Shown: one piece after another, positions 1 through 64,000 of the stretch | Layout of the letters: every line of letters begins with the position of its first letter | Numbering within the stretch: the stretch's first letter is position 1 | DNA from: Heliocybe sulcata | Taxonomy: Eukaryota > Basidiomycota > Agaricomycetes > Gloeophyllales > Gloeophyllaceae | Assembly (NCBI GenBank): GCA_004369045.1 | Contig: ML213507.1 | Location: 925,078 to 989,077 of the forward strand | DNA: 64,000 bases | Direction of reading: 5' to 3' | Position numbers and translations under genes: made by a program | The notes under the pieces: model-generated | What the model was told of the DNA's origin: nothing | The model's database searches: none | The model's input: only the letters and a program-made list of their open reading frames with translations

Positions 1-891
1 TAGCCAAGAACACTCAGGTAAGCAGGTATTCCTGCTTTGATAAGAACAGATACCACTCCAAATAAAGTAGTGAATTTTTAAAGTGAATATTGCTGCTCAT
101 TGTGGCCGGCACCATCTCGTAGCCCTGATATAGAAGGAGCAACATTATACTTTAGTGAGTTCCACTTCACATGTAGGTTTATTACTAAAAGCAGAAATAA
201 ATTGTGCACAACTGGGGACAGTGTATCCTTGAAGGTCATCTAGATAATATGTGGTGGAATTTGTGGGATAGCAATTTTCTATTTTGGATCTGGTTGTCAA
301 GCTTGCATAAACAGGCCTGTACACCCACATGTGTCTGTCCTTGCTTATTAACTTATCTTTTTCCCTTAGTATCTAGGTATGAGTTGTTGTACTTTGGTTC
401 TTCTTGTAGATAGCATTCTTGTCACTATATGTAGATACTGTAGTAATTGCATGTGGGATATGCAATTAAATACTTTTTCCTACTCATATTTGAGTGACAT
501 GTGTCAAATTTACTTCAGAAAATTTCAAACTCAGGACTCGTATCATGCCATGCACAGCAGTGGCCCACTTCCACAAGTTTGCGAAGTGGCTGAATTTCCG
601 GGCTTGTGGCATAGAGCTCTCGTTTCGCGTAGACTTCAGCGGGTTTCGTGTCGAGTCAAGCCTGGAGTTAAGTGTTTGAGAACGACTCGGAGCCGATACC
701 GTAAACATGTCCGCAGCCTCAAATATCATCGCCTGCTTTCATATTTACCGGGTCTCAGCTGCGCGAACATCATAACATCGGGCTATACAAATATCGACAA
801 TACACAAGGACAGGCGAGTAGACGAAGCATCATGATATGCATAATGTAAACAGGGGGAACACCGGCCCTTTAGCACATTTGCTAGCGCCTT
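1..891. other. AT-rich stretch without a recognised gene
   Basis: The first 560 bases are visibly richer in A and T than the rest of the window. They carry only short overlapping open frames on both strands with no family resemblance that I recognise. The composition change suggests a decayed repeat or an intergenic segment. I could not identify any terminal repeat, transposase or polymerase motif in it. Confidence 0.4.
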
Positions 892-2581
892 CCGAGGGAC
901 GGGACTAGGTCGTAGACATGAATGGTGGGACGCGCGATCATAACGCATAATCGACCAGCAGCCGCGTCAAATACAAAAGGCCACATTACAGCACCCTGCT
1001 GCAGCTGCTGCGGGATACGATGTTGACGTAGTCGAACGCGTAGTCGAACAGCAGTGCATGGTCGGGTTCCTGGACAGACAGGCTGTACAGCATCACTTCA
1101 CGCACGTAGGAATGCGGGTTCTTAGAAGGAATCATGAGCGATATCCCTCGGCCAGTACATATAGAGGGACTGCCCCATAGAGGGACCTCTAGAACGCGCG
1201 GAATGGTCTGAAGTCGGTGGATCGTAATAGGTCCTGGGCTGGTTCCGTTGTTAGCCTCTCCCATCTGCACTTCGATAATCTCCAGAAGGAACTGCTGCCC
1301 CACAAGTCGACCCATAGAGCACAGCAGGAGTCGCAGAGTATTATATGCCGTGGAAGGCGGGGAGGGCGAGCTGGGCATGTCCAGGACTGACACGTCGGTG
1401 GCCATATACCAGTAGTCAACAAGCTCACTCATGTGAGACAATGTCAGCACTGATGGTGCGCTTGGCAGCAGCCCGGGTGCTGATGCTCCATGACCTGCTG
1501 ACTTGGGCAGCGCAATTGCTTCAAACCAACCCGGCGTCGAAAATGGCCGTAGCATTCCTCCCCTCGGAGCAATTCCAACAGATGCGCATATATGTGTACT
1601 CGTTAGAAGCGGCTTATACCACACCAAGTAGGTGCCTTCCGAGACCTATTGGTGGTTGAATACCTGGATAGTCCGGACAGAGGTAGGTGCATACCTGTGG
1701 ATGCGGGGCAGTATAAACATCTCCAGACTGCAAGTCAAACAAAGTACCGTAATAATTGCCACAATAAAGGCGATAAGCAAGAAGGTGGTGATCGTTGAGA
1801 ACCAGCTGTGACTGTTCCGTTTCACCTTCCAGAGGGCCAGGAACGTTCCACTCTAGACACCAAATGCAATGAAATGCCATAGGATACGGGCTGAGCTGTA
1901 ACTTGAGGACTGTTCTGTACGAGGACCATGTTCATCAGTGCGGCTTCACCCACTTAGGAAGGGTACTCTCACATTTTACTCTCGCTGTCGGCGTATGCAT
2001 ACAGCAAAGCATCTTCCTCGGTGCACTTGTAGCATACGGCCGCGTATATTCGTTCTTCACCGACCACAGGCCATGCTACAGGCGCCTCCGATGGGTCTGG
2101 CGCATCAAGATCGTAGCATCTCACATACATGCACCTTGAATGGCACGTCACCAGCCATCGTCCCTTGACAAGGTCCATCCAAACATCGCACTCACGTTCA
2201 GAGCCTTGCGAAGCAGCTATTTCATGCCGGAGCTCTGGTTCCACGGCGCCTACGGCGTATGCCGCATCTAGCATGGCCACCCGACAGAGCTCGAGCTCGA
2301 GCTCTTCAGCGGATTTAGACGAAACCGGACCCTCGGAGGTCGGGAGATGGGTGGTTCGATACGCAATAACCCAGACTTGACGATCATGCGTAAGGTCGGA
2401 GAACGCCCTATTGACCTAAAGACGCCCAATCAAGTCAGACTTCAACAACTGCGAATGGCAACTTTCGATGCGCGTTCTATCTCACCAGGCGCAGTCGACA
2501 GATTTCCATGGGAGAGAAGAAGGAAAGTATACGATACCAAACATCGAGCGGTAGCGAGTCCAAAATCGTGCAGGTCGACAT
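892..2581 (-). CDS. F-box protein, copy 1 (C-terminal frame broken relative to copy 2)
   Basis: The first exon (2581 to about 2486) encodes an F-box start: LPLDVWYRILSFFSP followed by EICRLRL. An intron beginning GTGAG ends before an exon at about 2415-1971 that reads VNRAF.DLTHDRQVW and later YDLDAPDPSEAP. Further exons continue to about 1000. The whole gene aligns exon by exon with the second F-box gene at 46355-48071. Family knowledge: F-box proteins act as substrate receptors of SCF ubiquitin ligases; the target is unknown here. The end is odd. The frame closes at 986 after YVNIVSRSS, but a neighbouring frame downstream still encodes the expected tail (VFDAAAGRLCV, then VYDLVPSLGRR) and stops at 892-894. 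So there is one frame disruption near 1000-1018, either real decay or a sequence error. The start ATG was chosen because it immediately precedes the F-box. Confidence 0.65.
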
Positions 2582-3869
2582 TTGTCAAGATCACTGTAGT
2601 AACAGAAAGATAGTAGGGGATCGTAACCGCTCCAAGAGTGTCAGGTATCTGATGGACGCCCAAAGTGACTCTAGAGGCGATGCCTTTACTCGTGCCTTAT
2701 AGTACAAGGCTTGGTCATTGCGGCGACACGAAGTTCGTGTCGGTCGCGCTGTGACCTGTGACCCTTTTTTGGCACGTGACTAGTGACAAGCGTCGCGCAG
2801 GCCACACACGGCAAATAGGACCACACATTTCGTGACCGCTGCCACTGCTCACGAAGCACTCCATATTACGAATGAATGGCAATATTCTCCCTCCGGAGCT
2901 GATTCAAGTCTTTCAGGCTGTAATAAACGCAGTCGAGAGGGACTCCACTTGTGCGTCGATATGCCCTGGTACATATCGCGAAGAATATCCACTGACTTTG
3001 ACCCGCGGAAGCATTCGAAGACTTGCTCACGAAGCTGAAATTCTTCTTCCCGGACAACCTAATACTGTCTGCACTGGATCTCGTGGACAGAGACAACGGT
3101 GAGCGAAAGCGTCTCCTGCCTTCTTCGACAGCCCACCTCGGGCGCGCCATCTTGCAATTGCATAACCCATGCATTCAAGTAACGGTCAGATAAGACCATT
3201 CTGACCTCCCGGTACAGTCATCAAATACACGACTCCTTGGGGAGCGACACGTTTCCAAGTACTAGGATCCACTTCAGGCTCCTCGTACTGCGTCTTTCCG
3301 ACGCTCCCAAGCAATACGACCACCGTATCCACATACTGCTCGTGCCCTGCCTTTGCCTACAGCGTTCTCAAGTCAGACTCGCAGCTAATGGTGAGCTTCC
3401 CTTGCTGCTCTTACACCTGGCCGAGTCTAACGGTCCCAGTGCAAGCACGTCTTGGCAGCTCATCTCGCGCCTTGCCTAGGGAAATGCATAGAGCGGTCCC
3501 TGACTCTAGACGATTTGGCTTCACTAATCACTTCCCAGTACTCTTAAGTGGCATTCGAATGTCACTTCTCCTTGAGCCTCGAGTCGGCCCCAGGCCATAT
3601 GTTCCATGACCAACATCGATCTCCAGGACTAGCTCTGACTCAACCAATATTTCACTCCTTCTGCTGCAGATGAGGATAGGTAGATAGATAATGCAGACTC
3701 TAGTAAAAATAAGTCACTGTACAATAGTGTTGTAATCGTAAATTAGCGTAGCTCGCGTCACATCTTTCTATACGGTAAAGAATCGTAGTATACCACCATC
3801 ACATAGAGATGCCAGCACTATCCCTCATTATAACCTACACCTCCCGATATTCCTCTGAGGCCGCACGCC
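2582..3869. other. intergenic, possible decayed gene fragments
   Basis: No supported gene. A short plus-strand frame from about 2872 begins with a stretch (NILPPELIQ) that is loosely F-box-like and lies next to a real F-box gene, so a decayed relative is possible. Nothing else is recognisable. The last 250 bases are AT-rich and probably the 3' flank of the zinc-finger gene on the minus strand. Confidence 0.3.
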
Positions 3870-6620
3870 CTACAATCTCTTGCCCTTCCCCTCCTTCTCC
3901 TCCTCCACCGGCTTCTGCCACTTCCCCGCCCTCCACACCAACACCTCCGCATACTCCCTAAGCCCCCTAACAAGGTTTTTCACACTCCCCTTACTGGGCG
4001 GGCCCTCCGCGAACACATCCCGCTCATCCCCCTCCTCCTCGTCGTCCGACAGCTCCGACAACTCGTCTTCCCCACCGTCAGACAACTCCGACAGCGGCGT
4101 GCTCACGCTCGAAGATCGATCCACCATCTCAACTTCAGCGCTGACGCTGGTGCCGGCGCTAGGGGACATGCCCTTGCCGATGGAGGTATCGCGCGAGCTC
4201 GCCTTCTCCTCTTTCGCAGTGACTGAGAAGGAGATCTGCCCAGTCTCAACACCAGCCTTGACAGCCAACCAATCCGCCAAAGTCTTGATGTCCTTCGCAT
4301 CCCAAAAGCCCCACCACTTCTCTTCCCCGTCATCCTCTTCCTCATCCACCTTCTCCTTTCCAGCTTTCTTGGACTGGGCAGCTCCGCTAGGCCTCCTCCC
4401 CCACACAGCGACAAACCACGACCACCTACGCATAGCGGTCCGATCATCGAGAGACACCATGCCCCTCTTCGTCACCTTCGCCTTACTCGCGTCAGCCAGG
4501 AGTGCGGAGCCGAACTCCCTCTCCCCTGCCCCGACCGGTAAGACCCAATACACACGGCCATCCGCATCCTTGCCTAGAGGGCCCGAGCGCGGGAGGTACG
4601 CGGACGACGCAACTTCGAGAGCTTGCTCGAGGTCCATGATGCGCTGTTTGTGCGCCGCCCGTTGCTCCTTGGCCTTCGCCTTGAGGATGCCGTCAGCCTC
4701 AGCAGTGACACAGGAAAGTTCGTCCTTACCCCTTCCCCCTTCTTTCCACTCTCCCATCTCTCATTCTCCTTCTTCACTTCCTCCCGACATTCCTTATGCA
4801 TCTCCTTCACCCTCTCCACCCCCCGGTCCAGCTCCTCCTTCACAGCCTTCGTATACACCACCGCCTCAATCAGACTTACCACCACCGGAGTTAACTGCCA
4901 CGACATGGCGATCTGAATCTCGTTGCCGGTCCCGAGGCCGCTGCGCGTAGACCGGAAGACAGCTGAGGAGGGCGGCGGGAGCGCGTCCGGGAAGTCGACG
5001 TCACGGTAGTGAGGCCCGGACGTGACAGAGTCGCGTAGGACGGCGAGGGCCGCCCAGATCTTGGTGAGGTTCGCGCCCGAGTTTCGGATCTCTTTAACTG
5101 CATCCCTAATGGCCTTCAAATGATCCAAAAATGAGTGATGTCATAATGCAGGAGAGAAATCCTGGGCACACCTTCTTAGTGTTCGACTCCGCCTCTTCAG
5201 CAATAACATCTAACAGCCCAATAATCATTGCCTTCGCACACGGCTCGCTCACCCACGCGCACGGCTCCTCCTCATGGCCCGTCCCGCGCACATAATCCGC
5301 ATCAATATCGTCCAGCTCCTCCAGGTTACCCTTCCCTATGTCCAACAGCCCAGCGAACCGCAGCACGAACTCCCGGATGAAGAATCGATCCTCCGCCTGG
5401 TGAAGGTCAAGCGTGGTCTCGACGGCTGTCCACTTGGGTACGGGCACGGGCCTGAGCTTTGGCGCAGGCTTTGGTTTCGGTTTGGGAGCCGCAGCAGTGC
5501 TAGTGTCCGCTTTGCTTTTGCTGACGGCAGACGCGGATGTCTCGGCATTGTCCTTTCTATCCTTAGGAGCCTTGGGCTTTGCAGGTTTCTTCTGCGGTTC
5601 GACCTGGTGGCCCTTTCCTGGAAGGACGCCCTGCAGCACGTACCGTCAGTTGGGACGAGTCTCATCACATACGCATAGTGCTCACCTGGGCGGACGGATT
5701 CTCCCCTAATATTGCCGCAGCAGACTCCGCTCCAGACCTCTTCGCGGCTAAAGTCAGATTGCTATAAAGGGTATGTTCATGGTGATGAGAAGATCTATGC
5801 GTTCAAAAGCAAAGAGTGCTCACCCAGTAGGCTCTAACCCCTTGGCCTTGCGGCAGTTTCGGCAATTGCAAATATCGCGGCATCGGTAGCATCTGATGGG
5901 AGGGATGAGCCACGACAACGAAGGGAATGAGGACGCATATACTCACTGGAAGATGTATCCCGAGCCTTTGACGTGGCCTTTAGGACGACTATTCTCTCCC
6001 CTAGCCTTAATCTCGTCAAAATCGTCCCCGTATCTGTTCTTCAAACAAATCTTGCAGTATTTTGCCCTGCAACGGGCATGACGAGCATTGTCGCCAGCGT
6101 AGTAAGTGCATTGCATAACGACTGGAGGATTGTCAGCTATGACTTGGCAAGGCATCACAAGAGAGCACTCACTGTTGTTATCCCGCTTCTTATTACATTG
6201 ATGACAGTAGAAAAACCCGTCCGGAAACTCCTCGTTGGCATTCGACTGCTGGGGCTTCAACGCAGTCTTTGCAACGGCGGGTTTCTTGGCCTTTGTTCCC
6301 GCTCCACTCGCGGATGCTGTCGTCACCTTCGGTTTCTTAGGAGTCGGTTGCGACGTCCCGCTCATCTGAGGCGCCGCATTGTTCGTCGAACTGATAGTCG
6401 ACAGCTTTCTCTTGCGAGGAGAGGTTCTAAGCGCTGACTCCGCCATGTCGTCGTCGGCCGCGGCGAAGGCGTTTTCTTTCTGCTTTGACGACGGCGTCGG
6501 CACGAGAACGAAAGGCCTGCTGGGGGTAGTAGAGATAGTGTGGAAAGGCGACGGAGGTATCTCGACAAAGACTTGTGGGCGGCGAGTGACAGATGTGCCG
6601 GGCGTTGTGGCGCTGGTCAT
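3870..6620 (-). CDS. CDCA7-like zinc-finger (zf-4CXXC_R1) chromatin protein
   Basis: Exons read from GT-AG junctions give a protein of roughly 700 residues. The N-terminus is disordered with basic patches (SPRKRKLS, KKPKV). Then comes the cysteine-rich R1 domain: CHQCNKKRD, YCKICLKNRYGDD, then across an intron CYRCRDICNCRNCRK and KGLEPTG. This arrangement is the signature of the zf-4CXXC_R1 family, which includes CDCA7, partner of the HELLS remodeller in DNA-methylation maintenance in animals and plants. Downstream are a helical segment (RFFIREFVLRFAGLL) resembling DDT/WHIM-type regions, a coiled-coil-like stretch, DGRVYWVLPV, and an acidic SDDEEEGDE tail. The start at 6620 is the first ATG of the open frame. 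It is divergent from TIM17, with about 150 bases between the starts. Inference: a nuclear chromatin-remodelling adaptor. Confidence 0.85.
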
Positions 6621-6772
6621 GTCGAGGTTCGAGTCCAAGCGGCGCGTCGCAGGCTGTTGATCTCATAAAGCACGGTCACGTGGATGTGCACGTGATCAGC
6701 CGGCCCTAAAGCAGAAAGTTTCGCTTGAATCGACGTCAGCACTGGCTTGAGCGCACTCACTGACTTGCCGCC
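6621..6772. promoter_or_regulatory. shared divergent promoter, CDCA7-like / TIM17
   Basis: Only 152 bases separate the two start codons, which face away from each other. Both promoters must lie in, or overlap, this interval. It contains CACGTG at about 6689-6694, a possible bHLH or Cbf1-type site. The TIM17 start codon sits in a good context (GCCATGG). Confidence 0.5.
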
Positions 6773-7601
6773 ATGGCCCACGCAGATCACACACGAGACC
6801 CATGGTATGTTGTGGTTCTATTATTTGATAAATCATCACTAAATAATCCCAGTCCCTGGGTTATCCTCAATGACTTCGGCGGTGCTTTCGCCATGGGCGC
6901 CATCGGTGGAGGGATCTGGCATGGTATAAAAGGCGCACGGAATTCACCCAGGGTATGTTGTGTTGTCCGAGCATAGTACCAATCTAATTCTTGCCATTCT
7001 ATGTTCTGCTCGCCCGTACTTCTAGGGTGAACGTCTGATCGGTGCCGTCTCCGTCATCAAAGCCCGTGCACCGGTCACAGGAGGAAACTTTGGCGTCTGG
7101 GGTGGCATGTTCTCGACATTCGACTGCGCAGTGAAGGGCTGGCGGCAGAAGGAGGATGCATGGAACGCCATCATCTCGGGTTTCTTGACGGGTGGCTGCT
7201 TGGCGGCGAGAAGTGAGTGATCGGGTATCATGTATTGCTCTGCAGCTATGGGGAGGATGTCATGCCAGATACGAATTGTATCGGGCATGATGTGTAGTTC
7301 AATTGTTCGGACTGGCGATGGACTGGACTGACGCGTCCCTCTATGACAGGCGGTCCAAGATCGGCATTAGGCTCTGCCGTAGCCTGCGGTATCCTCCTGG
7401 GTGTCTTCGAGGGCGTCGGCGTCCTGATAAATCGAGTCTTCAGCGAAGGCGCACGGCCTCAACTACCACCTCGTAAGTCTATCAACTCATATCTCCTCCG
7501 TCCATCTCAGGACCTCGTTTCTGACTGGCCCCTCAGTACCCGAAAACATGGTCCCACAGCAGTCTCCCCCATCAGCAGTTTCGCACGCACCAGCTCACTA
7601 G
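6773..7601 (+). CDS. TIM17: mitochondrial import inner membrane translocase subunit Tim17
   Basis: Five exons splice cleanly: [10 protein letters not shown], then [20 protein letters not shown], then [17 protein letters not shown], then [18 protein letters not shown], and a short Pro/Gln-rich tail ending in HAPAH and a stop at 7599-7601. The N-terminal aspartate-bearing segment, the GxxxG-rich membrane helices and the total length (about 160 residues) match Tim17, the core channel-associated subunit of the TIM23 complex. Known role: it imports presequence-carrying proteins across or into the mitochondrial inner membrane. Introns start at about 6805, 6957, 7212 and 7473. The gene is divergent from the CDCA7-like gene. 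Nothing is truncated. Confidence 0.95.
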
Positions 7602-8403
7602 ATGTACATCACGCTTTGAACGCACATACCTTATTGGCACCTTGCTTTCTCTCCTCTCACTCGGTAATATATTGTACATCTTACACATTGACGCACCACG
7701 TGGATCTGGTTCGGCGACAACTGTTCAGCATCGTTTGCAAGGCGGTTTGTACCCGTGAGCAAGATCAATCACTGCTGCAACTGGTACGCCGGTGGAAACA
7801 TTGGATCCTACCACTTCGCTTATGGCTTTTTATAGATGACCTATCGGGAAGCCAATTAATCTCCACACCCACGTCTCGTAGCGCCATTGCGACGACGATA
7901 GTTCGCTCAGCCTGACTCCTGAGCGCCGTCCGCCAGCTTCTCTTCGATTCCAAGGGCCGCTCTCTGTATCTGACTTGGCCTTCTGAGTGTCTATTCAAGC
8001 ACAAATGGAAAGGCGATGACCTGACTTGCTGAGCGTCTCTGCTGCAAATTATTTGCTTTGGTTCCAGCGCGCCTATTCGACCTCCTTGAGTTCGTTTCCA
8101 GAATCTTTACACCAGGTGGAATTCGTATGCCTGTGTTTTGGAACTAATCCTAGAGCTGTCCGGTTCGTCCACTGGTTCTCCGTCGTGCCACTAGGCGAAC
8201 TGCCCAGTAGTGAAGCGTTCCCTGATCTCCTTGATAAGGACTCTGGCCTGCCAAGCCTGAACTCCGTATATGTGGGATGACGAGATCTCCATGAGCTGTA
8301 AGATTGGACGTGGGCGAGGAAGTCGTATATGATGGGATTAATAGTTTATTTAGGAACCATTTCCTTGGTAGAATATATAAACTAAAAATGGTACAGCTTA
8401 GTA
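7602..8403. other. intergenic between TIM17 and tRNA-Asp
   Basis: Holds the TIM17 3' flank and short non-conserved open frames. I see no protein family, RNA gene or terminal repeat. The last 80 bases before the tRNA are AT-rich, as is common upstream of RNA polymerase III genes. Confidence 0.4.
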
Positions 8404-8475
8404 TCTCTGGTAGTATATCGGATAGTACACCCGCCTGTCACGCGGGAGAGCGGGGTTCGACTCCCCGCCAGAGAG
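8404..8475 (+). tRNA. tRNA-Asp (GUC)
   Basis: A 72-base cloverleaf. The acceptor stem TCTCTGG pairs with CCAGAGA, followed by discriminator G. The anticodon arm is CCCGC-CTGTCAC-GCGGG with anticodon GTC, and the T arm is CGGGG-TTCGACT-CCCCG. There is no intron. Internal A and B boxes (TAGTATATCGG and GGTTCGACTCC) are present. An identical copy lies on the opposite strand at 19466-19537. Confidence 0.95.
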
Positions 8476-9559
8476 CTATCCCAATAGAAGACCCGTTTGT
8501 CCTTCGACAGAGGGGTGTAGACTGGGAACAATTCCTCTTCTTTGGTAGTCGTCTTCATGTAAAGGACGCCCATCTCTATTTTGCACAATCTCTCATGTCA
8601 CTTTTGACCCGGTTCATATCCCGGCGACTTCTCCTAGTGCAAGGTCTCGGGTCAGCACTAATGAGCGCGACAAAGGCACCGTATTCATTATCTGGAGTTT
8701 GTGAGGAGACCACTCGAATCAGCAGCTGCAGGACTTTTGGGCTGACCAGACCGGACAAGTGGGAGGCTCGTTGCCCGCTTACTCGTTGAACGTTGAGGCC
8801 TCAGCGCCCAGCGCCACAGTCAACACCGTGGAACACGACTCTTGAGTCTTCTTGTACATGATAACCTGCAGAAAAAGCTCTGGGCAACAACCGTGACTAG
8901 GCTACCTTCTTGCCTTCGGGCTTCTCTCTACGTTTGGGCAGGGTTTACGGTTATGCTGCTGCCGTGTCTCGTGAAAATAGCTTGTTACGCAGGTCGCCCT
9001 GCCTTATAAGCGGCCCCTACTCTGCGTTGATGGAGACTTGTAGTCAAAGTCCTCTTTGGCTTAATCTAGGGGCTATGTTCGTTGCAGCCTTAAATTTGGG
9101 CTCCGATGATACTGTCTGGTCCTGCCTTCAGCGAATGGGATGGTCTGTAGAGGGATCTATTCTTGTCACTGGAACGCTTGATTCCTTGTGCTGCTTAGCT
9201 TCAGGAGCTTGCGATACAAACTCGTCGACCTTGGGGAATCTTGCACCAGGAGCTATATATGCCTTCGATGCGATCCTTACCAAAGGGGAAAGTCTCTTTC
9301 CTGATAAGGGACGTTTTGCCGAAGGAAACTGGTTAAGATGTTCAGCCGGAAGACGATGACGTTCATGGTGAGGCCCGTCGATCCCTTTGGCGATGTAAGT
9401 CAGAATGTATGTCATAGACAGCTCAACAGAGCTGCCCTATCGTGGGTGCCGTCATGTTTCGGCCCACTGCTGCAGATTTATACTCTTTAGACTGCACGCT
9501 GACGCTACTATATCCTCGTTGATATCCGCATTCATCGAGGTCAACTCATTCCGCGAAAC
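8476..9559. other. intergenic between tRNA-Asp and the ene-reductase gene
   Basis: Contains a 149-codon plus-strand open frame (8910-9359) and overlapping minus-strand frames. None has a recognisable motif, and the frames on the two strands are mutually overlapping. I treat the stretch as non-coding. The final part must contain the promoter of the ene-reductase gene. Confidence 0.35.
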
Positions 9560-11188
9560 ATGGACGCCGTGCAAATCCTTGGCCAGCAAATTAAGCTGCC
9601 GTTCAGTGGCAAGGTCGTGCCAAACCGTTTCCTCAAGTGCGCGTTAACGATTTTTCACTGTGTGTGATTGAAAGTCATGACGCATCTTCAGGTCGGCGAT
9701 GACTGAACGGCTGTGCACTTGGGATCCCAACAACAGAGAAGAGTGCGGGAAGCCTACTGAGAGCTATATCAATGCCTACAAGCGATGGTGCGTCTCATTG
9801 CTCAGAGCATTTCTCCATAGGGAATTAACCCTTGGCTGTAGGGGTGAGGGGCAGATTGGCGTTATCATGCTTGGAAACATTCCGGTGCACCGAGATTGTG
9901 AATGTTTTGAACGAGTTCAGTATGTGCGCATATTGATCCGTTTGCAGATCTTGAGGCGGCGGGCAATGCAGTCATTGACAAGAACAACCCATGGGACGCG
10001 GTTGCAGCATTCAAGCCGGTAGTCGACGTTGTGAAAGCCCATGGCTCATTGTGTATTGGCCAGTTGACGCACGCCGGACGTCAGGCTCCCGATAGCGTCT
10101 GTCAACGTCGGTAATCCTTGGTCCACCGTTCCGACTCGCGACTGATATATTACGATAGAGCCTGTGTCCGCATCTGACACGAAAACTCCGGACGGAGTTA
10201 TGGGATTGAACTTCAAGCCTGCACGTGCGATGACCGAGGACGAGATTTGGGACGCGATCGATAGATGGGCTTTCGGGGCTGAGGTCCTCTACAAGGCTGG
10301 TGCGGACGGTGCACAGCTGCACGCCGCTCACGTATGTTGTTCGAGTATCTGCATTATCCAAACTGACCGCATGTATTTTCCAGGGCTACCTTCTCTCTCA
10401 ATTCTTCTCCCCTCTCGTAAACAAGCGCACGGACCAGTGGGGCGGCTCGTTCGAGAACCGCTCTCGTATCATCTTCGAGGTCGTCAAGGCCATCCGCAAG
10501 AGAGTGCCGGACGAGTCCTTTATCGTTTCGATCAAGATCAATAGTCATGATTTCATTGATGGAGGTTTTAGCCAAGAGGAGTGTGCGAGTATGGTTGAGA
10601 GGCTCGAGGCTGCGCGGGTGGATCTGATTGAACTTAGTGGTGGGACGTACGAGAGTCTGGCCTTTGAGCATAAAAAGGAGAGTACGAAGCGGCGGGAAGG
10701 GTGAGTCCGCTTCTCCCCCACCTTCGCCTGAAAAACTCAGAAGCGGTGTAGATTTTTCATCGAGTTCGCTGACCGCATCCGGCCACACGTGAAGAAGTCC
10801 GTATTGGCCGTCACTGGCGGCTTCAGGAACGCCGAGCCCATGGCAGAGGCTATCAAGCAGGACACCTGCCAGATTGTCGGCCTAGCGCGCCCGCTCTGCT
10901 CAGAGCCGGATCTGCCCAAGAAGATCCTGGAGCGGGAGAGTAAGGGTGCGCTGGACAATGCGGTGGAGAGTAGTTTGCAGACGCCTGCTGCAGTGATTCA
11001 GGTGCGCGCTGAAATTATTTGGGAGGGAGAACGGATGTTGATGCGTTGATGATTAGATCCATGCCATGGCTGAGAACAGGCCTATACCGGATATTTCGAA
11101 GGAGGACGTTGCCAGAGATGTTACGGATATGATTGGGGGAAAGACGGCGGTCCCGCATCCGGAGGGGGCAAAGTATCCGCCCATGTGA
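9560..11188 (+). CDS. NADH:flavin oxidoreductase / Old Yellow Enzyme family, copy 1
   Basis: Spliced protein of about 400 residues forming an FMN-binding TIM barrel. It begins [20 protein letters not shown] and NRFLK; after a 55-base intron comes [12 protein letters not shown]. Family motifs are [12 protein letters not shown], the active-site stretch LHAAH-GYLLSQFFSP across an intron, [20 protein letters not shown], and LAVTGGFR with VGLARPL near the end for phosphate and FMN binding. Known role of the family: NAD(P)H-dependent reduction of activated C=C bonds or related flavin oxidoreductions; the substrate cannot be told. A close paralogue lies inverted at 13188-14853 beyond the ETF-alpha gene. 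Equal spacing of the two proteins supports a C|GTCGGTAA donor in the HAGRQ exon. No break is seen. Confidence 0.9.
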
Positions 11189-11526
11189 TGGCTCGGATGC
11201 AAGAAGATGAACGCACGTGTATACATTATATAGTAGATGTTCTTTCGCATATCATTGAGTCATTATGAAATGAATGCGGGTGTTATGTCGGCCTGCTGGG
11301 TTGGTGCTCTCAGGAGGACACTTTGCCACATTCGCGCTGATGTGGCATCGGCTATAAATATTGGCATCGGCTATTGTGGCGGCCACTTGGATCTATCGGG
11401 AAAATGCCGTAACTTGCCGGCGGAATCAACTGCTCGGGTTTGTACTTTGTGGGGAACGGCAAGAGAACGTTTGTCTAGTAGCGCTCAGCCTCGTCGACGT
11501 CGCCTGCATAAGACCCGACAGCCAGC
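11189..11526. other. intergenic between ene-reductase 1 and ETFA
   Basis: 3' flank of the ene-reductase and promoter of the ETF alpha gene. There is a local repeat around 11339-11371 where ATGTGGCATCGGCTAT and ATTGGCATCGGCTATTG recur. No gene is seen. Confidence 0.4.
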
Positions 11527-12705
11527 ATGATGTCTGGCTTCAGCTTTACACTTAGGACACGGCGGTCGCTACTCCTGGGCAGGGCTATCGTTCGAACGTA
11601 CGCCAGCGCCCCTTCTCCTCATGCGCTTGTTTACCTTGAGCACCGGGGAGGCCAGCTTGACTCCGGCTCGTTGTCAGCGTTGACCGCAGCGTCGCAGCTT
11701 GGAGGGCAGGTGACTGGTCTAGTGGTTGGGTCGCCGGACGAGGTACCGAAGGTGGTGGAGAAGGCGAAGTCGTACGTTGATGATTTCGTGTGCTTGGGAG
11801 ACGCTTATTTATCCCTGCGTGAAGGCTGAAGGGCTTAACAACTCTTTTGCACTCATCGTCACCCTCTTATGCGCAATCGTTACCAGAGATCCTCTCACCC
11901 CTTCTCCAGAAGCTCCTCACATCTTCGCCGTACACGCATGTAGTCTCTTCGCACTCTTCGTCTGCCAAGTCTCTCCTTCCTCGAGTCGCGGCCCAGCTCG
12001 ACGTTCCCGCCCTTTCTGATGTGACTTCAGTTGAACACGACGGCTCGTCCAACACCACGACCTTCACTCGCCCCATATATGCTGGCAATGCCGTCGCAAC
12101 CGTCCGCGCCCCTTCCTCCCTCTCGCTCAAGTTCTTCACCGTGCGCTCCACCGCATTTGACCCAACCCCAGAGGACTCCTCCGCCTCAGTCGAAGTGAAG
12201 GCGCTTGACCCTGTCGAAGCATCCTCCCCTACCGAACACGTCTCCATCTCCCTGACAAAGTCGGAGCGCCCGGAACTCGCCACCGCATCCAAAGTCGTGT
12301 CTGGTGGCCGTGCTCTCAAGAACGCGGAGACGTTCGAGAAGACGATATATCCCCTTGCGGACTTGCTTGGTGCTGCCGTCGGCGCGAGCCGTGCTGCTGT
12401 TGATGCTGGATACTGTGATAACAGCTTGCAGGTCGGCCAGACGGGCAAGGTGGTCGCACCTGAGCTGTATATGGCCCTCGGTATCTCGGGTGCTATCCAA
12501 CACTTGGCTGGTATGAAGGATAGCAAGTTGATTGTCGCCGTGAACAAGGTTAGAGTCCCTCGCGCTTGTATGCATCCCACTCGGTATCGCTGACTTCTGT
12601 GCCCTGCAGGATGGCGATGCACCGATTTTCCAGGTTGCAGATGTCGGTCTCGTGGCCGATCTCTACGAGGCTGTCCCGCAGATCATGGAGAAGATGAAAC
12701 AGTAA
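11527..12705 (+). CDS. ETFA: electron transfer flavoprotein alpha subunit, mitochondrial
   Basis: Three exons. The N-terminus (MMSGFSFTLRTRRSLLLGRA) is rich in Arg/Ser and lacks acids, as expected for a mitochondrial presequence. It is followed by the domain I core (ALVYLEHRGGQLDSGSLSAL). The C-terminal FAD domain shows GQTGKVVAPELYMALGISGA, IQHLAGM, IVAVNK and, after an intron, DGDAPIFQVADVGLVADLY. Known role: with ETF beta it carries electrons from acyl-CoA and other dehydrogenases to ETF-ubiquinone oxidoreductase. The first intron (about 11772-11824) starts GTACGT and ends GTGAAG. This keeps frame as EKAKS-LKGLTTLLH followed by SSSPSYAQSLPE, the expected family pattern; the 3' site AAG is unusual. 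The gene sits between two inverted ene-reductase paralogues. Confidence 0.93.
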
Positions 12706-13187
12706 GAGGGTGTATCTCATGCACCAGACCGCCGTTGGCTTTGGACTACCTGCGTCTGTAATAATACTGCAATGTGACATGAGTACAAAGGACAACCGCA
12801 GATTTATCCGTATGTACTCGGCCTCACAGAGACCTTACTGATATAGGCCTCCATCCAATCTTGACTTTCGGTTACCATCCGGGGAACAGAAGGCGTCCGA
12901 TAGTATTGGAACCCGACCGGCGCGGGTACCCGATAAAATCTGATGAAGCACATCCTCAGGTTCCTACCGGAGATGACGCCTCTTTCCGTAAGTCAAGTCA
13001 TCCTGGATCTGTTGACATTGGTAGCATAGGTAATACACGAAGACCCCCACCTACAAGCGCGATCTATCTGAAGCCCGGGGAATTCTAAGAATAGTACGTT
13101 GATCAATCAGAATGATACACTCTAAACGCTCTTCTCGCTCATCACTTTTCTTACCGAAAAGTTCTCGTTGGAACGCTGAGAATGCAC
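12706..13187. other. convergent intergenic, ETFA / ene-reductase 2
   Basis: The 3' ends of ETFA (+) and ene-reductase 2 (-) face each other here. No open frame or RNA with support; presumably the two 3' untranslated regions. Confidence 0.4.
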
Positions 13188-14853
13188 TCAACTACGACCA
13201 GAGCCGACAAGCGGGTATTTGGCACTCTCCGGACGGGGAGATGCCTTTTTCCCTTGAAGGATGTCCCCTATCTCGTCTGCACCTTCCTTCGTGGACACAT
13301 CATAGACGGACGCGTTCTCTGCGATAGCGTGGATCTTACGGGAATTGTCAGTAATACTGGCCATGCAATCGCGGATACAACAGCACGAACCTGGAGAACG
13401 GCAGCCACTATTTGGAGCTGGAAGGGAAGGACATTCTCCTTCGCACCTGTTACCTGTCGCTCGAGGATCTTCTTGGGCAGGTCGGGCTCAGCGCAGAGCG
13501 GGCGTCCGAGGCCGATGATCTGACATGTGTTCCTTGTTATGGCGTCTGCCATAGGTCCGACGTTCCTGAAGCCACCGGTGACGCAGAGCACGGATTGTTT
13601 GAGGTGTGGGCGCATGCGGTCGGCGAACTCAACGAAAAATCTGTTGGGACGCGTCATAAACACATTCTCGCAAAGCGACCTCGTAGCAATACTCACCCTT
13701 CCCTACGTATGGTGCTCTCCTTCTTGTGCTCGAACGCACTGGTCTCGTACGTGCCCCCGCTGAGTTCGATGAGGTCAACGCGAGCTGCCTCGAGCCGCTC
13801 GACCATGGCCGTGCAGTCCTGCTCGTCGAAACCGCCGTCGATGAAGTCGTGGCTGTTGATTTTGATGGAGAGAATGAAGGCCTCGTCGGGGACGCGCTTG
13901 CGAATAGCCTTGAGCGTCTCGAAGACTATCCGCGAACGGTTCTCGAAGGAGCCGCCCCATTGGTCCGTGCGCAGGTTGGTGCGTGGGGACAGGAACTGAG
14001 AGAGCAGATATCCCTGTGGTGACGAGTGGTTAGTTACTGTAAAGGAAGAGGAAGATGCAAGGGGTTCAAATCGATACGAACATGAGCTCCATGGAGTTGC
14101 ACGCCATCCGCACCGGCCTTGTATAGGACCTCGGAGGCGAATGCCCACCGGTCGATCGCGTCCCAGATCTCTTCTTCAGTCATTGCTCGCGCGGTTTTGA
14201 AGGTCATGCCCATCGCACCGTCAGGCGTCTTCGTAGCCGAAGCAGATACAGGGTCTGCGGCAGTCAGAGTTCGTCAACTTCATGACGGACGGACGCAGTA
14301 CATAGTCACTTACGCTCGCTGATGTGAGCTGCTGTTTGCCGACCCGCGTGCGTGAGTTGGGCGATCACGAGCATGCCGTGCGCCTTGGCTGCAGCTACCA
14401 CTGGTTTGAACGCTTCGACAGCATCCCAACTGTTAGTCTTGTCAATTATCGCGTTTCCTGCGGCCTCTAGGACTTTCAAACCATCATGATGGACGGGTTC
14501 GGTTGCTTGTAGAGGAACCTACATTCGCGGTGGACGGGGACGTTACCCAGGACGATCATACCCGTCTGGCCTTCACCCCTGATTACTATCGTAAGTATCT
14601 AGTCAATTCCAGGTGAATAACGAGAAATATACCATTTCTTGTAAAGGTTAACGTAGGCCTCGGTAGGTTTACCGCACTCGGCCCTATTATCTGGGTCCCA
14701 AGTGCACAGACGTTCAGTCATCGCTGACCTTTGTATTGTCAGCTATAACGAAAAGGCAAATGGCAGGAATAGGTACTTCAGAAATCGGTTGGGGACAACC
14801 TTGCCACTGAAGGGCAGCTTTACTGGCTGGCTCAAGACGTCGACGGGATCCAT
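13188..14853 (-). CDS. NADH:flavin oxidoreductase / Old Yellow Enzyme family, copy 2
   Basis: Inverted paralogue of the gene at 9560-11188. It begins [20 protein letters not shown] with NRFLK. After the first intron it continues with TERLCTWDP in the same phase as copy 1. Middle exons give [60 protein letters not shown] and [13 protein letters not shown]. The C-terminal exon gives [19 protein letters not shown] and [14 protein letters not shown], then after an intron [13 protein letters not shown] to the stop at 13188-13190. Exon borders match copy 1, so the pair arose by duplication of genomic DNA, not by retrocopying. All family motifs are kept, so both are probably active. The substrate is unknown. 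Confidence 0.9.
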
Positions 14854-14953
14854 GGCAGAAAGAGACGGGATGATACGATGCCCTATAATCCAGTAACCGG
14901 TACTGAAGCATTTTTTATACCGGCAGCAGGCGTCGAGGCTGAGTGGTATGAGT

Positions 14954-15031
14954 CAGCGTAACGGCTGCTTTAACGGCTGCTTGGTAACAATTTTCAGCGT
15001 AACGGCTGCTTGGTAACGATTTTCGAGCAGC
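14954..15031. repeat. short repeat cluster of TAACGGCTGCTT
   Basis: Three direct copies of TAACGGCTGCTT lie close together, two of them in the longer form CAGCGTAACGGCTGCTTGG. An inverted partial copy (AGCAGCCGGTAA) follows at about 15027. It sits just upstream of ene-reductase 2, so it could be a regulatory cluster or a simple slipped repeat. Confidence 0.6.
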
Positions 15032-16789
15032 CGGTAATACCAATTCGCCACGTTCTCTCCCCTTTAAGAGGGAAGTCTCTTGCCCTATACGTCCTAGGTC
15101 CATGTGGCGCGCTATCGGCTCGCCCTGTGTGTGTGGCCCAGCAACAGGGTTACTAGTGAATTTTCGGATTAGTACGGAGCCACAGGGGCCCTTCAGTTTG
15201 CCATAGCAGTACAAGTTGTGGTAATTGCCCCTGAAAACGCGGATCCGTATCCTAGTCAGAGGGCTCAACTCGCAATGCGTGCCTTGGACGAGTCATCGCC
15301 ACATCAAATGCCGGATGTCGCGGGGCTAAGATGATTGGCGGGAATACTAAGCCAAAATTCAGTATGCCACTGTTCAACCAGAAATTACTATGCCACAAAT
15401 TTGTAGAATGGTAAGTGGCTAAGCCGCCAAGACCGCAACTCGTCGTCAGTGATCATGATCGAAAGCAGGTGTATTAATAACATCTTGAATCATTTCATAC
15501 ACCGGGAAGGTTGTACTAACACCGTCTCCGTAGTAAGCTCGCTGTTACACATGAGTTCAAATATTGGATGTGTCATCCAACTGCGAGACCAAAAGAGGTC
15601 CTGGGCGACAGTACGTCTTTCAATTCATCCATATATCCGCCTACATTCATGTTCAGTAGATTTACCCTAGGCTTAGGGACATCGCTCGAGGCGAGCATCC
15701 ACGGATGACGTTGAAGACTGCTCCTCTTTCTTCCACAAGTGCTCTACTCAGAGCCCCAGGCTTTGAAGATTAGGGTCAGTGGTCGACATTATTAATCTAC
15801 TTTGAGGTGGGAAGTCTCAGCATCATCTTCTTTTCTCTGGGTATGCAAGCCGTGTTACTGTCGTACAAACACTGCGACTGGCTTCGTGTATCACGATTCA
15901 CATATTTGATGAGGGCACCTAAAGCGCCAGATGATGCATATCCGAAGCACCCTATGCATCATGCAGTGCCCAGCACTGTTATGGGATCATTGGAATGGAC
16001 GGAGCACCAGAAATTCGCCGTAGCGAACGATATATTTGATCACAGCAGCTTGAGGTGGAGTCAAATGGACGCTACTCATACCCGTCATTCCCTTTGACTC
16101 AAATATTGTTTCGTCAGGGACAACGTTAACTTAGCCATGACAAGGATAAATTAAAGATCTCAGACGTCCCGCAAGACACCGCATGTCGTCTGTCGGTAGA
16201 GTACTGAAGCAGATCATGAGCAAGGCAGGTCTGATGCATCACTCCGGCAAAGGAGTCACTGATTGGTTCATCAGCGATCAGTAGTAACTCCATGCCAAGA
16301 TTAATACTCGGCCATGCCCGAAGTACGGGATCTCTGGCAATAGGGACGTCCTCTTTCGTATTGTCTTCATAGTCTGGCTCACAGAGCTGAGAAGCCATCT
16401 CCCTGTTATACTGGGCCCCTTCCCAAAGAACTGTTATCGTTGTCTTCTTGGACGTCAGCGCGATGTTGCATCCGTAAACCATGGGAGTCCACTGGATCCC
16501 CGGCAGACAAGCTTAGGCGATGCCGCCGTTTCATTTCTCCGGATCCGGCTGCCCTCAGGCTCGACAAGATTGGAGTCCAGTGACTGATGCGAGTAATACA
16601 TGCTAGTACCCTCTTTGATCTCGCAGTACAACTCGCCTTTTCTCTGACAGAAAGCTCTGACGTATTCTGGCGATGAACTGGACGAGGTATAAAAGACTCA
16701 TAGGAGGGCGGTCAAAATTCCTCACCCAGATCTACCTGCATCACAACTCGCAACTCAATCCAACTTACTCTGCTCGATTTCGATTCGTC
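15032..16789. other. intergenic and promoter of the secreted-protein gene
   Basis: No supported gene. From about 16040 onward the sequence is the first copy of a tandem segmental duplication whose second copy begins near 17920: shared landmarks are GGTGGAGTCAA at 16053 and 17932, and TGATTGGTTCATCAG at about 16260 and 18129. The short minus-strand frame at 16126-16482 is not preserved in the second copy, so I do not call it. Confidence 0.45.
16688..16694 (+). promoter_or_regulatory. TATA box of the small secreted-protein gene
   Basis: TATAAAA lies 96 bases upstream of the start codon at 16790, in a context typical of strongly and conditionally expressed fungal genes. Confidence 0.6.
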
Positions 16790-17354
16790 ATGTTCGTCAA
16801 AGCTATCATCGTTGCGGTGCTTGCCCCCCTCGCTTTTGCCGCGCTTCTCAAGCGGGACGACCTCGAGCCCAACGGAAAGCAGTGCATTTTAGGAATCGCA
16901 ACCTCGGACAGCGAGTTCCCAGGTACGTCATCCACTAGAAACCTTGCGTGCGCTCGGGAACTAACGATCTTCTGCAGGTGGCGATCCCGCCAGCGGCGCC
17001 GGTGCTAATACAGTGGTCCATCAGGGCAACTCGTTCCTGCTTGGCAAGGACGGCAGCGTCCTTGCTACGAACGACGCAGGCGAGCACTGGGATACTTGGG
17101 TTGGGATGGACTCCAGCTTTCCCAACGTTGCGTCAACCTACTGCTCGAGCGATGACGGCAAAACCGGTTGTCCCTCTTGCCGATTCAAATACGGCGACCA
17201 GGTCTGTTTCCTCCATTGGACTTTTAATGTGTCTCTGACTGACTTCCGTGAGCAGTACTACACAACTGGTGATAACGGCGATCGCTGTGTTGGAGATGAC
17301 AGCGCCGGTCCGTTCACAGCGACCACGTATTGTGCTTGCTACATTGACTGCTAA
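16790..17354 (+). CDS. small secreted cysteine-containing protein
   Basis: Three exons (16790-16922, 16978-17201, 17256-17354) give about 150 residues. The N-terminus MFVKAIIVAVLAPLAFAALL is a clear signal peptide. It is followed by KR, a Kex2-type processing site, and a Gly/Ser/Asp-rich mature domain with YCSSDDGKTGCPSCRFKYGD, RCVGDD and a C-terminal YCACYIDC, so about nine cysteines that could form disulfides. I do not recognise the family. Small secreted cysteine-rich proteins of basidiomycetes are often effectors or cell-surface proteins, but nothing here proves a role. Both introns are canonical (GTACGT...CAG and GTCTGT...CAG). A decayed tandem copy follows. Confidence 0.8.
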
Positions 17355-18703
17355 TCTATTCGATGGACTTTCTGAGACGATTGTAATATAAGTACTCCAA
17401 GTTCCTCCCAAGGACATCATTGTACGTACAGTGATAATGCCAAGAATCCATGCATCCGGATCCCCGATACGCCTACTTGTACTTGACGGCATTGCTCGGG
17501 CGTAAGGATGTCCCATGTGTAGGCCCAGGGCTACTGAGATGCACTACTGCCTCGTATACAAGGCATGGTAATATTATTTCATGCTCCGAAGCTGTATGAT
17601 AAGCGGAGAGTATTAATTCTCCGCGGCTGAGGAATGGGGAGCACACCGTGAATCCCGTTGCTCGCCCACTCACTTCACTGACGAGACTCAATCTCAAACC
17701 GTTTAATGCTCGACCTTGATTCTTACTATAGGTAGCATGCTATCTCTGCGGGAGTGCAGAGACCACTCAGTAACTGGTGTCAGCTATCAGCTCAACCATA
17801 CGTACTTTATGGCACATAGTTGATGACGGTCTGCGAGAAGACAGCTATCCAATTGATACCTCATGCAGCATTACACTTAGCATTGCCTTCATACAGAACT
17901 CGCTTTGGCGAAGGATGGTAGCAGCATAAGGTGGAGTCAATGGGAGGCTAATACCGTTCATGATGGTCCTTGCCTTCGACTCGAACAATGCTCAGTGTTC
18001 TAGGCGAAGGCTGCGGAGCTATAGTACGACCATAACAAGGCCAATGAAACTTCGCGCAGGAATGAGCCAGGAAATAAACCCCAGTTGCAGTCGCACTGGC
18101 AGTGAATTGCGGTCGGTAAGCGAGATCCTGATTGGTTCATCAGGGATCCGTACTAGTCACTCCATGCCGAGATCGACATCTGGCAATTGCCGGAAAGCAC
18201 AAGTCCTTGTGTTTGGCGGCCGAAGACCTACTTGTTCTATCCTCTGTTCATCGTTGATCAGCGTCAAGAGTCAGGGAAAGTATCAGTTAGATGCTATGTT
18301 CCAAATACTGCATGTGTGAACTCGTGCTGTGTCATACTGGCACCGTCTTCCTGCGTGCCGCATCCTCTGTCATTGTCCCAACTGGATCCCTCGCTGGCAA
18401 GACTATGCGACGGTCTTTGTCTCACCGTGTTTTGCTGCATACGGGCTTTACTGCAACAACTCTTGGAGCATGCTTCACCCGACTCCAGTGATGCGACGAA
18501 GACATGCGAGTGTCCGCTTTGAGATCCCTGTATGCATCTGAATCCTTTGTCCTGACTTCAAGGGCTATGACGCTTCCCAGTGCGGTGTAAGATGCGCAAT
18601 ATCAAAGCCCTCTAAGGATGTCATACAGTACATATGACTAGACCTGCCTGCCTTGCGACTTACAACCCAGTCCATCCTCGCTCTATCAGACTCTTATTGG
18701 CCA
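17355..18703. other. spacer and duplicated upstream region
   Basis: The first 560 bases are the 3' flank of the secreted-protein gene. From about 17920 the sequence is the second copy of the tandem duplication and corresponds to the upstream region of the intact gene. No independent gene is seen. Confidence 0.5.
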
Positions 18704-19241
18704 TATGTGTTTGTTAAAGCCATCGGTACCACTGCTGTCCTCGCTCCGGTCGTAATTGTTGCACTTATTAAGCGGGATGGCTTGACCCCTGACGGAAACA
18801 GTGCGTTCATGAGATCCCAGGTTAGTACCACTCGAGTTTCTTTGACTCTCCTGTTCGCTGACGATGTCGTGCAGGCGATGACCCCGCCAACGGTGCAGGC
18901 GCCAACACGGTAATTCAGTCCGGCAACTCGTTTCTGCGGAGTAGAAGTGACAGCCTTCTCGCTACAAATGGCAAAGGCGAGAAATGAGACAGTTGAATCG
19001 GAATGGATTCTAACCTGCCGCAAGTTGCGTCGAGGCGCTGCTCATCAGATGAGGGCAAGACTGGTTGTTCGTCTTGCCGTTTCAAATGTACCAGCCAGGT
19101 TACTCTCCTCATAGCGCTTGCTATGTGTCTCTAATTGACTTGGACGAGCAGTACTACACCACGGGTGACAATGGCGCCCGGTGTGTCGGAGACAATAGCG
19201 CGGGACCCTTCACAGCAAGCGCCTGTTACATTGACTGCTGA
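18704..19241 (+). pseudogene. decayed tandem copy of the small secreted protein
   Basis: The sequence retains the order and much of the wording of the neighbour: FVKAI, a hydrophobic start, KRD.LTPDG, NGAGANTVIQSGNSF, DEGKTGCSSCRFK and a final C.IDC-like end. The reading frame is interrupted in several places, so no full product can be made. It lies about 1.9 kb downstream of the intact gene in the same direction, with matching upstream DNA, so it came from a tandem duplication. Confidence 0.75.
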
Positions 19242-19465
19242 AGGAGGGTTTTATCAAATGATCTTGAGATGACATTTGCATGTCACTCAAGTTGACTCAA
19301 CTAATATCGTTAAGCTCAGCGCATCAATAATGGATAATGGAAAGAATACAATTGATTTTCTTTACGCATATGCTGGCTGCTCTGTACTTGTGTCATTCCT
19401 TTGCTCATTTTCTGCATTTACTATGGAGCAAATTGACAAAAATTCAAAAGAACCTATGTTGGTAG

Positions 19466-19537
19466 CTCTCTGGCGGGGAGTCGAACCCCGCTCTCCCGCG
19501 TGACAGGCGGGTGTACTATCCGATATACTACCAGAGA
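19466..19537 (-). tRNA. tRNA-Asp (GUC), second copy
   Basis: The reverse complement is identical over all 72 bases to the tRNA at 8404-8475: same acceptor stem, GTC anticodon and T arm. The flanking sequences are not similar, which points to concerted evolution or an old duplication with only the gene body under constraint. Confidence 0.95.
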
Positions 19538-19543
19538 TGAACA

Positions 19544-21261
19544 TCAATTGGACTGTGCACATCCATGTCCGATTGGCAAGTACTGTAGTGCTCGGTTCAC
19601 GTCGCCCTCGGGGGTTGACTCCCACATCCAGTCCCATTGTCTCCGTATTACTTCTGCCAGTCTCGAATAGTCATCACCATACTCCGGATTGTTGAATTCG
19701 TATAGCAAGGCTGCATCCCAAGATCCTTTGAGGACTTTCGTCGCTGTCTGGAGGCGGGCATGCTCGTATGCGCGGAGCGCGACGTCGATAGAGCTGCGGT
19801 GGACATGTGGATGAGTCAAAAGTGCATACAGGAGGAAGGCATCCTGGTAACATCAGGCGAACTACATGTTAGAGATCGCAGTGATCACAGAAATCTGGGA
19901 AATGTCACCTCTATTGCCTGACCGGCGCCGGCACCCAAGTGGGGTGTCATCGCATGGGCCTATTCACTTATTATGTCCAACCTTCATAACTCGAAGGTGT
20001 CGGAACATACGGCATCTCCGAGAAGCGCTACCGCACCCGTCACGTAGAAGGGGAGGGGCCTAAGGTGATGAATACCCCATCGAGTGGGCTTTTCTATGTG
20101 CTATACAAGCTCATGCAGACGTTCAAGGCCGAGAAATGATCAAGACGTACCTGGAGCAGTTCTACAACTTCCGGCTCCCAGTCGGCATAGCAGTCCAACA
20201 GTTCTTGTTGTGAGCATTCAGTCACCCAAGGTCCTTCATAGGGCGTACCCTCCCTCTCCGGTTTAGAGGCAAAGGTAACAACGTTCACGATACTGCCTTG
20301 AGAGATGGAGTAGCTGACAACGTGCTGTAGGATGTCGAACTATATATGCCTTTAGATTGAACGATGGTCTAACCTTGCTCTTGCCGCAATACTTGACCGT
20401 TGGACGTGCGTCAGCTCGCGCGCAGCTAGTGTCGCTAGTTATTACGCACCATCATAGGAGCAGTCCATGCCCTGTGTCCTGCTGGCAACCTTCCAGCTGG
20501 TATCAAACCTCGATAGGTGACAGTACCGCTCCACACGGGCTCGATACACTCTGCGAGGGATCGCCAGTCCCCGTCCTCGGCCTTCACTCGTTCTACCTCT
20601 TCTCGATACATCTGACCTCTTACGGTTGACTTGATGCCATCACACCCGATCAGCAAGTCGCAGGCTGCAGTTGCCCCGTCCGCAAAGTGGAGCGTAATAC
20701 CTGGGTCGGATGTTGACCGGATGTAATGCGAGAGCCGTTTGTTGAAATGTGCGATGCCTTGTGGGAGATTATTGATAAATACATCAAGGAAGTCTGCCCG
20801 GTGGAAACGAATACAGCCATCTGTCATGCGCGAGAATGCATATTAGGGCAACGCTCGGCGCTTTATCGGCATACGAAAGGAATCGAACATACAAGGCATC
20901 TCAGCCAGGAGGAACCGAATACCCTCCTCCGGCTGGTCCGATCTCCGGTAGTCGAAGCCCACGCCAATCGACCCGTCAGGCGGCGCATGAGCGACCTTTG
21001 CGAACTGCTCCGCGAGACCCATGATTTCGAGAATTCGCCATGTCTTCGCCCAGATCATGACGCCTGCGCCAATTTCTGAGAATCGCTGGGCAGCTTCGTA
21101 GACAGAGACTTCAATAGAAGGGTCCCTAGACAGCGCGACTGCCAGACATAAGCCACCAATTCCACCTCCACTGTGTAGAAAAGGCTGTTGGCTAATATGC
21201 GAGGACGAAGAAGGACTGCTCGAACGTACCATACGGCGACACGGAGCTTGGGGTCGGGCAT
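19544..21261 (-). CDS. FAD-dependent monooxygenase (salicylate hydroxylase-like)
   Basis: The first short exon is MPDPKLRVAV; the intron is followed by CGGGIGGLCLAVALSRD, the Rossmann GxGxxG motif for the FAD ADP moiety. Further exons give VYEAAQRFSEIGAGVMIW, RSDQPEEGIRF, CDLLIGCDGIKSTVR (the DG motif), VWSGTVTYRGLIP, VNVVTFASKPEREGTP, and VALLGDA-AHAMTPHLGAGAG, the second FAD-binding motif, split by an intron. The C-terminus (WDWMWESTPEGDV) matches fungal relatives. Length is about 430 residues. Known role of the class: NAD(P)H-dependent hydroxylation of aromatic acids; the substrate is not known. All key motifs are intact. A remnant of a second copy lies in mirror orientation at 45370-45575. 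Confidence 0.9.
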
Positions 21262-22182
21262 AGCAGCGTATAAGAAGAACAGAGGTTATCACCGTACTCT
21301 GGCTTATCGTAAGCTTATATGCACGGCCGGCGGCAATGATTGAATCTTCGAAATGAGGCACTTACAAGGAGAGGTTTTCTCAAGGTCATTCTTCCCCGCA
21401 AGAGATACCGTTCAGAAGACAATGTGATGGATCACACCGATCTCGGACATATATATATATATATAGCCCAGACGATATGGGAGGATATTCCGCTATTCTC
21501 AGCGGTGGCAATCCGGCGTCGACACTCCTCGTCCTCTGTGGCAGGTAACGGCCAGGCTCCGGGATATCTATGCTGTCACATCGAGGTGCAGTATGACTCT
21601 CGACGAAGTCGACACTCGGACTGTCACCTCAAAGTATTCGAGACACTTCCACGTACCCAGTCTTAACACACAACTTCGCCCTTCGCATTTGACATGCCCA
21701 GTCGCTACACAAGACCGACAATACCGGCGCATTAGCGTCGTAGGCAAGCTCATCGTACAGATGCTAGGCAGAGTAGTCAGCACTGATCATGCGGAGGACA
21801 GCGATTATGTAGGGGAAATTTTCACAAGACGCCTGAACCCGGGCGGGGCAACAGTCAGAGGGGAAACATCATGGACCACACCCATCTCACGTATGCATAG
21901 CGCACGTAATATGAGAGAGAAATCGGATGCAAAGAGACAAGAAAAGCTGGTACGCATCCCATCAACAGCATCGGCCACCAAAATCCACACGCTGGGTGTG
22001 CCCAAGCGTCGACGGAAGACAATACATATTCCAGCCTGGAAGTGTTCATGTACCAAGGACCCCTAGGCAGCACCATGCTGGCGAGGGAACATTGGTACAT
22101 GACTACCTACACCGGAACCGTGAAAAAGAAGCATCCCCATGAAAGAGAAGAAACCAAGAGGGAAATGCATGTGTAGCAAGAG

Positions 22183-22212
22183 GTCGGTAAGTGCTGGCCA
22201 ACACTCACCGAC
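22183..22212 (-). other. conserved hairpin, left copy
   Basis: Read on the minus strand this is GTCGGTGAGTGTTGG followed directly by CCAGCACTTACCGAC. It makes a 15-pair stem if the two G-T positions are counted as G-U wobbles. The wobbles work only in RNA of the gene-sense strand. The same 30 bases occur in the right arm. Confidence 0.6.
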
Positions 22213-23574
22213 GCCTCGCTACAGAAGGGAAGAAAGTACGGGAGCGCGACCGAAACGAATAATCATGATGCGAAAACAATCAAAGCAATCAGAAAAAACG
22301 ACGCAATAGAGAAGGGTGCTTATCACGGGGACCAAGTAATCTTGTGTGATATGAAACCTGGGTATATAATGGGAGTCAGCACGCTGATCTACCAAAGCCA
22401 ACGAGAAAGAGACAGGGCGAGCTGGCCGGGCCCGCCCTACCAAACGACATGACGAGCAATTGTAACACACCTTCTTGGGTGATGGCCATGAGCTTGTAGA
22501 CCGTGTGTTCAGGTACTTGTAAGAGCAGAGAGAATCCGACCTGGGTATGTAAACGGAAAGACGGTCAGCAAGGTGCTTTAATGGCGTAAGAGAAGCCTTC
22601 TCTCCCCGAGCGGCGAGCTCAGAGGAAAGAGGCATACGAAGAGGACGAACCTTTTTTCGTGAATGTGCCCTGTATGCCATAACCCGGCATCCTTGGTGTA
22701 GTTTGCTAGTCGGCACCCGCTGTAGTGCAGTCGATCGGCAGTCGGGTAACGCAGTCTTGGATGGGTCGGACAGTCGAGTGTTCTAGATCGTCTACACTTG
22801 AATAGCTTGAGAGTTGCTGCGTTGTCCGCGGTCGAACAGTGGAGCACTTCCTAGATGTCCTAGTGAGACGTAACAGTACGAGGAAGAGCAAGTCAGCAGA
22901 TGTCTCGATCTCGAGAGCGCAAAAGCAAGAAGAGTCATAAAGATGGAAGAAAAAAAAAGGTAACCCAGCGAGCTCACGACGTCCGGCACCGCCGCGAGAC
23001 GCGCTGGGCATGAGAAAATGCGAGGATGGGGAACAAAAGGCATGCAAAATAATATACGCAGCAGTCACTGAGATGTGCAGGTCGCGAGGACGAGCATGAG
23101 AAGTGAAACTTGAACAAGAGAATGGGCTGGTGAGCAGAAGCCGTCAGCGCTGTGACAGATGGTAGAGGAAGGCAGGCGTACCGAACACTCCAAGAGAGAA
23201 ACTTTCCAGAAGGGACGTCTTGCGGGGTTGCTGAATCTGTGCATGACAAAGGGGACACTTTAGAACCACTCGGATACGGCAGAATTGAATCAAACTAGTG
23301 GCGCGTGAGGCAGCATGTGGCTCAGGATTGGCGATCTGTGAACGACGTGAAGGTTAGTTAGGCTGTATGCGCAGAAATATATGAGACTCGCCTGCAGTGC
23401 ATGAGGGGGACCGAACGGAGACGAGAATGCTAAGACAGCAAGACAGTATTAATTAGCGCTTAGACAATAAGAGTAAGAAGAAGAAATCAGCGCGCACGAC
23501 TAGAGTCTCCCGTCCGGCGGCCAACCCATCATCCGGAAGACTCGATATACGTACCTCTGGCCGCCACCGCCCGC

Positions 23575-24513
23575 TCAGTTCTCGAACCCCATGTCCTTCT
23601 GCCACCACGCGCCCTTCACCTCCACGTCCGCCCACGGCATCCCCGAACGCGTCACCGCCGTCTCAGGCCGCTCCTGCCACATCCCCGACATCATCTTCGC
23701 AAAGTCCTCGTCAATCATCCCCAGCGTCGCCGCCCCCGCCGTCTCCCCAACCGGCACCTCCGTCACGTCCGCCATCATCACATGCACCTCCTCGCTCTCC
23801 TCCCCAATCATTGACAATCTACTGTCCTCCTCCTCAATCATCGACAATCTACTGTCCTCCTCTGACCCCTCGCTCTCGACAATGGACATCTCCAAGCTTT
23901 CATCGACGGACCGCAGCACTCCCTCCTCGTCAGCCCCGTCATCCGCCGACTCCGCCTGACCCCTCAGCCGAGCTCGATCCAGCACACCGCGAAGGCCGAG
24001 AAACAGAGCGTTCGCACGAGGCGCACGCACACCGCCCCTCAAGCTCATCACGTCCCCAAGCATGCCAGACAGCTCCGCCTCCAAGTCAAACCCAACTCCA
24101 GCGTCAGCGGCATAACCGTCCTCATCGGTGAGCTCCGTCGCGTCCGCCTCCACCTCAGAAATGTCCTCCACCCCTCGGTCACCCGTCAACACCATCTCGG
24201 CCACCTCGTCCTCCTCGTCCCCGTACTCCATCGCGACGCTCATGTCGATCTCCTGGCGAGCCATACGCATCTTGCCCAGGAAATCGTCAAAGCCAAGGTC
24301 TGCCCAGCTGTTGTCAGCCTTGATGGGCGACAGGCTCATATCCGAGGCGTCAAGAGTAGGCGTTGAGAAGCGGACCGGTCCGGTGCGTCTAGGCGGGGTC
24401 GACGTCTGGAGGTCCTGCAGGTTGAACACGTTGGCGACCTGAGGCTCCGGGCGGAAGTCGGCGTAGGGACCGACGCGGCAAGGGGTGTCAACGTATATGG
24501 TAAAAGCAGGCAT
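23575..24513 (-). CDS. unknown acidic protein, left inverted copy
   Basis: A single open exon of 312 codons with no recognised domain. It begins MPAFTIYVDTPCRVGPYADF, then RFSTPTLD, then DNSWADLGFDDFLGKMRMAR. The middle and C-terminus are very acidic (EDISEVEADATELTDED, EEDSRLSMIEEEDSRLSMI) with a nine-residue internal tandem repeat, ending in WWQKDMGFEN. It is probably soluble and largely disordered; no signal peptide or membrane helix is seen. The right-arm copy differs at about 14 positions and by one codon, and both frames are intact, which argues for protein-level constraint. The promoter holds CACGTG at 24782-24787, a palindrome at 24646-24669 and a TATA-like element on the minus strand at 24621-24627, about 110 bases before the ATG. 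Confidence 0.8.
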   Translation of the reverse strand: MPAFTIYVDTPCRVGPYADFRPEPQVANVFNLQDLQTSTPPRRTGPVRFSTPTLDASDMSLSPIKADNSWADLGFDDFLGKMRMARQEIDMSVAMEYGDEEDEVAEMVLTGDRGVEDISEVEADATELTDEDGYAADAGVGFDLEAELSGMLGDVMSLRGGVRAPRANALFLGLRGVLDRARLRGQAESADDGADEEGVLRSVDESLEMSIVESEGSEEDSRLSMIEEEDSRLSMIGEESEEVHVMMADVTEVPVGETAGAATLGMIDEDFAKMMSGMWQERPETAVTRSGMPWADVEVKGAWWQKDMGFEN

Positions 24514-24645
24514 GGTGTAAGGGTAGAAGGGTTTAAAGAAGTCTAGCGTGGGGGGTGTGGTAGCAGGAAGCGGGGGGTTTAGATTGCAAGAATCTGAAGA
24601 GAGATGGCGGCGACGCGGTTCCTTATATCAGCGCACACCGTCGCT

Positions 24646-24669
24646 GAGACAGCCGCAGCTGGCTGTTTC
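24646..24669. promoter_or_regulatory. palindromic promoter element, left copy
   Basis: GAGACAGCC and GGCTGTTTC flank a six-base core (GCAGCT), giving nine-base arms with one mismatch. It sits about 20 bases upstream of the TATA-like element of the acidic-protein gene. The right-arm copy is a perfect palindrome with the same spacing, so the element is a candidate dimer-binding site. Confidence 0.5.
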
Positions 24670-24800
24670 GGAGGCGGGGAGCGCGATGGGCGGCACCGCG
24701 TCAGCCATGTTGTGGGCGACGTGCGGGACAGCCGCTGACAGCGTGTGGTTTCAGACTGAGAAGGACGCGCCGCGAGAGCATCACGTGCCCCTGTGACATA

Positions 24801-25803
24801 GCGTCAGCGGAGGCGCCACGGTCACGCCTCCTTCGCTGCGATGTTCCTCCACGACACGGTAAGTAACGCAAAGGAGATCCCTTAAAGCCATATGGCATGA
24901 TAATATGTGATAACAATATTTGTGTTTCGCGTGAATTCACTGGCATGTATTTGGCCATCATGCTCGGAAGTCGGGCAATATTTATAGTAGTTTACAATGT
25001 CTGGATTTGTTTTTCGTCCAAGAATGCTAAATTCCTACAGTGATCCAGAACATCATTCGCTGATGTTCGTGTCATTGCGGCTAATGACTAGTGTATTTAG
25101 TAGAGGCGCGGAGTTGATCCTCAGCAGGTTCACGCCACTGGCATGCCCAGCTATGGAGTCACTGGTCGGTTACGTCAATATCTTTTACCTAGAGGAGGCG
25201 GGAGGAGGCGACACGATACATCCGCCGCAGTTCACGTATATGAGATCACACCATCCCCTAGGAGTACTTTCTGGCCAGCCGTGCAGCAGTAGTCTCCAAC
25301 AGCGAAAGGCATCATGCATTGTGACGTACTAGGACAAGCGTTCGGTGATACCCACAAGTTGTATAATATATGACAGTGTCGCTCTAAGTTCGTGCAATGT
25401 TCGAGTCGTGCAAATACGAAGTGAGTGTAGGAGGTGTCATTTGGCGAACACAGGCATATGCGATCAAATAAATTCCGGGGATTGCTTGCTTGCGGGAGCT
25501 CGGTGTGCCACATCTAGACGCGCGGCACACCTTGGACAACTTGCGGGTATATGCTCGCGATAAGCTACAAGATAGGGAAAGGTCAATCGTATAATCCACT
25601 CCGGACGTCAAGGCGGAAATACGACGTACGCCAAAGAGCTCGGGCGCCCTGTATGCAAGAACCTGAGGATCTTCTCCCAATCCCACGAAACTGAGAGACA
25701 TTGATGAATACGGGGCCGTGGAGGGATCACTGATGAACGTACATAGTAGAGACTCCAGCTTCAATAGCGGACGAAAGTGTCATAACTACCGAGTGAAGTC
25801 ACG
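24801..25803. other. intergenic between the left repeat arm and PNS1
   Basis: No supported gene. A minus-strand open frame (25384-25764) contains YRAPELFGVRR, which loosely recalls a protein-kinase activation segment. It lacks every other kinase motif, so I leave it unannotated. Confidence 0.4.
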
Positions 25804-28068
25804 TCAGCGAACGTCCCTGGCTGCCCAATAGAACGACCTACGGCACTGAGCACCAATGACGAATGCGAAGAATATAACAGGTGCTGTATACTGTCCGTCT
25901 GCATTATAGGATGGATGCGTATCTGGAGAATGAACACTTAGCACAGGCTATCATCGGGTCCGGTGAAGCACGCACATCGTAAATATAGGTACGCGAAAAG
26001 CGATGACAGCATCCCAACGGCGTATGCGCCCCATGCAAGAGCTGCGGCACCATAGTCAGGGACGACATGACCTGTGACAGGCAAGAGAATGACACGCACT
26101 CATTCCGACGAGTTGATCGTTCACCAATGCGTCAATACCTATAATGTCGAATTCGTCAATAATACACCCTCGAGCAGTGACGGATGGGACTTTACCTCTG
26201 TCTGTAAATAGCCTCCATGTATCTTTCGCGGCTTCGATATAGGGTTTGCCGTACAGCGCTGCGATGTACATGAGCACTAGTGATTACTAGCATTTCCTTG
26301 TGCGCACCAATCTCGATATATGCATAGCTAAGCAGCAGGGCCAGGCTGTGTCAGAGGTCGCTCCGAGAGAGACACATTTGTACTCACCGATTGAAATACT
26401 GCACCATCCCCTCAATACACGCCACGAAACACTCCGCGCAGCACGCCAGTATCGCCCCAACCGCTAGCAGACACCTTGTGAGAACCAAGAGCTTCGAGAA
26501 AGACCAAGAACATGAGCCTTACGATTTCCCTCCTGATCAGCGTTATTCCGTAGCGCCTGGAAGAGTAGCCGGAGAATGTCGAGGAGCGTGACTATCAGAG
26601 AACCAAAGGCTATGGAGCCGAGGGAGAATGTCGAAGCCCGTGCAAAGGCTGAGGTCGTGGGATGCCTTGGCTGTAAGCACGGGAACAGGTTAAAAAGCAG
26701 AAACACTGAACGTCGGATGTTATCATTACCATTTGGCCCTGCTCACGAGGGCCGAAGTAATACCAACCTGCAAGTCTCGTCAGTACCAAGAAATAAAATG
26801 AGATGCCAACAAATGCGCATACATCCATAAGGACCTCCAGCAAGAGTAGCCAACGCGACGTTGCCGATAACTTGCGACGTCCACAAGTATGCGAACGTCT
26901 CGAAGAAGATCAGACCAGCAACCTTTCCTGAGGAGCAGGAGCTACCACTTCCACAGGCTGTTCGAAATGTTCAACGCCAGTGAAAGAACCGCTAATACGA
27001 CACCTACTCGGATTGCCCGGGGTCCACTTAGCGTACCTGTGAACAGGATTTTAGCTTTGAACCTTGAATGATCCGAACACGGCATACGTCGCAATGGCTG
27101 TGAATGTGAACCACCTGCAACGGTTTTAAGTCAATATACACCATCCATGACAAATAGAATAAGCATCATACACGCTCAGGCCAGCTTGAATTATGAGGGC
27201 CGCGAAAGAGACAAAATATACACTGGGATGGTGCTTGGACACGTCCATGATCACTTGCAGCAGGAGAGACGCCAAAGGAATGCGGGACCGGTATCCCCAG
27301 TATGACAGAATGGAGAAGATTGCGATGATGGTGAAGATGATAGCTCCGGCTGCGAGAAGACGGCATCAGCGTACAGATCGCCTCATGGTACAAAGGCATA
27401 TGCGCACAGTAGTATTTGGTGATCCAATAGTAGACGCAGATACCACTGGAAAGCACCCAAGGTTAGTCAGCATTGGACAGAAGGCAGCCAGCTTCGAGAG
27501 CTCACATGTTTAGGAGGATAGACAATATCAGGGTAAAGTGCATGATCATTCTCGTAAAGGCTCGCGTCAACATGAGGTAGATCGTAGCAAGCAGGAGACC
27601 TGCAGCTGTGACAAGAAGGAGAAGGTAGACAGTGTGACTTTCCAGACAATTAGCTCGATGTCTTAGTATAGAATGAGGATGATACTCACTAGTTGAGGGT
27701 TACACCGGTTCCAGTTGAGCCACTCCCAAGGCCCCCTCCTAAACCACCTTCATTGATCCATTCTGAGATGGCGATCCCAGAAAGTACGCAGAATCCAGCG
27801 AACTAGCAGTCCTAAACGTCAGCCTCTGTAATGTCCTTTCGAGTTCAGAGGGGACACTCACCACCGCAACAAACAAAATTAAGAAAATCGGGTCATTGAC
27901 CCTCTTCCTCGGCTTGAACCTATCCCCCTCATATGGGCTCTTGACATCCCCATTCCCGTACTGTGGAGGGTAGTTTCTTTCCACCTGGGCGTACGGCGCC
28001 GACGGCCCTGGCTCGTATACAGGCATATATCCACCCTGCTCTGGTTGAGGTTGAGTCCAACTCGCCAT
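25804..28068 (-). CDS. PNS1: choline-transporter-like protein, Pns1 family
   Basis: Many short exons. The cytosolic N-terminus (MASWTQPQPEQGGYMPVYEP, then FKPRKRVNDPIFLILFVAV) leads into about ten predicted membrane helices. The characteristic C-terminal family block reads YIAALYGKPYIEAAKDTWRL, GIDALVNDQLVG, then WGAYAVGMLSSLFAYLYLR, Y-THPSYNADGQYTAP and VIFFAFVIGAQC. The stop at 25804-25806 follows AARDVR. Known family: CTL/SLC44-like proteins; yeast Pns1 is a plasma-membrane protein of uncertain substrate, and choline transport is not proven in fungi. The start at 28068 is the only ATG giving the usual Pro/Tyr/Gly-rich N-terminus. Exon borders in the middle were not all resolved; the ends are firm. 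Confidence 0.88.
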
Positions 28069-28428
28069 CCTCGCTTCCTAGTAATATTATTGCTTCCGGG
28101 AATGAAGCTCCACAACAGCGGCTGTTTCGAGCACTCCGAATGCTTCTTTGTGCCTTTGACGTCGGGTAAGGTGTCGGCTGCTGTTTCAGGGGATGCGTCT
28201 GCTCGTTGTTGTTGCCTGCTAAGTATTATACAAGGCCTCCCGGCGTCGTCGGTGTCGCAACGCCCCAGCAACGATGCTGATGAAGTTACACGCTGCACGG
28301 GCGCTGAGCGCTGACCGGCCTTGCGGTCAACCCGGTGGCGTGCATATTCGCCAGGAGGTGGCGAGCATGGGTGATGACATACTTAGTCCAATTTAAGGTT
28401 GCCGGCATCTGCCCGACGGCTGTGCAAG
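28069..28428. other. PNS1 upstream region
   Basis: Promoter region of the PNS1 gene with no open frame of note. It runs up to a 75-base tandem repeat. Confidence 0.35.
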
Positions 28429-28567
28429 CGCGCTTTCATCGACGCATTCAAATTGCATCCCAAGCCACAAACGGATTATCATACGCATACTGACTGGCCA
28501 AGTCGCGCTTTCATCGACGCATTCAAATTGCATCCCAAGCCACAAACGGATTATCATACGCATACTG
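28429..28567. repeat. 75-base tandem duplication, about 1.85 copies
   Basis: The unit starts CGCGCTTTCATCGACGCATT at 28429 and recurs at 28504. The second copy ends at CATACTGA without the final CTGGCCAAGT part. The copies are identical over their common length, so the duplication is recent. It lies between the upstream end of PNS1 and the 3' end of the PP2C gene. Confidence 0.9.
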
Positions 28568-28752
28568 AATAGAATCGTTCTGAAGACATTACAATGACTG
28601 GACACAGAAAATCGTGCTAGTACGAGCCGAAGAAATGACAATGCAGTACATTAGGTTATTCTTGTATGCCATGCAAGAGTTAACGTCGCAACGAATTATC
28701 AACAGACGCAGAGAAGACCAATGCAGAGAAGTGTTATATACGTTAGATGCAA

Positions 28753-30192
28753 TCACTTCGAGTCAGCGGTAGGGAACTTGAATTTGATGAGCAGGACGGT
28801 GACGTTGTCACTAGTCCTCGCTAGGGCATAATCAAGTAGCTTCTGACTTGCTTCCTGGGCATCTTGTACGTCGCGTATCAGATCAACGGCGGACTGGTCG
28901 TCAATTACGTCCCAAAGCTATTAGAATCGAGTCAGTCTTCCGTCATGGCCCTACAGAGAACGGATGGATATTACCCCATCGCACGCCAAGATCAGGAACT
29001 CGTCGTCCTCACAGAGCTCAGTCTCCGTTGTATAAGGCGAGCCAACCACGAACTCCTTCATCGACGAATCTCCAAGACTGCGAGTGACTGCCAATACTCC
29101 ATTCACGCGACCGCTCATCATGAAGCCGCCCGCATCCGTAATGCGCTTCGCCTCCTGTTTATCCGAGCCTTTGTGGTCATACGTCAACCTGACAGCCTTC
29201 CCCGCCCTGCACAGCACGCCACGCGCATCTCCCGCGTTCGCACAATACAAGACCCGTCTTGCATTCGCTGGCGGGTTCTGGACACCCGCCTGGCGGGTGG
29301 GCGGGCTTTGGTCAGTCGAGCTGCGTGGCGACCGTGAGGGCGAGGGCGAGGACCGTGATCCTGGCAAGAGAGAAGAACCGCTTAGATTCTTCAAGGCATT
29401 CCGGAGCTTACTTCCTTTACCGTTCGCCTTGCCCTTGCTGCTCTCTCCGCCGCTGTCCGCCTCCTCACTCACCGCGGACGTCGGAGACTCGACTTTCGTA
29501 AGCGGATCATGCTCCAGGAAGGACTGCTTGCCGTTCTCGTCTTCAATGCGTAAGAAGGCCGTGACAGCGGTGCATCCCGAGTGCATCTTGCCGTCTGAGT
29601 CTTCCGCCATCTTGGACAGATTCATATCGACTCTGTGGAAGGTCGCGTTGAGGACGTCCGGGATGGGAGCTTTCGGGGCCCCGCAGAGCGTGTCGAGGAG
29701 GTGCTAGCGGACAAGCAAGAACAAACAGGAGAAGTATGTAAACACGCCAACGAGAAGACGGGAGCGAGAAAGCGAATGATGAAACGAAACCAGGAGCATC
29801 GAGCATACCTCGTGGAAATGGTGGCCGCACCACTCGGCAGCATCTTTACCTGCGTGCCCATCAAAGACGGCGAAGAATCCCTGCCCGCGGACGCCCGCGT
29901 AGTCGATCACGAACGAGTGCGCATCTTCCATGAACCGCCTTGGTCCCATCGAATCGGCGATGCCGAGGCGGAAGGTCTCGCTATTGGAGGGCATTTGATT
30001 GAGAGCCTAAAGACATATGAGAACCGACATCATCCAGAAGACGCCACTGGAACTCACTCCGTGCGTATCCACGCCATCAATCATGGTCATCGTCTTCGAT
30101 CGTGCATTGCGGGAGTCGGGGCGCTGCGGCGTCATTGAAGTAGTCTGGGTAGGCGATGCTGCTCTGAAATACGAGTAGTTCGGAAAATGCAT
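28753..30192 (-). CDS. protein phosphatase 2C
   Basis: Spliced product of about 420 residues. After an N-terminal extension ([14 protein letters not shown]) the catalytic domain shows the PPM motifs: [89 protein letters not shown] and, after an intron, [14 protein letters not shown], then NVTVLLIKF. The metal-binding aspartates are present. A Ser-rich insert (about 75 residues, [20 protein letters not shown]) interrupts the domain after the TAVTAFL strand. Known role: Mn/Mg-dependent Ser/Thr dephosphorylation; it most resembles yeast Ptc1-type stress-pathway phosphatases. The substrate is not known. The start at 30192 is the first in-frame ATG. Confidence 0.93.
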
Positions 30193-30970
30193 GAGGGGCG
30201 AGCGGAAGAAGTACTGAGCGTATGACTGACGAGAAACGCGGAAATACGGAGGGTAGACTTGCTGTGCGAGGTGCTTAATAGGACACAGCTGCGTGGCCGT
30301 GACGTACTTTACTCAGCAACACGAGCGGGCGCCCACAACAACATAGAACAATACCTCTTGAGATAGAAACGCTTGCAAGTTAGGCAGAGCAATCTCAGAC
30401 AAGGTAGAGGAGAACAAGGTGGTAAGTATGCAAGACGCGCTCCAGAGTCCAGGGGAAACCCTTGCGTGGACGTGACCAGCGCCAGTAACGTCATCGCCTA
30501 ATGGGGAGGTCACGGTCATATCGCCGCCGGCAACGCACCGCCACCATCGCCAGGCCTCGCCTCCGCTCGTTCGGCGTCCGCCGGACCGCAGCTCACCGAC
30601 GGCCTCCTGGAAGTCTGGTGAAATTCAGTGGTGAAATTCAGAATACGAGGACATATGCTTTCTGACGGCTCTAGAAAGTGGAATCTCTTCGCCGGTAAAT
30701 CAGTGAGTAAACAGGAGAGGGCAATCTGACCATTGCGCTGGCAGCACTCTGACATGCATGACACTTCCAACCCGGAGCGTTCTTAGATTCAACGACCGTT
30801 GATTTCTAGCGTGTAATAGGTTAAAATAAATACTGTATGTATTTATGTAATTCAGTAAAGCTTTGTCTCCCGACGGCTTCATTGCTCGCGTAGCCCGGGA
30901 CTGCAGGCTCAACGCTCGTGTGTAGGAACCTATGGTTTAGACTCGAACATCGTAGCCATGGCTTCGCCCA
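30193..30970. other. divergent intergenic between PP2C and the membrane-protein gene
   Basis: No gene seen. It must hold both promoters. There is a short direct repeat GTGAAATTCAG at about 30617 and 30629. Confidence 0.4.
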
Positions 30971-31534
30971 ATGCTGTTGTCTTCGCGGCGGTCAACCCAT
31001 CCGAATCAGCCTCACTACACGGGCGAGTACTTCGCAATTCTCACCGCTACGGTATCTCTAAGCTTGAGACCCGCACATAGGCATAAAGCGAAGACACCAA
31101 TCATCGCAGGAGCCGTGTCCGGGGCATGCGTAGGCCTCGCATGGATCATCGGGCTGGTGACCTACATCTACAAGCGGCAGCGGCGGAGTGCCCGTGCTAG
31201 ATCCAAAGGGCTGAAGAGTCATCGCGACCTTGAGGAGCCCCTGGCTGTTGTCGACTCAAAGTACATCATTCCTCCGGATCCGGCTGTACCTCACGGACCG
31301 CAGGTCACAGAGAAGGCTGCGGGTTCGAAGGAGCTTGGCCGAGACCCTGGCCTTTTCGAAGAGAATGGTACTTGTGGAGTGGAACCAGTCGACTCTCATA
31401 CGACGGAAGCAGGGCCTCAGGCCTCAGGTGGCGCTTCTTTGCGGAAAGCATCCGAAGGTGTCTGTGGGGAGTCTTCCATCGAGTTAGAAGATTCCGCACC
31501 GACTGGAGGGACACAGAGTGCTGCTCATATATGA
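30971..31534 (+). CDS. single-pass membrane protein of unknown function
   Basis: An uninterrupted 187-codon frame. It has a short N-terminal part and one clear membrane helix (about residues 42-65: PIIAGAVSGACVGLAWIIGL with VTYIY). Positive residues follow immediately (KRQRRSARARSK) and mark the cytosolic side. A hydrophilic, Ser/Glu/Pro-rich tail completes it. The basic stop-transfer layout recalls fungal one-pass proteins of the wall-sensor type, but the extracellular part is short and lacks a clear signal peptide, so an upstream exon may be missing. An alternative ATG at 30960 is in a different frame and closes at 31080. Confidence 0.5.
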   Translation: MLLSSRRSTHPNQPHYTGEYFAILTATVSLSLRPAHRHKAKTPIIAGAVSGACVGLAWIIGLVTYIYKRQRRSARARSKGLKSHRDLEEPLAVVDSKYIIPPDPAVPHGPQVTEKAAGSKELGRDPGLFEENGTCGVEPVDSHTTEAGPQASGGASLRKASEGVCGESSIELEDSAPTGGTQSAAHI

Positions 31535-31889
31535 TGGATCTTAGTCTACCTCTACACTATGCGTCGGACTTCTGTATTTTAATTACTGCTAGGGCAATAA
31601 TTGCAGAGACGTATTCTCATGAAATGGTCGTCTTCAATGTCCGTGCCATCACTCTTGCGTGTTTCGAGATAGGCAACCATATATCGGAAACAAATATCGT
31701 ATAATCAATCTAAAGAGCACAGGGATAAAATCGGATAAATTGGACAGATGTCAGTGTGGGAGGTGGGAAATGCCGACAGCGGGGCCGCATTCGTCAACAG
31801 CATCATCTTGCGTGCGGACGACGAGGTTCGCATTCATCGCTGCGCCGTTTCTTCAGTCCACGTCTTTCGATTGAGTCGGAAACCAGTGG
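31535..31889. other. intergenic, membrane-protein gene to BZW gene
   Basis: AT-rich for the first 200 bases, then the promoter of the BZW-like gene. Nothing else is seen. Confidence 0.35.
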
Positions 31890-33527
31890 ATGTCTCAGCC
31901 ACCCGCCGCATCCAAGCCTTCGCTGCAGGGGGTCAGAATCAGAGCCAGAAAGGGTGCTGTCAAAGCACAGGCGAAACACGAACCGGGCAGTGAGTGACTG
32001 TCTCTGCTGGCTATCTTACGGGAACTCAAGTCAGTCTGGCGAGGTCAGTATTCAGAGACCAGCTCTATAAGCACCTGGAAACCGTTCCCGAGGGCGATTT
32101 CGACGGATTCACGAACAAACTAGTCCAAGCCGGATCGACGCTTGAGTACCTCAAATATGCAGACGCCCTCTTCGAGATCCTCACCGTTGGCGGGCTTCTC
32201 CAGCCTGGCGGCTCCTACGTCGAGGACGGCGCCCCGCCCTCGCCTTTCTCCATCTTCCAGGCCAAGGAGCCGGTTGAGGTGGATGACTTGAAGAAGTATG
32301 TCGAGGTGTTTAACAAACTTATCAGAAGGTACGCGCACAGGAATGCATATAGGATTAACACTGACAGCCAGGCAGGTACAAATACCTACAGAGACCCTTG
32401 GAGACCTCGTCCCTCCCCACTCTGCTGCAATACGTCAACCGCTGGTCGCCAGTACAGCAACAGAAGCTGACCACTACCATTGGCCTCCTCATAGCGCAAG
32501 GCCTTGCCAGCGCGAGCTGCCTGCAGAGTCTTACCAAGGACCACCTCGTCAAGAACGGTGCGTTCTGGCCTCTTCTATTCCTGCCCGTGACTATATGTGG
32601 CCGTAGACGTCTCGGCCTCCGCCATCACCAACATCTTCCGCGCATACCTGTCCGAGCAGTCGATGGAGCACCTCTCGGGCGCACTCAAGAAGGGCGGCGT
32701 GCGCGACCTGCTCGCGTTCTTCCCGCCGAACAAGCGCGAGTCCAAGATTGTCGACGAGCATTTCAGGAATGAAGGCCTGGCGCAGGTTGCGGACTGGTGG
32801 ACGAAGAAACAGTACGCCGTTCTCAAGGATGAGATCGTGAAAGGCATCAAGGAGCGGTTGGATAATGAGGAAACGAATGAGGAGGTCAGTTCGTGCAAAT
32901 CGGATGGAATGGTGTACTGACAGACTTGATGCAGGTCATCAGTTTCATCAAGAGCAAGCAGGGCGAGCACCCTCTGCCTGATACGGAGTTGATCTCTTGC
33001 ATCTGGCAGGGCATCACAAACAGCATTGACTGGAGTGCCCGCCCCGACCAGATCGAAGGGCTCGCAGTCCGCGAGATCGGCGTAAGTGAAACTCATGTAC
33101 TGACTCTGCGTATTTACAACGGTCATGTCCAGCAATACGCGCCCATACTCGAACCGTTCTGCAATGGCGCGAAAGTCGAGGTCGCGCTCATCAACACCGT
33201 GCAGGTACACTTATACGAGGATACTCGTATTATCAAGGCATTCCCGCAGATTCTTAAAGTGAGTCGCGTCCTCTGTTTCCGTGTGCGTACGCTGATGACA
33301 GGGTACATCTATCAGGTACTGTACAATAAGGATTGTATTTCTGATCAGGCTATCATATACTGGCACCAGAAGGGCTCGAAGCCACAGGGCAGGCAGCACT
33401 TCCTTAAGAGCAGTGAAGCCTTAGTGAAGGTGAGCACCCATTCACTAGTTACGGTCTATATGCTGACTCATCGATGTTCCTTCAGTTCCTGCAAGAGCAG
33501 GGGAGCGACGAGGAGGAAGACGAGTAA
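31890..33527 (+). CDS. BZW/5MP-type W2-domain protein (eIF5-mimic)
   Basis: The N-terminus MSQPPAASKPSLQGVRIRAR is followed, after an intron, by SVFRDQLYKHLETVPEGDFD, then LEYLKYADALFEILTVGGLL and RPLETSSLPTLLQYVNR. A middle region (ITNIFRAYLSEQSMEHL, LLAFFPPNKRE) leads to the C-terminal W2 domain: ELISCIWQGITNSIDWSARP, LIKAFP-type helices (IIKAFPQILKVLYNKDCISD) and IIYWHQKGSKPQGRQHFL. It ends with the acidic tail QGSDEEEDE. Known family: BZW1/BZW2 (5MP) bind eIF2/eIF3 through W2 and compete with eIF5, tightening start-codon choice. Length is about 430 residues, usual for the family. Introns are short and in frame. Confidence 0.9.
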
Positions 33528-33855
33528 GGCAACATACAGGAATGTCCAACTTTTACGTTACCTATATACCAATATGCAGAGCCTTTTGACTCCTTAGTAC
33601 AGACTTTGTCTGTCTGTATTCATACGTAACATGGATGATATTCTCTCTACATTCTGACATACAACACCACCAACCAAGCTAACGGAGAGTAAATAGCGTC
33701 ACTTATTTGTATAACCATACAGACCGGGTAGGAGGATGCGGCGCGGGACTTTTGAGTAAATCAGAAAAAATATCGTTCAGTACAATATCCCGTCAACAAA
33801 GGAACTATCACCCAATTCAGCATCAACGCCATGCAGCGTATGTACACGCCGTATA
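33528..33855. other. convergent intergenic, BZW / Zn2Cys6 factor
   Basis: The two genes end towards each other; this is their 3' flank. No gene or RNA is seen. Confidence 0.4.
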
Positions 33856-36800
33856 TCACCAGGCTTCGGGCATTGGCGCGAAATCGCCAGACCACCCGTT
33901 TGCGTTGCCCATTTGCAGGAATATACCGTCGGAGCCGTTGACAGGCAATCCGAGGTCCGTTAGACTCTGAATGGGACTCGTGAGCACCAGACTCCAATAA
34001 GATAGAAGCCAGCACAAACCTGCTCACGCAACCACGGAGGGATGGCCGATGGGCTGAACACACCCCTGTCCGTTGGGCCATTCCCAGCGGGCCATGAGAA
34101 GCCCAGCTCCTCCATTGTGAACGGTTGAGGCATCGTCGGGTCTATAAAGTTGGACGAGACGAACATGCTTTCCGCAGAAGCCGGAACGGGCACGGCAGCT
34201 GACAGAGGAGGGGCACCTATCGTCAGTCCGAGCTTGCGGCGGAGATTGGCTAGCATGATGCCTAGGGTGAGGGCATACCTACTCGGCGAGTGAGTATAGG
34301 TAGGAGCGGAGGGTGAGGGAGGATGAGTATACCGTTCCGCAGCGACCTCGGATAGGAGTTGGGAAAGTTGCTCTACTTGCACAACGATCGCGGGGAGGTC
34401 AAGCTCCGTCGGGAAGAGATTCGCCATTTTTAATAGAAACAGGCCTGAGAACGAGGCTGTCACCAGTGTGTCATGCACAGCGTATCTTAGCGCAGCTCTA
34501 TGAAACAAAGTCAGCATCACGAAGCCACGCGCACAGAATCTCAGTACTGACCTGAACGCAGACGAGTTCAAGAATGTTGAGAGACAGTTGCTCGCAGCAT
34601 CCTTCGCTTGGAAAGCCAGCTCTCTCTGCTCGAAGGGCATCTTGTCCCAGCTCACACCACGCAGTGCAACGCACACGAGCCACAGCTTGGCGTAGTGTAG
34701 CTCGCAAACAAGCATCTTACGCAGGAGAGACTCTTCGTCCATCGTCTGGCCTGGGTGGTCATATGCGACTCAGTAGATAGTGAGGCTACAAGCTGAGAAG
34801 AACGCACGATGCAGCTCGTCGCAGTCAGACCACCACTTATCTAATGCTTTGTTCGCGCGCCGTATGAATGCTAGAGTATTATGGTTAACCTGGCCATTCA
34901 ACGGCGACAAGGTCTCGTATATCTGGGCTGCAGTAATATGCTTATAAGCCTTCGTCTTTCTCGGAGATCGGAACCATCTTACTCTTTTGTGCAATAAGCT
35001 CGACTTGTGAGACTAGCCTGACATCCGTGGGTGAAGCCATGGGGTGTGCCAGGAGCAAGCGGGAATGTTTGATAGAGCTTTCCTCCCGAAGGACTATAGG
35101 TCTCCCCGTACCCAGGCTCATCTGGTGATCAAACCAATACAGACACAACCAAATCCTGGCTGAAACAACTGCAGACGCGTCAGCCACTAGGACAAAGCCT
35201 GAGCAGAAATGAATCCCATTCACCCAGGTTCCTCTCCTCCTCGTCGGTCCTCTGCTTCCCATTCCCATCCGCAAGCTTCTCCAATGCCCTATGAAGTCCA
35301 AGGTCGAGAGCCATACGCATAGCATGCCCACTCGGCAGCCACCCATTGGTGCTCCACGCAGCCAGCAGCAACATGCCCTGCACCGCTTCCTTCCTCACAA
35401 CTGGGCCGAACAGGCTACTCCGCGCAATACCCTGCGCTTCATCAAGACAGCGGTAGAACGTCTCAGAAAGCGGTCCCGAGCCACCTTTGATCTTGCTCGC
35501 CACGGCGAGGATGGCGTCGAACGTCCAGGGCGAGCGTTCCATGATAGACTCATAGGTGTCGTACGCGGGGTCGAAGAGCGGGATGAAGAGGTGGCATCCG
35601 GAGAAGAAGCTGTAAGGAGAATGAGTGCCATGGGCAATAAAGGGCGGACAACGACGTACATATGGAACAACTCCCTGGCTTCGGCGTCAGAGACGAGGCC
35701 CTTCTGCAGGTCAGACATGCCACTACGGCCATATGCAACCGCACCTACCTTTTCGACTACATGAGGAAAGGCATTTCTGGGGGTTGGTTCGGCTCGCTTG
35801 CGCTTCTTCACCCTGAATCTCGGCCCAGGGTAAATTGACGCCGTTTTTCCTGATAGGAGTAGATGCACGCACCTTGGAGAGGAAGCCGACGGAGCTGCCG
35901 CTGCTTCGGCTGCAGCGTTCGCCAGACCTTGGAGGGCTTCAATGGGGGCATTGAGGGTAGCCCGAGGGAGTGTGTCCTCAGACTCATCATCCGACGAAGG
36001 GGCGGTGGATGGAACTATACCGTAAGTGGCGTATTTGTGCGGCTATCGATCTGGGTTATACAATGATAGTGAAGAAAACCAGGATAGGGACTTACGGGAG
36101 GGGCAAAGCCAGGGAGCGGAGGAAACGACCGCTGACCATGCGGTGCGTCATTGGTTGGTGAGTACATGTCCATGTCCTCGCGAGGTGATGGGAAGTGCGC
36201 TGGTGCGCGGACCGTGGGCGGATACATTGGCGACGGAGGCGGGAGGCTCCCAGGCGACTGCGCGGCCTGATTCGCTTGCAGCGTTGTTAGAATTCTATCC
36301 ATGGAGTGTTGCAGACCGAGCATGTGACTCTGCAGGACCTACACAGCACGTAAGTATCCAGTCAAATTCGAACGATGAACACTAACCATATATTGGCCTT
36401 CGAGGCGGGATAGGCGTCTATTTGACCCAGGGGCCATCAGAGAGTGAGGGCGGAAGTAGGCGGAGAAACATACTCGATTCCAGCATTGGACAGGGCCTGA
36501 ACGTTTTTCTTTTCAGGCTTTTCGAAGATACAAGGCTGGCCACTCAATTGGCATCGACGACAGGGAGACTAACCACACCAACCACACAGCCGGCCCGGGC
36601 GGTCAAGGCGGGCCAGTGAGCGGGACGGTGCAATCACTAGAAAGTATATAACGCACCTCTCCCTCGCATCTGTTTTTTCCTCTTCGACAGTTCGTGCACG
36701 CGCGAGCTCCGCGCTTCGGGATGTGTCCGTGGGGTTGTGGGTCGTGGCTGTCAACATTCATGCTACCGCTCGCGCCGCCGTCAGTGTTCGTCCGGGCCAT

Positions 36801-36908
36801 CGGGGACGCGGTGTTGCTCGCGCCGTTCGTCGAGAGACTGGTCGTTCGGCGGCGTTTGTTGGGACTGTCGAATCCGTTGGACACCGAGGTCGCTGGGGAC
36901 AAGGACAT
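33856..36908 (-). CDS. fungal Zn(II)2Cys6 transcription factor with MHR domain
   Basis: The first exon gives a Ser/Thr-rich lead, then KRGARACTNCRRGKNRCEGE; across an intron comes CRRCQLSGQPCIF, completing the six-cysteine binuclear zinc cluster. Further exons give a Pro-rich linker and the fungal-specific middle homology region: LSETFYRCLDEAQGIA, EAVQGMLLLAAWSTNGWLP, ALDLGLHRALEKL, then ARIWLCLYWFDHQMSLGTGRP. The C-terminal part includes YAKLWLVCVALRGVSW and ends NANGWSGDFAPMPEAW. It is a DNA-binding regulator of about 800 residues; overall layout recalls Leu3/PrtT-like factors. The start at 36908 gives the complete N-terminus. Targets cannot be deduced. Confidence 0.9.
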
Positions 36909-39802
36909 TTGAGGGAGGGCGAGCGGCGGCTGTTGCGGGCGAGCCTAAGGGAGAGAGCCTGGGATAGTTGACCTGATTCGGATCCTATTCAGACGCATCA
37001 GCCACACGCGCGGGCTCTTCTCTTCTGTTTCATCGAGGACCACTTGACCTGCCGTACGTACCTGCAGCTTATTTCTGATCGAACTTCCTGGCCAATATCT
37101 GCCCTTTATATCTGAGTGCGTCTAATGCTTTCTCGCACGCTGTGATACGTTAGTCTGCTCTGGATACTCGGTTTATCGGCAGGCCATTACGGAACAAGCA
37201 AACATACATTCTTCACGTCTCTACCGGTGCTGCAATTCGAAGAACATTCGGGGCGTTACCGAGCCTCTCATTAAGCATCTCCAAAATGATCGAGATTGGG
37301 GACGACTAGCGTGGTTAATTAACCCCGCACTTCAATGCGGTACGAGTACCCAGCCCCGCATCCGGTGGCTCAGAATTCCATCTAGTCTTCGTCCCTGCTT
37401 GAGAAGTCCCGACTCTGCGATATCGAGACATGTAGCGTCTCTCCTATCTCATACACACATGCTACAGCAGATGCTCGGTCGAAACTTGTGGGACACCAGG
37501 CTTTCATTCATCATCATCTGTTCCCTAGAGGCCAAATTAGTTCAAGCACTGGCTCAGACGCTACACCTGTTTCTCTCAAGACGGCCGACCGCGCCCCACG
37601 CGCATGCGCCCATCTCTCCAACTATACCATCCGAATTCCCGTTTGTTTACGCGCGCGTGTCCTTCCATTGCTCCGAATTCCCGTTTGTTTGTACTGCATC
37701 ACTCTTCGATCCCCGCTTTATTGCTCTTGCTGACTAGCGAGTTCTTCCGAATTCCCGTTTGTTTGGTCTGAATTCCCGTTTGTTTGGCTGTCGTTCCCGT
37801 TGCTTGTTCTCTTAGGCTCTCTTACGGCGGCCATGTTCTCTCTCAGCCAGGACTCATGTTCGATGCACTGTTGGTTCCTACTCCGGCACCTCTCTCAAGC
37901 TCCTGATCCCCGGCCCAAACTCAGATGTCCCTTCTCGGTGCCGACTTTTCATACGCTCTTCAATAGGCTACTATGACGGTATGATACTACGAAATCTCAG
38001 GCACTCGCAACTCTATTATGAATCCCCGGCCTCCCGCTTTTCCAGGTGCCGTTCTCCCATTTGCAGAGAATAGAATCTGCAGGCCTCAGAACATCGATGT
38101 CGTCGAAATTACGCTCTGTCGCCGTCGCGGCGCACTCCGGGCCGCCATCCGATCATTGGCCCTTGAAGTGCGTTTGGTATAGTCAAGGCACGGGAAGTCT
38201 CTTTGGAGTCGGTATTCTCGCTGTTGATGTCGTTGACAACTTAAGCAGCCGACCGCTAGCCTATCAAAACGTTTCGTGGATCACATGGACGTTCGAATTG
38301 TCATACGGGATGCTGGCATCAATTGTGCGCGTTACCTGGTTCATCTGACGCAAAGTGCTGGCGTTCGATTGCCCGGCTGGGACAAACTCCTGCAGTCGGA
38401 CGCCGAAGATTGCTATGCCACTCCATCTCTTGTCTGCCTTTAGACGTCTAGACGACCGTTCTTATCTGTTCGAGAATCACTGGTCATGGAAACCGTAACT
38501 CTCCTCGGGCAAGCACTCTCATGATCAACCGAGATGTCATATGGCATAGAAGGCTATAGTACGTCTTGAGCATAATTATAACGGTCCGAGACACCCCTGT
38601 GCGACCTTCAGAGAAAGCTAGCAGGGAGACGTACCCTCTGTAACATACAGCATCCGGAATCCGCTATCGATGCCAGGGATAGACCTCAGGACCTTTCGCA
38701 TCTCGCTGCTTCTTCCGTATCCGACACTGGAAGAGCGCCGGGCGGCTTTGTTACTATCCACTGTATGCTGTCGTGCCCGTCACCTATATCGTCCGGAGAG
38801 TCGACAAACGGCATCCACGTTGCATCATGGCTGCTCTGAGAATGTGTGCTCAGATTTCAAACGTTTACGGGCTCGACGCTGGCCAGCGCTGAAGCGTTTG
38901 TCGTGGCTGTATACTGCAGGTATCTGGACCTCGCTGCTGCTCGTCTCAAAGGTGAACTGGCGGATGGACTGGTTGCGCGCAATAGTACTGGCTCAGTCGG
39001 TCGCGTGCACTGGCATCTGGAGACCCTTGTTTCTGGCAGGAGCGCCTGACCTTCTCTGCCAATTGTGCGGAATGCATTAATTAATATCCGGTGTCCATCG
39101 CTCCACAGCTCTGTCGAATGCCTGAATTTGAGAACTGCATCCAGGTTGTGCCGAAGAATCCCAGAGACACCGACAGGCCATCAATGCATCATATTTCCAT
39201 GGGGGTGATTCATGCGAATTCACCCGAGCCCGTCTTTGCTTCTGGTCTCCTTACAACTACTTGATTACCGCGGCGTCTCCACAGATCTGAAGACCAAGAC
39301 TACAAAATGAACTCGAAATAGTCTATGGCATTGATCGAGTAGCCCTCACTGGGTGGCGTGTGCCGCGACTTGACGCGTCTCGTCGATGCTCCGATCACCC
39401 ATCTCCGAGGGCGAACTATCACTGAGCGGATTTCCTCTAGTATATGCAGTAATCCGTACCGGTCCCGGATTCTTATCATGAAGCATTCGAAGGGGATAAC
39501 GACGAAATTCAACATAATGCAGCTCGTCCGAGCAGTAAAACACGATCGGAGACGCGTCTGCTGATCAAGTGATTGTGAAAGCAAACGCCACCATAAAGAA
39601 GGTAAGACATCTACCCGATTTGGACCGAGTGGATCGCTGATGCTTCCTTTCAGTGGCACTCTCTTTCACCTCTATTTTGATCGCTTTCGAATGCGCAATA
39701 AAACCAACCACCTCGTTCGCGCGCTGTCTTTCTCCCTTACCGGCGTCAGCGCAGTTGGGCTCCGCCGTCGCGTCCTCCGTCCTCGACGCGTTTCCTCCTA
39801 CC
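36909..39802. other. 2.9 kb region without a supported gene
   Basis: Sits between divergently oriented Zn2Cys6-factor and kinase genes. Several open frames of 60-140 codons occur on both strands (for example 38670-39080) but none has a motif or convincing splicing. Its one clear structure is a cluster of GAATTCCCGTTTGTTT repeats at 37631-37785. Confidence 0.4.
37631..37785. repeat. four copies of GAATTCCCGTTTGTTT
   Basis: The 16-mer GAATTCCCGTTTGTTT occurs at about 37633, 37675, 37749 and 37770, three of them preceded by CC. A degenerate fifth (GTTCCCGTTGCTTGTT) follows at about 37793. Spacing is irregular (42, 74 and 21 bases), so it is not a simple tandem array. Confidence 0.85.
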
Positions 39803-41706
39803 ATGGCCGCTCGCTGCCCTCAATTAGCGTCTACGTCGTCCGTCGCGACCCCGGCCAAGTTCTTTCTCCACTCGCCCAGCAGCGACGCTGGAGACTCTTC
39901 AGAGGAAGAAGCAGACACTCTTTTTACCCCTCCCTCTCCAGGACACCCGTCGGCGATGTTCAATCATATGAACACCCAGTTCACCTACCGCTACCCTGAG
40001 AACTTGTCTTTGTTGGAAATACCCGCGCCTCCGGAGCAATCGAGGCCGAGCAGACCCCTCTCTCCGGTTGCACCCGTATTTACGCCCGCAGCGCAACTCA
40101 AGCAACAGCAACATTCGTACGAGACGTCCATCTCCGGCCCCGCCCAAGCTTTAGACCTAGCCAATGCATCTCTCGAGTTTGATCCCTTTGCAGCCTCGTT
40201 TTCTTCACACTATGAACACCAATCTCAGGCTTCCATTCCTTCTACGCCGTTCCAGCCCCGGCCGCTGCTGGGTCGTGCGGCGGTCACAGATTACATGCAC
40301 ACGACAAAGGCGCGCACGTACTCCCCCAGGTTCCCAAACGATCATTACCTCGACCCTGCATTCGTCGGAGCCTATCAGCTAGAGGACGAGTTGGGCTCCG
40401 GCGGCTATGGCTTCGTGATGACTGCACGCCACCGTACTGAGGGCTACGAGGTTGCTGTCAAGTTTATCATCAAAGCCAAGGTACCCGACAACGCCTGGAT
40501 GGACGATGAGATTCTAGGGCGTGTTCCTACAGAGGTCCTCCTCCTCACTCTCATCAGTCACGAAAACATCGTGAAGTGCATAGATGTGTATGAAGACGAA
40601 CTCTACTTCTACCTTGTTAGTGGTCACCATGGTTTTGCACTTCATACATTAGCTCACATTCAGTAGATCCAAGAGCTGCATGGTACGCCGTGGACGTCGA
40701 GGAAACGAAGCTGCAACCGCATCTCAGCTCCCGGCAAGCTCGTACCGCCCATGTCTTCTCTACCCGATCTCTCTCCCTCACCGTCTCCGTCTCCGTCGGA
40801 TGCGGCCCTCGACTCTGACTTCCCGGATACTCCACCACAATCCTCTGTTCATCTTCCTCCCTGCAATCAGGCCGTCAAGTCCGGCACATACCCTGCTATC
40901 CAAGTTACTCCATATCGAGACCAGCACATTCCTTCTCAAGCGCCGCCTTCCTCCCCGCTCAATGTTTACAAAGCTCCAGTTCCCTTGCCTATGACTACGC
41001 CTTCTGTCCACGGTAACCACCTCGAAGTTGCACGTCCAAAATTCTCTCGTCGAGCTTCACACGACCTGTTCGAGTGTATTGAGCAGAGCAAGCACAAGCG
41101 ACTGTCCGAGACGCAGGCGAGGTACATTTTTGCTCAAGTCGTTGAGGCGGTGTGGTACCTCGATAAGCAGGGCATTACTCATCGGGATATCAAGGATGAG
41201 AACCTGGTTGTGGACAAAGAATTCAAGGCACGTCGTCTCTGCATCGCCTATCGTCTATCAGTTCATTCATGAGTACTTATATGCGCACCTAGGTCAAGCT
41301 GATCGACTTCGGCAGCGCCGTAGTGGCAGACCCGACTCGACAGCGGCCGTTCTACAACTTGTTCTACGGTACCACAGCCTACGCCGCGTCGGAGATCCTC
41401 CACAAGAAGCCGTATCAAGCCGCCCCAGCTGAGATCTGGACGCTCGGTGTGCTGCTTTCGTACCTCCTCACGGGTAACTCGCCATTCCCGACCGAGCAGG
41501 ATGCGATGCAGGGGAAGATTGTGCTTGCTAACGGATCCAACAACGGCCAGGAAAAGGGCAAGCTGTGGATTAGTGATGGGTGTTTGGGGTTGATGAGGAG
41601 ATGTTTGCAGAAGGACCCGGAGAGGAGGGCGACGATTGATGAGGTTAGGGAGCATTGGTGGGTGAGGGGCGCGTGGGAGGCTTGGGAGGGGAGGGTGAGG
41701 CGGTGA
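39803..41706 (+). CDS. protein kinase, PAS-kinase/PSK-like
   Basis: Three exons (39803-40615, 40667-41227, 41293-41706), about 595 residues. After a 190-residue disordered N-terminus the kinase domain starts: YQLEDELGSGGYGFV glycine loop, EVAVKFIIK lysine, TEVLLLTLISHENIVKCID, then YFYL-IQELHGTPW across an intron. A Pro/Ser-rich insert of about 110 residues follows before DLFECIEQSKHKRLSE. Catalytic motifs are ITHRDIKDENLVV, IDFGSAV, FYGTTAYAASEIL and EIWTLGVLLSYLLTG; all catalytic residues are present. ELHG, FYGT and EIWTLG resemble PAS kinase, but no PAS domain was recognised. The second intron begins GC instead of GT (AAG|GCACGT) and ends CCTAG. The start is in an ideal context (ACCATGG). 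Confidence 0.85.
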
Positions 41707-42117
41707 AGCAGTGGGCTTGGACTTTGCTGTATTAGTGATCTTTTATGTCGTGGACTCGGATAGCATACCTTACGATACCCCCCCTCAATTCCTTATTTTA
41801 TGTCCCATCTCTTTCTGCGACTGTATGCGTATGTTTCTCTCTGTGTAATCGACTTTGTATATGGTTAGGACGTGGTGTCCAGTCGTGTTAACTTGCGATT
41901 ATGACTGTCTGTTTGGCGAGAAGAAAATTTGGAGAATAGCGCCCAAATCTTCATGGTATTGGGGACACAGGAAGTGCGAAATGCAGTAGGTATACATGTG
42001 GATATAGCTGGGCATCATCTTGCCCGACGTCGACGCTCAGACACTAGTAAGTATCCTCTCGAGCGTAGCATTGACACACGGTCGTGACCATCACAGGCTA
42101 ACATGATCCCTCACGTC
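41707..42117. other. intergenic between the kinase and the right repeat arm
   Basis: 3' flank of the kinase, then unique sequence up to the repeat boundary. No gene is seen. Confidence 0.35.
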
Positions 42118-42129
42118 GTGTCACAGACG

Positions 42130-42298
42130 CACGTGATGCTTTCGCGGCGCGTCCTTCTCAGTCTGAAACCACACGCTGTCAGCGGCTGTCCCGCACGTCG
42201 CCCACAACATGGCTGACGCGGTGCCGCCCATCGCGCCCGCCGCCTCCGAGACAGCCAGCTGCGGCTGTCTCAGCGACGGTGTGCGCTGATGTATAAAG
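42130..42298 (+). promoter_or_regulatory. promoter of the acidic-protein gene, right copy
   Basis: CACGTG at 42130-42135; a perfect nine-base palindrome GAGACAGCC...GGCTGTCTC around AGCTGC at 42248-42271; and TATAAAG at 42292-42298, about 107 bases before the ATG. The same three elements occur in the same order in the left arm. Confidence 0.6.
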
Positions 42299-42404
42299 GA
42301 ACTGCGTCGCCGCCGTACGCCTTCAGATTCTTGCAATCCAAACCCCCGCTTCCTGCACCACATCCCCCACGCTAAACTTCTCTAAACCCTTCTACCCTTA
42401 CACC

Positions 42405-43340
42405 ATGCCTGCTTTTACCATATACGTTGACACCCCTTGCCGCGTCGGTCCCTACGCCGACTTCCGCCCGGAGCCTCAGGTCGCGAACGTGTTCAACCTG
42501 CAGGACCTCCAGACGTCGACCCCGCCCAGACACACCGGACCGGTCCGCTTCTCAACGCCTACTCTTGACGACTCGGATATGAGCCTGTCGCCCATCAAAG
42601 CTGACAACAGCTGGGCAGACCTTGGCTTTGACGATTTCCTGGGCAAGATGCGTATGGCTCGCCAGGAGATCGACATGAGCGTCGCGATGGAGTACGGGGA
42701 CGAGGAGGACGAGGTGGCCGAGATGGTGTTGACGGGCGACCGACGGGTGGAGGACATCTCCGAGGTGGAGGCGGACGCGACGGAGCTCACCGATGAGGAC
42801 ACTTATGCCGCTGACGCTGGACTTCGGTTTGACTTGGAGGCCGAGCTGTCTGGCATGCTTGGGGACGTGATGAGCTTGAGGGGCGGGGTCCGTGCGCCTC
42901 GTGCGAACGCTCTGTTTCTCGGCCTTCGCGGTGTGCTGGATCAAGCTCGGCGGAGGGGTCAGGCGGAGTCGGCGGATGACGGGGCTAACGAGGAGGGAGT
43001 GCTGCGGTCCGTCGATGAAAGCTTGGAGATGTCCATTGTCGAGAGCGAGGGGTCAGAGGAGGACAGTAGATTGTCGATGATTGAGGAGGAGGACAGTAGA
43101 TTGTCAATGATTGAGGAGAGCGAGGAGATGCATGTGATGATGGCGGACGTAACGGAGGTGCCGGTCGGGGAGACGGCGGGGGCGGCGACGCTGGGGATGA
43201 TCGACGAGGAGTTTGCGAAGATGATGTCGGGGATGTGGCAGGAGCGGCCTGAGACGGCGGTGACGCGTTCGGGGATGCCGTGGGCGGAGGTGGAGGTGAA
43301 GGGCGCGTGGTGGCAGAAGGACATGGGGTTCGAGAACTGA
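42405..43340 (+). CDS. unknown acidic protein, right inverted copy
   Basis: A single 311-codon exon, near twin of the left-arm gene. The differences seen are mostly single residues: PPRHTG for PPRRTG, DEDTYAADAGLRF for DEDGYAADAGVGF, LDQARRRG for LDRARLRG, MIEESEE for MIGEESEE (one codon shorter). The conserved blocks MPAFTIYVDTPCRVGPYADF, DNSWADLGFDDFLGKMRMAR and WWQKDMGFEN are unchanged. No domain is recognised; it is acidic, low in aromatic residues after the first third and probably disordered. Its promoter has a better TATA box than the left copy, so expression may differ. Function is unknown, and it may be restricted to basidiomycetes. Confidence 0.8.
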   Translation: MPAFTIYVDTPCRVGPYADFRPEPQVANVFNLQDLQTSTPPRHTGPVRFSTPTLDDSDMSLSPIKADNSWADLGFDDFLGKMRMARQEIDMSVAMEYGDEEDEVAEMVLTGDRRVEDISEVEADATELTDEDTYAADAGLRFDLEAELSGMLGDVMSLRGGVRAPRANALFLGLRGVLDQARRRGQAESADDGANEEGVLRSVDESLEMSIVESEGSEEDSRLSMIEEEDSRLSMIEESEEMHVMMADVTEVPVGETAGAATLGMIDEEFAKMMSGMWQERPETAVTRSGMPWAEVEVKGAWWQKDMGFEN

Positions 43341-44691
43341 GCGGGCGGGTGGCGGCCAGAGGTACGTATATCGAGTCTTCCGGATGATGGGTTGGCCGCC
43401 GGACGGGAGACTCTAGTCGTGCGCGCTGATTTCTTTTTCTTACTCTTATTGTCTAAGCGCTAATTAATACTGTCTTGATGTCTTAGCATTCTCGTCCCCG
43501 TTCGATCTCCCCTCATGCACTACAGGCGAGTCTCATATGTTTCTGCGCATACAGTCCAACTAACCTTCGCGTCGTTCACAGATCGCCAATCCCGAGCCAC
43601 ATGCTGCCTCATGCGCCACCAGTTTGATTCAATTCTGCCGTATCCGAGTGCTTCTAATATGCCCCCTTTGTCATGCACAGATTCAGCAACCCCGCACGAC
43701 GTCCCTTCTGGAACATTTCTCTCTTGGAGCGTTCGGTACGCCTGCCTTCGTCTACCATCTATCACAGCGCTGACGGCTCCTGCTCACCAGCCGATTCTCT
43801 TCTTCAAGTTTTACTTCTCATGCTCGTCCTCGCGACCTGCAAATCTCAGTGACCGCTGCGTATATTATTTTGCATCACTTTCGTTCCCCATCCTCGCCTT
43901 TTCTCATGCCCAGCGTGTCTCGCGGCGGTGCCGGACGTCGTGAGCTCGCTGGGTGACCTTTTGACTTCCACCTTTATGACTCTTCTTGCTTTTGCGCTCT
44001 TGAGATCGAGACATCTGCTGACTTCCTCTTCCTCATCCTTTCACGTCTCACGAGGCGATGTGCTCCACCGTTCGACCGCCGACGACGCAGCAACTCTCAA
44101 GCTATGCAAGTGTAGGCGATCTGTAATACTCGACTGTCTGATCCGTCCAAGACTGTGTAACCCGACTGCCGATCGACTGCACTACAGCGGGTGCCGACTA
44201 CCAAACTACACCAAGGATGCCGGGTTATGGTACACAAACGCACTCACGAAAAAAGGTTCGTCCTCTTCGTACGCCTTTTTCCTCTCAGCCCACCGCTCGG
44301 GGAGAGAAGGCTTCTCTTACGCCATTCAAGCATCTTGCTGACCGTCTTTCCGTTTACACCCAGGTCGAATTGTCTCTGCTCTTACAAGTACCTGTACACA
44401 CGATCTACAAGCTCATGACCGTCACGTAAAAAGGTGTGTTACAATTGTTCCTCACGTCATTCGGCAGGGCAGGTCCGGCCAGCTTGCCCTGTCTCTTTCT
44501 CGTTGGCTTTGGTAGATCAGTGTGCTGACTCCCATTATATACCCAGGTTTCATATCGCACAAGATTACTTGGTCCCCGTGACAAGCACTCTTCTCTATTG
44601 CGTCGTTTTTTCTGATTGCTTTGATTGTCTTCGCATCATAATTCTTCGTTCGAGTCGAGCTCCCGTACTTTCTTTTCTTCTGTAGCGAGGC

Positions 44692-44721
44692 GTCGGTGAG
44701 TGTTGGCCAGCACTTACCGAC
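44692..44721 (+). other. conserved hairpin, right copy
   Basis: GTCGGTGAGTGTTGG immediately followed by CCAGCACTTACCGAC. This is a 15-pair stem with two G-U wobbles in the sense-strand RNA, identical to the left-arm hairpin. It lies about 1.35 kb downstream of the acidic-protein stop codon. Confidence 0.6.
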
Positions 44722-45369
44722 CTCTTGCTACGCATGCATTTCCCTCTTGGTTTCTTCTCTTTCATGGGGATGCTTCTTTTTCACTTTTTCACGGATCCGG
44801 TGTAGGTAGTCATGTACCAATGTTCCCTCGCCAGCATAGTGCTGCCTAGGGGTCCTTGGTACTTGAACACTTCTAGGCTGGAATATGTATTGTCTTCCGT
44901 CGAGGGTTGGGCACACCCAGCGTGCGGATTTTGGTGGCCGATGGTGTTGATGGGATGCGTGTCAAATTTTCTTCTTTGTTTCCATTCGATTTCTCTCGTG
45001 TTACGTGCGCTATGTATATGTGAGATGGTGTTATCCATGAGATTTGCCCTCTGACTGTCGCCCCGCCCAGGTTCAGGCGTCTTGTGAAATTTCCCCCTAC
45101 GTAATCGCTGTCCTCCGCAGGATCAGTGCTGACTACCATGTCTAGCAGCTGCGCGATAAGCTTGCCTACGACGCTAATGCGCCGGCATTGTTGGTCTTGC
45201 GTAGCGACTGGGCATGTCAAATGCGAAGGGCGAAGTTGTGCGTTAAGACTGGGTACGTGAAAGTGCCTCGAATATTTTGAGGTACTTCTGACATTGGTCT
45301 CCATCACAGGTGGGCGGGATTAGTGATCTATGTCTAGCTGTGATGTAGTCCAGGTACCCTTTCATTGGT

Positions 45370-45575
45370 GTTGATCTACGAAGCTGCCCACCGCCTCTCC
45401 GAACTTGACGGAGGCGTAATGATCTGGAGGCGAACTCTCGAAATTATGGGGTTTGCATATTGATTCCCCAAACTCGCTCACCCCTCTGCCTGACGATTTG
45501 ACCGGCGTTGGTTCCTCTTACCGAAGATCGGACGGGTTAAAGGCAGGATTTCGATCTCTGCTGGCTGAGGTGTTG
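45370..45575 (+). pseudogene. remnant of an FAD monooxygenase
   Basis: Translations in neighbouring frames match one stretch of the intact monooxygenase at 19544-21261: EAAHRLSELDGGVMIW (intact: EAAQRFSEIGAGVMIW), then LEIMGF, then YRRSDGLKAGFRSLLAEV (intact: YRRSDQPEEGIRFLLAEM). The N-terminal FAD motif and everything after this stretch are missing, and the frame is broken by stops and a shift at about 45450-45540. It lies outside the right repeat arm in the orientation expected if the inverted duplication once included this gene. Confidence 0.8.
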
Positions 45576-46354
45576 GATGGCGCTAGCGACCTGTGTGGTA
45601 TAATATCCAAGGCTATCTCTTGCATCCGTAAGAGATTTGTTTCCACAGGGCCAGCTTCCTTGATTCATTCTTCAAGGACTTACGGGCGGCGGATCACATA
45701 CTTGTCGATTATCATTTTACGTCCGCTCGACGCGTTGACATGACAGCGTTTAGATAGCTGAGGTTGATATTATCATGGCATAGCATTACGGGAGATAAAG
45801 AGGAAACGTTTCATGGAGCAGCCGCCCCATTGCGAAGTCCTCATTCCGAGCGACACGGTTCAGAGCAACAAGACGCTGCTTCAAGCCCACCCAGAGTCGC
45901 GTCGAGATGCGTGCTGAAGGCATTGTCCGATCTCCCTTATTGACGCCACATAAGGAGAACAGGATACGACACTATATGTCCTACAGCGGCGCTCCCAAAA
46001 GTCATGCGGACTTGCGTTCATCGACAGGGAGAAGTAATGCCTGCAGATTGGACACCAGGCACCAAGACAAAGCCAGTTGGAAACATGGGTTTGGTACTCC
46101 TGTAGTGCAAATAGGCTCTTCCGACCCGCACTCAAGGAGCAACTTAATGCTGAAACCAGCGCATATGTGGGTAAGAGAAATATCGAATCAGATATAGCCT
46201 AAGAGCACAGCCCTTTGTCCAAGATCAACCGTCGACGGAGACCCACATTTGATCACTCCCAACCATACAAAGTCATGCCCTAGCAACAGCACGCGGCTGA
46301 TCTGTTCGAGTTTCAATTCATTATTGACTTTCAATGATGCTTAGATCACACTCA
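45576..46354. other. intergenic, monooxygenase remnant to F-box gene 2
   Basis: No gene or RNA recognised. The first part may be unrecognisable further debris of the monooxygenase. Confidence 0.35.
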
Positions 46355-48071
46355 CTAGCGCTTTCCGAGAGACGGAACCAGATCGTAGACGCGAATGGCC
46401 GTGGAAGGGTCTGGAGTAGGTTGCGTGACAAATACGCATAATCGCCCAGCAGCCGCATCAAATGCTACGGCCCCTGGGCCAACCATACGAGACGCGGGGT
46501 CCATTGGGATCGGTATGTTAACCCTTCCGAGGATGAGTTTGCCGTCAGATTCAAGGGCGGAGAATCTGTAGAGAGTCAGATTGTCCGGATCGTCTTCTGG
46601 CGAGGGACGGGGAACCGTAGCAGGAATTGCCAGCCATGTACTTCGACCGGAGCATATGCAAAGTTTGCCCCATAGATAGTCCGTTATAGGTGGTGTCCGA
46701 AGTTTGTGTATTGCGATAGTTCCCGGAGTGTTGCCAGTGCCTGCATCCTCTGCAGTCAGTTCAACAATCTCCGCAACAATTTCCTCTGCATTATAGCGGT
46801 TCAGGGACCACATCAAGAGGCGCAGAGTGTGAAGCCCTACGGAGAGCGTCGAGAGCTGGCTGTGTGTACTCAAGGCGTATGCCCCGAAAATCATATACCA
46901 GTTGTCAAAACGCCGACTGTGAGATAAGGTTAACGGTGATGCTGGATCCACGACACTTTCTGCCTTGGGCAGAGTAAATAGTTCAAATCTGCCCGGTGTC
47001 GATAATGGGAATAGGGCGCGGCTCGAAGCCGACCCAGTAAAGAGCCACAGATGCGTGCTGGTAAGAAAGGGCATATACCACTGCAAGTCGTGGACATCTC
47101 CTGCAGACGAGATCTAACAATTAATTGTTGGTCAAATCAGTAGCTGGAGCGGACACAGGTACACACCTCTGGATAAGGCACGGAGTAGATGCCTTGGGAG
47201 TGCAGATGGAATAGGGTACCGATATAGTTATTTCTGCCCAAACAACAAGCAAAAAGCCAGGACTCGTTCAGGACCAGCTGGAACAGCTTAAAGGCATCTT
47301 GACGAACATCAGGAAGTTCATGGAAGTTCCATTCAAGGCGATGAATGCGTTGGAATGTTATAGGGTAGGGACTAAGCTGTAACTTGAGGACTGTGCTGTA
47401 CGGTTAACAGTAGCATTAGTGTGATTTTACAGAATCAACATAAAGGACCTCACATTGCATCTTCGCCGTCGACGTATGCATATAACAAAGCATCCTCCTC
47501 TGCGCATGCATAGCATGTGGCAGCATATATGCGATCCCCAGTTATTGCACCCCACGATATAGGCGCCTCCGACGGGTCTGACGCCTCAAGGTCATAGCAT
47601 GTAATGCGATTTGCTCGCGCATGGCACGCAACCAACCATCGTCCTCTGACAAGGTTCATCCAACCATAACGTTCGCGGTGGAAACCCGGCGGATCGAAGA
47701 GATGCCTTGTAGGGTCAAAACCTGGCAGACCGTTTATCTGATGTCGGAGGACTGGGCTCATTGAGCCCCCATAGCAAGCATCTAGCATGGCTGTTCGACG
47801 TAGCTCCATCTCCAGCTCTTTCGCAGATTTGGAGGAAATCGGACCGTCAGAGGTCGGAAGGCGAGTATTCAGATACGCATCAACCCAGACTTGACGTTCA
47901 CGAGTAAGATCGTAGAACGCTCTGTTCACCTGGGTGCGTTCGAGTTGAGAGATTCAGAATGCCGATATCAGTCGAGCATCTAATCCTCACCTGTCGCAGC
48001 CGGCAGATTTCCGCAGGAGAGAAAGAGGAAAGGATACGATACCAAACATCCAGCGGTAGCGGATTCACCAT
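46355..48071 (-). CDS. F-box protein, copy 2
   Basis: The start exon from 48071 reads MVNPLPLDVWYRILSSFSP then EICRLRQ, an F-box N-terminus. After the intron comes VNRAFYDLTRERQVWVDAYL, then GRWLVACHARANRITCYDLE and SDPSEAPISWGAITGDRIYA; then, across another intron, TVLKLQLSPYPITFQRIHRL and LGRNNYIGTLFHLHSQGIY. The last exon gives RVNIPIPMDPASRMVGPGAV, AFDAAAGRLCVFVTQ and VYDLVPSLGKR. About 520 residues in at least four exons. The repeating hydrophobic-plus-turn segments after the F-box may form a propeller-like substrate-binding region, as in many fungal F-box proteins, but I see no clear WD or Kelch repeat. It is the intact paralogue of the gene at 892-2581. Confidence 0.8.
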
Positions 48072-48302
48072 GGTACAGTACCGGCCGAAATTGTCAAGAA
48101 CGACAATATATACATGAGACGTGTGCGTTCAGCAGTTGAGAGTACAGTATATATAGCAGAGTATAGCCCGAGAGTCCAGTACGCGTCCGTAGGATAAGCC
48201 ATGTATGGAAGCGTGATGGACAGACATCGGGAATTACAACCCGCCGACTGAACAAAATGCATCATATCTGGCAATGACCCTCGTCACTGTGCTTTTTACT
48301 TT

Positions 48303-48326
48303 GTCCCCTTCGGGGTGACATACGAA

Positions 48327-48357
<31 letters not shown>

Positions 48358-48402
48358 GGCCCCTGCACAAGGATGACACGCTTACCCAGAGTGGCAGCTC
48401 TA
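48303..48402 (+). ncRNA. U6 spliceosomal RNA (3' end atypical)
   Basis: The 5' hairpin GTCCCCTTCGGGGTGAC is followed by AATTGGAACGATACAGAGAAGATTAGCATGGCCCCTGCACAAGGATGACACGC, split here for length as AATTGGAACGATACAGAGAA, GATTAGCATGGCCCCTGCAC and AAGGATGACACGC. This includes the ACAGAGA box and AGC triad that form the catalytic core. After GACACGC the sequence (TTACCCAGAGTGGCAGCTCT) is unlike the U6 tails I know, and no T-run follows at the expected end; the first TTTT is at about 48424. It may be the real gene with a diverged tail or a 3'-damaged copy. No intron lies in the core, unlike some fungal U6 genes. Confidence 0.75.
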
Positions 48403-49062
48403 CGGAGCTCAATATTTATGATCTTTTGAACGACGAACATGCGCGAGTTCTAGCGGTACTTTGCCGACATTAAACTCACTGCACGGGCCGTTTTCAAGCT
48501 GCTACTAGACATCACACGAGTATATTATTTCTACCAAGTGTGATGATGTGACTTGCGAAGAAGACTACAGAGTGAAGCTCTTGTTATCGTCCAGGCCAAT
48601 TTGTCAGTGTCCTTTACTTAGACAGTCACGTTCGGACGCTGAGTGAGACTCTCAGAACTCCCGCGATCCAGGCAGTATCTAATGCTGGTCAAAGATCACT
48701 GCACTTCCCATAGGAATACGCACCGCCTCACAACAGCCACTCCGTCATGTAGGAGATCGTCATCCCTATACGATGCGGCTAGCGCTAACCTGCACTGTCT
48801 CGCTGACAGTCCCTGTCGACTTCGACGTAGCTTGCTCGAAATTGGATTTGTGCCTGTGCTCCTGTCCAGACTCGAGCGCTCTCCAAATTTCGAGATGACG
48901 CCGCAGCACAGCACCTGGTCCTGAGGGAAGGAACCCATATCCGTATCTTTACGGGTGCATAGCTTGCCATGCGTATAAAGTCAGAGCACGCGACTTGTCT
49001 GCTTGGTTGACGACTCACCTTTCTTCCGGGCTACCCAACGTCCATACCTGCGTCGGTGCAGG
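48403..49062. other. intergenic between U6 and the DUF6699-like gene
   Basis: Short frames on both strands without motifs. The final 100 bases are the likely promoter of the next gene. Confidence 0.35.
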
Positions 49063-49769
49063 ATGACGGCCGGTTACGCGCATTGGGTACCGCACGGGGG
49101 CTACTCAAACATACCCTACGCATACGGCGCACCTCCGTGGTATCCAACATACACCTACTATGTCCCACAAAGTATATGAGGTCGTCCAATCCTCATTACA
49201 CGCCGCTGATACCACTGTCCTCAGCGCCATCATACCCATCCCCGCCCTTATTCAGAGCGCCGAGGTCCGTCTTCCCGGATGTCAGCAAGTATCTTGCAGT
49301 GGACACCACGCTCCTCAAGTACGATGTGCGAACGCCACCTGACATGGGCATCAACGAGGGCTACTATCATTACCTCTCGTGCAGACATGCGATGACCAGA
49401 GCATCCCTCAGCACACTTCATCTCATCTCGAAGGACTTCCCGTGGAAGTTCACGATTAAGGCTGCGGACGGGAATCATGTTACCTGCGCCGAAGTCTGGA
49501 GAGCGATTTACGACGGCCTCGGTCAGGACATCGAGGACTCCGAGTGGGCTATAATTTGCGCACTCGGAGACAAGCGGAAAGACGAGATCACGGAGGCTGC
49601 GAAGAGCAGATGCGGCGAGGGCGAGCTGCGGCTGAAGAGGATCGACTGGCTCGGTAAGCGGACCACATTCGTGGGGATCGAGATCGACGCGGACTTTGCT
49701 CAGTCGAGGTGCTTGCCTGGCGGTGATGACGGCCAGGAGACACTGGTTGTGAAGATGTGCTATCGTTGA
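49063..49769 (+). CDS. DUF6699-like protein
   Basis: The first exon gives an aromatic, low-complexity start: MTAGYAHWVPHGGYSNIPYA then PPWYPTYTYYVPQ. An intron from about 49168 to 49299 (GTATAT...TTGCAG) joins in frame to DTTLLKYDVRTPPDMGINEG. The rest carries LISKDFPWKFTIKA, CAEVWRAIYDGLG and LKRIDWLGKRTTFVGIEID. The layout (YDVR.PP, a PW..I strand, a V..V...I helix, a basic helix, then R.D.L...T.F.G) matches the DUF6699 family common in Agaricomycetes, whose function is unknown. About 193 residues. A longer unspliced start is possible in another frame, but it would lack the aromatic N-terminus typical of the family. Confidence 0.65.
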
Positions 49770-51304
49770 TACCCTTTCCATTACTTGCAGTTTCCTTCCA
49801 TCATAGGCCTTCTCGACGCCTGCTGTATTATTGTATATATGAGCTTCTATACCCGTGATACCCTGCTCACCTGCTATATTACTGGATGTATTCGCAGACT
49901 GATGGCAGTATACTGAATTGTAGTGCCAGTGAAAGACTTCCTACGTGTCTCGTTCGGGTCCGGCGTATGGTGAGACCATATGCAGCCACGTCGCAAACGG
50001 GAGACGGTTCATTGGACATTATGCGTGGCTATGAATGCTGGTATTGTCACAGAAACTCGTACAGCAATTCGGCCAGGTCAGATCATAAAGCAGAGTAAGC
50101 TCCGCCAGCGGCCACCTAACAGCCTGGCGCGCGTGCTGCCCTCGATCAACGGAGTAAGGAGCCTAGGCGCCCAGAATCCGCCAGCACCAAAGGCGTCGTG
50201 AGAGGCTCAGCAATCGTGCAGATGTTAGGGATGGAGGCATCCAGAGTGGAAACATCAGCATCAGTCCCTGCAGTAGCACAGTAGCCATCCTTGCTATGAA
50301 CGTTCTATGAGCTTGAGGACCGAATGCGAACGCTAGCAAATCCTCGGATCAATTGAGGTAAATTTTCATATTGCAGGCGGTGGAAGGAACTGCGCGGTGC
50401 TTAAATCCACGCACATATAGAACATAGCCGCCATGTCAGGAACCTGTTCTGGAAACAAGGAGACCACCGCTAGGTCATACGGAAAGGATGCCATGTTGGA
50501 TGATCCTATGGCTGTTGCGCGGCGGTGTGTGGATCACCGGAAAAAGCAGCGTTATATGACGAGCGCCTGGGGGCTAATCAACTGGTGCAGCTCCAAGAGC
50601 ACGAGCCCAACGAGCGTCTGGAGAGCCTAGAATGTTCAGAAGGACAACGGTGTGGCGCCATCGCCTGTGACGCCGCTGGAGCGTTTTCCTTTGGGAACAG
50701 AGCAAAGCCGCCAGCGCCAGATGTACCGCAATAGCCTGAATAAGAATTCAGAATTTAAAGGACACGGTTGTCGCGCCAGAAAAGTGTGGTTCGTTCATGC
50801 TGCGCAACACCGCGCGCGCCGACGTCGCGCTAGACGTGTCAGGAATGTTCACGACAACCTGCAGCGAGGTTACTAACGCAGACCTGTCCCACGAAAGTGA
50901 AGTTGATGAAGTCCCAGGAGGACGTTTATAGACGAACTGAATTGAATGGAGGGTCAGGTGGACTCACACAGAGAAAAAGGCCACGCTCTCAGCACTGCAA
51001 TGTTCCCAGCTGAAAGAAGAAGCTTCTAAAGCTTCGCGGCGTTTTTAGCAGATCTTCAAAATCAGAGTCAGTACCTCCAGCGACAAGAAAACCTTCAGAT
51101 ATGTTTTCTGTGGAGGTTTCGAGCAAGTGTAAGGGTAAAAGGATGCGCCACAGCAGCCTTACGGATCAGCTCGTGACGATTGGCTAAGCAAACGGCGACT
51201 TCCGGATTGGTCGGTAATAGAGCCGACCCCGCATTTCACTTAAGGGCTCAGCGCAAACTCAGCGTCGCAACTTTTCCTCCTCGACCACATCGTCGACAGA
51301 GGCC
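49770..51304. other. 1.5 kb without a supported gene
   Basis: Plus-strand frames of 60-75 codons overlap one another between 49886 and 50876 without motifs or clear splice signals. The last 150 bases form the cytochrome c peroxidase promoter. Confidence 0.35.
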
Positions 51305-52799
51305 ATGTCGTTCTCCGTATTCAGAGCGCCTGTCTGCAAGGCCGCTTTCTCTGGCACCTCGGCGTCGAGGCTGACGGCGAGGACCCAGTTCCGCAAGTAT
51401 GCAACTGGCCCTGCACCTGCCGATTCCAAGGCTGGCTTCTGGGGCGCAATTGCGGGTGGTGTCGCCATTGCTGGCGGTATTGCCTACTATGTCATGAACA
51501 GCAACTCTGATCTTGCGCGGGAGGCGGCCACTACTGTCAAGCATGGTGCTCAAGCTGCCAAGGCCGCGACCCACTTTACCCCGAGTAAGGACGATTACCA
51601 AAAGGTAGCTTTAATAGATGCAAAAATAGGCTTCGTGTGCTCAAGGATGGGCACAGGTATACAACAAAATTGCTGAAGTGATGGAGGAGGCCGGCGAATA
51701 CGATGGTGAGTACAATTATATCACCTTCGTGAACTCTGCTTCATGATGTTATAGATGGTTCCTACGGCCCGGTTTTTGTCCGTCTGGCATGGCATTGCTC
51801 TGGCACATACGACAAGGAATCAAACACCGGTGGAAGGTTTGTCTGTCAATCCATTTTCTCCCCAGTGCGCTGATGTCCAGCGCCAATCCAGCAACTACGC
51901 GACCATGCGTTTCGAGCCGGAATCTCTCCACGGCGGTAACAAGGGTCTCCACATTGCCCGCGATATCATGGAGGGCATCAAGAAGGACTTTTCATGGATC
52001 AGCTACGGTGACCTCTGGACTCTCGGCGGTGTTGCCGCTATTCAGGTTGGCACCTCTGCCTAGATGATTAAGCCGCCCACTCAATCTGTGGCTTTTTAGG
52101 AAATGCAAGGCCCTAAGATCCCCTGGAGGCCCGGACGTATCGACGGTTTCCAGGCAGACTGCACTCCCGACGGTCGTCTTCCCGATGGTGCTCAGGGTGC
52201 TGACCACTTGCGCAGCATTTTCTACCGCATGGGGTAAGCCTTATCTCTATTCAGCCTTACAATGCGCTTACATATCCGTGCCAGCTTTAATGACCAGGAG
52301 ATCGTGGCTCTCTCCGGTGCTCACGCTCTTGGACGCTGCCACTCTGACCGGTGCGTCGTTTCATAGTATCCTCTTTGCCTGCTGCTTACGCCTAGTATAG
52401 CTCCGGCTTCGAAGGACCTTGGACATTCTCCCCGACCACCGTGACAAACGACTACTACAAGCTCCTCTTCGAGGAGAAGTGGGTATGGAGGAAGTGGAAC
52501 GGCCCGAAGCAGTTCGCGGACAAGAAGACCGGTTCCTTGATGATGCTGCCGACGGATTATGTGCTCACCCAGGACAAGAGCTTCAAGAAATACGCCAAGG
52601 CGTACGCTGATGATCAGGACCTGTGGTTCAAGGAGTAAGCCGACCTCTTCGTGTCATCCGATCGCCGCGTCACTGACGTTGATTGCGCGACAGCTTTGCC
52701 AAAGTGTTCTCCAGACTGCTCGAGCTCGGTGTCCCAGAGAACCAATGGGCCACCTCTGAGCCCTGGATCATGAAAACCCTCGAGGAGCAGCAGAAGTAA
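51305..52799 (+). CDS. CCP1: cytochrome c peroxidase, mitochondrial
   Basis: The N-terminal presequence ([20 protein letters not shown], then RTQFRKYAT) is followed by a membrane anchor ([20 protein letters not shown]), a bipartite intermembrane-space signal like that of yeast Ccp1. Across introns: [19 protein letters not shown] carries the distal Arg-Trp-His triad; [49 protein letters not shown] carries the proximal heme histidine; GPWTFSP holds the tryptophan equivalent to Trp191, the electron-transfer radical site; then [10 protein letters not shown] and the C-terminus [11 protein letters not shown]. About 375 residues. Role: reduces hydrogen peroxide using cytochrome c in the intermembrane space. 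All active-site residues are present. Confidence 0.96.
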
Positions 52800-53434
52800 T
52801 CGTGGATCAAACTGATGTGCTCGGATAGCCATTGTCTAGGGTTTTCCAGCTGTGTTATAATTCATGTAATTTAGTCTAGACTCACCCCTCTATAGAGGTA
52901 GAGTACACGTTGTGCAATGCCGTTTTTTCTGCTATACAGTTGCTCCTCGGCCAGAGTCGCGGCGTTCGGGTTACGTGACATCAAAAGGCGGAAGCAAATT
53001 TTTTTGCTCGGAAGGCATCGCACGGCGAATGGGAGTATCGCTCTGCCGCAGATCGGTTGCAGTCGGTGTCAAGATGAAGCGTTGCTCCGCAACGCTATGA
53101 AGCTCCATAGAACTCCTGAATACGCCTAATAATACACTGCAAGATCGACCCGTCCTACTCCTACTCTCATAAAAGAACGAAAAGAACAACATGTTGTGAT
53201 TGTGAGAGGGGTAGCGAGTCGTTAAATACTGTGGATAAAGAAACCCGCAGAAGTCTATATACGCGGTCGTGAATCGTACATTTATGTTTAGAGTGCAGTA
53301 TGCCCCAACAAATCTAAAGTCTATGAGCTGGATGTCAAATAATACCGGAATACAAAGGGGCAAGAAAAATGCGCTGCATCACGGCCAAACAATATACCAA
53401 AGAAAGCAGCAAGGGTCCATGCCACACGAGCCCG
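52800..53434. other. convergent intergenic, CCP1 / alpha-arrestin
   Basis: 3' flanks of the two converging genes. No other gene or RNA is recognised. Confidence 0.4.
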
Positions 53435-55878
53435 CTATACCCGCACACCCGGGGCGACCGCCGTCCTCGCCCGCGCCTGTGCAAACCGCGCCGCCAGATC
53501 CGTATCACTCGACGACCGATCCCCCCGCCCCGCCTCCTCATACGACGGCAAGCCCGTCAGACTCGACAGAGGCGGCAGCCCGCCCCCAGGCCTCGACGCG
53601 CTCTCATAATCCGGCACCTCCGTAAACGCCCTATGCAACAACCCCGCGCCCGAATTCGGGTCCTGCCCCCCACCTGGCGTAACAGGCGCCGAACCCCTCA
53701 AACTCGTCAAGTCCTGCGCACTCGCAGAAAGACTGGGCCCATGCGACGACATCGCCCCATGATGGCTCTGCGTCGGCGGCGTATGGTTCCGCGACGCAAA
53801 CGACAGCGTCGAGCTGAGCGACGTGAACGGCTTCATCGAGATATGGAACAGCCCGTGCGCACCCCGGTTCGCCGCCCCGCCGTGCACGTACGTCTCGTGC
53901 GGCGTATGCGACCCGCTCCGCTCCGGCGACGACGCGCGGCTCGACCGCCGGCTCGCCCGCCTGCTCCCCCCGCGGCTCGCGCCCGCCGACTCTGTCGGGC
54001 TGTGCGCAGACGACCGCGGCGGCGACGGCTGGTTGTGCTGCGCCAGCGACGCCAGGAGCTCCGAGTTGACGAGGTCGAGAGGGACGCTGGTGCCGGAGCT
54101 CTGCATCGGCGGCGTTGAGCCCGATGCGATCGGCTGCGATGTCCGGCCGTCAGATGTCGGGGACGCGATGCCCGAGGACCCGACGGATGGCGTTCGCGCG
54201 CCCGAGGGCAACCCGTGCGTCGAAGGCGTCCCGGCGCCAGACGCGGCGTACGGGTTCGCGACGGTGTACGATCCCTCTTGCATATACGGATCTGCCACGC
54301 GGTCCCGTACATGCGCAGGATAACTGGGCAACTCGACCTCATCCTCATCCTCCTCCTGCCTAGCTTCCGACGCGCCAAGGAGCAGCCGCCTCGTCGCCGC
54401 CGTCGCCGCACGCGCCTCCTCCAACAGTCTCGCGTCCAGTATGTGTAGTGGCAAGGAACATCTCAGCTCAGACGTATGGCCATCAAGGTTGCTAATCAAG
54501 ATGGACCAGCGTATCCGATGAGAAACAATGATCGGCTCAAGCGTGTGCGTGGGCGTCGCAGACAGCGGAATCGAAATCGCCAAAGTCGTCACAACATCAT
54601 CCGTGGACAAGGTTTCCTCGGGGATGTCCGGGTCTATGAATGCGCGCTCGTGGGGAGGGTGCGTCGCAGAATAGGAAGACGGGCCTGCTTCCGCTTCGGC
54701 TGGGAGATGCTGCGGAGAATCCCCGTTGGCAGAGGTCAACCCGTGCGTCTGCGAGAAGTAACCCAGGCCGCTGGACGAAGATGCGAGGGAAGTAGAGTCG
54801 GCGCTGGTATGGGGCGTGACGGGCACGGACTTGGACCCGCGAGGGGGGAGGTGGGCGCTGCCTTGTAGCAAGGGGATACGGAAGCGGTTGTGGAACTCCT
54901 CCACACAGACCGCTCGGCCCTCTACGATCTCGTGCCTGGTCGTGGAAATAACACGCGTGTTCTCCTGGCAGCCCGCCCGCAAATAAAGTTTGATAGTCTC
55001 GTTGACAGTCGTGTTCACGTTCAGAACCCGTGCGCCCTTGGCGAGGGGAGAGAACTTGACGATGGCGGTCAGCTTGTCCCCGGCGGCCCATGCTTTGTGG
55101 GGGATCATAATCGAGTACATGATCTTTTCGGGCCATGTGTTCTCGATCTCGAGTGTTTGCTGGTACTCGAGAGCCTCGGATGCGAGGGAGCGCATAACGG
55201 TGATGGGCTGGACGGCCTGCAAGTTATGCGAGAGCCCGGGCCGAACTGCGACGGCCCGGAGCTTGTAGTGCACTGATGCGCCACCGAGGACGGTCGTGAA
55301 GAGGCTGGACGGGAGGGACCCGCCGACTTGCAGCTGGAAGGGGAAGAGGTGGCGGCCAGCCTTGAGGGTATGACTGTGCTTCTTCTCCCCTTCCAAGAAG
55401 GACCAGTCGTGGCTGCATACGAGGTACGTCAAGGGCGACGTATTCAGTGATAGTCTGCCGTTTTGACGCTCAGTGATAAGCAACGCGTAGACAGGGCAGG
55501 GAAGACGTACGGCTCATTGGCAGCGTTGGGAAGACGCGCTTTGCCTCTGAAGACAAGCGTGATTTCCTTGATAGACATCGGCTCGGTCAAGTGAAGCACG
55601 ACGTTCCCCGACAGGAGAGCGGGCTCGACGTCGACGCCGGTGCCCTTGAGGAAGAGGGTATCTGAGTTGACGAGGATGTCGAGGCTGGAGTGTTGGTGTG
55701 CTTTCTCCTTTTCGTCGTACATGTTGTCGTAGTCAGGAGGGTGGGAGGGGGCAGCAGCGACTCCGCCCAGGGCCGCATGAAGGGCAGAAGAGAGAGAATC
55801 AACATCATTCGGATGCTGTAAATGGATTTCTCGGTCGCCCCGTGATGGAGAAGGCGGTCTGGTCAGACTGAATGGCAT
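53435..55878 (-). CDS. alpha-arrestin (arrestin-related trafficking adaptor)
   Basis: Two main exons joined by an intron at about 55462-55513 (GTACGT...GGCAG). The arrestin-N domain shows NVVLHLTEPMSIKEITLVFR followed by GKARLP, the YLVCSHDWSFLEGEKKHSHT segment and LPSSLFTTVLGGASVHYKLR. The arrestin-C domain has IMYSIMIPHKAWAAGDKLTA and IKLYLRAGCQ. The long C-terminal half is Ser/Pro-rich and carries LPSYPAHV and LPSYEEA, the L/PPxY motifs that recruit Rsp5-type HECT ubiquitin ligases. About 795 residues. Role: couples plasma-membrane transporters to ubiquitination and endocytosis. The start was placed at ATG 55878 (MPFSLTRPPSPSRG); upstream sequence is open only through a non-ATG codon, and an earlier exon cannot be excluded. 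Confidence 0.85.
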
Positions 55879-58800
55879 GGCGTCTGCCCGAAACACGACT
55901 AATGGGACGTAAACCTGCGGATCCCCTGCGAATCTTGCTGTAATGGAACCCAAGTCAAGCCACCGAAAGCTTAACCAGTGTCTGGACGGTGGGCGGCAGT
56001 TAGGAAGGGCGAAGCAGCGACGGCGAGGAGCAGAAAGGATATAGCAAGCCCAGAATCATTTGCAGTAAACTGTGTATCGGCCAATTGTTCCGGCACACCG
56101 ATACCGCACACCCGGAGCTCTCCTCTATGATTGCCTTATTCGGCAGGAGAGCCTGGTCCGCCGGGTCTCCGACCCTTCTTCCGCGGCAGCCCGTAGCAAC
56201 TCGATGCATGGGTTTCCTCCATCCACGATCGCTGCCGCCGGGTGCCGTTCACAACATTGCCCAAATCCCTTGTGACCATAACCCTCATTAATGAGTTTCT
56301 TTATTTACCGGTGTGCCACCTCTTTCGTGCCACTTGCACAGCATCTCCTCAGATAAGGCGTATGTCATATTAGGGTAACCTCAGCGACCCAGGCAGCAGG
56401 TCCAGACCTGCTCGACCTGCAAAAAGCGCAGGCACGTCCTTCTTATTTCCAAACGTACATGTCGTTTCGATTCGACGCCGCAAGCGCGTCATGGAGACTG
56501 CTGGCTCTTCTGTTTTCACCTCGGACGTCGGCCTGGCCGGATGCATCCAGTCCATATGCAATGCACATTGTTCTGGCACTTCCGCCGAACGCACCCTCGG
56601 CCACGGCCATTCGAATACCATCGCGAACCCTCCGCCGGTGTGAAGCCATCACCACCCCGCCAGAAAGGTGTGGCAGCACTCGGATACAACCTCCTCTGCC
56701 CGCTTCAGGCTAATCTACCGATCGACTGCATACCTGTATTATGATCTAGGAACCTCGTTTCGGAGCGCCCCTGCATCCGTCGTTGTGGCGTCGCATTTGC
56801 AATACCCTATCTCATCTCACATCTCTTGCTCGCCGGGCGACTATACACGGCAAACGGACGTTTATCGGCGGAAACGTGGATCATATACAGTCGATTTCAA
56901 TATTTGGTGCGACAGACTAAACAAGGCGCGGGCCATATGCATCATGATGAATTACGGAAGTGGCTGAACCCTCTTCTCGCATTATTCGCTCATAGGCAAG
57001 ACTAAAGACTTGCATTCTGCGTCTGGGCCGGTGGACTCTGGATCGACGTGCTCTGCGTTCCGCATGTTCTTGCTCCAACGTATGGAACGCCAACTACTTA
57101 TAGCGACACAACAATAGTTCAGACCTGGCGAAGCCATTACCCTCAACAAACTCTATCAAGAACTTCACTTCTTCGGTTCCATCTCTCCTAGGTCTGGCCA
57201 CCTATGCATAAATCTGATCGCTGGCTTATCGAGACACTGTCTCATCAGCGCCGGTGATTAACTCAAGGACAGTGAGGCAGATGGCGCAAGCGGTCCATGT
57301 TCTCTTCGGCTCAAACATACCCATACGCACCCCCCGGTCCGGTGCGACCCTTCAAGCCTCTGAGGCCTTATCGCCCAGGGAAGATCTTCGCAAGTCAAAG
57401 CGTATCGAGAGCCTCCTTTGTTTCCCCCTCTGACTTGCTATAATCGTCTCCAGTCTCGAGGTGGAAGCCGGAATCCGAGCCATGTTTACCTGACAGGGAT
57501 AGCATGACTGATGCTCGTTCCAGCGGGCCACGCGTCTCCGTGTCCGGGACGTGGGTCCATATGCATGTCTTAATCCAACCTAGCGGCCGTAGAAATCGTA
57601 CTGCAGACAGAGCGTATCAAGAGCCTCCTTACGTGCTGCCTGAACTTGCCGCAATCGTCCCACCGCCCAGAAGCTCAAGCTCAAGATGGAACCCGAGATC
57701 CGAGCGAGCTTTTGCCATACAAGTCGGTTCGCGTCGATCAACCTGAACATATCCGGCATGCTCGCATGCAAGTAGACTCATTTTATTCGCGGAGACTGAG
57801 ACGCGGACATAGCTCATCGTTCACCACCGAATACGAACAGTCGCAAAATCAACTACATCGACGATAGGCTACGCAACCTGCTCGGCGCTATTGGATATCT
57901 CACTCCTAATCTTTCTCTCTGCCCAGGACCCAGCAGCTCGGATTACTCTCGCGTCCATCTCCGACGATGGCAACACCAAATCACCTCTGCCCTCCGCGTG
58001 AAATCAGACGCTTCCGATGCGAAGCCGTAAACTATATCAAGAGTCTCCTTACCCGGGCGTCGAGATTCCCATTCCGGCACCTTGGATCGTCGACGTTCCT
58101 GCCGCCCACTGTCCCTGGCTAAGGAAGTTATTCTTGTTGTTGCCTGCACGCATGTTGCACCTCGACATTCGCCCACCGTTTGATCTCTTGGACGCAGGCT
58201 TACCGCACGATCAAGCTACGGCTACTCGGAGCGGCGCAGTATCAAGACCCCGACCTACAGCTGAAATATCTCTCCAGCAGAGAAACGTGCGTTGCCTTGA
58301 GAGGCATCACCATTCGAATTGGCCGCCCGTCACGACCTTATCGCAGGACGACGATCTCCACGACTCAGGGATGGCTGAAGGCTCCTGTGTTCTCACCTGG
58401 ACTTGCCAAACCTACACGCGCTTCACTTGCTTCTGGCCTGCCTCATCCGATGGAACCTGCCGAAAGGGCGGGCTATAGCGTTCCATCGGCTTCATCAGAA
58501 ATACGGTCGCAGGTGGTAGATTTTGTCTGTTTCCATCTTATACTGCCGGTTGGGAATGTCTAGGCCAGTCCTTCTCCTTGTGGATTCGTTTCAGAGCGGT
58601 GCACCCACGCAAGGCTACAAAAGATCGGCAAGATTATCATCATGTTTGCTGAGACGACCTCTCAGTTTCCAAGCGCCGTTGTCTTGGCCTTGTGGAAATC
58701 ACTGTGGTTCATGTTCTCTCCCGCTATTCGGCTCAAGCGGAGGGACGATTCAATGGCGGCGCCGACTACCTGCCTGAGACACTGGTCATGTTTTCGGGCG

Positions 58801-60791
58801 GTCACCGAGTGCACAACTCGCCCACAGCACGCTATGAACCTCGAAAGTAGCTATACCTTGGCCTTCTCTAAAATAATTAGCCGTTGATACATCTGTAGCA
58901 CTGCGCGCTCAGCTACGCCCGGCTCTCGAGTCTCCGCCCCCGGCCGCGAGACGTACGTCTGCCTCCCGAGTCCCTCGGGCAAAACACCGGGATTTCCGCG
59001 GGCTCCACAAGACAAGTGGACTTGAGGCTTCGCCGGGAGGAAGCTTGGGGCGCGCTTTACGTCCCTGGGCTGGTATTCATTTGCGATCTCTCGTTGCCGA
59101 TGGTTCCTATGTGTTCGAATTCGCGGGACGTTTATGCCTAACAGCAGCAGTAGAAAGTCTCCGCGATACTTTGCCTGATCAGATTTCCAATTCCCTCCTA
59201 TTCTGCCAGCTGGCGTCTAATTCCTCTTAGGTGGTCTGCCTGCGGCTTGCAGTGGGCCATCGTTCTGCTCACTAGCGCTTTCGGTTCATCTGCGCTGACC
59301 TCGAATTGGCACCGCATTCTAGACTTAGGCCACGCCTGACTCTGCTCGGGAACGTCGACAGAGGCTCATCGGCCGTGAAGCCTTTGGATGTACATTGTCA
59401 TGTGCACGAATAGCTTCGCGGTACCCACGACTCCAAGACGTTCGGAAAATGAAGCAACAGTCCACGAATAGAGCGACTTCGTTTTCATTCCGGAGGGCGA
59501 CGATGCCGCGCGACTGAATTATCGGAATGGGCCCTCGAAGCATATATGAGGGCTCGAGTTGTTGAGCACGCTTCTGGCGACCGTCTCTGCGTCTGGGCTA
59601 CACGGTCGACGGGCCAGAACTGGAATGCGCAGTCCCTCGTTTATTTGGCTCTGGCTGCTTGCTGCTTATCACCTTTTATTGCAAAACGTCGACCGAAGCA
59701 CGTACATCCTCTGGCTCCTCATGGCAAGCAGTCGGTCCCGACCGTACCGCACAATCAGCAGCTGGCTATGAATACGCTTCTTCGGATCCTTCGTGGCGTT
59801 CAATTCCACGCGGAACGGCCTGGAATAGCGCCCTCGCCACGCGGAAGCAAATCCAGTGCTTCCCACCTTCCATCCCGATGGCAACTCCGGCAATCGCAGC
59901 GAAGCGACCCTACGCGCATGTCATATTCGCAAACTCTCTGGTTTTTCCTTAACGTGCTGGTACCGTCATGCACGGAATCGCGTAACGTTGCTGGGAAATG
60001 GAACCACATCAGTTTTCGTGCGACAATGTAGCTTGGCCATGCCGACTGTTCTTTTCCCTCGCTCGTCTGTACCGAGTTTCGCTTCAAGGTTCAGTTAGGG
60101 TTTCGCCGGATCTGCTCCCTTTCCACTATAAGATGCCACAGCTCGCGCGGTGTACGGCGACTACCGATTGCCATTCATAAGGTCCTTGGGTATTGGTCAT
60201 CGTATCTTCTTCTACGGCTTCTCTTGCTTTGTTCCACCTTACGGTCCTACATAGTCTCCCTCGGATGCAAGTATTGGAATCGACGATGATTGCCCTCCAT
60301 GAGAGGAACCTGCTAGGACTTGCTGTGCAGCTGCGGTACATTTCGCCGCAGTGCTGAGCTGAGCCGCAGGCCTTCCTCCCGCTTCCTCCCGTGCCATCGC
60401 GTAGGAGTCTGATATCCGCCCTGATAGCTCCGATGAGAGCCTGGACTGGTTGCAGGCGCGATTCGGATCTGAAGGCACAGAGAAAGGGCTAGGGTTAAGG
60501 AAAAGATAATCAGTACCATAGACAGCAAACTGTAAACGCAGAACCAATCGAGAGCAAAGTGGAAATATGATTTCAGACGAAGCTATACACACATGCTACA
60601 GGTGGACGGCAGACATTATAACAAGAGCGATGACGATGTCCGGATACAAAGAAGCGGGAGGGTGCGTATATACCAAAGTGTATGGGATGCAACGAAGATC
60701 CAACCAAATAAACACCGCATGCGAGAAAGGAAGGGGATATTTAGTAGAATAAAATGTGTATGTGTACGAACAACCTCCATTATACCACTCA
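55879..60791. other. about 4.9 kb gene-poor, partly repetitive region
   Basis: No supported gene between the alpha-arrestin start and the CCR4 stop. Many short frames exist on both strands without motifs. A degenerate direct-repeat family lies at 57390-58060. The first 400 bases must contain the arrestin promoter. The composition is not obviously different from coding neighbours, so degraded genes or an undetected long RNA are possible. Confidence 0.4.
57390..58070. repeat. degenerate direct repeats with about 210-base spacing
   Basis: Three related blocks start near 57399, 57609 and 58031, each beginning with a form of TATCAAGAGCCTCCTT. The first two also share CTTGC..AATCGTC and ATCCGAG further along. 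Spacings are about 210 and 420 bases. Minus-strand translations share KEALDTL-like text, so they may be decayed copies of a coding exon. Confidence 0.5.
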
Positions 60792-63201
60792 TTAATGAGA
60801 GCCGTTCGATTGAGGGAACGCGGGCGGTGTTGGTCTGGCTGGCGCTTCTCGTGGAGGAGGCTTGACGCGGAACTCGCTCATGATGCAGATGTGACTAGAA
60901 CCAAGATGTTAGCATTATTCGTACGTAAAGAAATAACGACCTTACTCTGAAGGGAAGTGGGCATTGGGGAAGCCCACCACTTTCTCCAGATACGACCTAT
61001 CCACTTCGCCGAGCACCGCATTGACAGCAAGGTTGGACGACGAGTACCAGATATAATCCAAAACGCCCTGGAAGCCCGCAGTATAGTTTGTCATCGGAAG
61101 CTCGCCCGCCGCAGCATACGCGCTCCGCAGCCCTAGGCGATGGCGCAGACCATCCGACGTGTACCTGCCATACGTGTGGGACATGAAGTCAGGGTGATGC
61201 GAGGGAATGGAGCCATTTGACAGGAACTCGTAGACGCCGCTGCCAGGAATTGAGTTGAAGTCTCCGCACACGATAGTCGGGATCTTGGTGCCATCCGTGT
61301 AGGCAGGACCTGTTCTTCTCGCTTGGATCCCTAGCTGGTTTTCGCCCGATGTCGAGTCGTCATCCGTCAAGTCAGCTGGTGGGCCCAAGAGCCGTGGAGG
61401 GTACTTCGCAAAGTTGTTGGCGATCTTCTCCACTTCATCCACCATAAGCGCTACTTGCACGAGCTTAACGTCAGGGAATTGAGGACCTGAGACAATGTGG
61501 ACGTTCGTGATGATGAGTCTGGTACCAGTCTCCTTGATCTCGAAGAGACCAACGACAGCGACGTGGTCCTTCCCAAGGACTCGGTTGAACATGTCGTCGG
61601 TCTTCTTGAAATCCGGCCTCTGCATGGCGAGTGAGCTGAATTCGATCAGCTGCTTCTCAACCAGTTGAAACCTGCGAACAAATAACGTGTGCTAAGTAAA
61701 GCAGATACACTAAAGAAAAGGCAGCACGCACTTCTTAGCATTGTAGAACGTAGCACAACCGTCTACTTGCCGCTGGTCCGCACCAGTCATAGTCTTGTAT
61801 CTCGACTTCGGCCAGTACACACCCTCGTACCCCATCTCTTCCAAGTGGGGTACGAAATATTCCTCATAATTCCCGATGTCGACTTCCTGCAAGCAAAGGA
61901 AATCTGCTCGGTAGTTCATCACCTCAGTCAATATGAGCTCCCTCCGGTACTCCCACTGAAGAGCCCAAGAAGGGGTGTACCCGTACATTCGCTCCGTCGC
62001 GTACTTCTCCGCAAGGATGTTATGACAGAGAACCGTGAACGTCTCCACGCTCGGATCACTCTGCATACTTTCTCGCTCCACCGGACTAATGAGGTTCGTC
62101 CATGATCGTTCAAGCGGGGGTGGAGGTACTGGACACGAGTCGCGGAGATACGCAACAAGGGCAGGAGTCCCCTCCTTCTGTACTATCTGCTTTAACGAGG
62201 GGTCTAGTGGATTGCCTTCTACGCCCAACGTTTGTAATTGGTGCAGACTACCGAGCTCCGGTGGCAAATTGGCGATGTGGTTATCGAAGAGGTACAGCTC
62301 CTTCAGCTGTGTGAGCATACCCATTTCTGGGGGCACCGTTACGAGCTGGTTCCCGGAAAGATCCAAGAGCTCCAGATGCCGTAACTTGGCTATTTGTGGG
62401 GGTATGCTTTGGAGGGCGTTGTGGTTGAGATATAAGTTGGTTAGAAATGTGAATGAGAAGAGGCCGGATGTCGGTGGAATGTTCTTAATGAATACACCGC
62501 CCATGTCCAGCGAATTCCAGGTGTTCTCAGGCCGCGCAATGTCATTAGGTCGAGGCACTTCAGATACAGGTCCTGTCGCGGGATTGGGATGATCAATGTG
62601 AGGAGATGCATCCGACTTGTTCTCGGAGCTCTCGTCTTCCTTCGTGCCATTGACCTCGGCAGCAGGTTTGACGAGGTTGGGGTTAGTGATAGGAATGGCG
62701 GACCTAGTGACAGTCCTAGACGCCATCGCGCTCGCACGGGCACGGTGGTGAGGTGACCTGGATGCGCGAATCATCTACGAGGCATTAGCCAGAGTGTCTG
62801 CGTCCAGATAAGCAGTCACGCACTTCGCATTTCAACAATTGTTGTTGCCAATGAGGAGTGATCATCTGACTCGCCGCACTACCCGGTGACCCCTGCGACA
62901 TTGAATGTTGTTGTGCGTGTCCATTAGGCGGTGACGGGAAGTGGGAGAGGGAATTCTGATGATGGTGCCCTGTCGGATGACCGGGGATGGGATGCGAGAA
63001 GGGTCCGTGGTGGTGGTGTAGGCCATGGGCGAGGTTACCGTTGTAAAGAGGGTATCCGGGTGAGGTTGGTGGTGGACCGACACTGTTCTGTACGCCTGGC
63101 GGACCTAGACCGGGATGATGAGACCGAGCCCAGGGAGACTGGTCATGGTGAACGCCGGGCAGTTTGTGCGCAATGCCCGGGGATTGTTGGGAGTAATACA
63201 T
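60792..63201 (-). CDS. CCR4: CCR4 deadenylase (LRR plus EEP nuclease)
   Basis: The His/Pro/Gly-rich N-terminus (MYYSQQSPGIAHKLPGVHHD) is followed after an intron by leucine-rich repeats: LTNLYLNHNALQSIPPQI, LELLDLSGNQLVTVPPEMG, LKELYLFDNHIANLPPELG and LQTLGVEGNPLDP. The C-terminal endonuclease/exonuclease/phosphatase domain shows FTVLCHNILAEKYA, DFLCLQEVDIGNYEEYF, LIITNVHIVSGPQ, IVCGDFNSIPGSGVYEFL, GVLDYIWYSS and, across the last intron, HFPSD-HICIMSEF. The Mg-binding Glu, Asp, Asn and His residues are all present. About 700 residues. Role: the poly(A)-shortening subunit of the Ccr4-Not complex. The start at 63201 is the first ATG; the codon frame upstream opens only with a TTG. Confidence 0.95.
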
Positions 63202-64000
63202 CGCGTTGGTCGGCAACGTACTCCCGCGTCTTCAACGTCGAGAAGTCCTTCAAGAACAAGGCAATCTCTGGAACGCACGCGCCCTGCCCGAGGTGGCTGA
63301 ACCAAGATCTTTTTGGTACTTCTGCAACCAATTCTCGCTGCTCAAACTGTGCTTTAGTTCAAGATATTCCTCCTCAGTTTCTTTCAACGCTCTCAAGACG
63401 CTATCGAGGCTGAAGTCGTCGAGTTGAGACGGAAGCGGATAGAGCCTGGAGGTTAGGATGACGAGACGAGGTATAGGTTACTAGTATGGTTCCCACGCCT
63501 CTCCTCTCCCGGAGTCCCAACGGCCGAAGCAATGCACTGCCTTGGTTTCCCTCCTCGACGACGGTGACAGCTCTAATGTAGGCTGTGTCCGCTGTTCTGC
63601 TACCTGTTGGGCGCTGCCTCTGATGCTGGATCTGTTCTACGCTGGCTGCTTGGCGCTTCATGGGCGACATCACCAAAGAGGTGTGACAATCAGTTTCAGT
63701 GCCGTACTTTGTTGTTTTCCGGAATTGTTTCGTGGAGCACTCGCATGCAGCAACAATAAGACCGAACAATGAACTACAACTACTCCAGTCATCGTAGCTG
63801 CGAATCTCTGGGAAACAGCTTAGTGGATTCCGAGGGCTTGATAAACCGCCATACTCTCCTCAACCCCTTGTTCGCACAGAGTGCAAGTCCTGCGCATCAG
63901 CCTTGCTTCCATTGATCCATCACCTCGGCGAGATAACCTGGAGACAGCGTTGTGTATGCCAGATAGGGCTCTAGCAAGACCGCTGAGACTCAGTGTATGT
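63202..64000. other. CCR4 upstream region with an unassigned minus-strand frame
   Basis: A minus-strand frame (about 63470 to 63250) reads LYPLPSQLDDFSLDSVLRAL, then KETEEEYLELKHSLSSENW, a helical, coiled-coil-prone text. It has no ATG after the preceding stop and runs out near CCR4. It could be an exon of a gene or of a longer CCR4 transcript whose other exons I cannot see. Nothing is recognised from 63480 to the end. Confidence 0.3.

What the first reader, a model, noticed from the sequence alone, without database searches (positions are those of the whole stretch)
21610..45300. A 3.2 kb inverted repeat flanks a 17 kb multigene block
The two arms (21610-24800 and 42118-45300) match end to end in opposite orientation. 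The block between them holds PNS1, PP2C, a membrane protein, BZW/5MP, a Zn2Cys6 factor and a kinase. Recombination between long, closely similar inverted repeats can flip what lies between. A flip would bring new neighbours and promoters next to the block ends. Invertible blocks of this size are rarely described in fungal core genomes.
Basis: partly seen in the sequence, partly recalled or inferred. Interest (0 to 1): 0.75.

Follow-up and report, generated by a model that had tools for sequence, protein, structure and literature searches.

The report
Old inverted gene duplication, partly homogenised
Two mirror-image copies of a 3.2 kb stretch, each holding the same little-known mushroom gene, sit on either side of a 17 kb block of ordinary genes; they look like an old duplication whose copies were once made alike again, and nothing shows that the block flips today.

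Summary
The inverted repeat is real: 21626-24798 against 45283-42119, 92.9% identical over 3186 columns, found twice in the 31.6 Mb genome. Each arm carries one intact single-exon gene (312 and 311 aa); its only relative found lies in the related genus Neolentinus. Both copies look kept by selection (dN 0.018, dS 0.060). Just outside both arms lies an FAD-monooxygenase: apparently intact on the left, a decayed relic on the right, far more diverged (JC 0.61 at third positions) than the arms (0.082). So an older inverted duplication probably covered gene plus monooxygenase, and the arms were later reset by gene conversion (inferred), then drifted 7% apart. An active switch is not supported: longest perfect match 137 bp, and the outermost recognised block genes point their 3' ends at the arms. 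The Saccharomyces 24-kb flip/flop region (PMC9731477) is a close precedent. A 200-kb control stretch of the same contig holds another inverted pair (2.85 kb, 87%, 15 kb apart).

The parts
21626..24798 (-). left arm of the inverted repeat
   Evidence: 92.9% identical to the reverse complement of 42119-45283; 2 places listed in the genome
42119..45283 (+). right arm of the inverted repeat
23575..24513 (-). left copy of the arm gene, one exon, 312 aa, unknown family
   Evidence: intact ORF; dN/dS about 0.30 against the right copy; only outside relative found NEOLEDRAFT_706404 of Neolentinus lepideus
42405..43340 (+). right copy of the arm gene, 311 aa
   Evidence: 96% aa identity to the left copy
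21626..23574 (-). 3' noncoding part of the left arm, 92.2% identical to its partner
   Evidence: no Pfam hit at or above cut-off for the 6 ORFs tested in or at the edge of the two arms' 3' parts
19547..21261 (-). left neighbour: FAD-dependent monooxygenase gene, apparently intact; start codon 21261, first intron with GT and AG ends by eye; 3' (low-coordinate) end approximate
   Evidence: FAD_binding_3 E 5.6e-12 on exon pieces put together by eye; start position and intron sequence
45313..45732 (+). right neighbour: decayed monooxygenase relic, exon 1 missing, stops and frameshifts
   Evidence: its only DNA match in the genome is 20897-21166; alignment and translated pieces
24799..42118 (.). 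block between the arms: PNS1-like (-), PP2C (-), 5MP/BZW (+), possible fungal transcription factor (-), protein kinase (+)
   Evidence: Pfam

Best explanation
An old inverted duplication copied a taxon-restricted gene together with at least part of its neighbour, an FAD monooxygenase, to the other side of a 17 kb block of ordinary genes. The right monooxygenase copy lost its first exon and decayed. The 3.2 kb arms, both carrying a gene kept by selection, were later homogenised by recombination between them (gene conversion), which stopped at the roughly 430 bp length difference beside the relic. Since then the arms have drifted about 0.04 substitutions per site each. Shown: arms, two copies, intact genes under purifying selection, a monooxygenase relic abutting the right arm where the left arm has an intact one, and two clearly different degrees of divergence. 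Inferred: that the relic came with the arm in one duplication, that conversion explains the younger arms, and that crossovers (flips) may have accompanied it. Today the pair most likely works as a duplicated gene, not as a switch.
For: Arm and copy number. Both ORFs intact, dN 0.018, dS 0.060 (NG86; YN00 gives dS 0.091), nonsynonymous versus synonymous p 0.005; synonymous sites and 3' noncoding do not differ (p 0.34). Relic: its only DNA match in the genome is the left monooxygenase, in the matching order and orientation, and it groups with the left gene at 92/98 support in a 7-row tree. Two degrees of divergence: third codon positions JC 0.61 and first plus second positions 0.28 (95% 0.19-0.37) for the monooxygenase pair, against 0.082 (0.069-0.096) for arm noncoding; 76 of 259 sites against 151 of 1933, p 2e-20. 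The relic starts 30 bp from the right arm; on the left 459 bp with exon 1, intron 1 and upstream sequence lie in between. Precedent: homogenised inverted repeats in Saccharomyces (PMC9731477).
Against: No conversion tract can be shown with two copies and no outgroup DNA. Mismatches are unevenly spread over the whole arm (dispersion p 0.0005), but mostly because the coding part is conserved; within the 3' part p is 0.014, and 0.075 without its last 100 bp. Inner flanks show no older homology. The relic's kinship with the left gene is only moderately secure: raw identity is 71%, while five other paralogues of this genome have 60-71% to the left gene by the same comparison; the tree node is below the tool's star level (92, 95 needed) and used 7 of the 12 places; as protein, 8 other places outscore the relic; the left gene has two further short DNA matches elsewhere (111 and 57 bp). 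In Neolentinus the arm-gene homologue and 5MP lie on contigs of different length (775,899 and 215,776), so the arrangement may not be shared there.
Confidence: 0.55

Rival explanations
1. A single, fairly recent inverted segmental duplication, for instance made by staggered breaks when the 17 kb block inverted, or by template switching, that landed beside an already old monooxygenase relic. No conversion is needed.
For: Similar silent divergence in all parts of the arm (dS 0.060, 3' noncoding 0.078, 5' 0.060), sharp edges on both sides and no older homology at the inner edges. The monooxygenase family has many members in this genome (12 exon-2 places), so an unrelated old relic nearby is less improbable than it seems. 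That inversions can leave inverted duplications at their breakpoints is recalled; one search listed four papers holding those terms.
Against: It needs the new copy to fall by chance within 30 bp of a relic of its own neighbour's family, in matching order and orientation. Invasion from within the monooxygenase should have carried along the left-hand sequence between gene and arm that is missing on the right.
Confidence: 0.31
2. An active invertible block: recombination between the arms flips the 17 kb in living cultures, changing gene neighbourhoods.
For: Long inverted arms of 92.9% identity; the Saccharomyces flip/flop region shows that such layouts invert on evolutionary time (PMC9731477).
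Against: Arms have drifted 7% apart and the longest perfect match is 137 bp; frequent exchange would homogenise them. Even the nearly identical yeast repeats showed no flip in about 53,800 mitoses and 950 meioses. No recombinase or mating-type family among the hits of 30 ORFs scanned (23 block, 2 arm, 5 flank). The outermost recognised block genes face the arms with their 3' ends.
Confidence: 0.08
3. Assembly artefact: allelic or collapsed sequence placed twice.
For: 7% divergence is within the range of allelic differences in some mushrooms (recalled, no call).
Against: The flanks are unrelated except for a much more diverged monooxygenase relic; the copies differ at 193 aligned sites and both reading frames are intact. 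Inverted placement on one 1.54 Mb contig is not what allele splitting gives.
Confidence: 0.03

Closest known systems
Saccharomyces chromosome XIV flip/flop region (24 kb, 4.2 kb inverted repeats, Centroid genes; PMC9731477)
   Same: Long inverted repeats around a block of ordinary genes; the repeats carry a fast-evolving, taxon-restricted gene; copies within a species are far closer than homologues between species (here 96% against 49-56% aa)
   Different: There the repeats are almost identical and both orientations occur across the genus; here the arms differ by 7% and orientation in other strains is unknown
Inverted duplications at inversion breakpoints made by staggered breaks (recalled; papers with these terms listed)
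   Same: A segment duplicated in opposite orientation at the two ends of a block
   Different: No relative with the other block order could be examined; the more diverged monooxygenase relic is not part of that model
Ordinary inverted segmental duplication with gene retention
   Same: Two copies, sharp edges, both genes intact and under purifying selection
   Different: The far more diverged monooxygenase relic beside the right arm

Membership tests
Saccharomyces-type flip/flop block | long inverted repeats around a multigene block | tested here: met
Saccharomyces-type flip/flop block | repeats nearly identical through continuing homogenisation | tested here: not met
   92.9% overall, 92.2% in 3' noncoding
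Saccharomyces-type flip/flop block | both orientations found among strains or species | not testable with these tools
   no relatives of this genome held; Neolentinus seen as proteins only
Saccharomyces-type flip/flop block | copies within a species closer than orthologues between species | tested here: inconclusive
   96% against 49-56% aa; the Neolentinus cluster holds 2 member sequences, the second not seen
Mating-type switching by inversion | mating-type gene in or beside the block | tested here: not met
   none among the Pfam hits of 30 ORFs scanned, 23 of them in the block; small exons left unscanned
Transposon with long terminal inverted repeats | transposase or more than two copies | tested here: not met
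   two places in the genome; no transposase among the Pfam hits
Inverted segmental duplication | two copies of host sequence, opposite orientation, sharp edges, unrelated flanks | tested here: met
   the outer flanks share only the more diverged monooxygenase piece

The most novel reading that the evidence does not exclude
A mushroom counterpart of the yeast flip/flop region: an ancient inverted pair of a fast-evolving Gloeophyllaceae-specific gene, repeatedly homogenised since before Heliocybe and Neolentinus split, whose crossovers have flipped the 17 kb block back and forth between lineages.
Probability: 0.15. Interest if true: 0.6.

Novelty: new member of a known kind. Interest (0 to 1): 0.32.

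Why it matters
If the arms were homogenised as inferred, this would be a mushroom case of a pattern described in Saccharomyces (PMC9731477, whose discussion also cites a recurrent inversion with homogenised repeats on the mammalian X): concerted evolution of an inverted, lineage-specific gene pair around unrelated genes. The decayed monooxygenase gives a clock outside the homogenised stretch, so the history can be tested with a few related genomes. As a live switch it has no support here.

Tried and rejected
Mating-type locus or recombinase inside the block: no such family among the hits of the 30 ORFs scanned. Transposon: two copies, no transposase hit. RIP-like mutation: transitions are symmetrical between copies (60 against 66) and the indices give no sign of it (TpA/ApT 0.70 and 0.66; the second index 1.12 and 1.09; usual thresholds recalled). 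Conversion of the gene alone: its synonymous sites do not differ from 3' noncoding. Function of the arm protein: no convincing Pfam or PDB relative; AlphaFold model unusable, mean pLDDT 35.8, so no fold search was made. Rfam at gathering scores in 19000-47000: one tRNA only. More relatives of the arm protein with an alignment query: none beyond Neolentinus, with 7995 candidates scored. FAD_binding_3 family in the genome: 21 matches listed, 20 of 113 candidates scored. Paper searches: 'neolentinus, heliocybe, synteny, inversion' (at least 3 of 4 terms) gave no paper; 'Heliocybe sulcata' with 'genome' gave 5 papers, none on this by title. One search stopped on a mismatch with letters typed in my script and was replaced.

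Full report
Observation. The repeat is as described. BLAST of the window against itself gives 21626-24798 against 45283-42119, 92.9% over 3186 columns; the repeat finder splits the same pair into 12 of its 13 inverted pairs, the 13th being the monooxygenase piece outside the arms. Identity falls to background within one 100-column window of each edge. In the whole genome (31.6 Mb, 51 contigs, window at C5:925078-989077) the left arm finds itself and the right arm. The best match of the block's 5MP protein is a Heliocybe sulcata protein (OE88DRAFT_1264157; 94% to my hand-joined query) on a contig of 1,540,913 bases, the length of C5, so I take the species to be H. sulcata (Gloeophyllales).

What the arms hold. 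Each arm has one single-exon gene: 23575-24513 minus (312 aa) and 42405-43340 plus (311 aa). Two searches of 5.77 billion proteins returned two clusters each: this pair, and Neolentinus lepideus NEOLEDRAFT_706404 (49% by local BLASTP, 56% in the alignment; 3328 and 7995 candidates scored). No Pfam family or solved structure is convincing, and the predicted model is unusable. Between the copies dN is 0.018 and dS 0.060 (NG86); YN00 gives 0.017 and 0.091. There are 12 synonymous and 13 nonsynonymous nucleotide changes; nonsynonymous sites change less than synonymous ones (p 0.005), and synonymous sites do not differ from the 3' noncoding part (p 0.34). So both copies look kept by selection since they last shared a sequence.

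Two degrees of divergence. Outside the arms the flanks share one more piece, 20897-21166 against 45572-45313, 67.5%. On the left it is exon 2 of an FAD-dependent monooxygenase with a start at 21261 and a first intron with GT and AG ends. On the right it is a relic with stop codons and frameshifts that begins 30 bp from the arm and lacks exon 1. The relic's only DNA match in the genome, even at E 10, is the left gene. The left gene itself also has short DNA matches elsewhere (111 bp at 75% on C9, 57 bp at 82% on C17), and its exon 2 as protein finds 12 places: itself, 8 that outscore the relic, the relic tenth, and 2 below it. Raw DNA identity does not single the relic out: left gene to relic 71%, left gene to five other paralogues 60-71% depending on the alignment. 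In a tree of 7 rows (left gene, relic and the 5 best of the 10 other places) the relic joins the left gene at 92/98, on a branch of 0.48 against 0.13; the tool warns of long branches. Third codon positions of the pair differ by JC 0.61, first plus second by 0.28, arm noncoding by 0.082. The monooxygenase pair is thus several times more diverged than the arms. Same order and opposite orientation on both sides point to one old inverted duplication that covered gene and neighbour. The simplest cause of the younger arms is a later conversion between them, ended by the length difference next to the relic. This step is inferred. Mismatch spacing neither proves nor excludes conversion tracts (3' part: chi-square p 0.0097; dispersion p 0.014, and 0.075 without the last 100 bp).

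Does it flip? The arms are 7% apart overall, 7.8% in the 3' noncoding part, with a longest perfect run of 137 bp. In Saccharomyces, where the repeats are nearly identical, flips occur on evolutionary time but none was seen in about 53,800 mitoses and 950 meioses (PMC9731477, section 9). The outermost recognised block genes point their 3' ends at the arms: PNS1-like on minus near the left arm, kinase on plus near the right. A flip would then change mainly what lies upstream of the arm genes beyond their shared 285 bp. I find no support for a regulatory switch.

Neolentinus. The homologue's cluster holds 2 member sequences (90% clusters) while the Neolentinus 5MP cluster holds 1. That could mean two near-identical copies there as well, which would favour concerted evolution, but the second member was not seen. 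Against conserved linkage, the two proteins sit on contigs of different length, 775,899 and 215,776; a scaffold break at a repeat could also give this.

Control. The first 200 kb of C5 (7,172 of them N) searched against itself gave 8 pairs of 200 bp or more, 3 of them inverted. One is an inverted pair of 2.85 kb, 87%, 15 kb apart; 1,483 bases of it, searched in the genome, found itself, its partner and one 52-base match. Long inverted pairs are therefore not unique to the window.

Papers. Of PMC9731477 I read the outline with abstract and sections 9, 10 and 15. For other papers I saw search listings and abstract starts only; one search listed none.

Odds.

Noticed in passing
8404-8476 (+) and 19465-19537 (-): Two tRNA-Asp (gtc) genes in opposite orientation, within a 76 bp identical stretch.
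   Followed up: no
9578-10960 and 13432-14836: Inverted pair at 67%, oxidoreductase-like by eye.
   Followed up: no
1840-2556 and 47322-48061: Direct pair at 67%, paralogous stretches on both outer sides of the repeat region.
   Followed up: no
28425-28568: A unit of about 70 bp present twice in tandem, 98.6%.
   Followed up: no
G000:C5:108518-111337 and 126447-129278: Another inverted pair, 2.85 kb, 87%, 15 kb apart; one reading frame has a P-loop-like motif by eye.
   Followed up: partly
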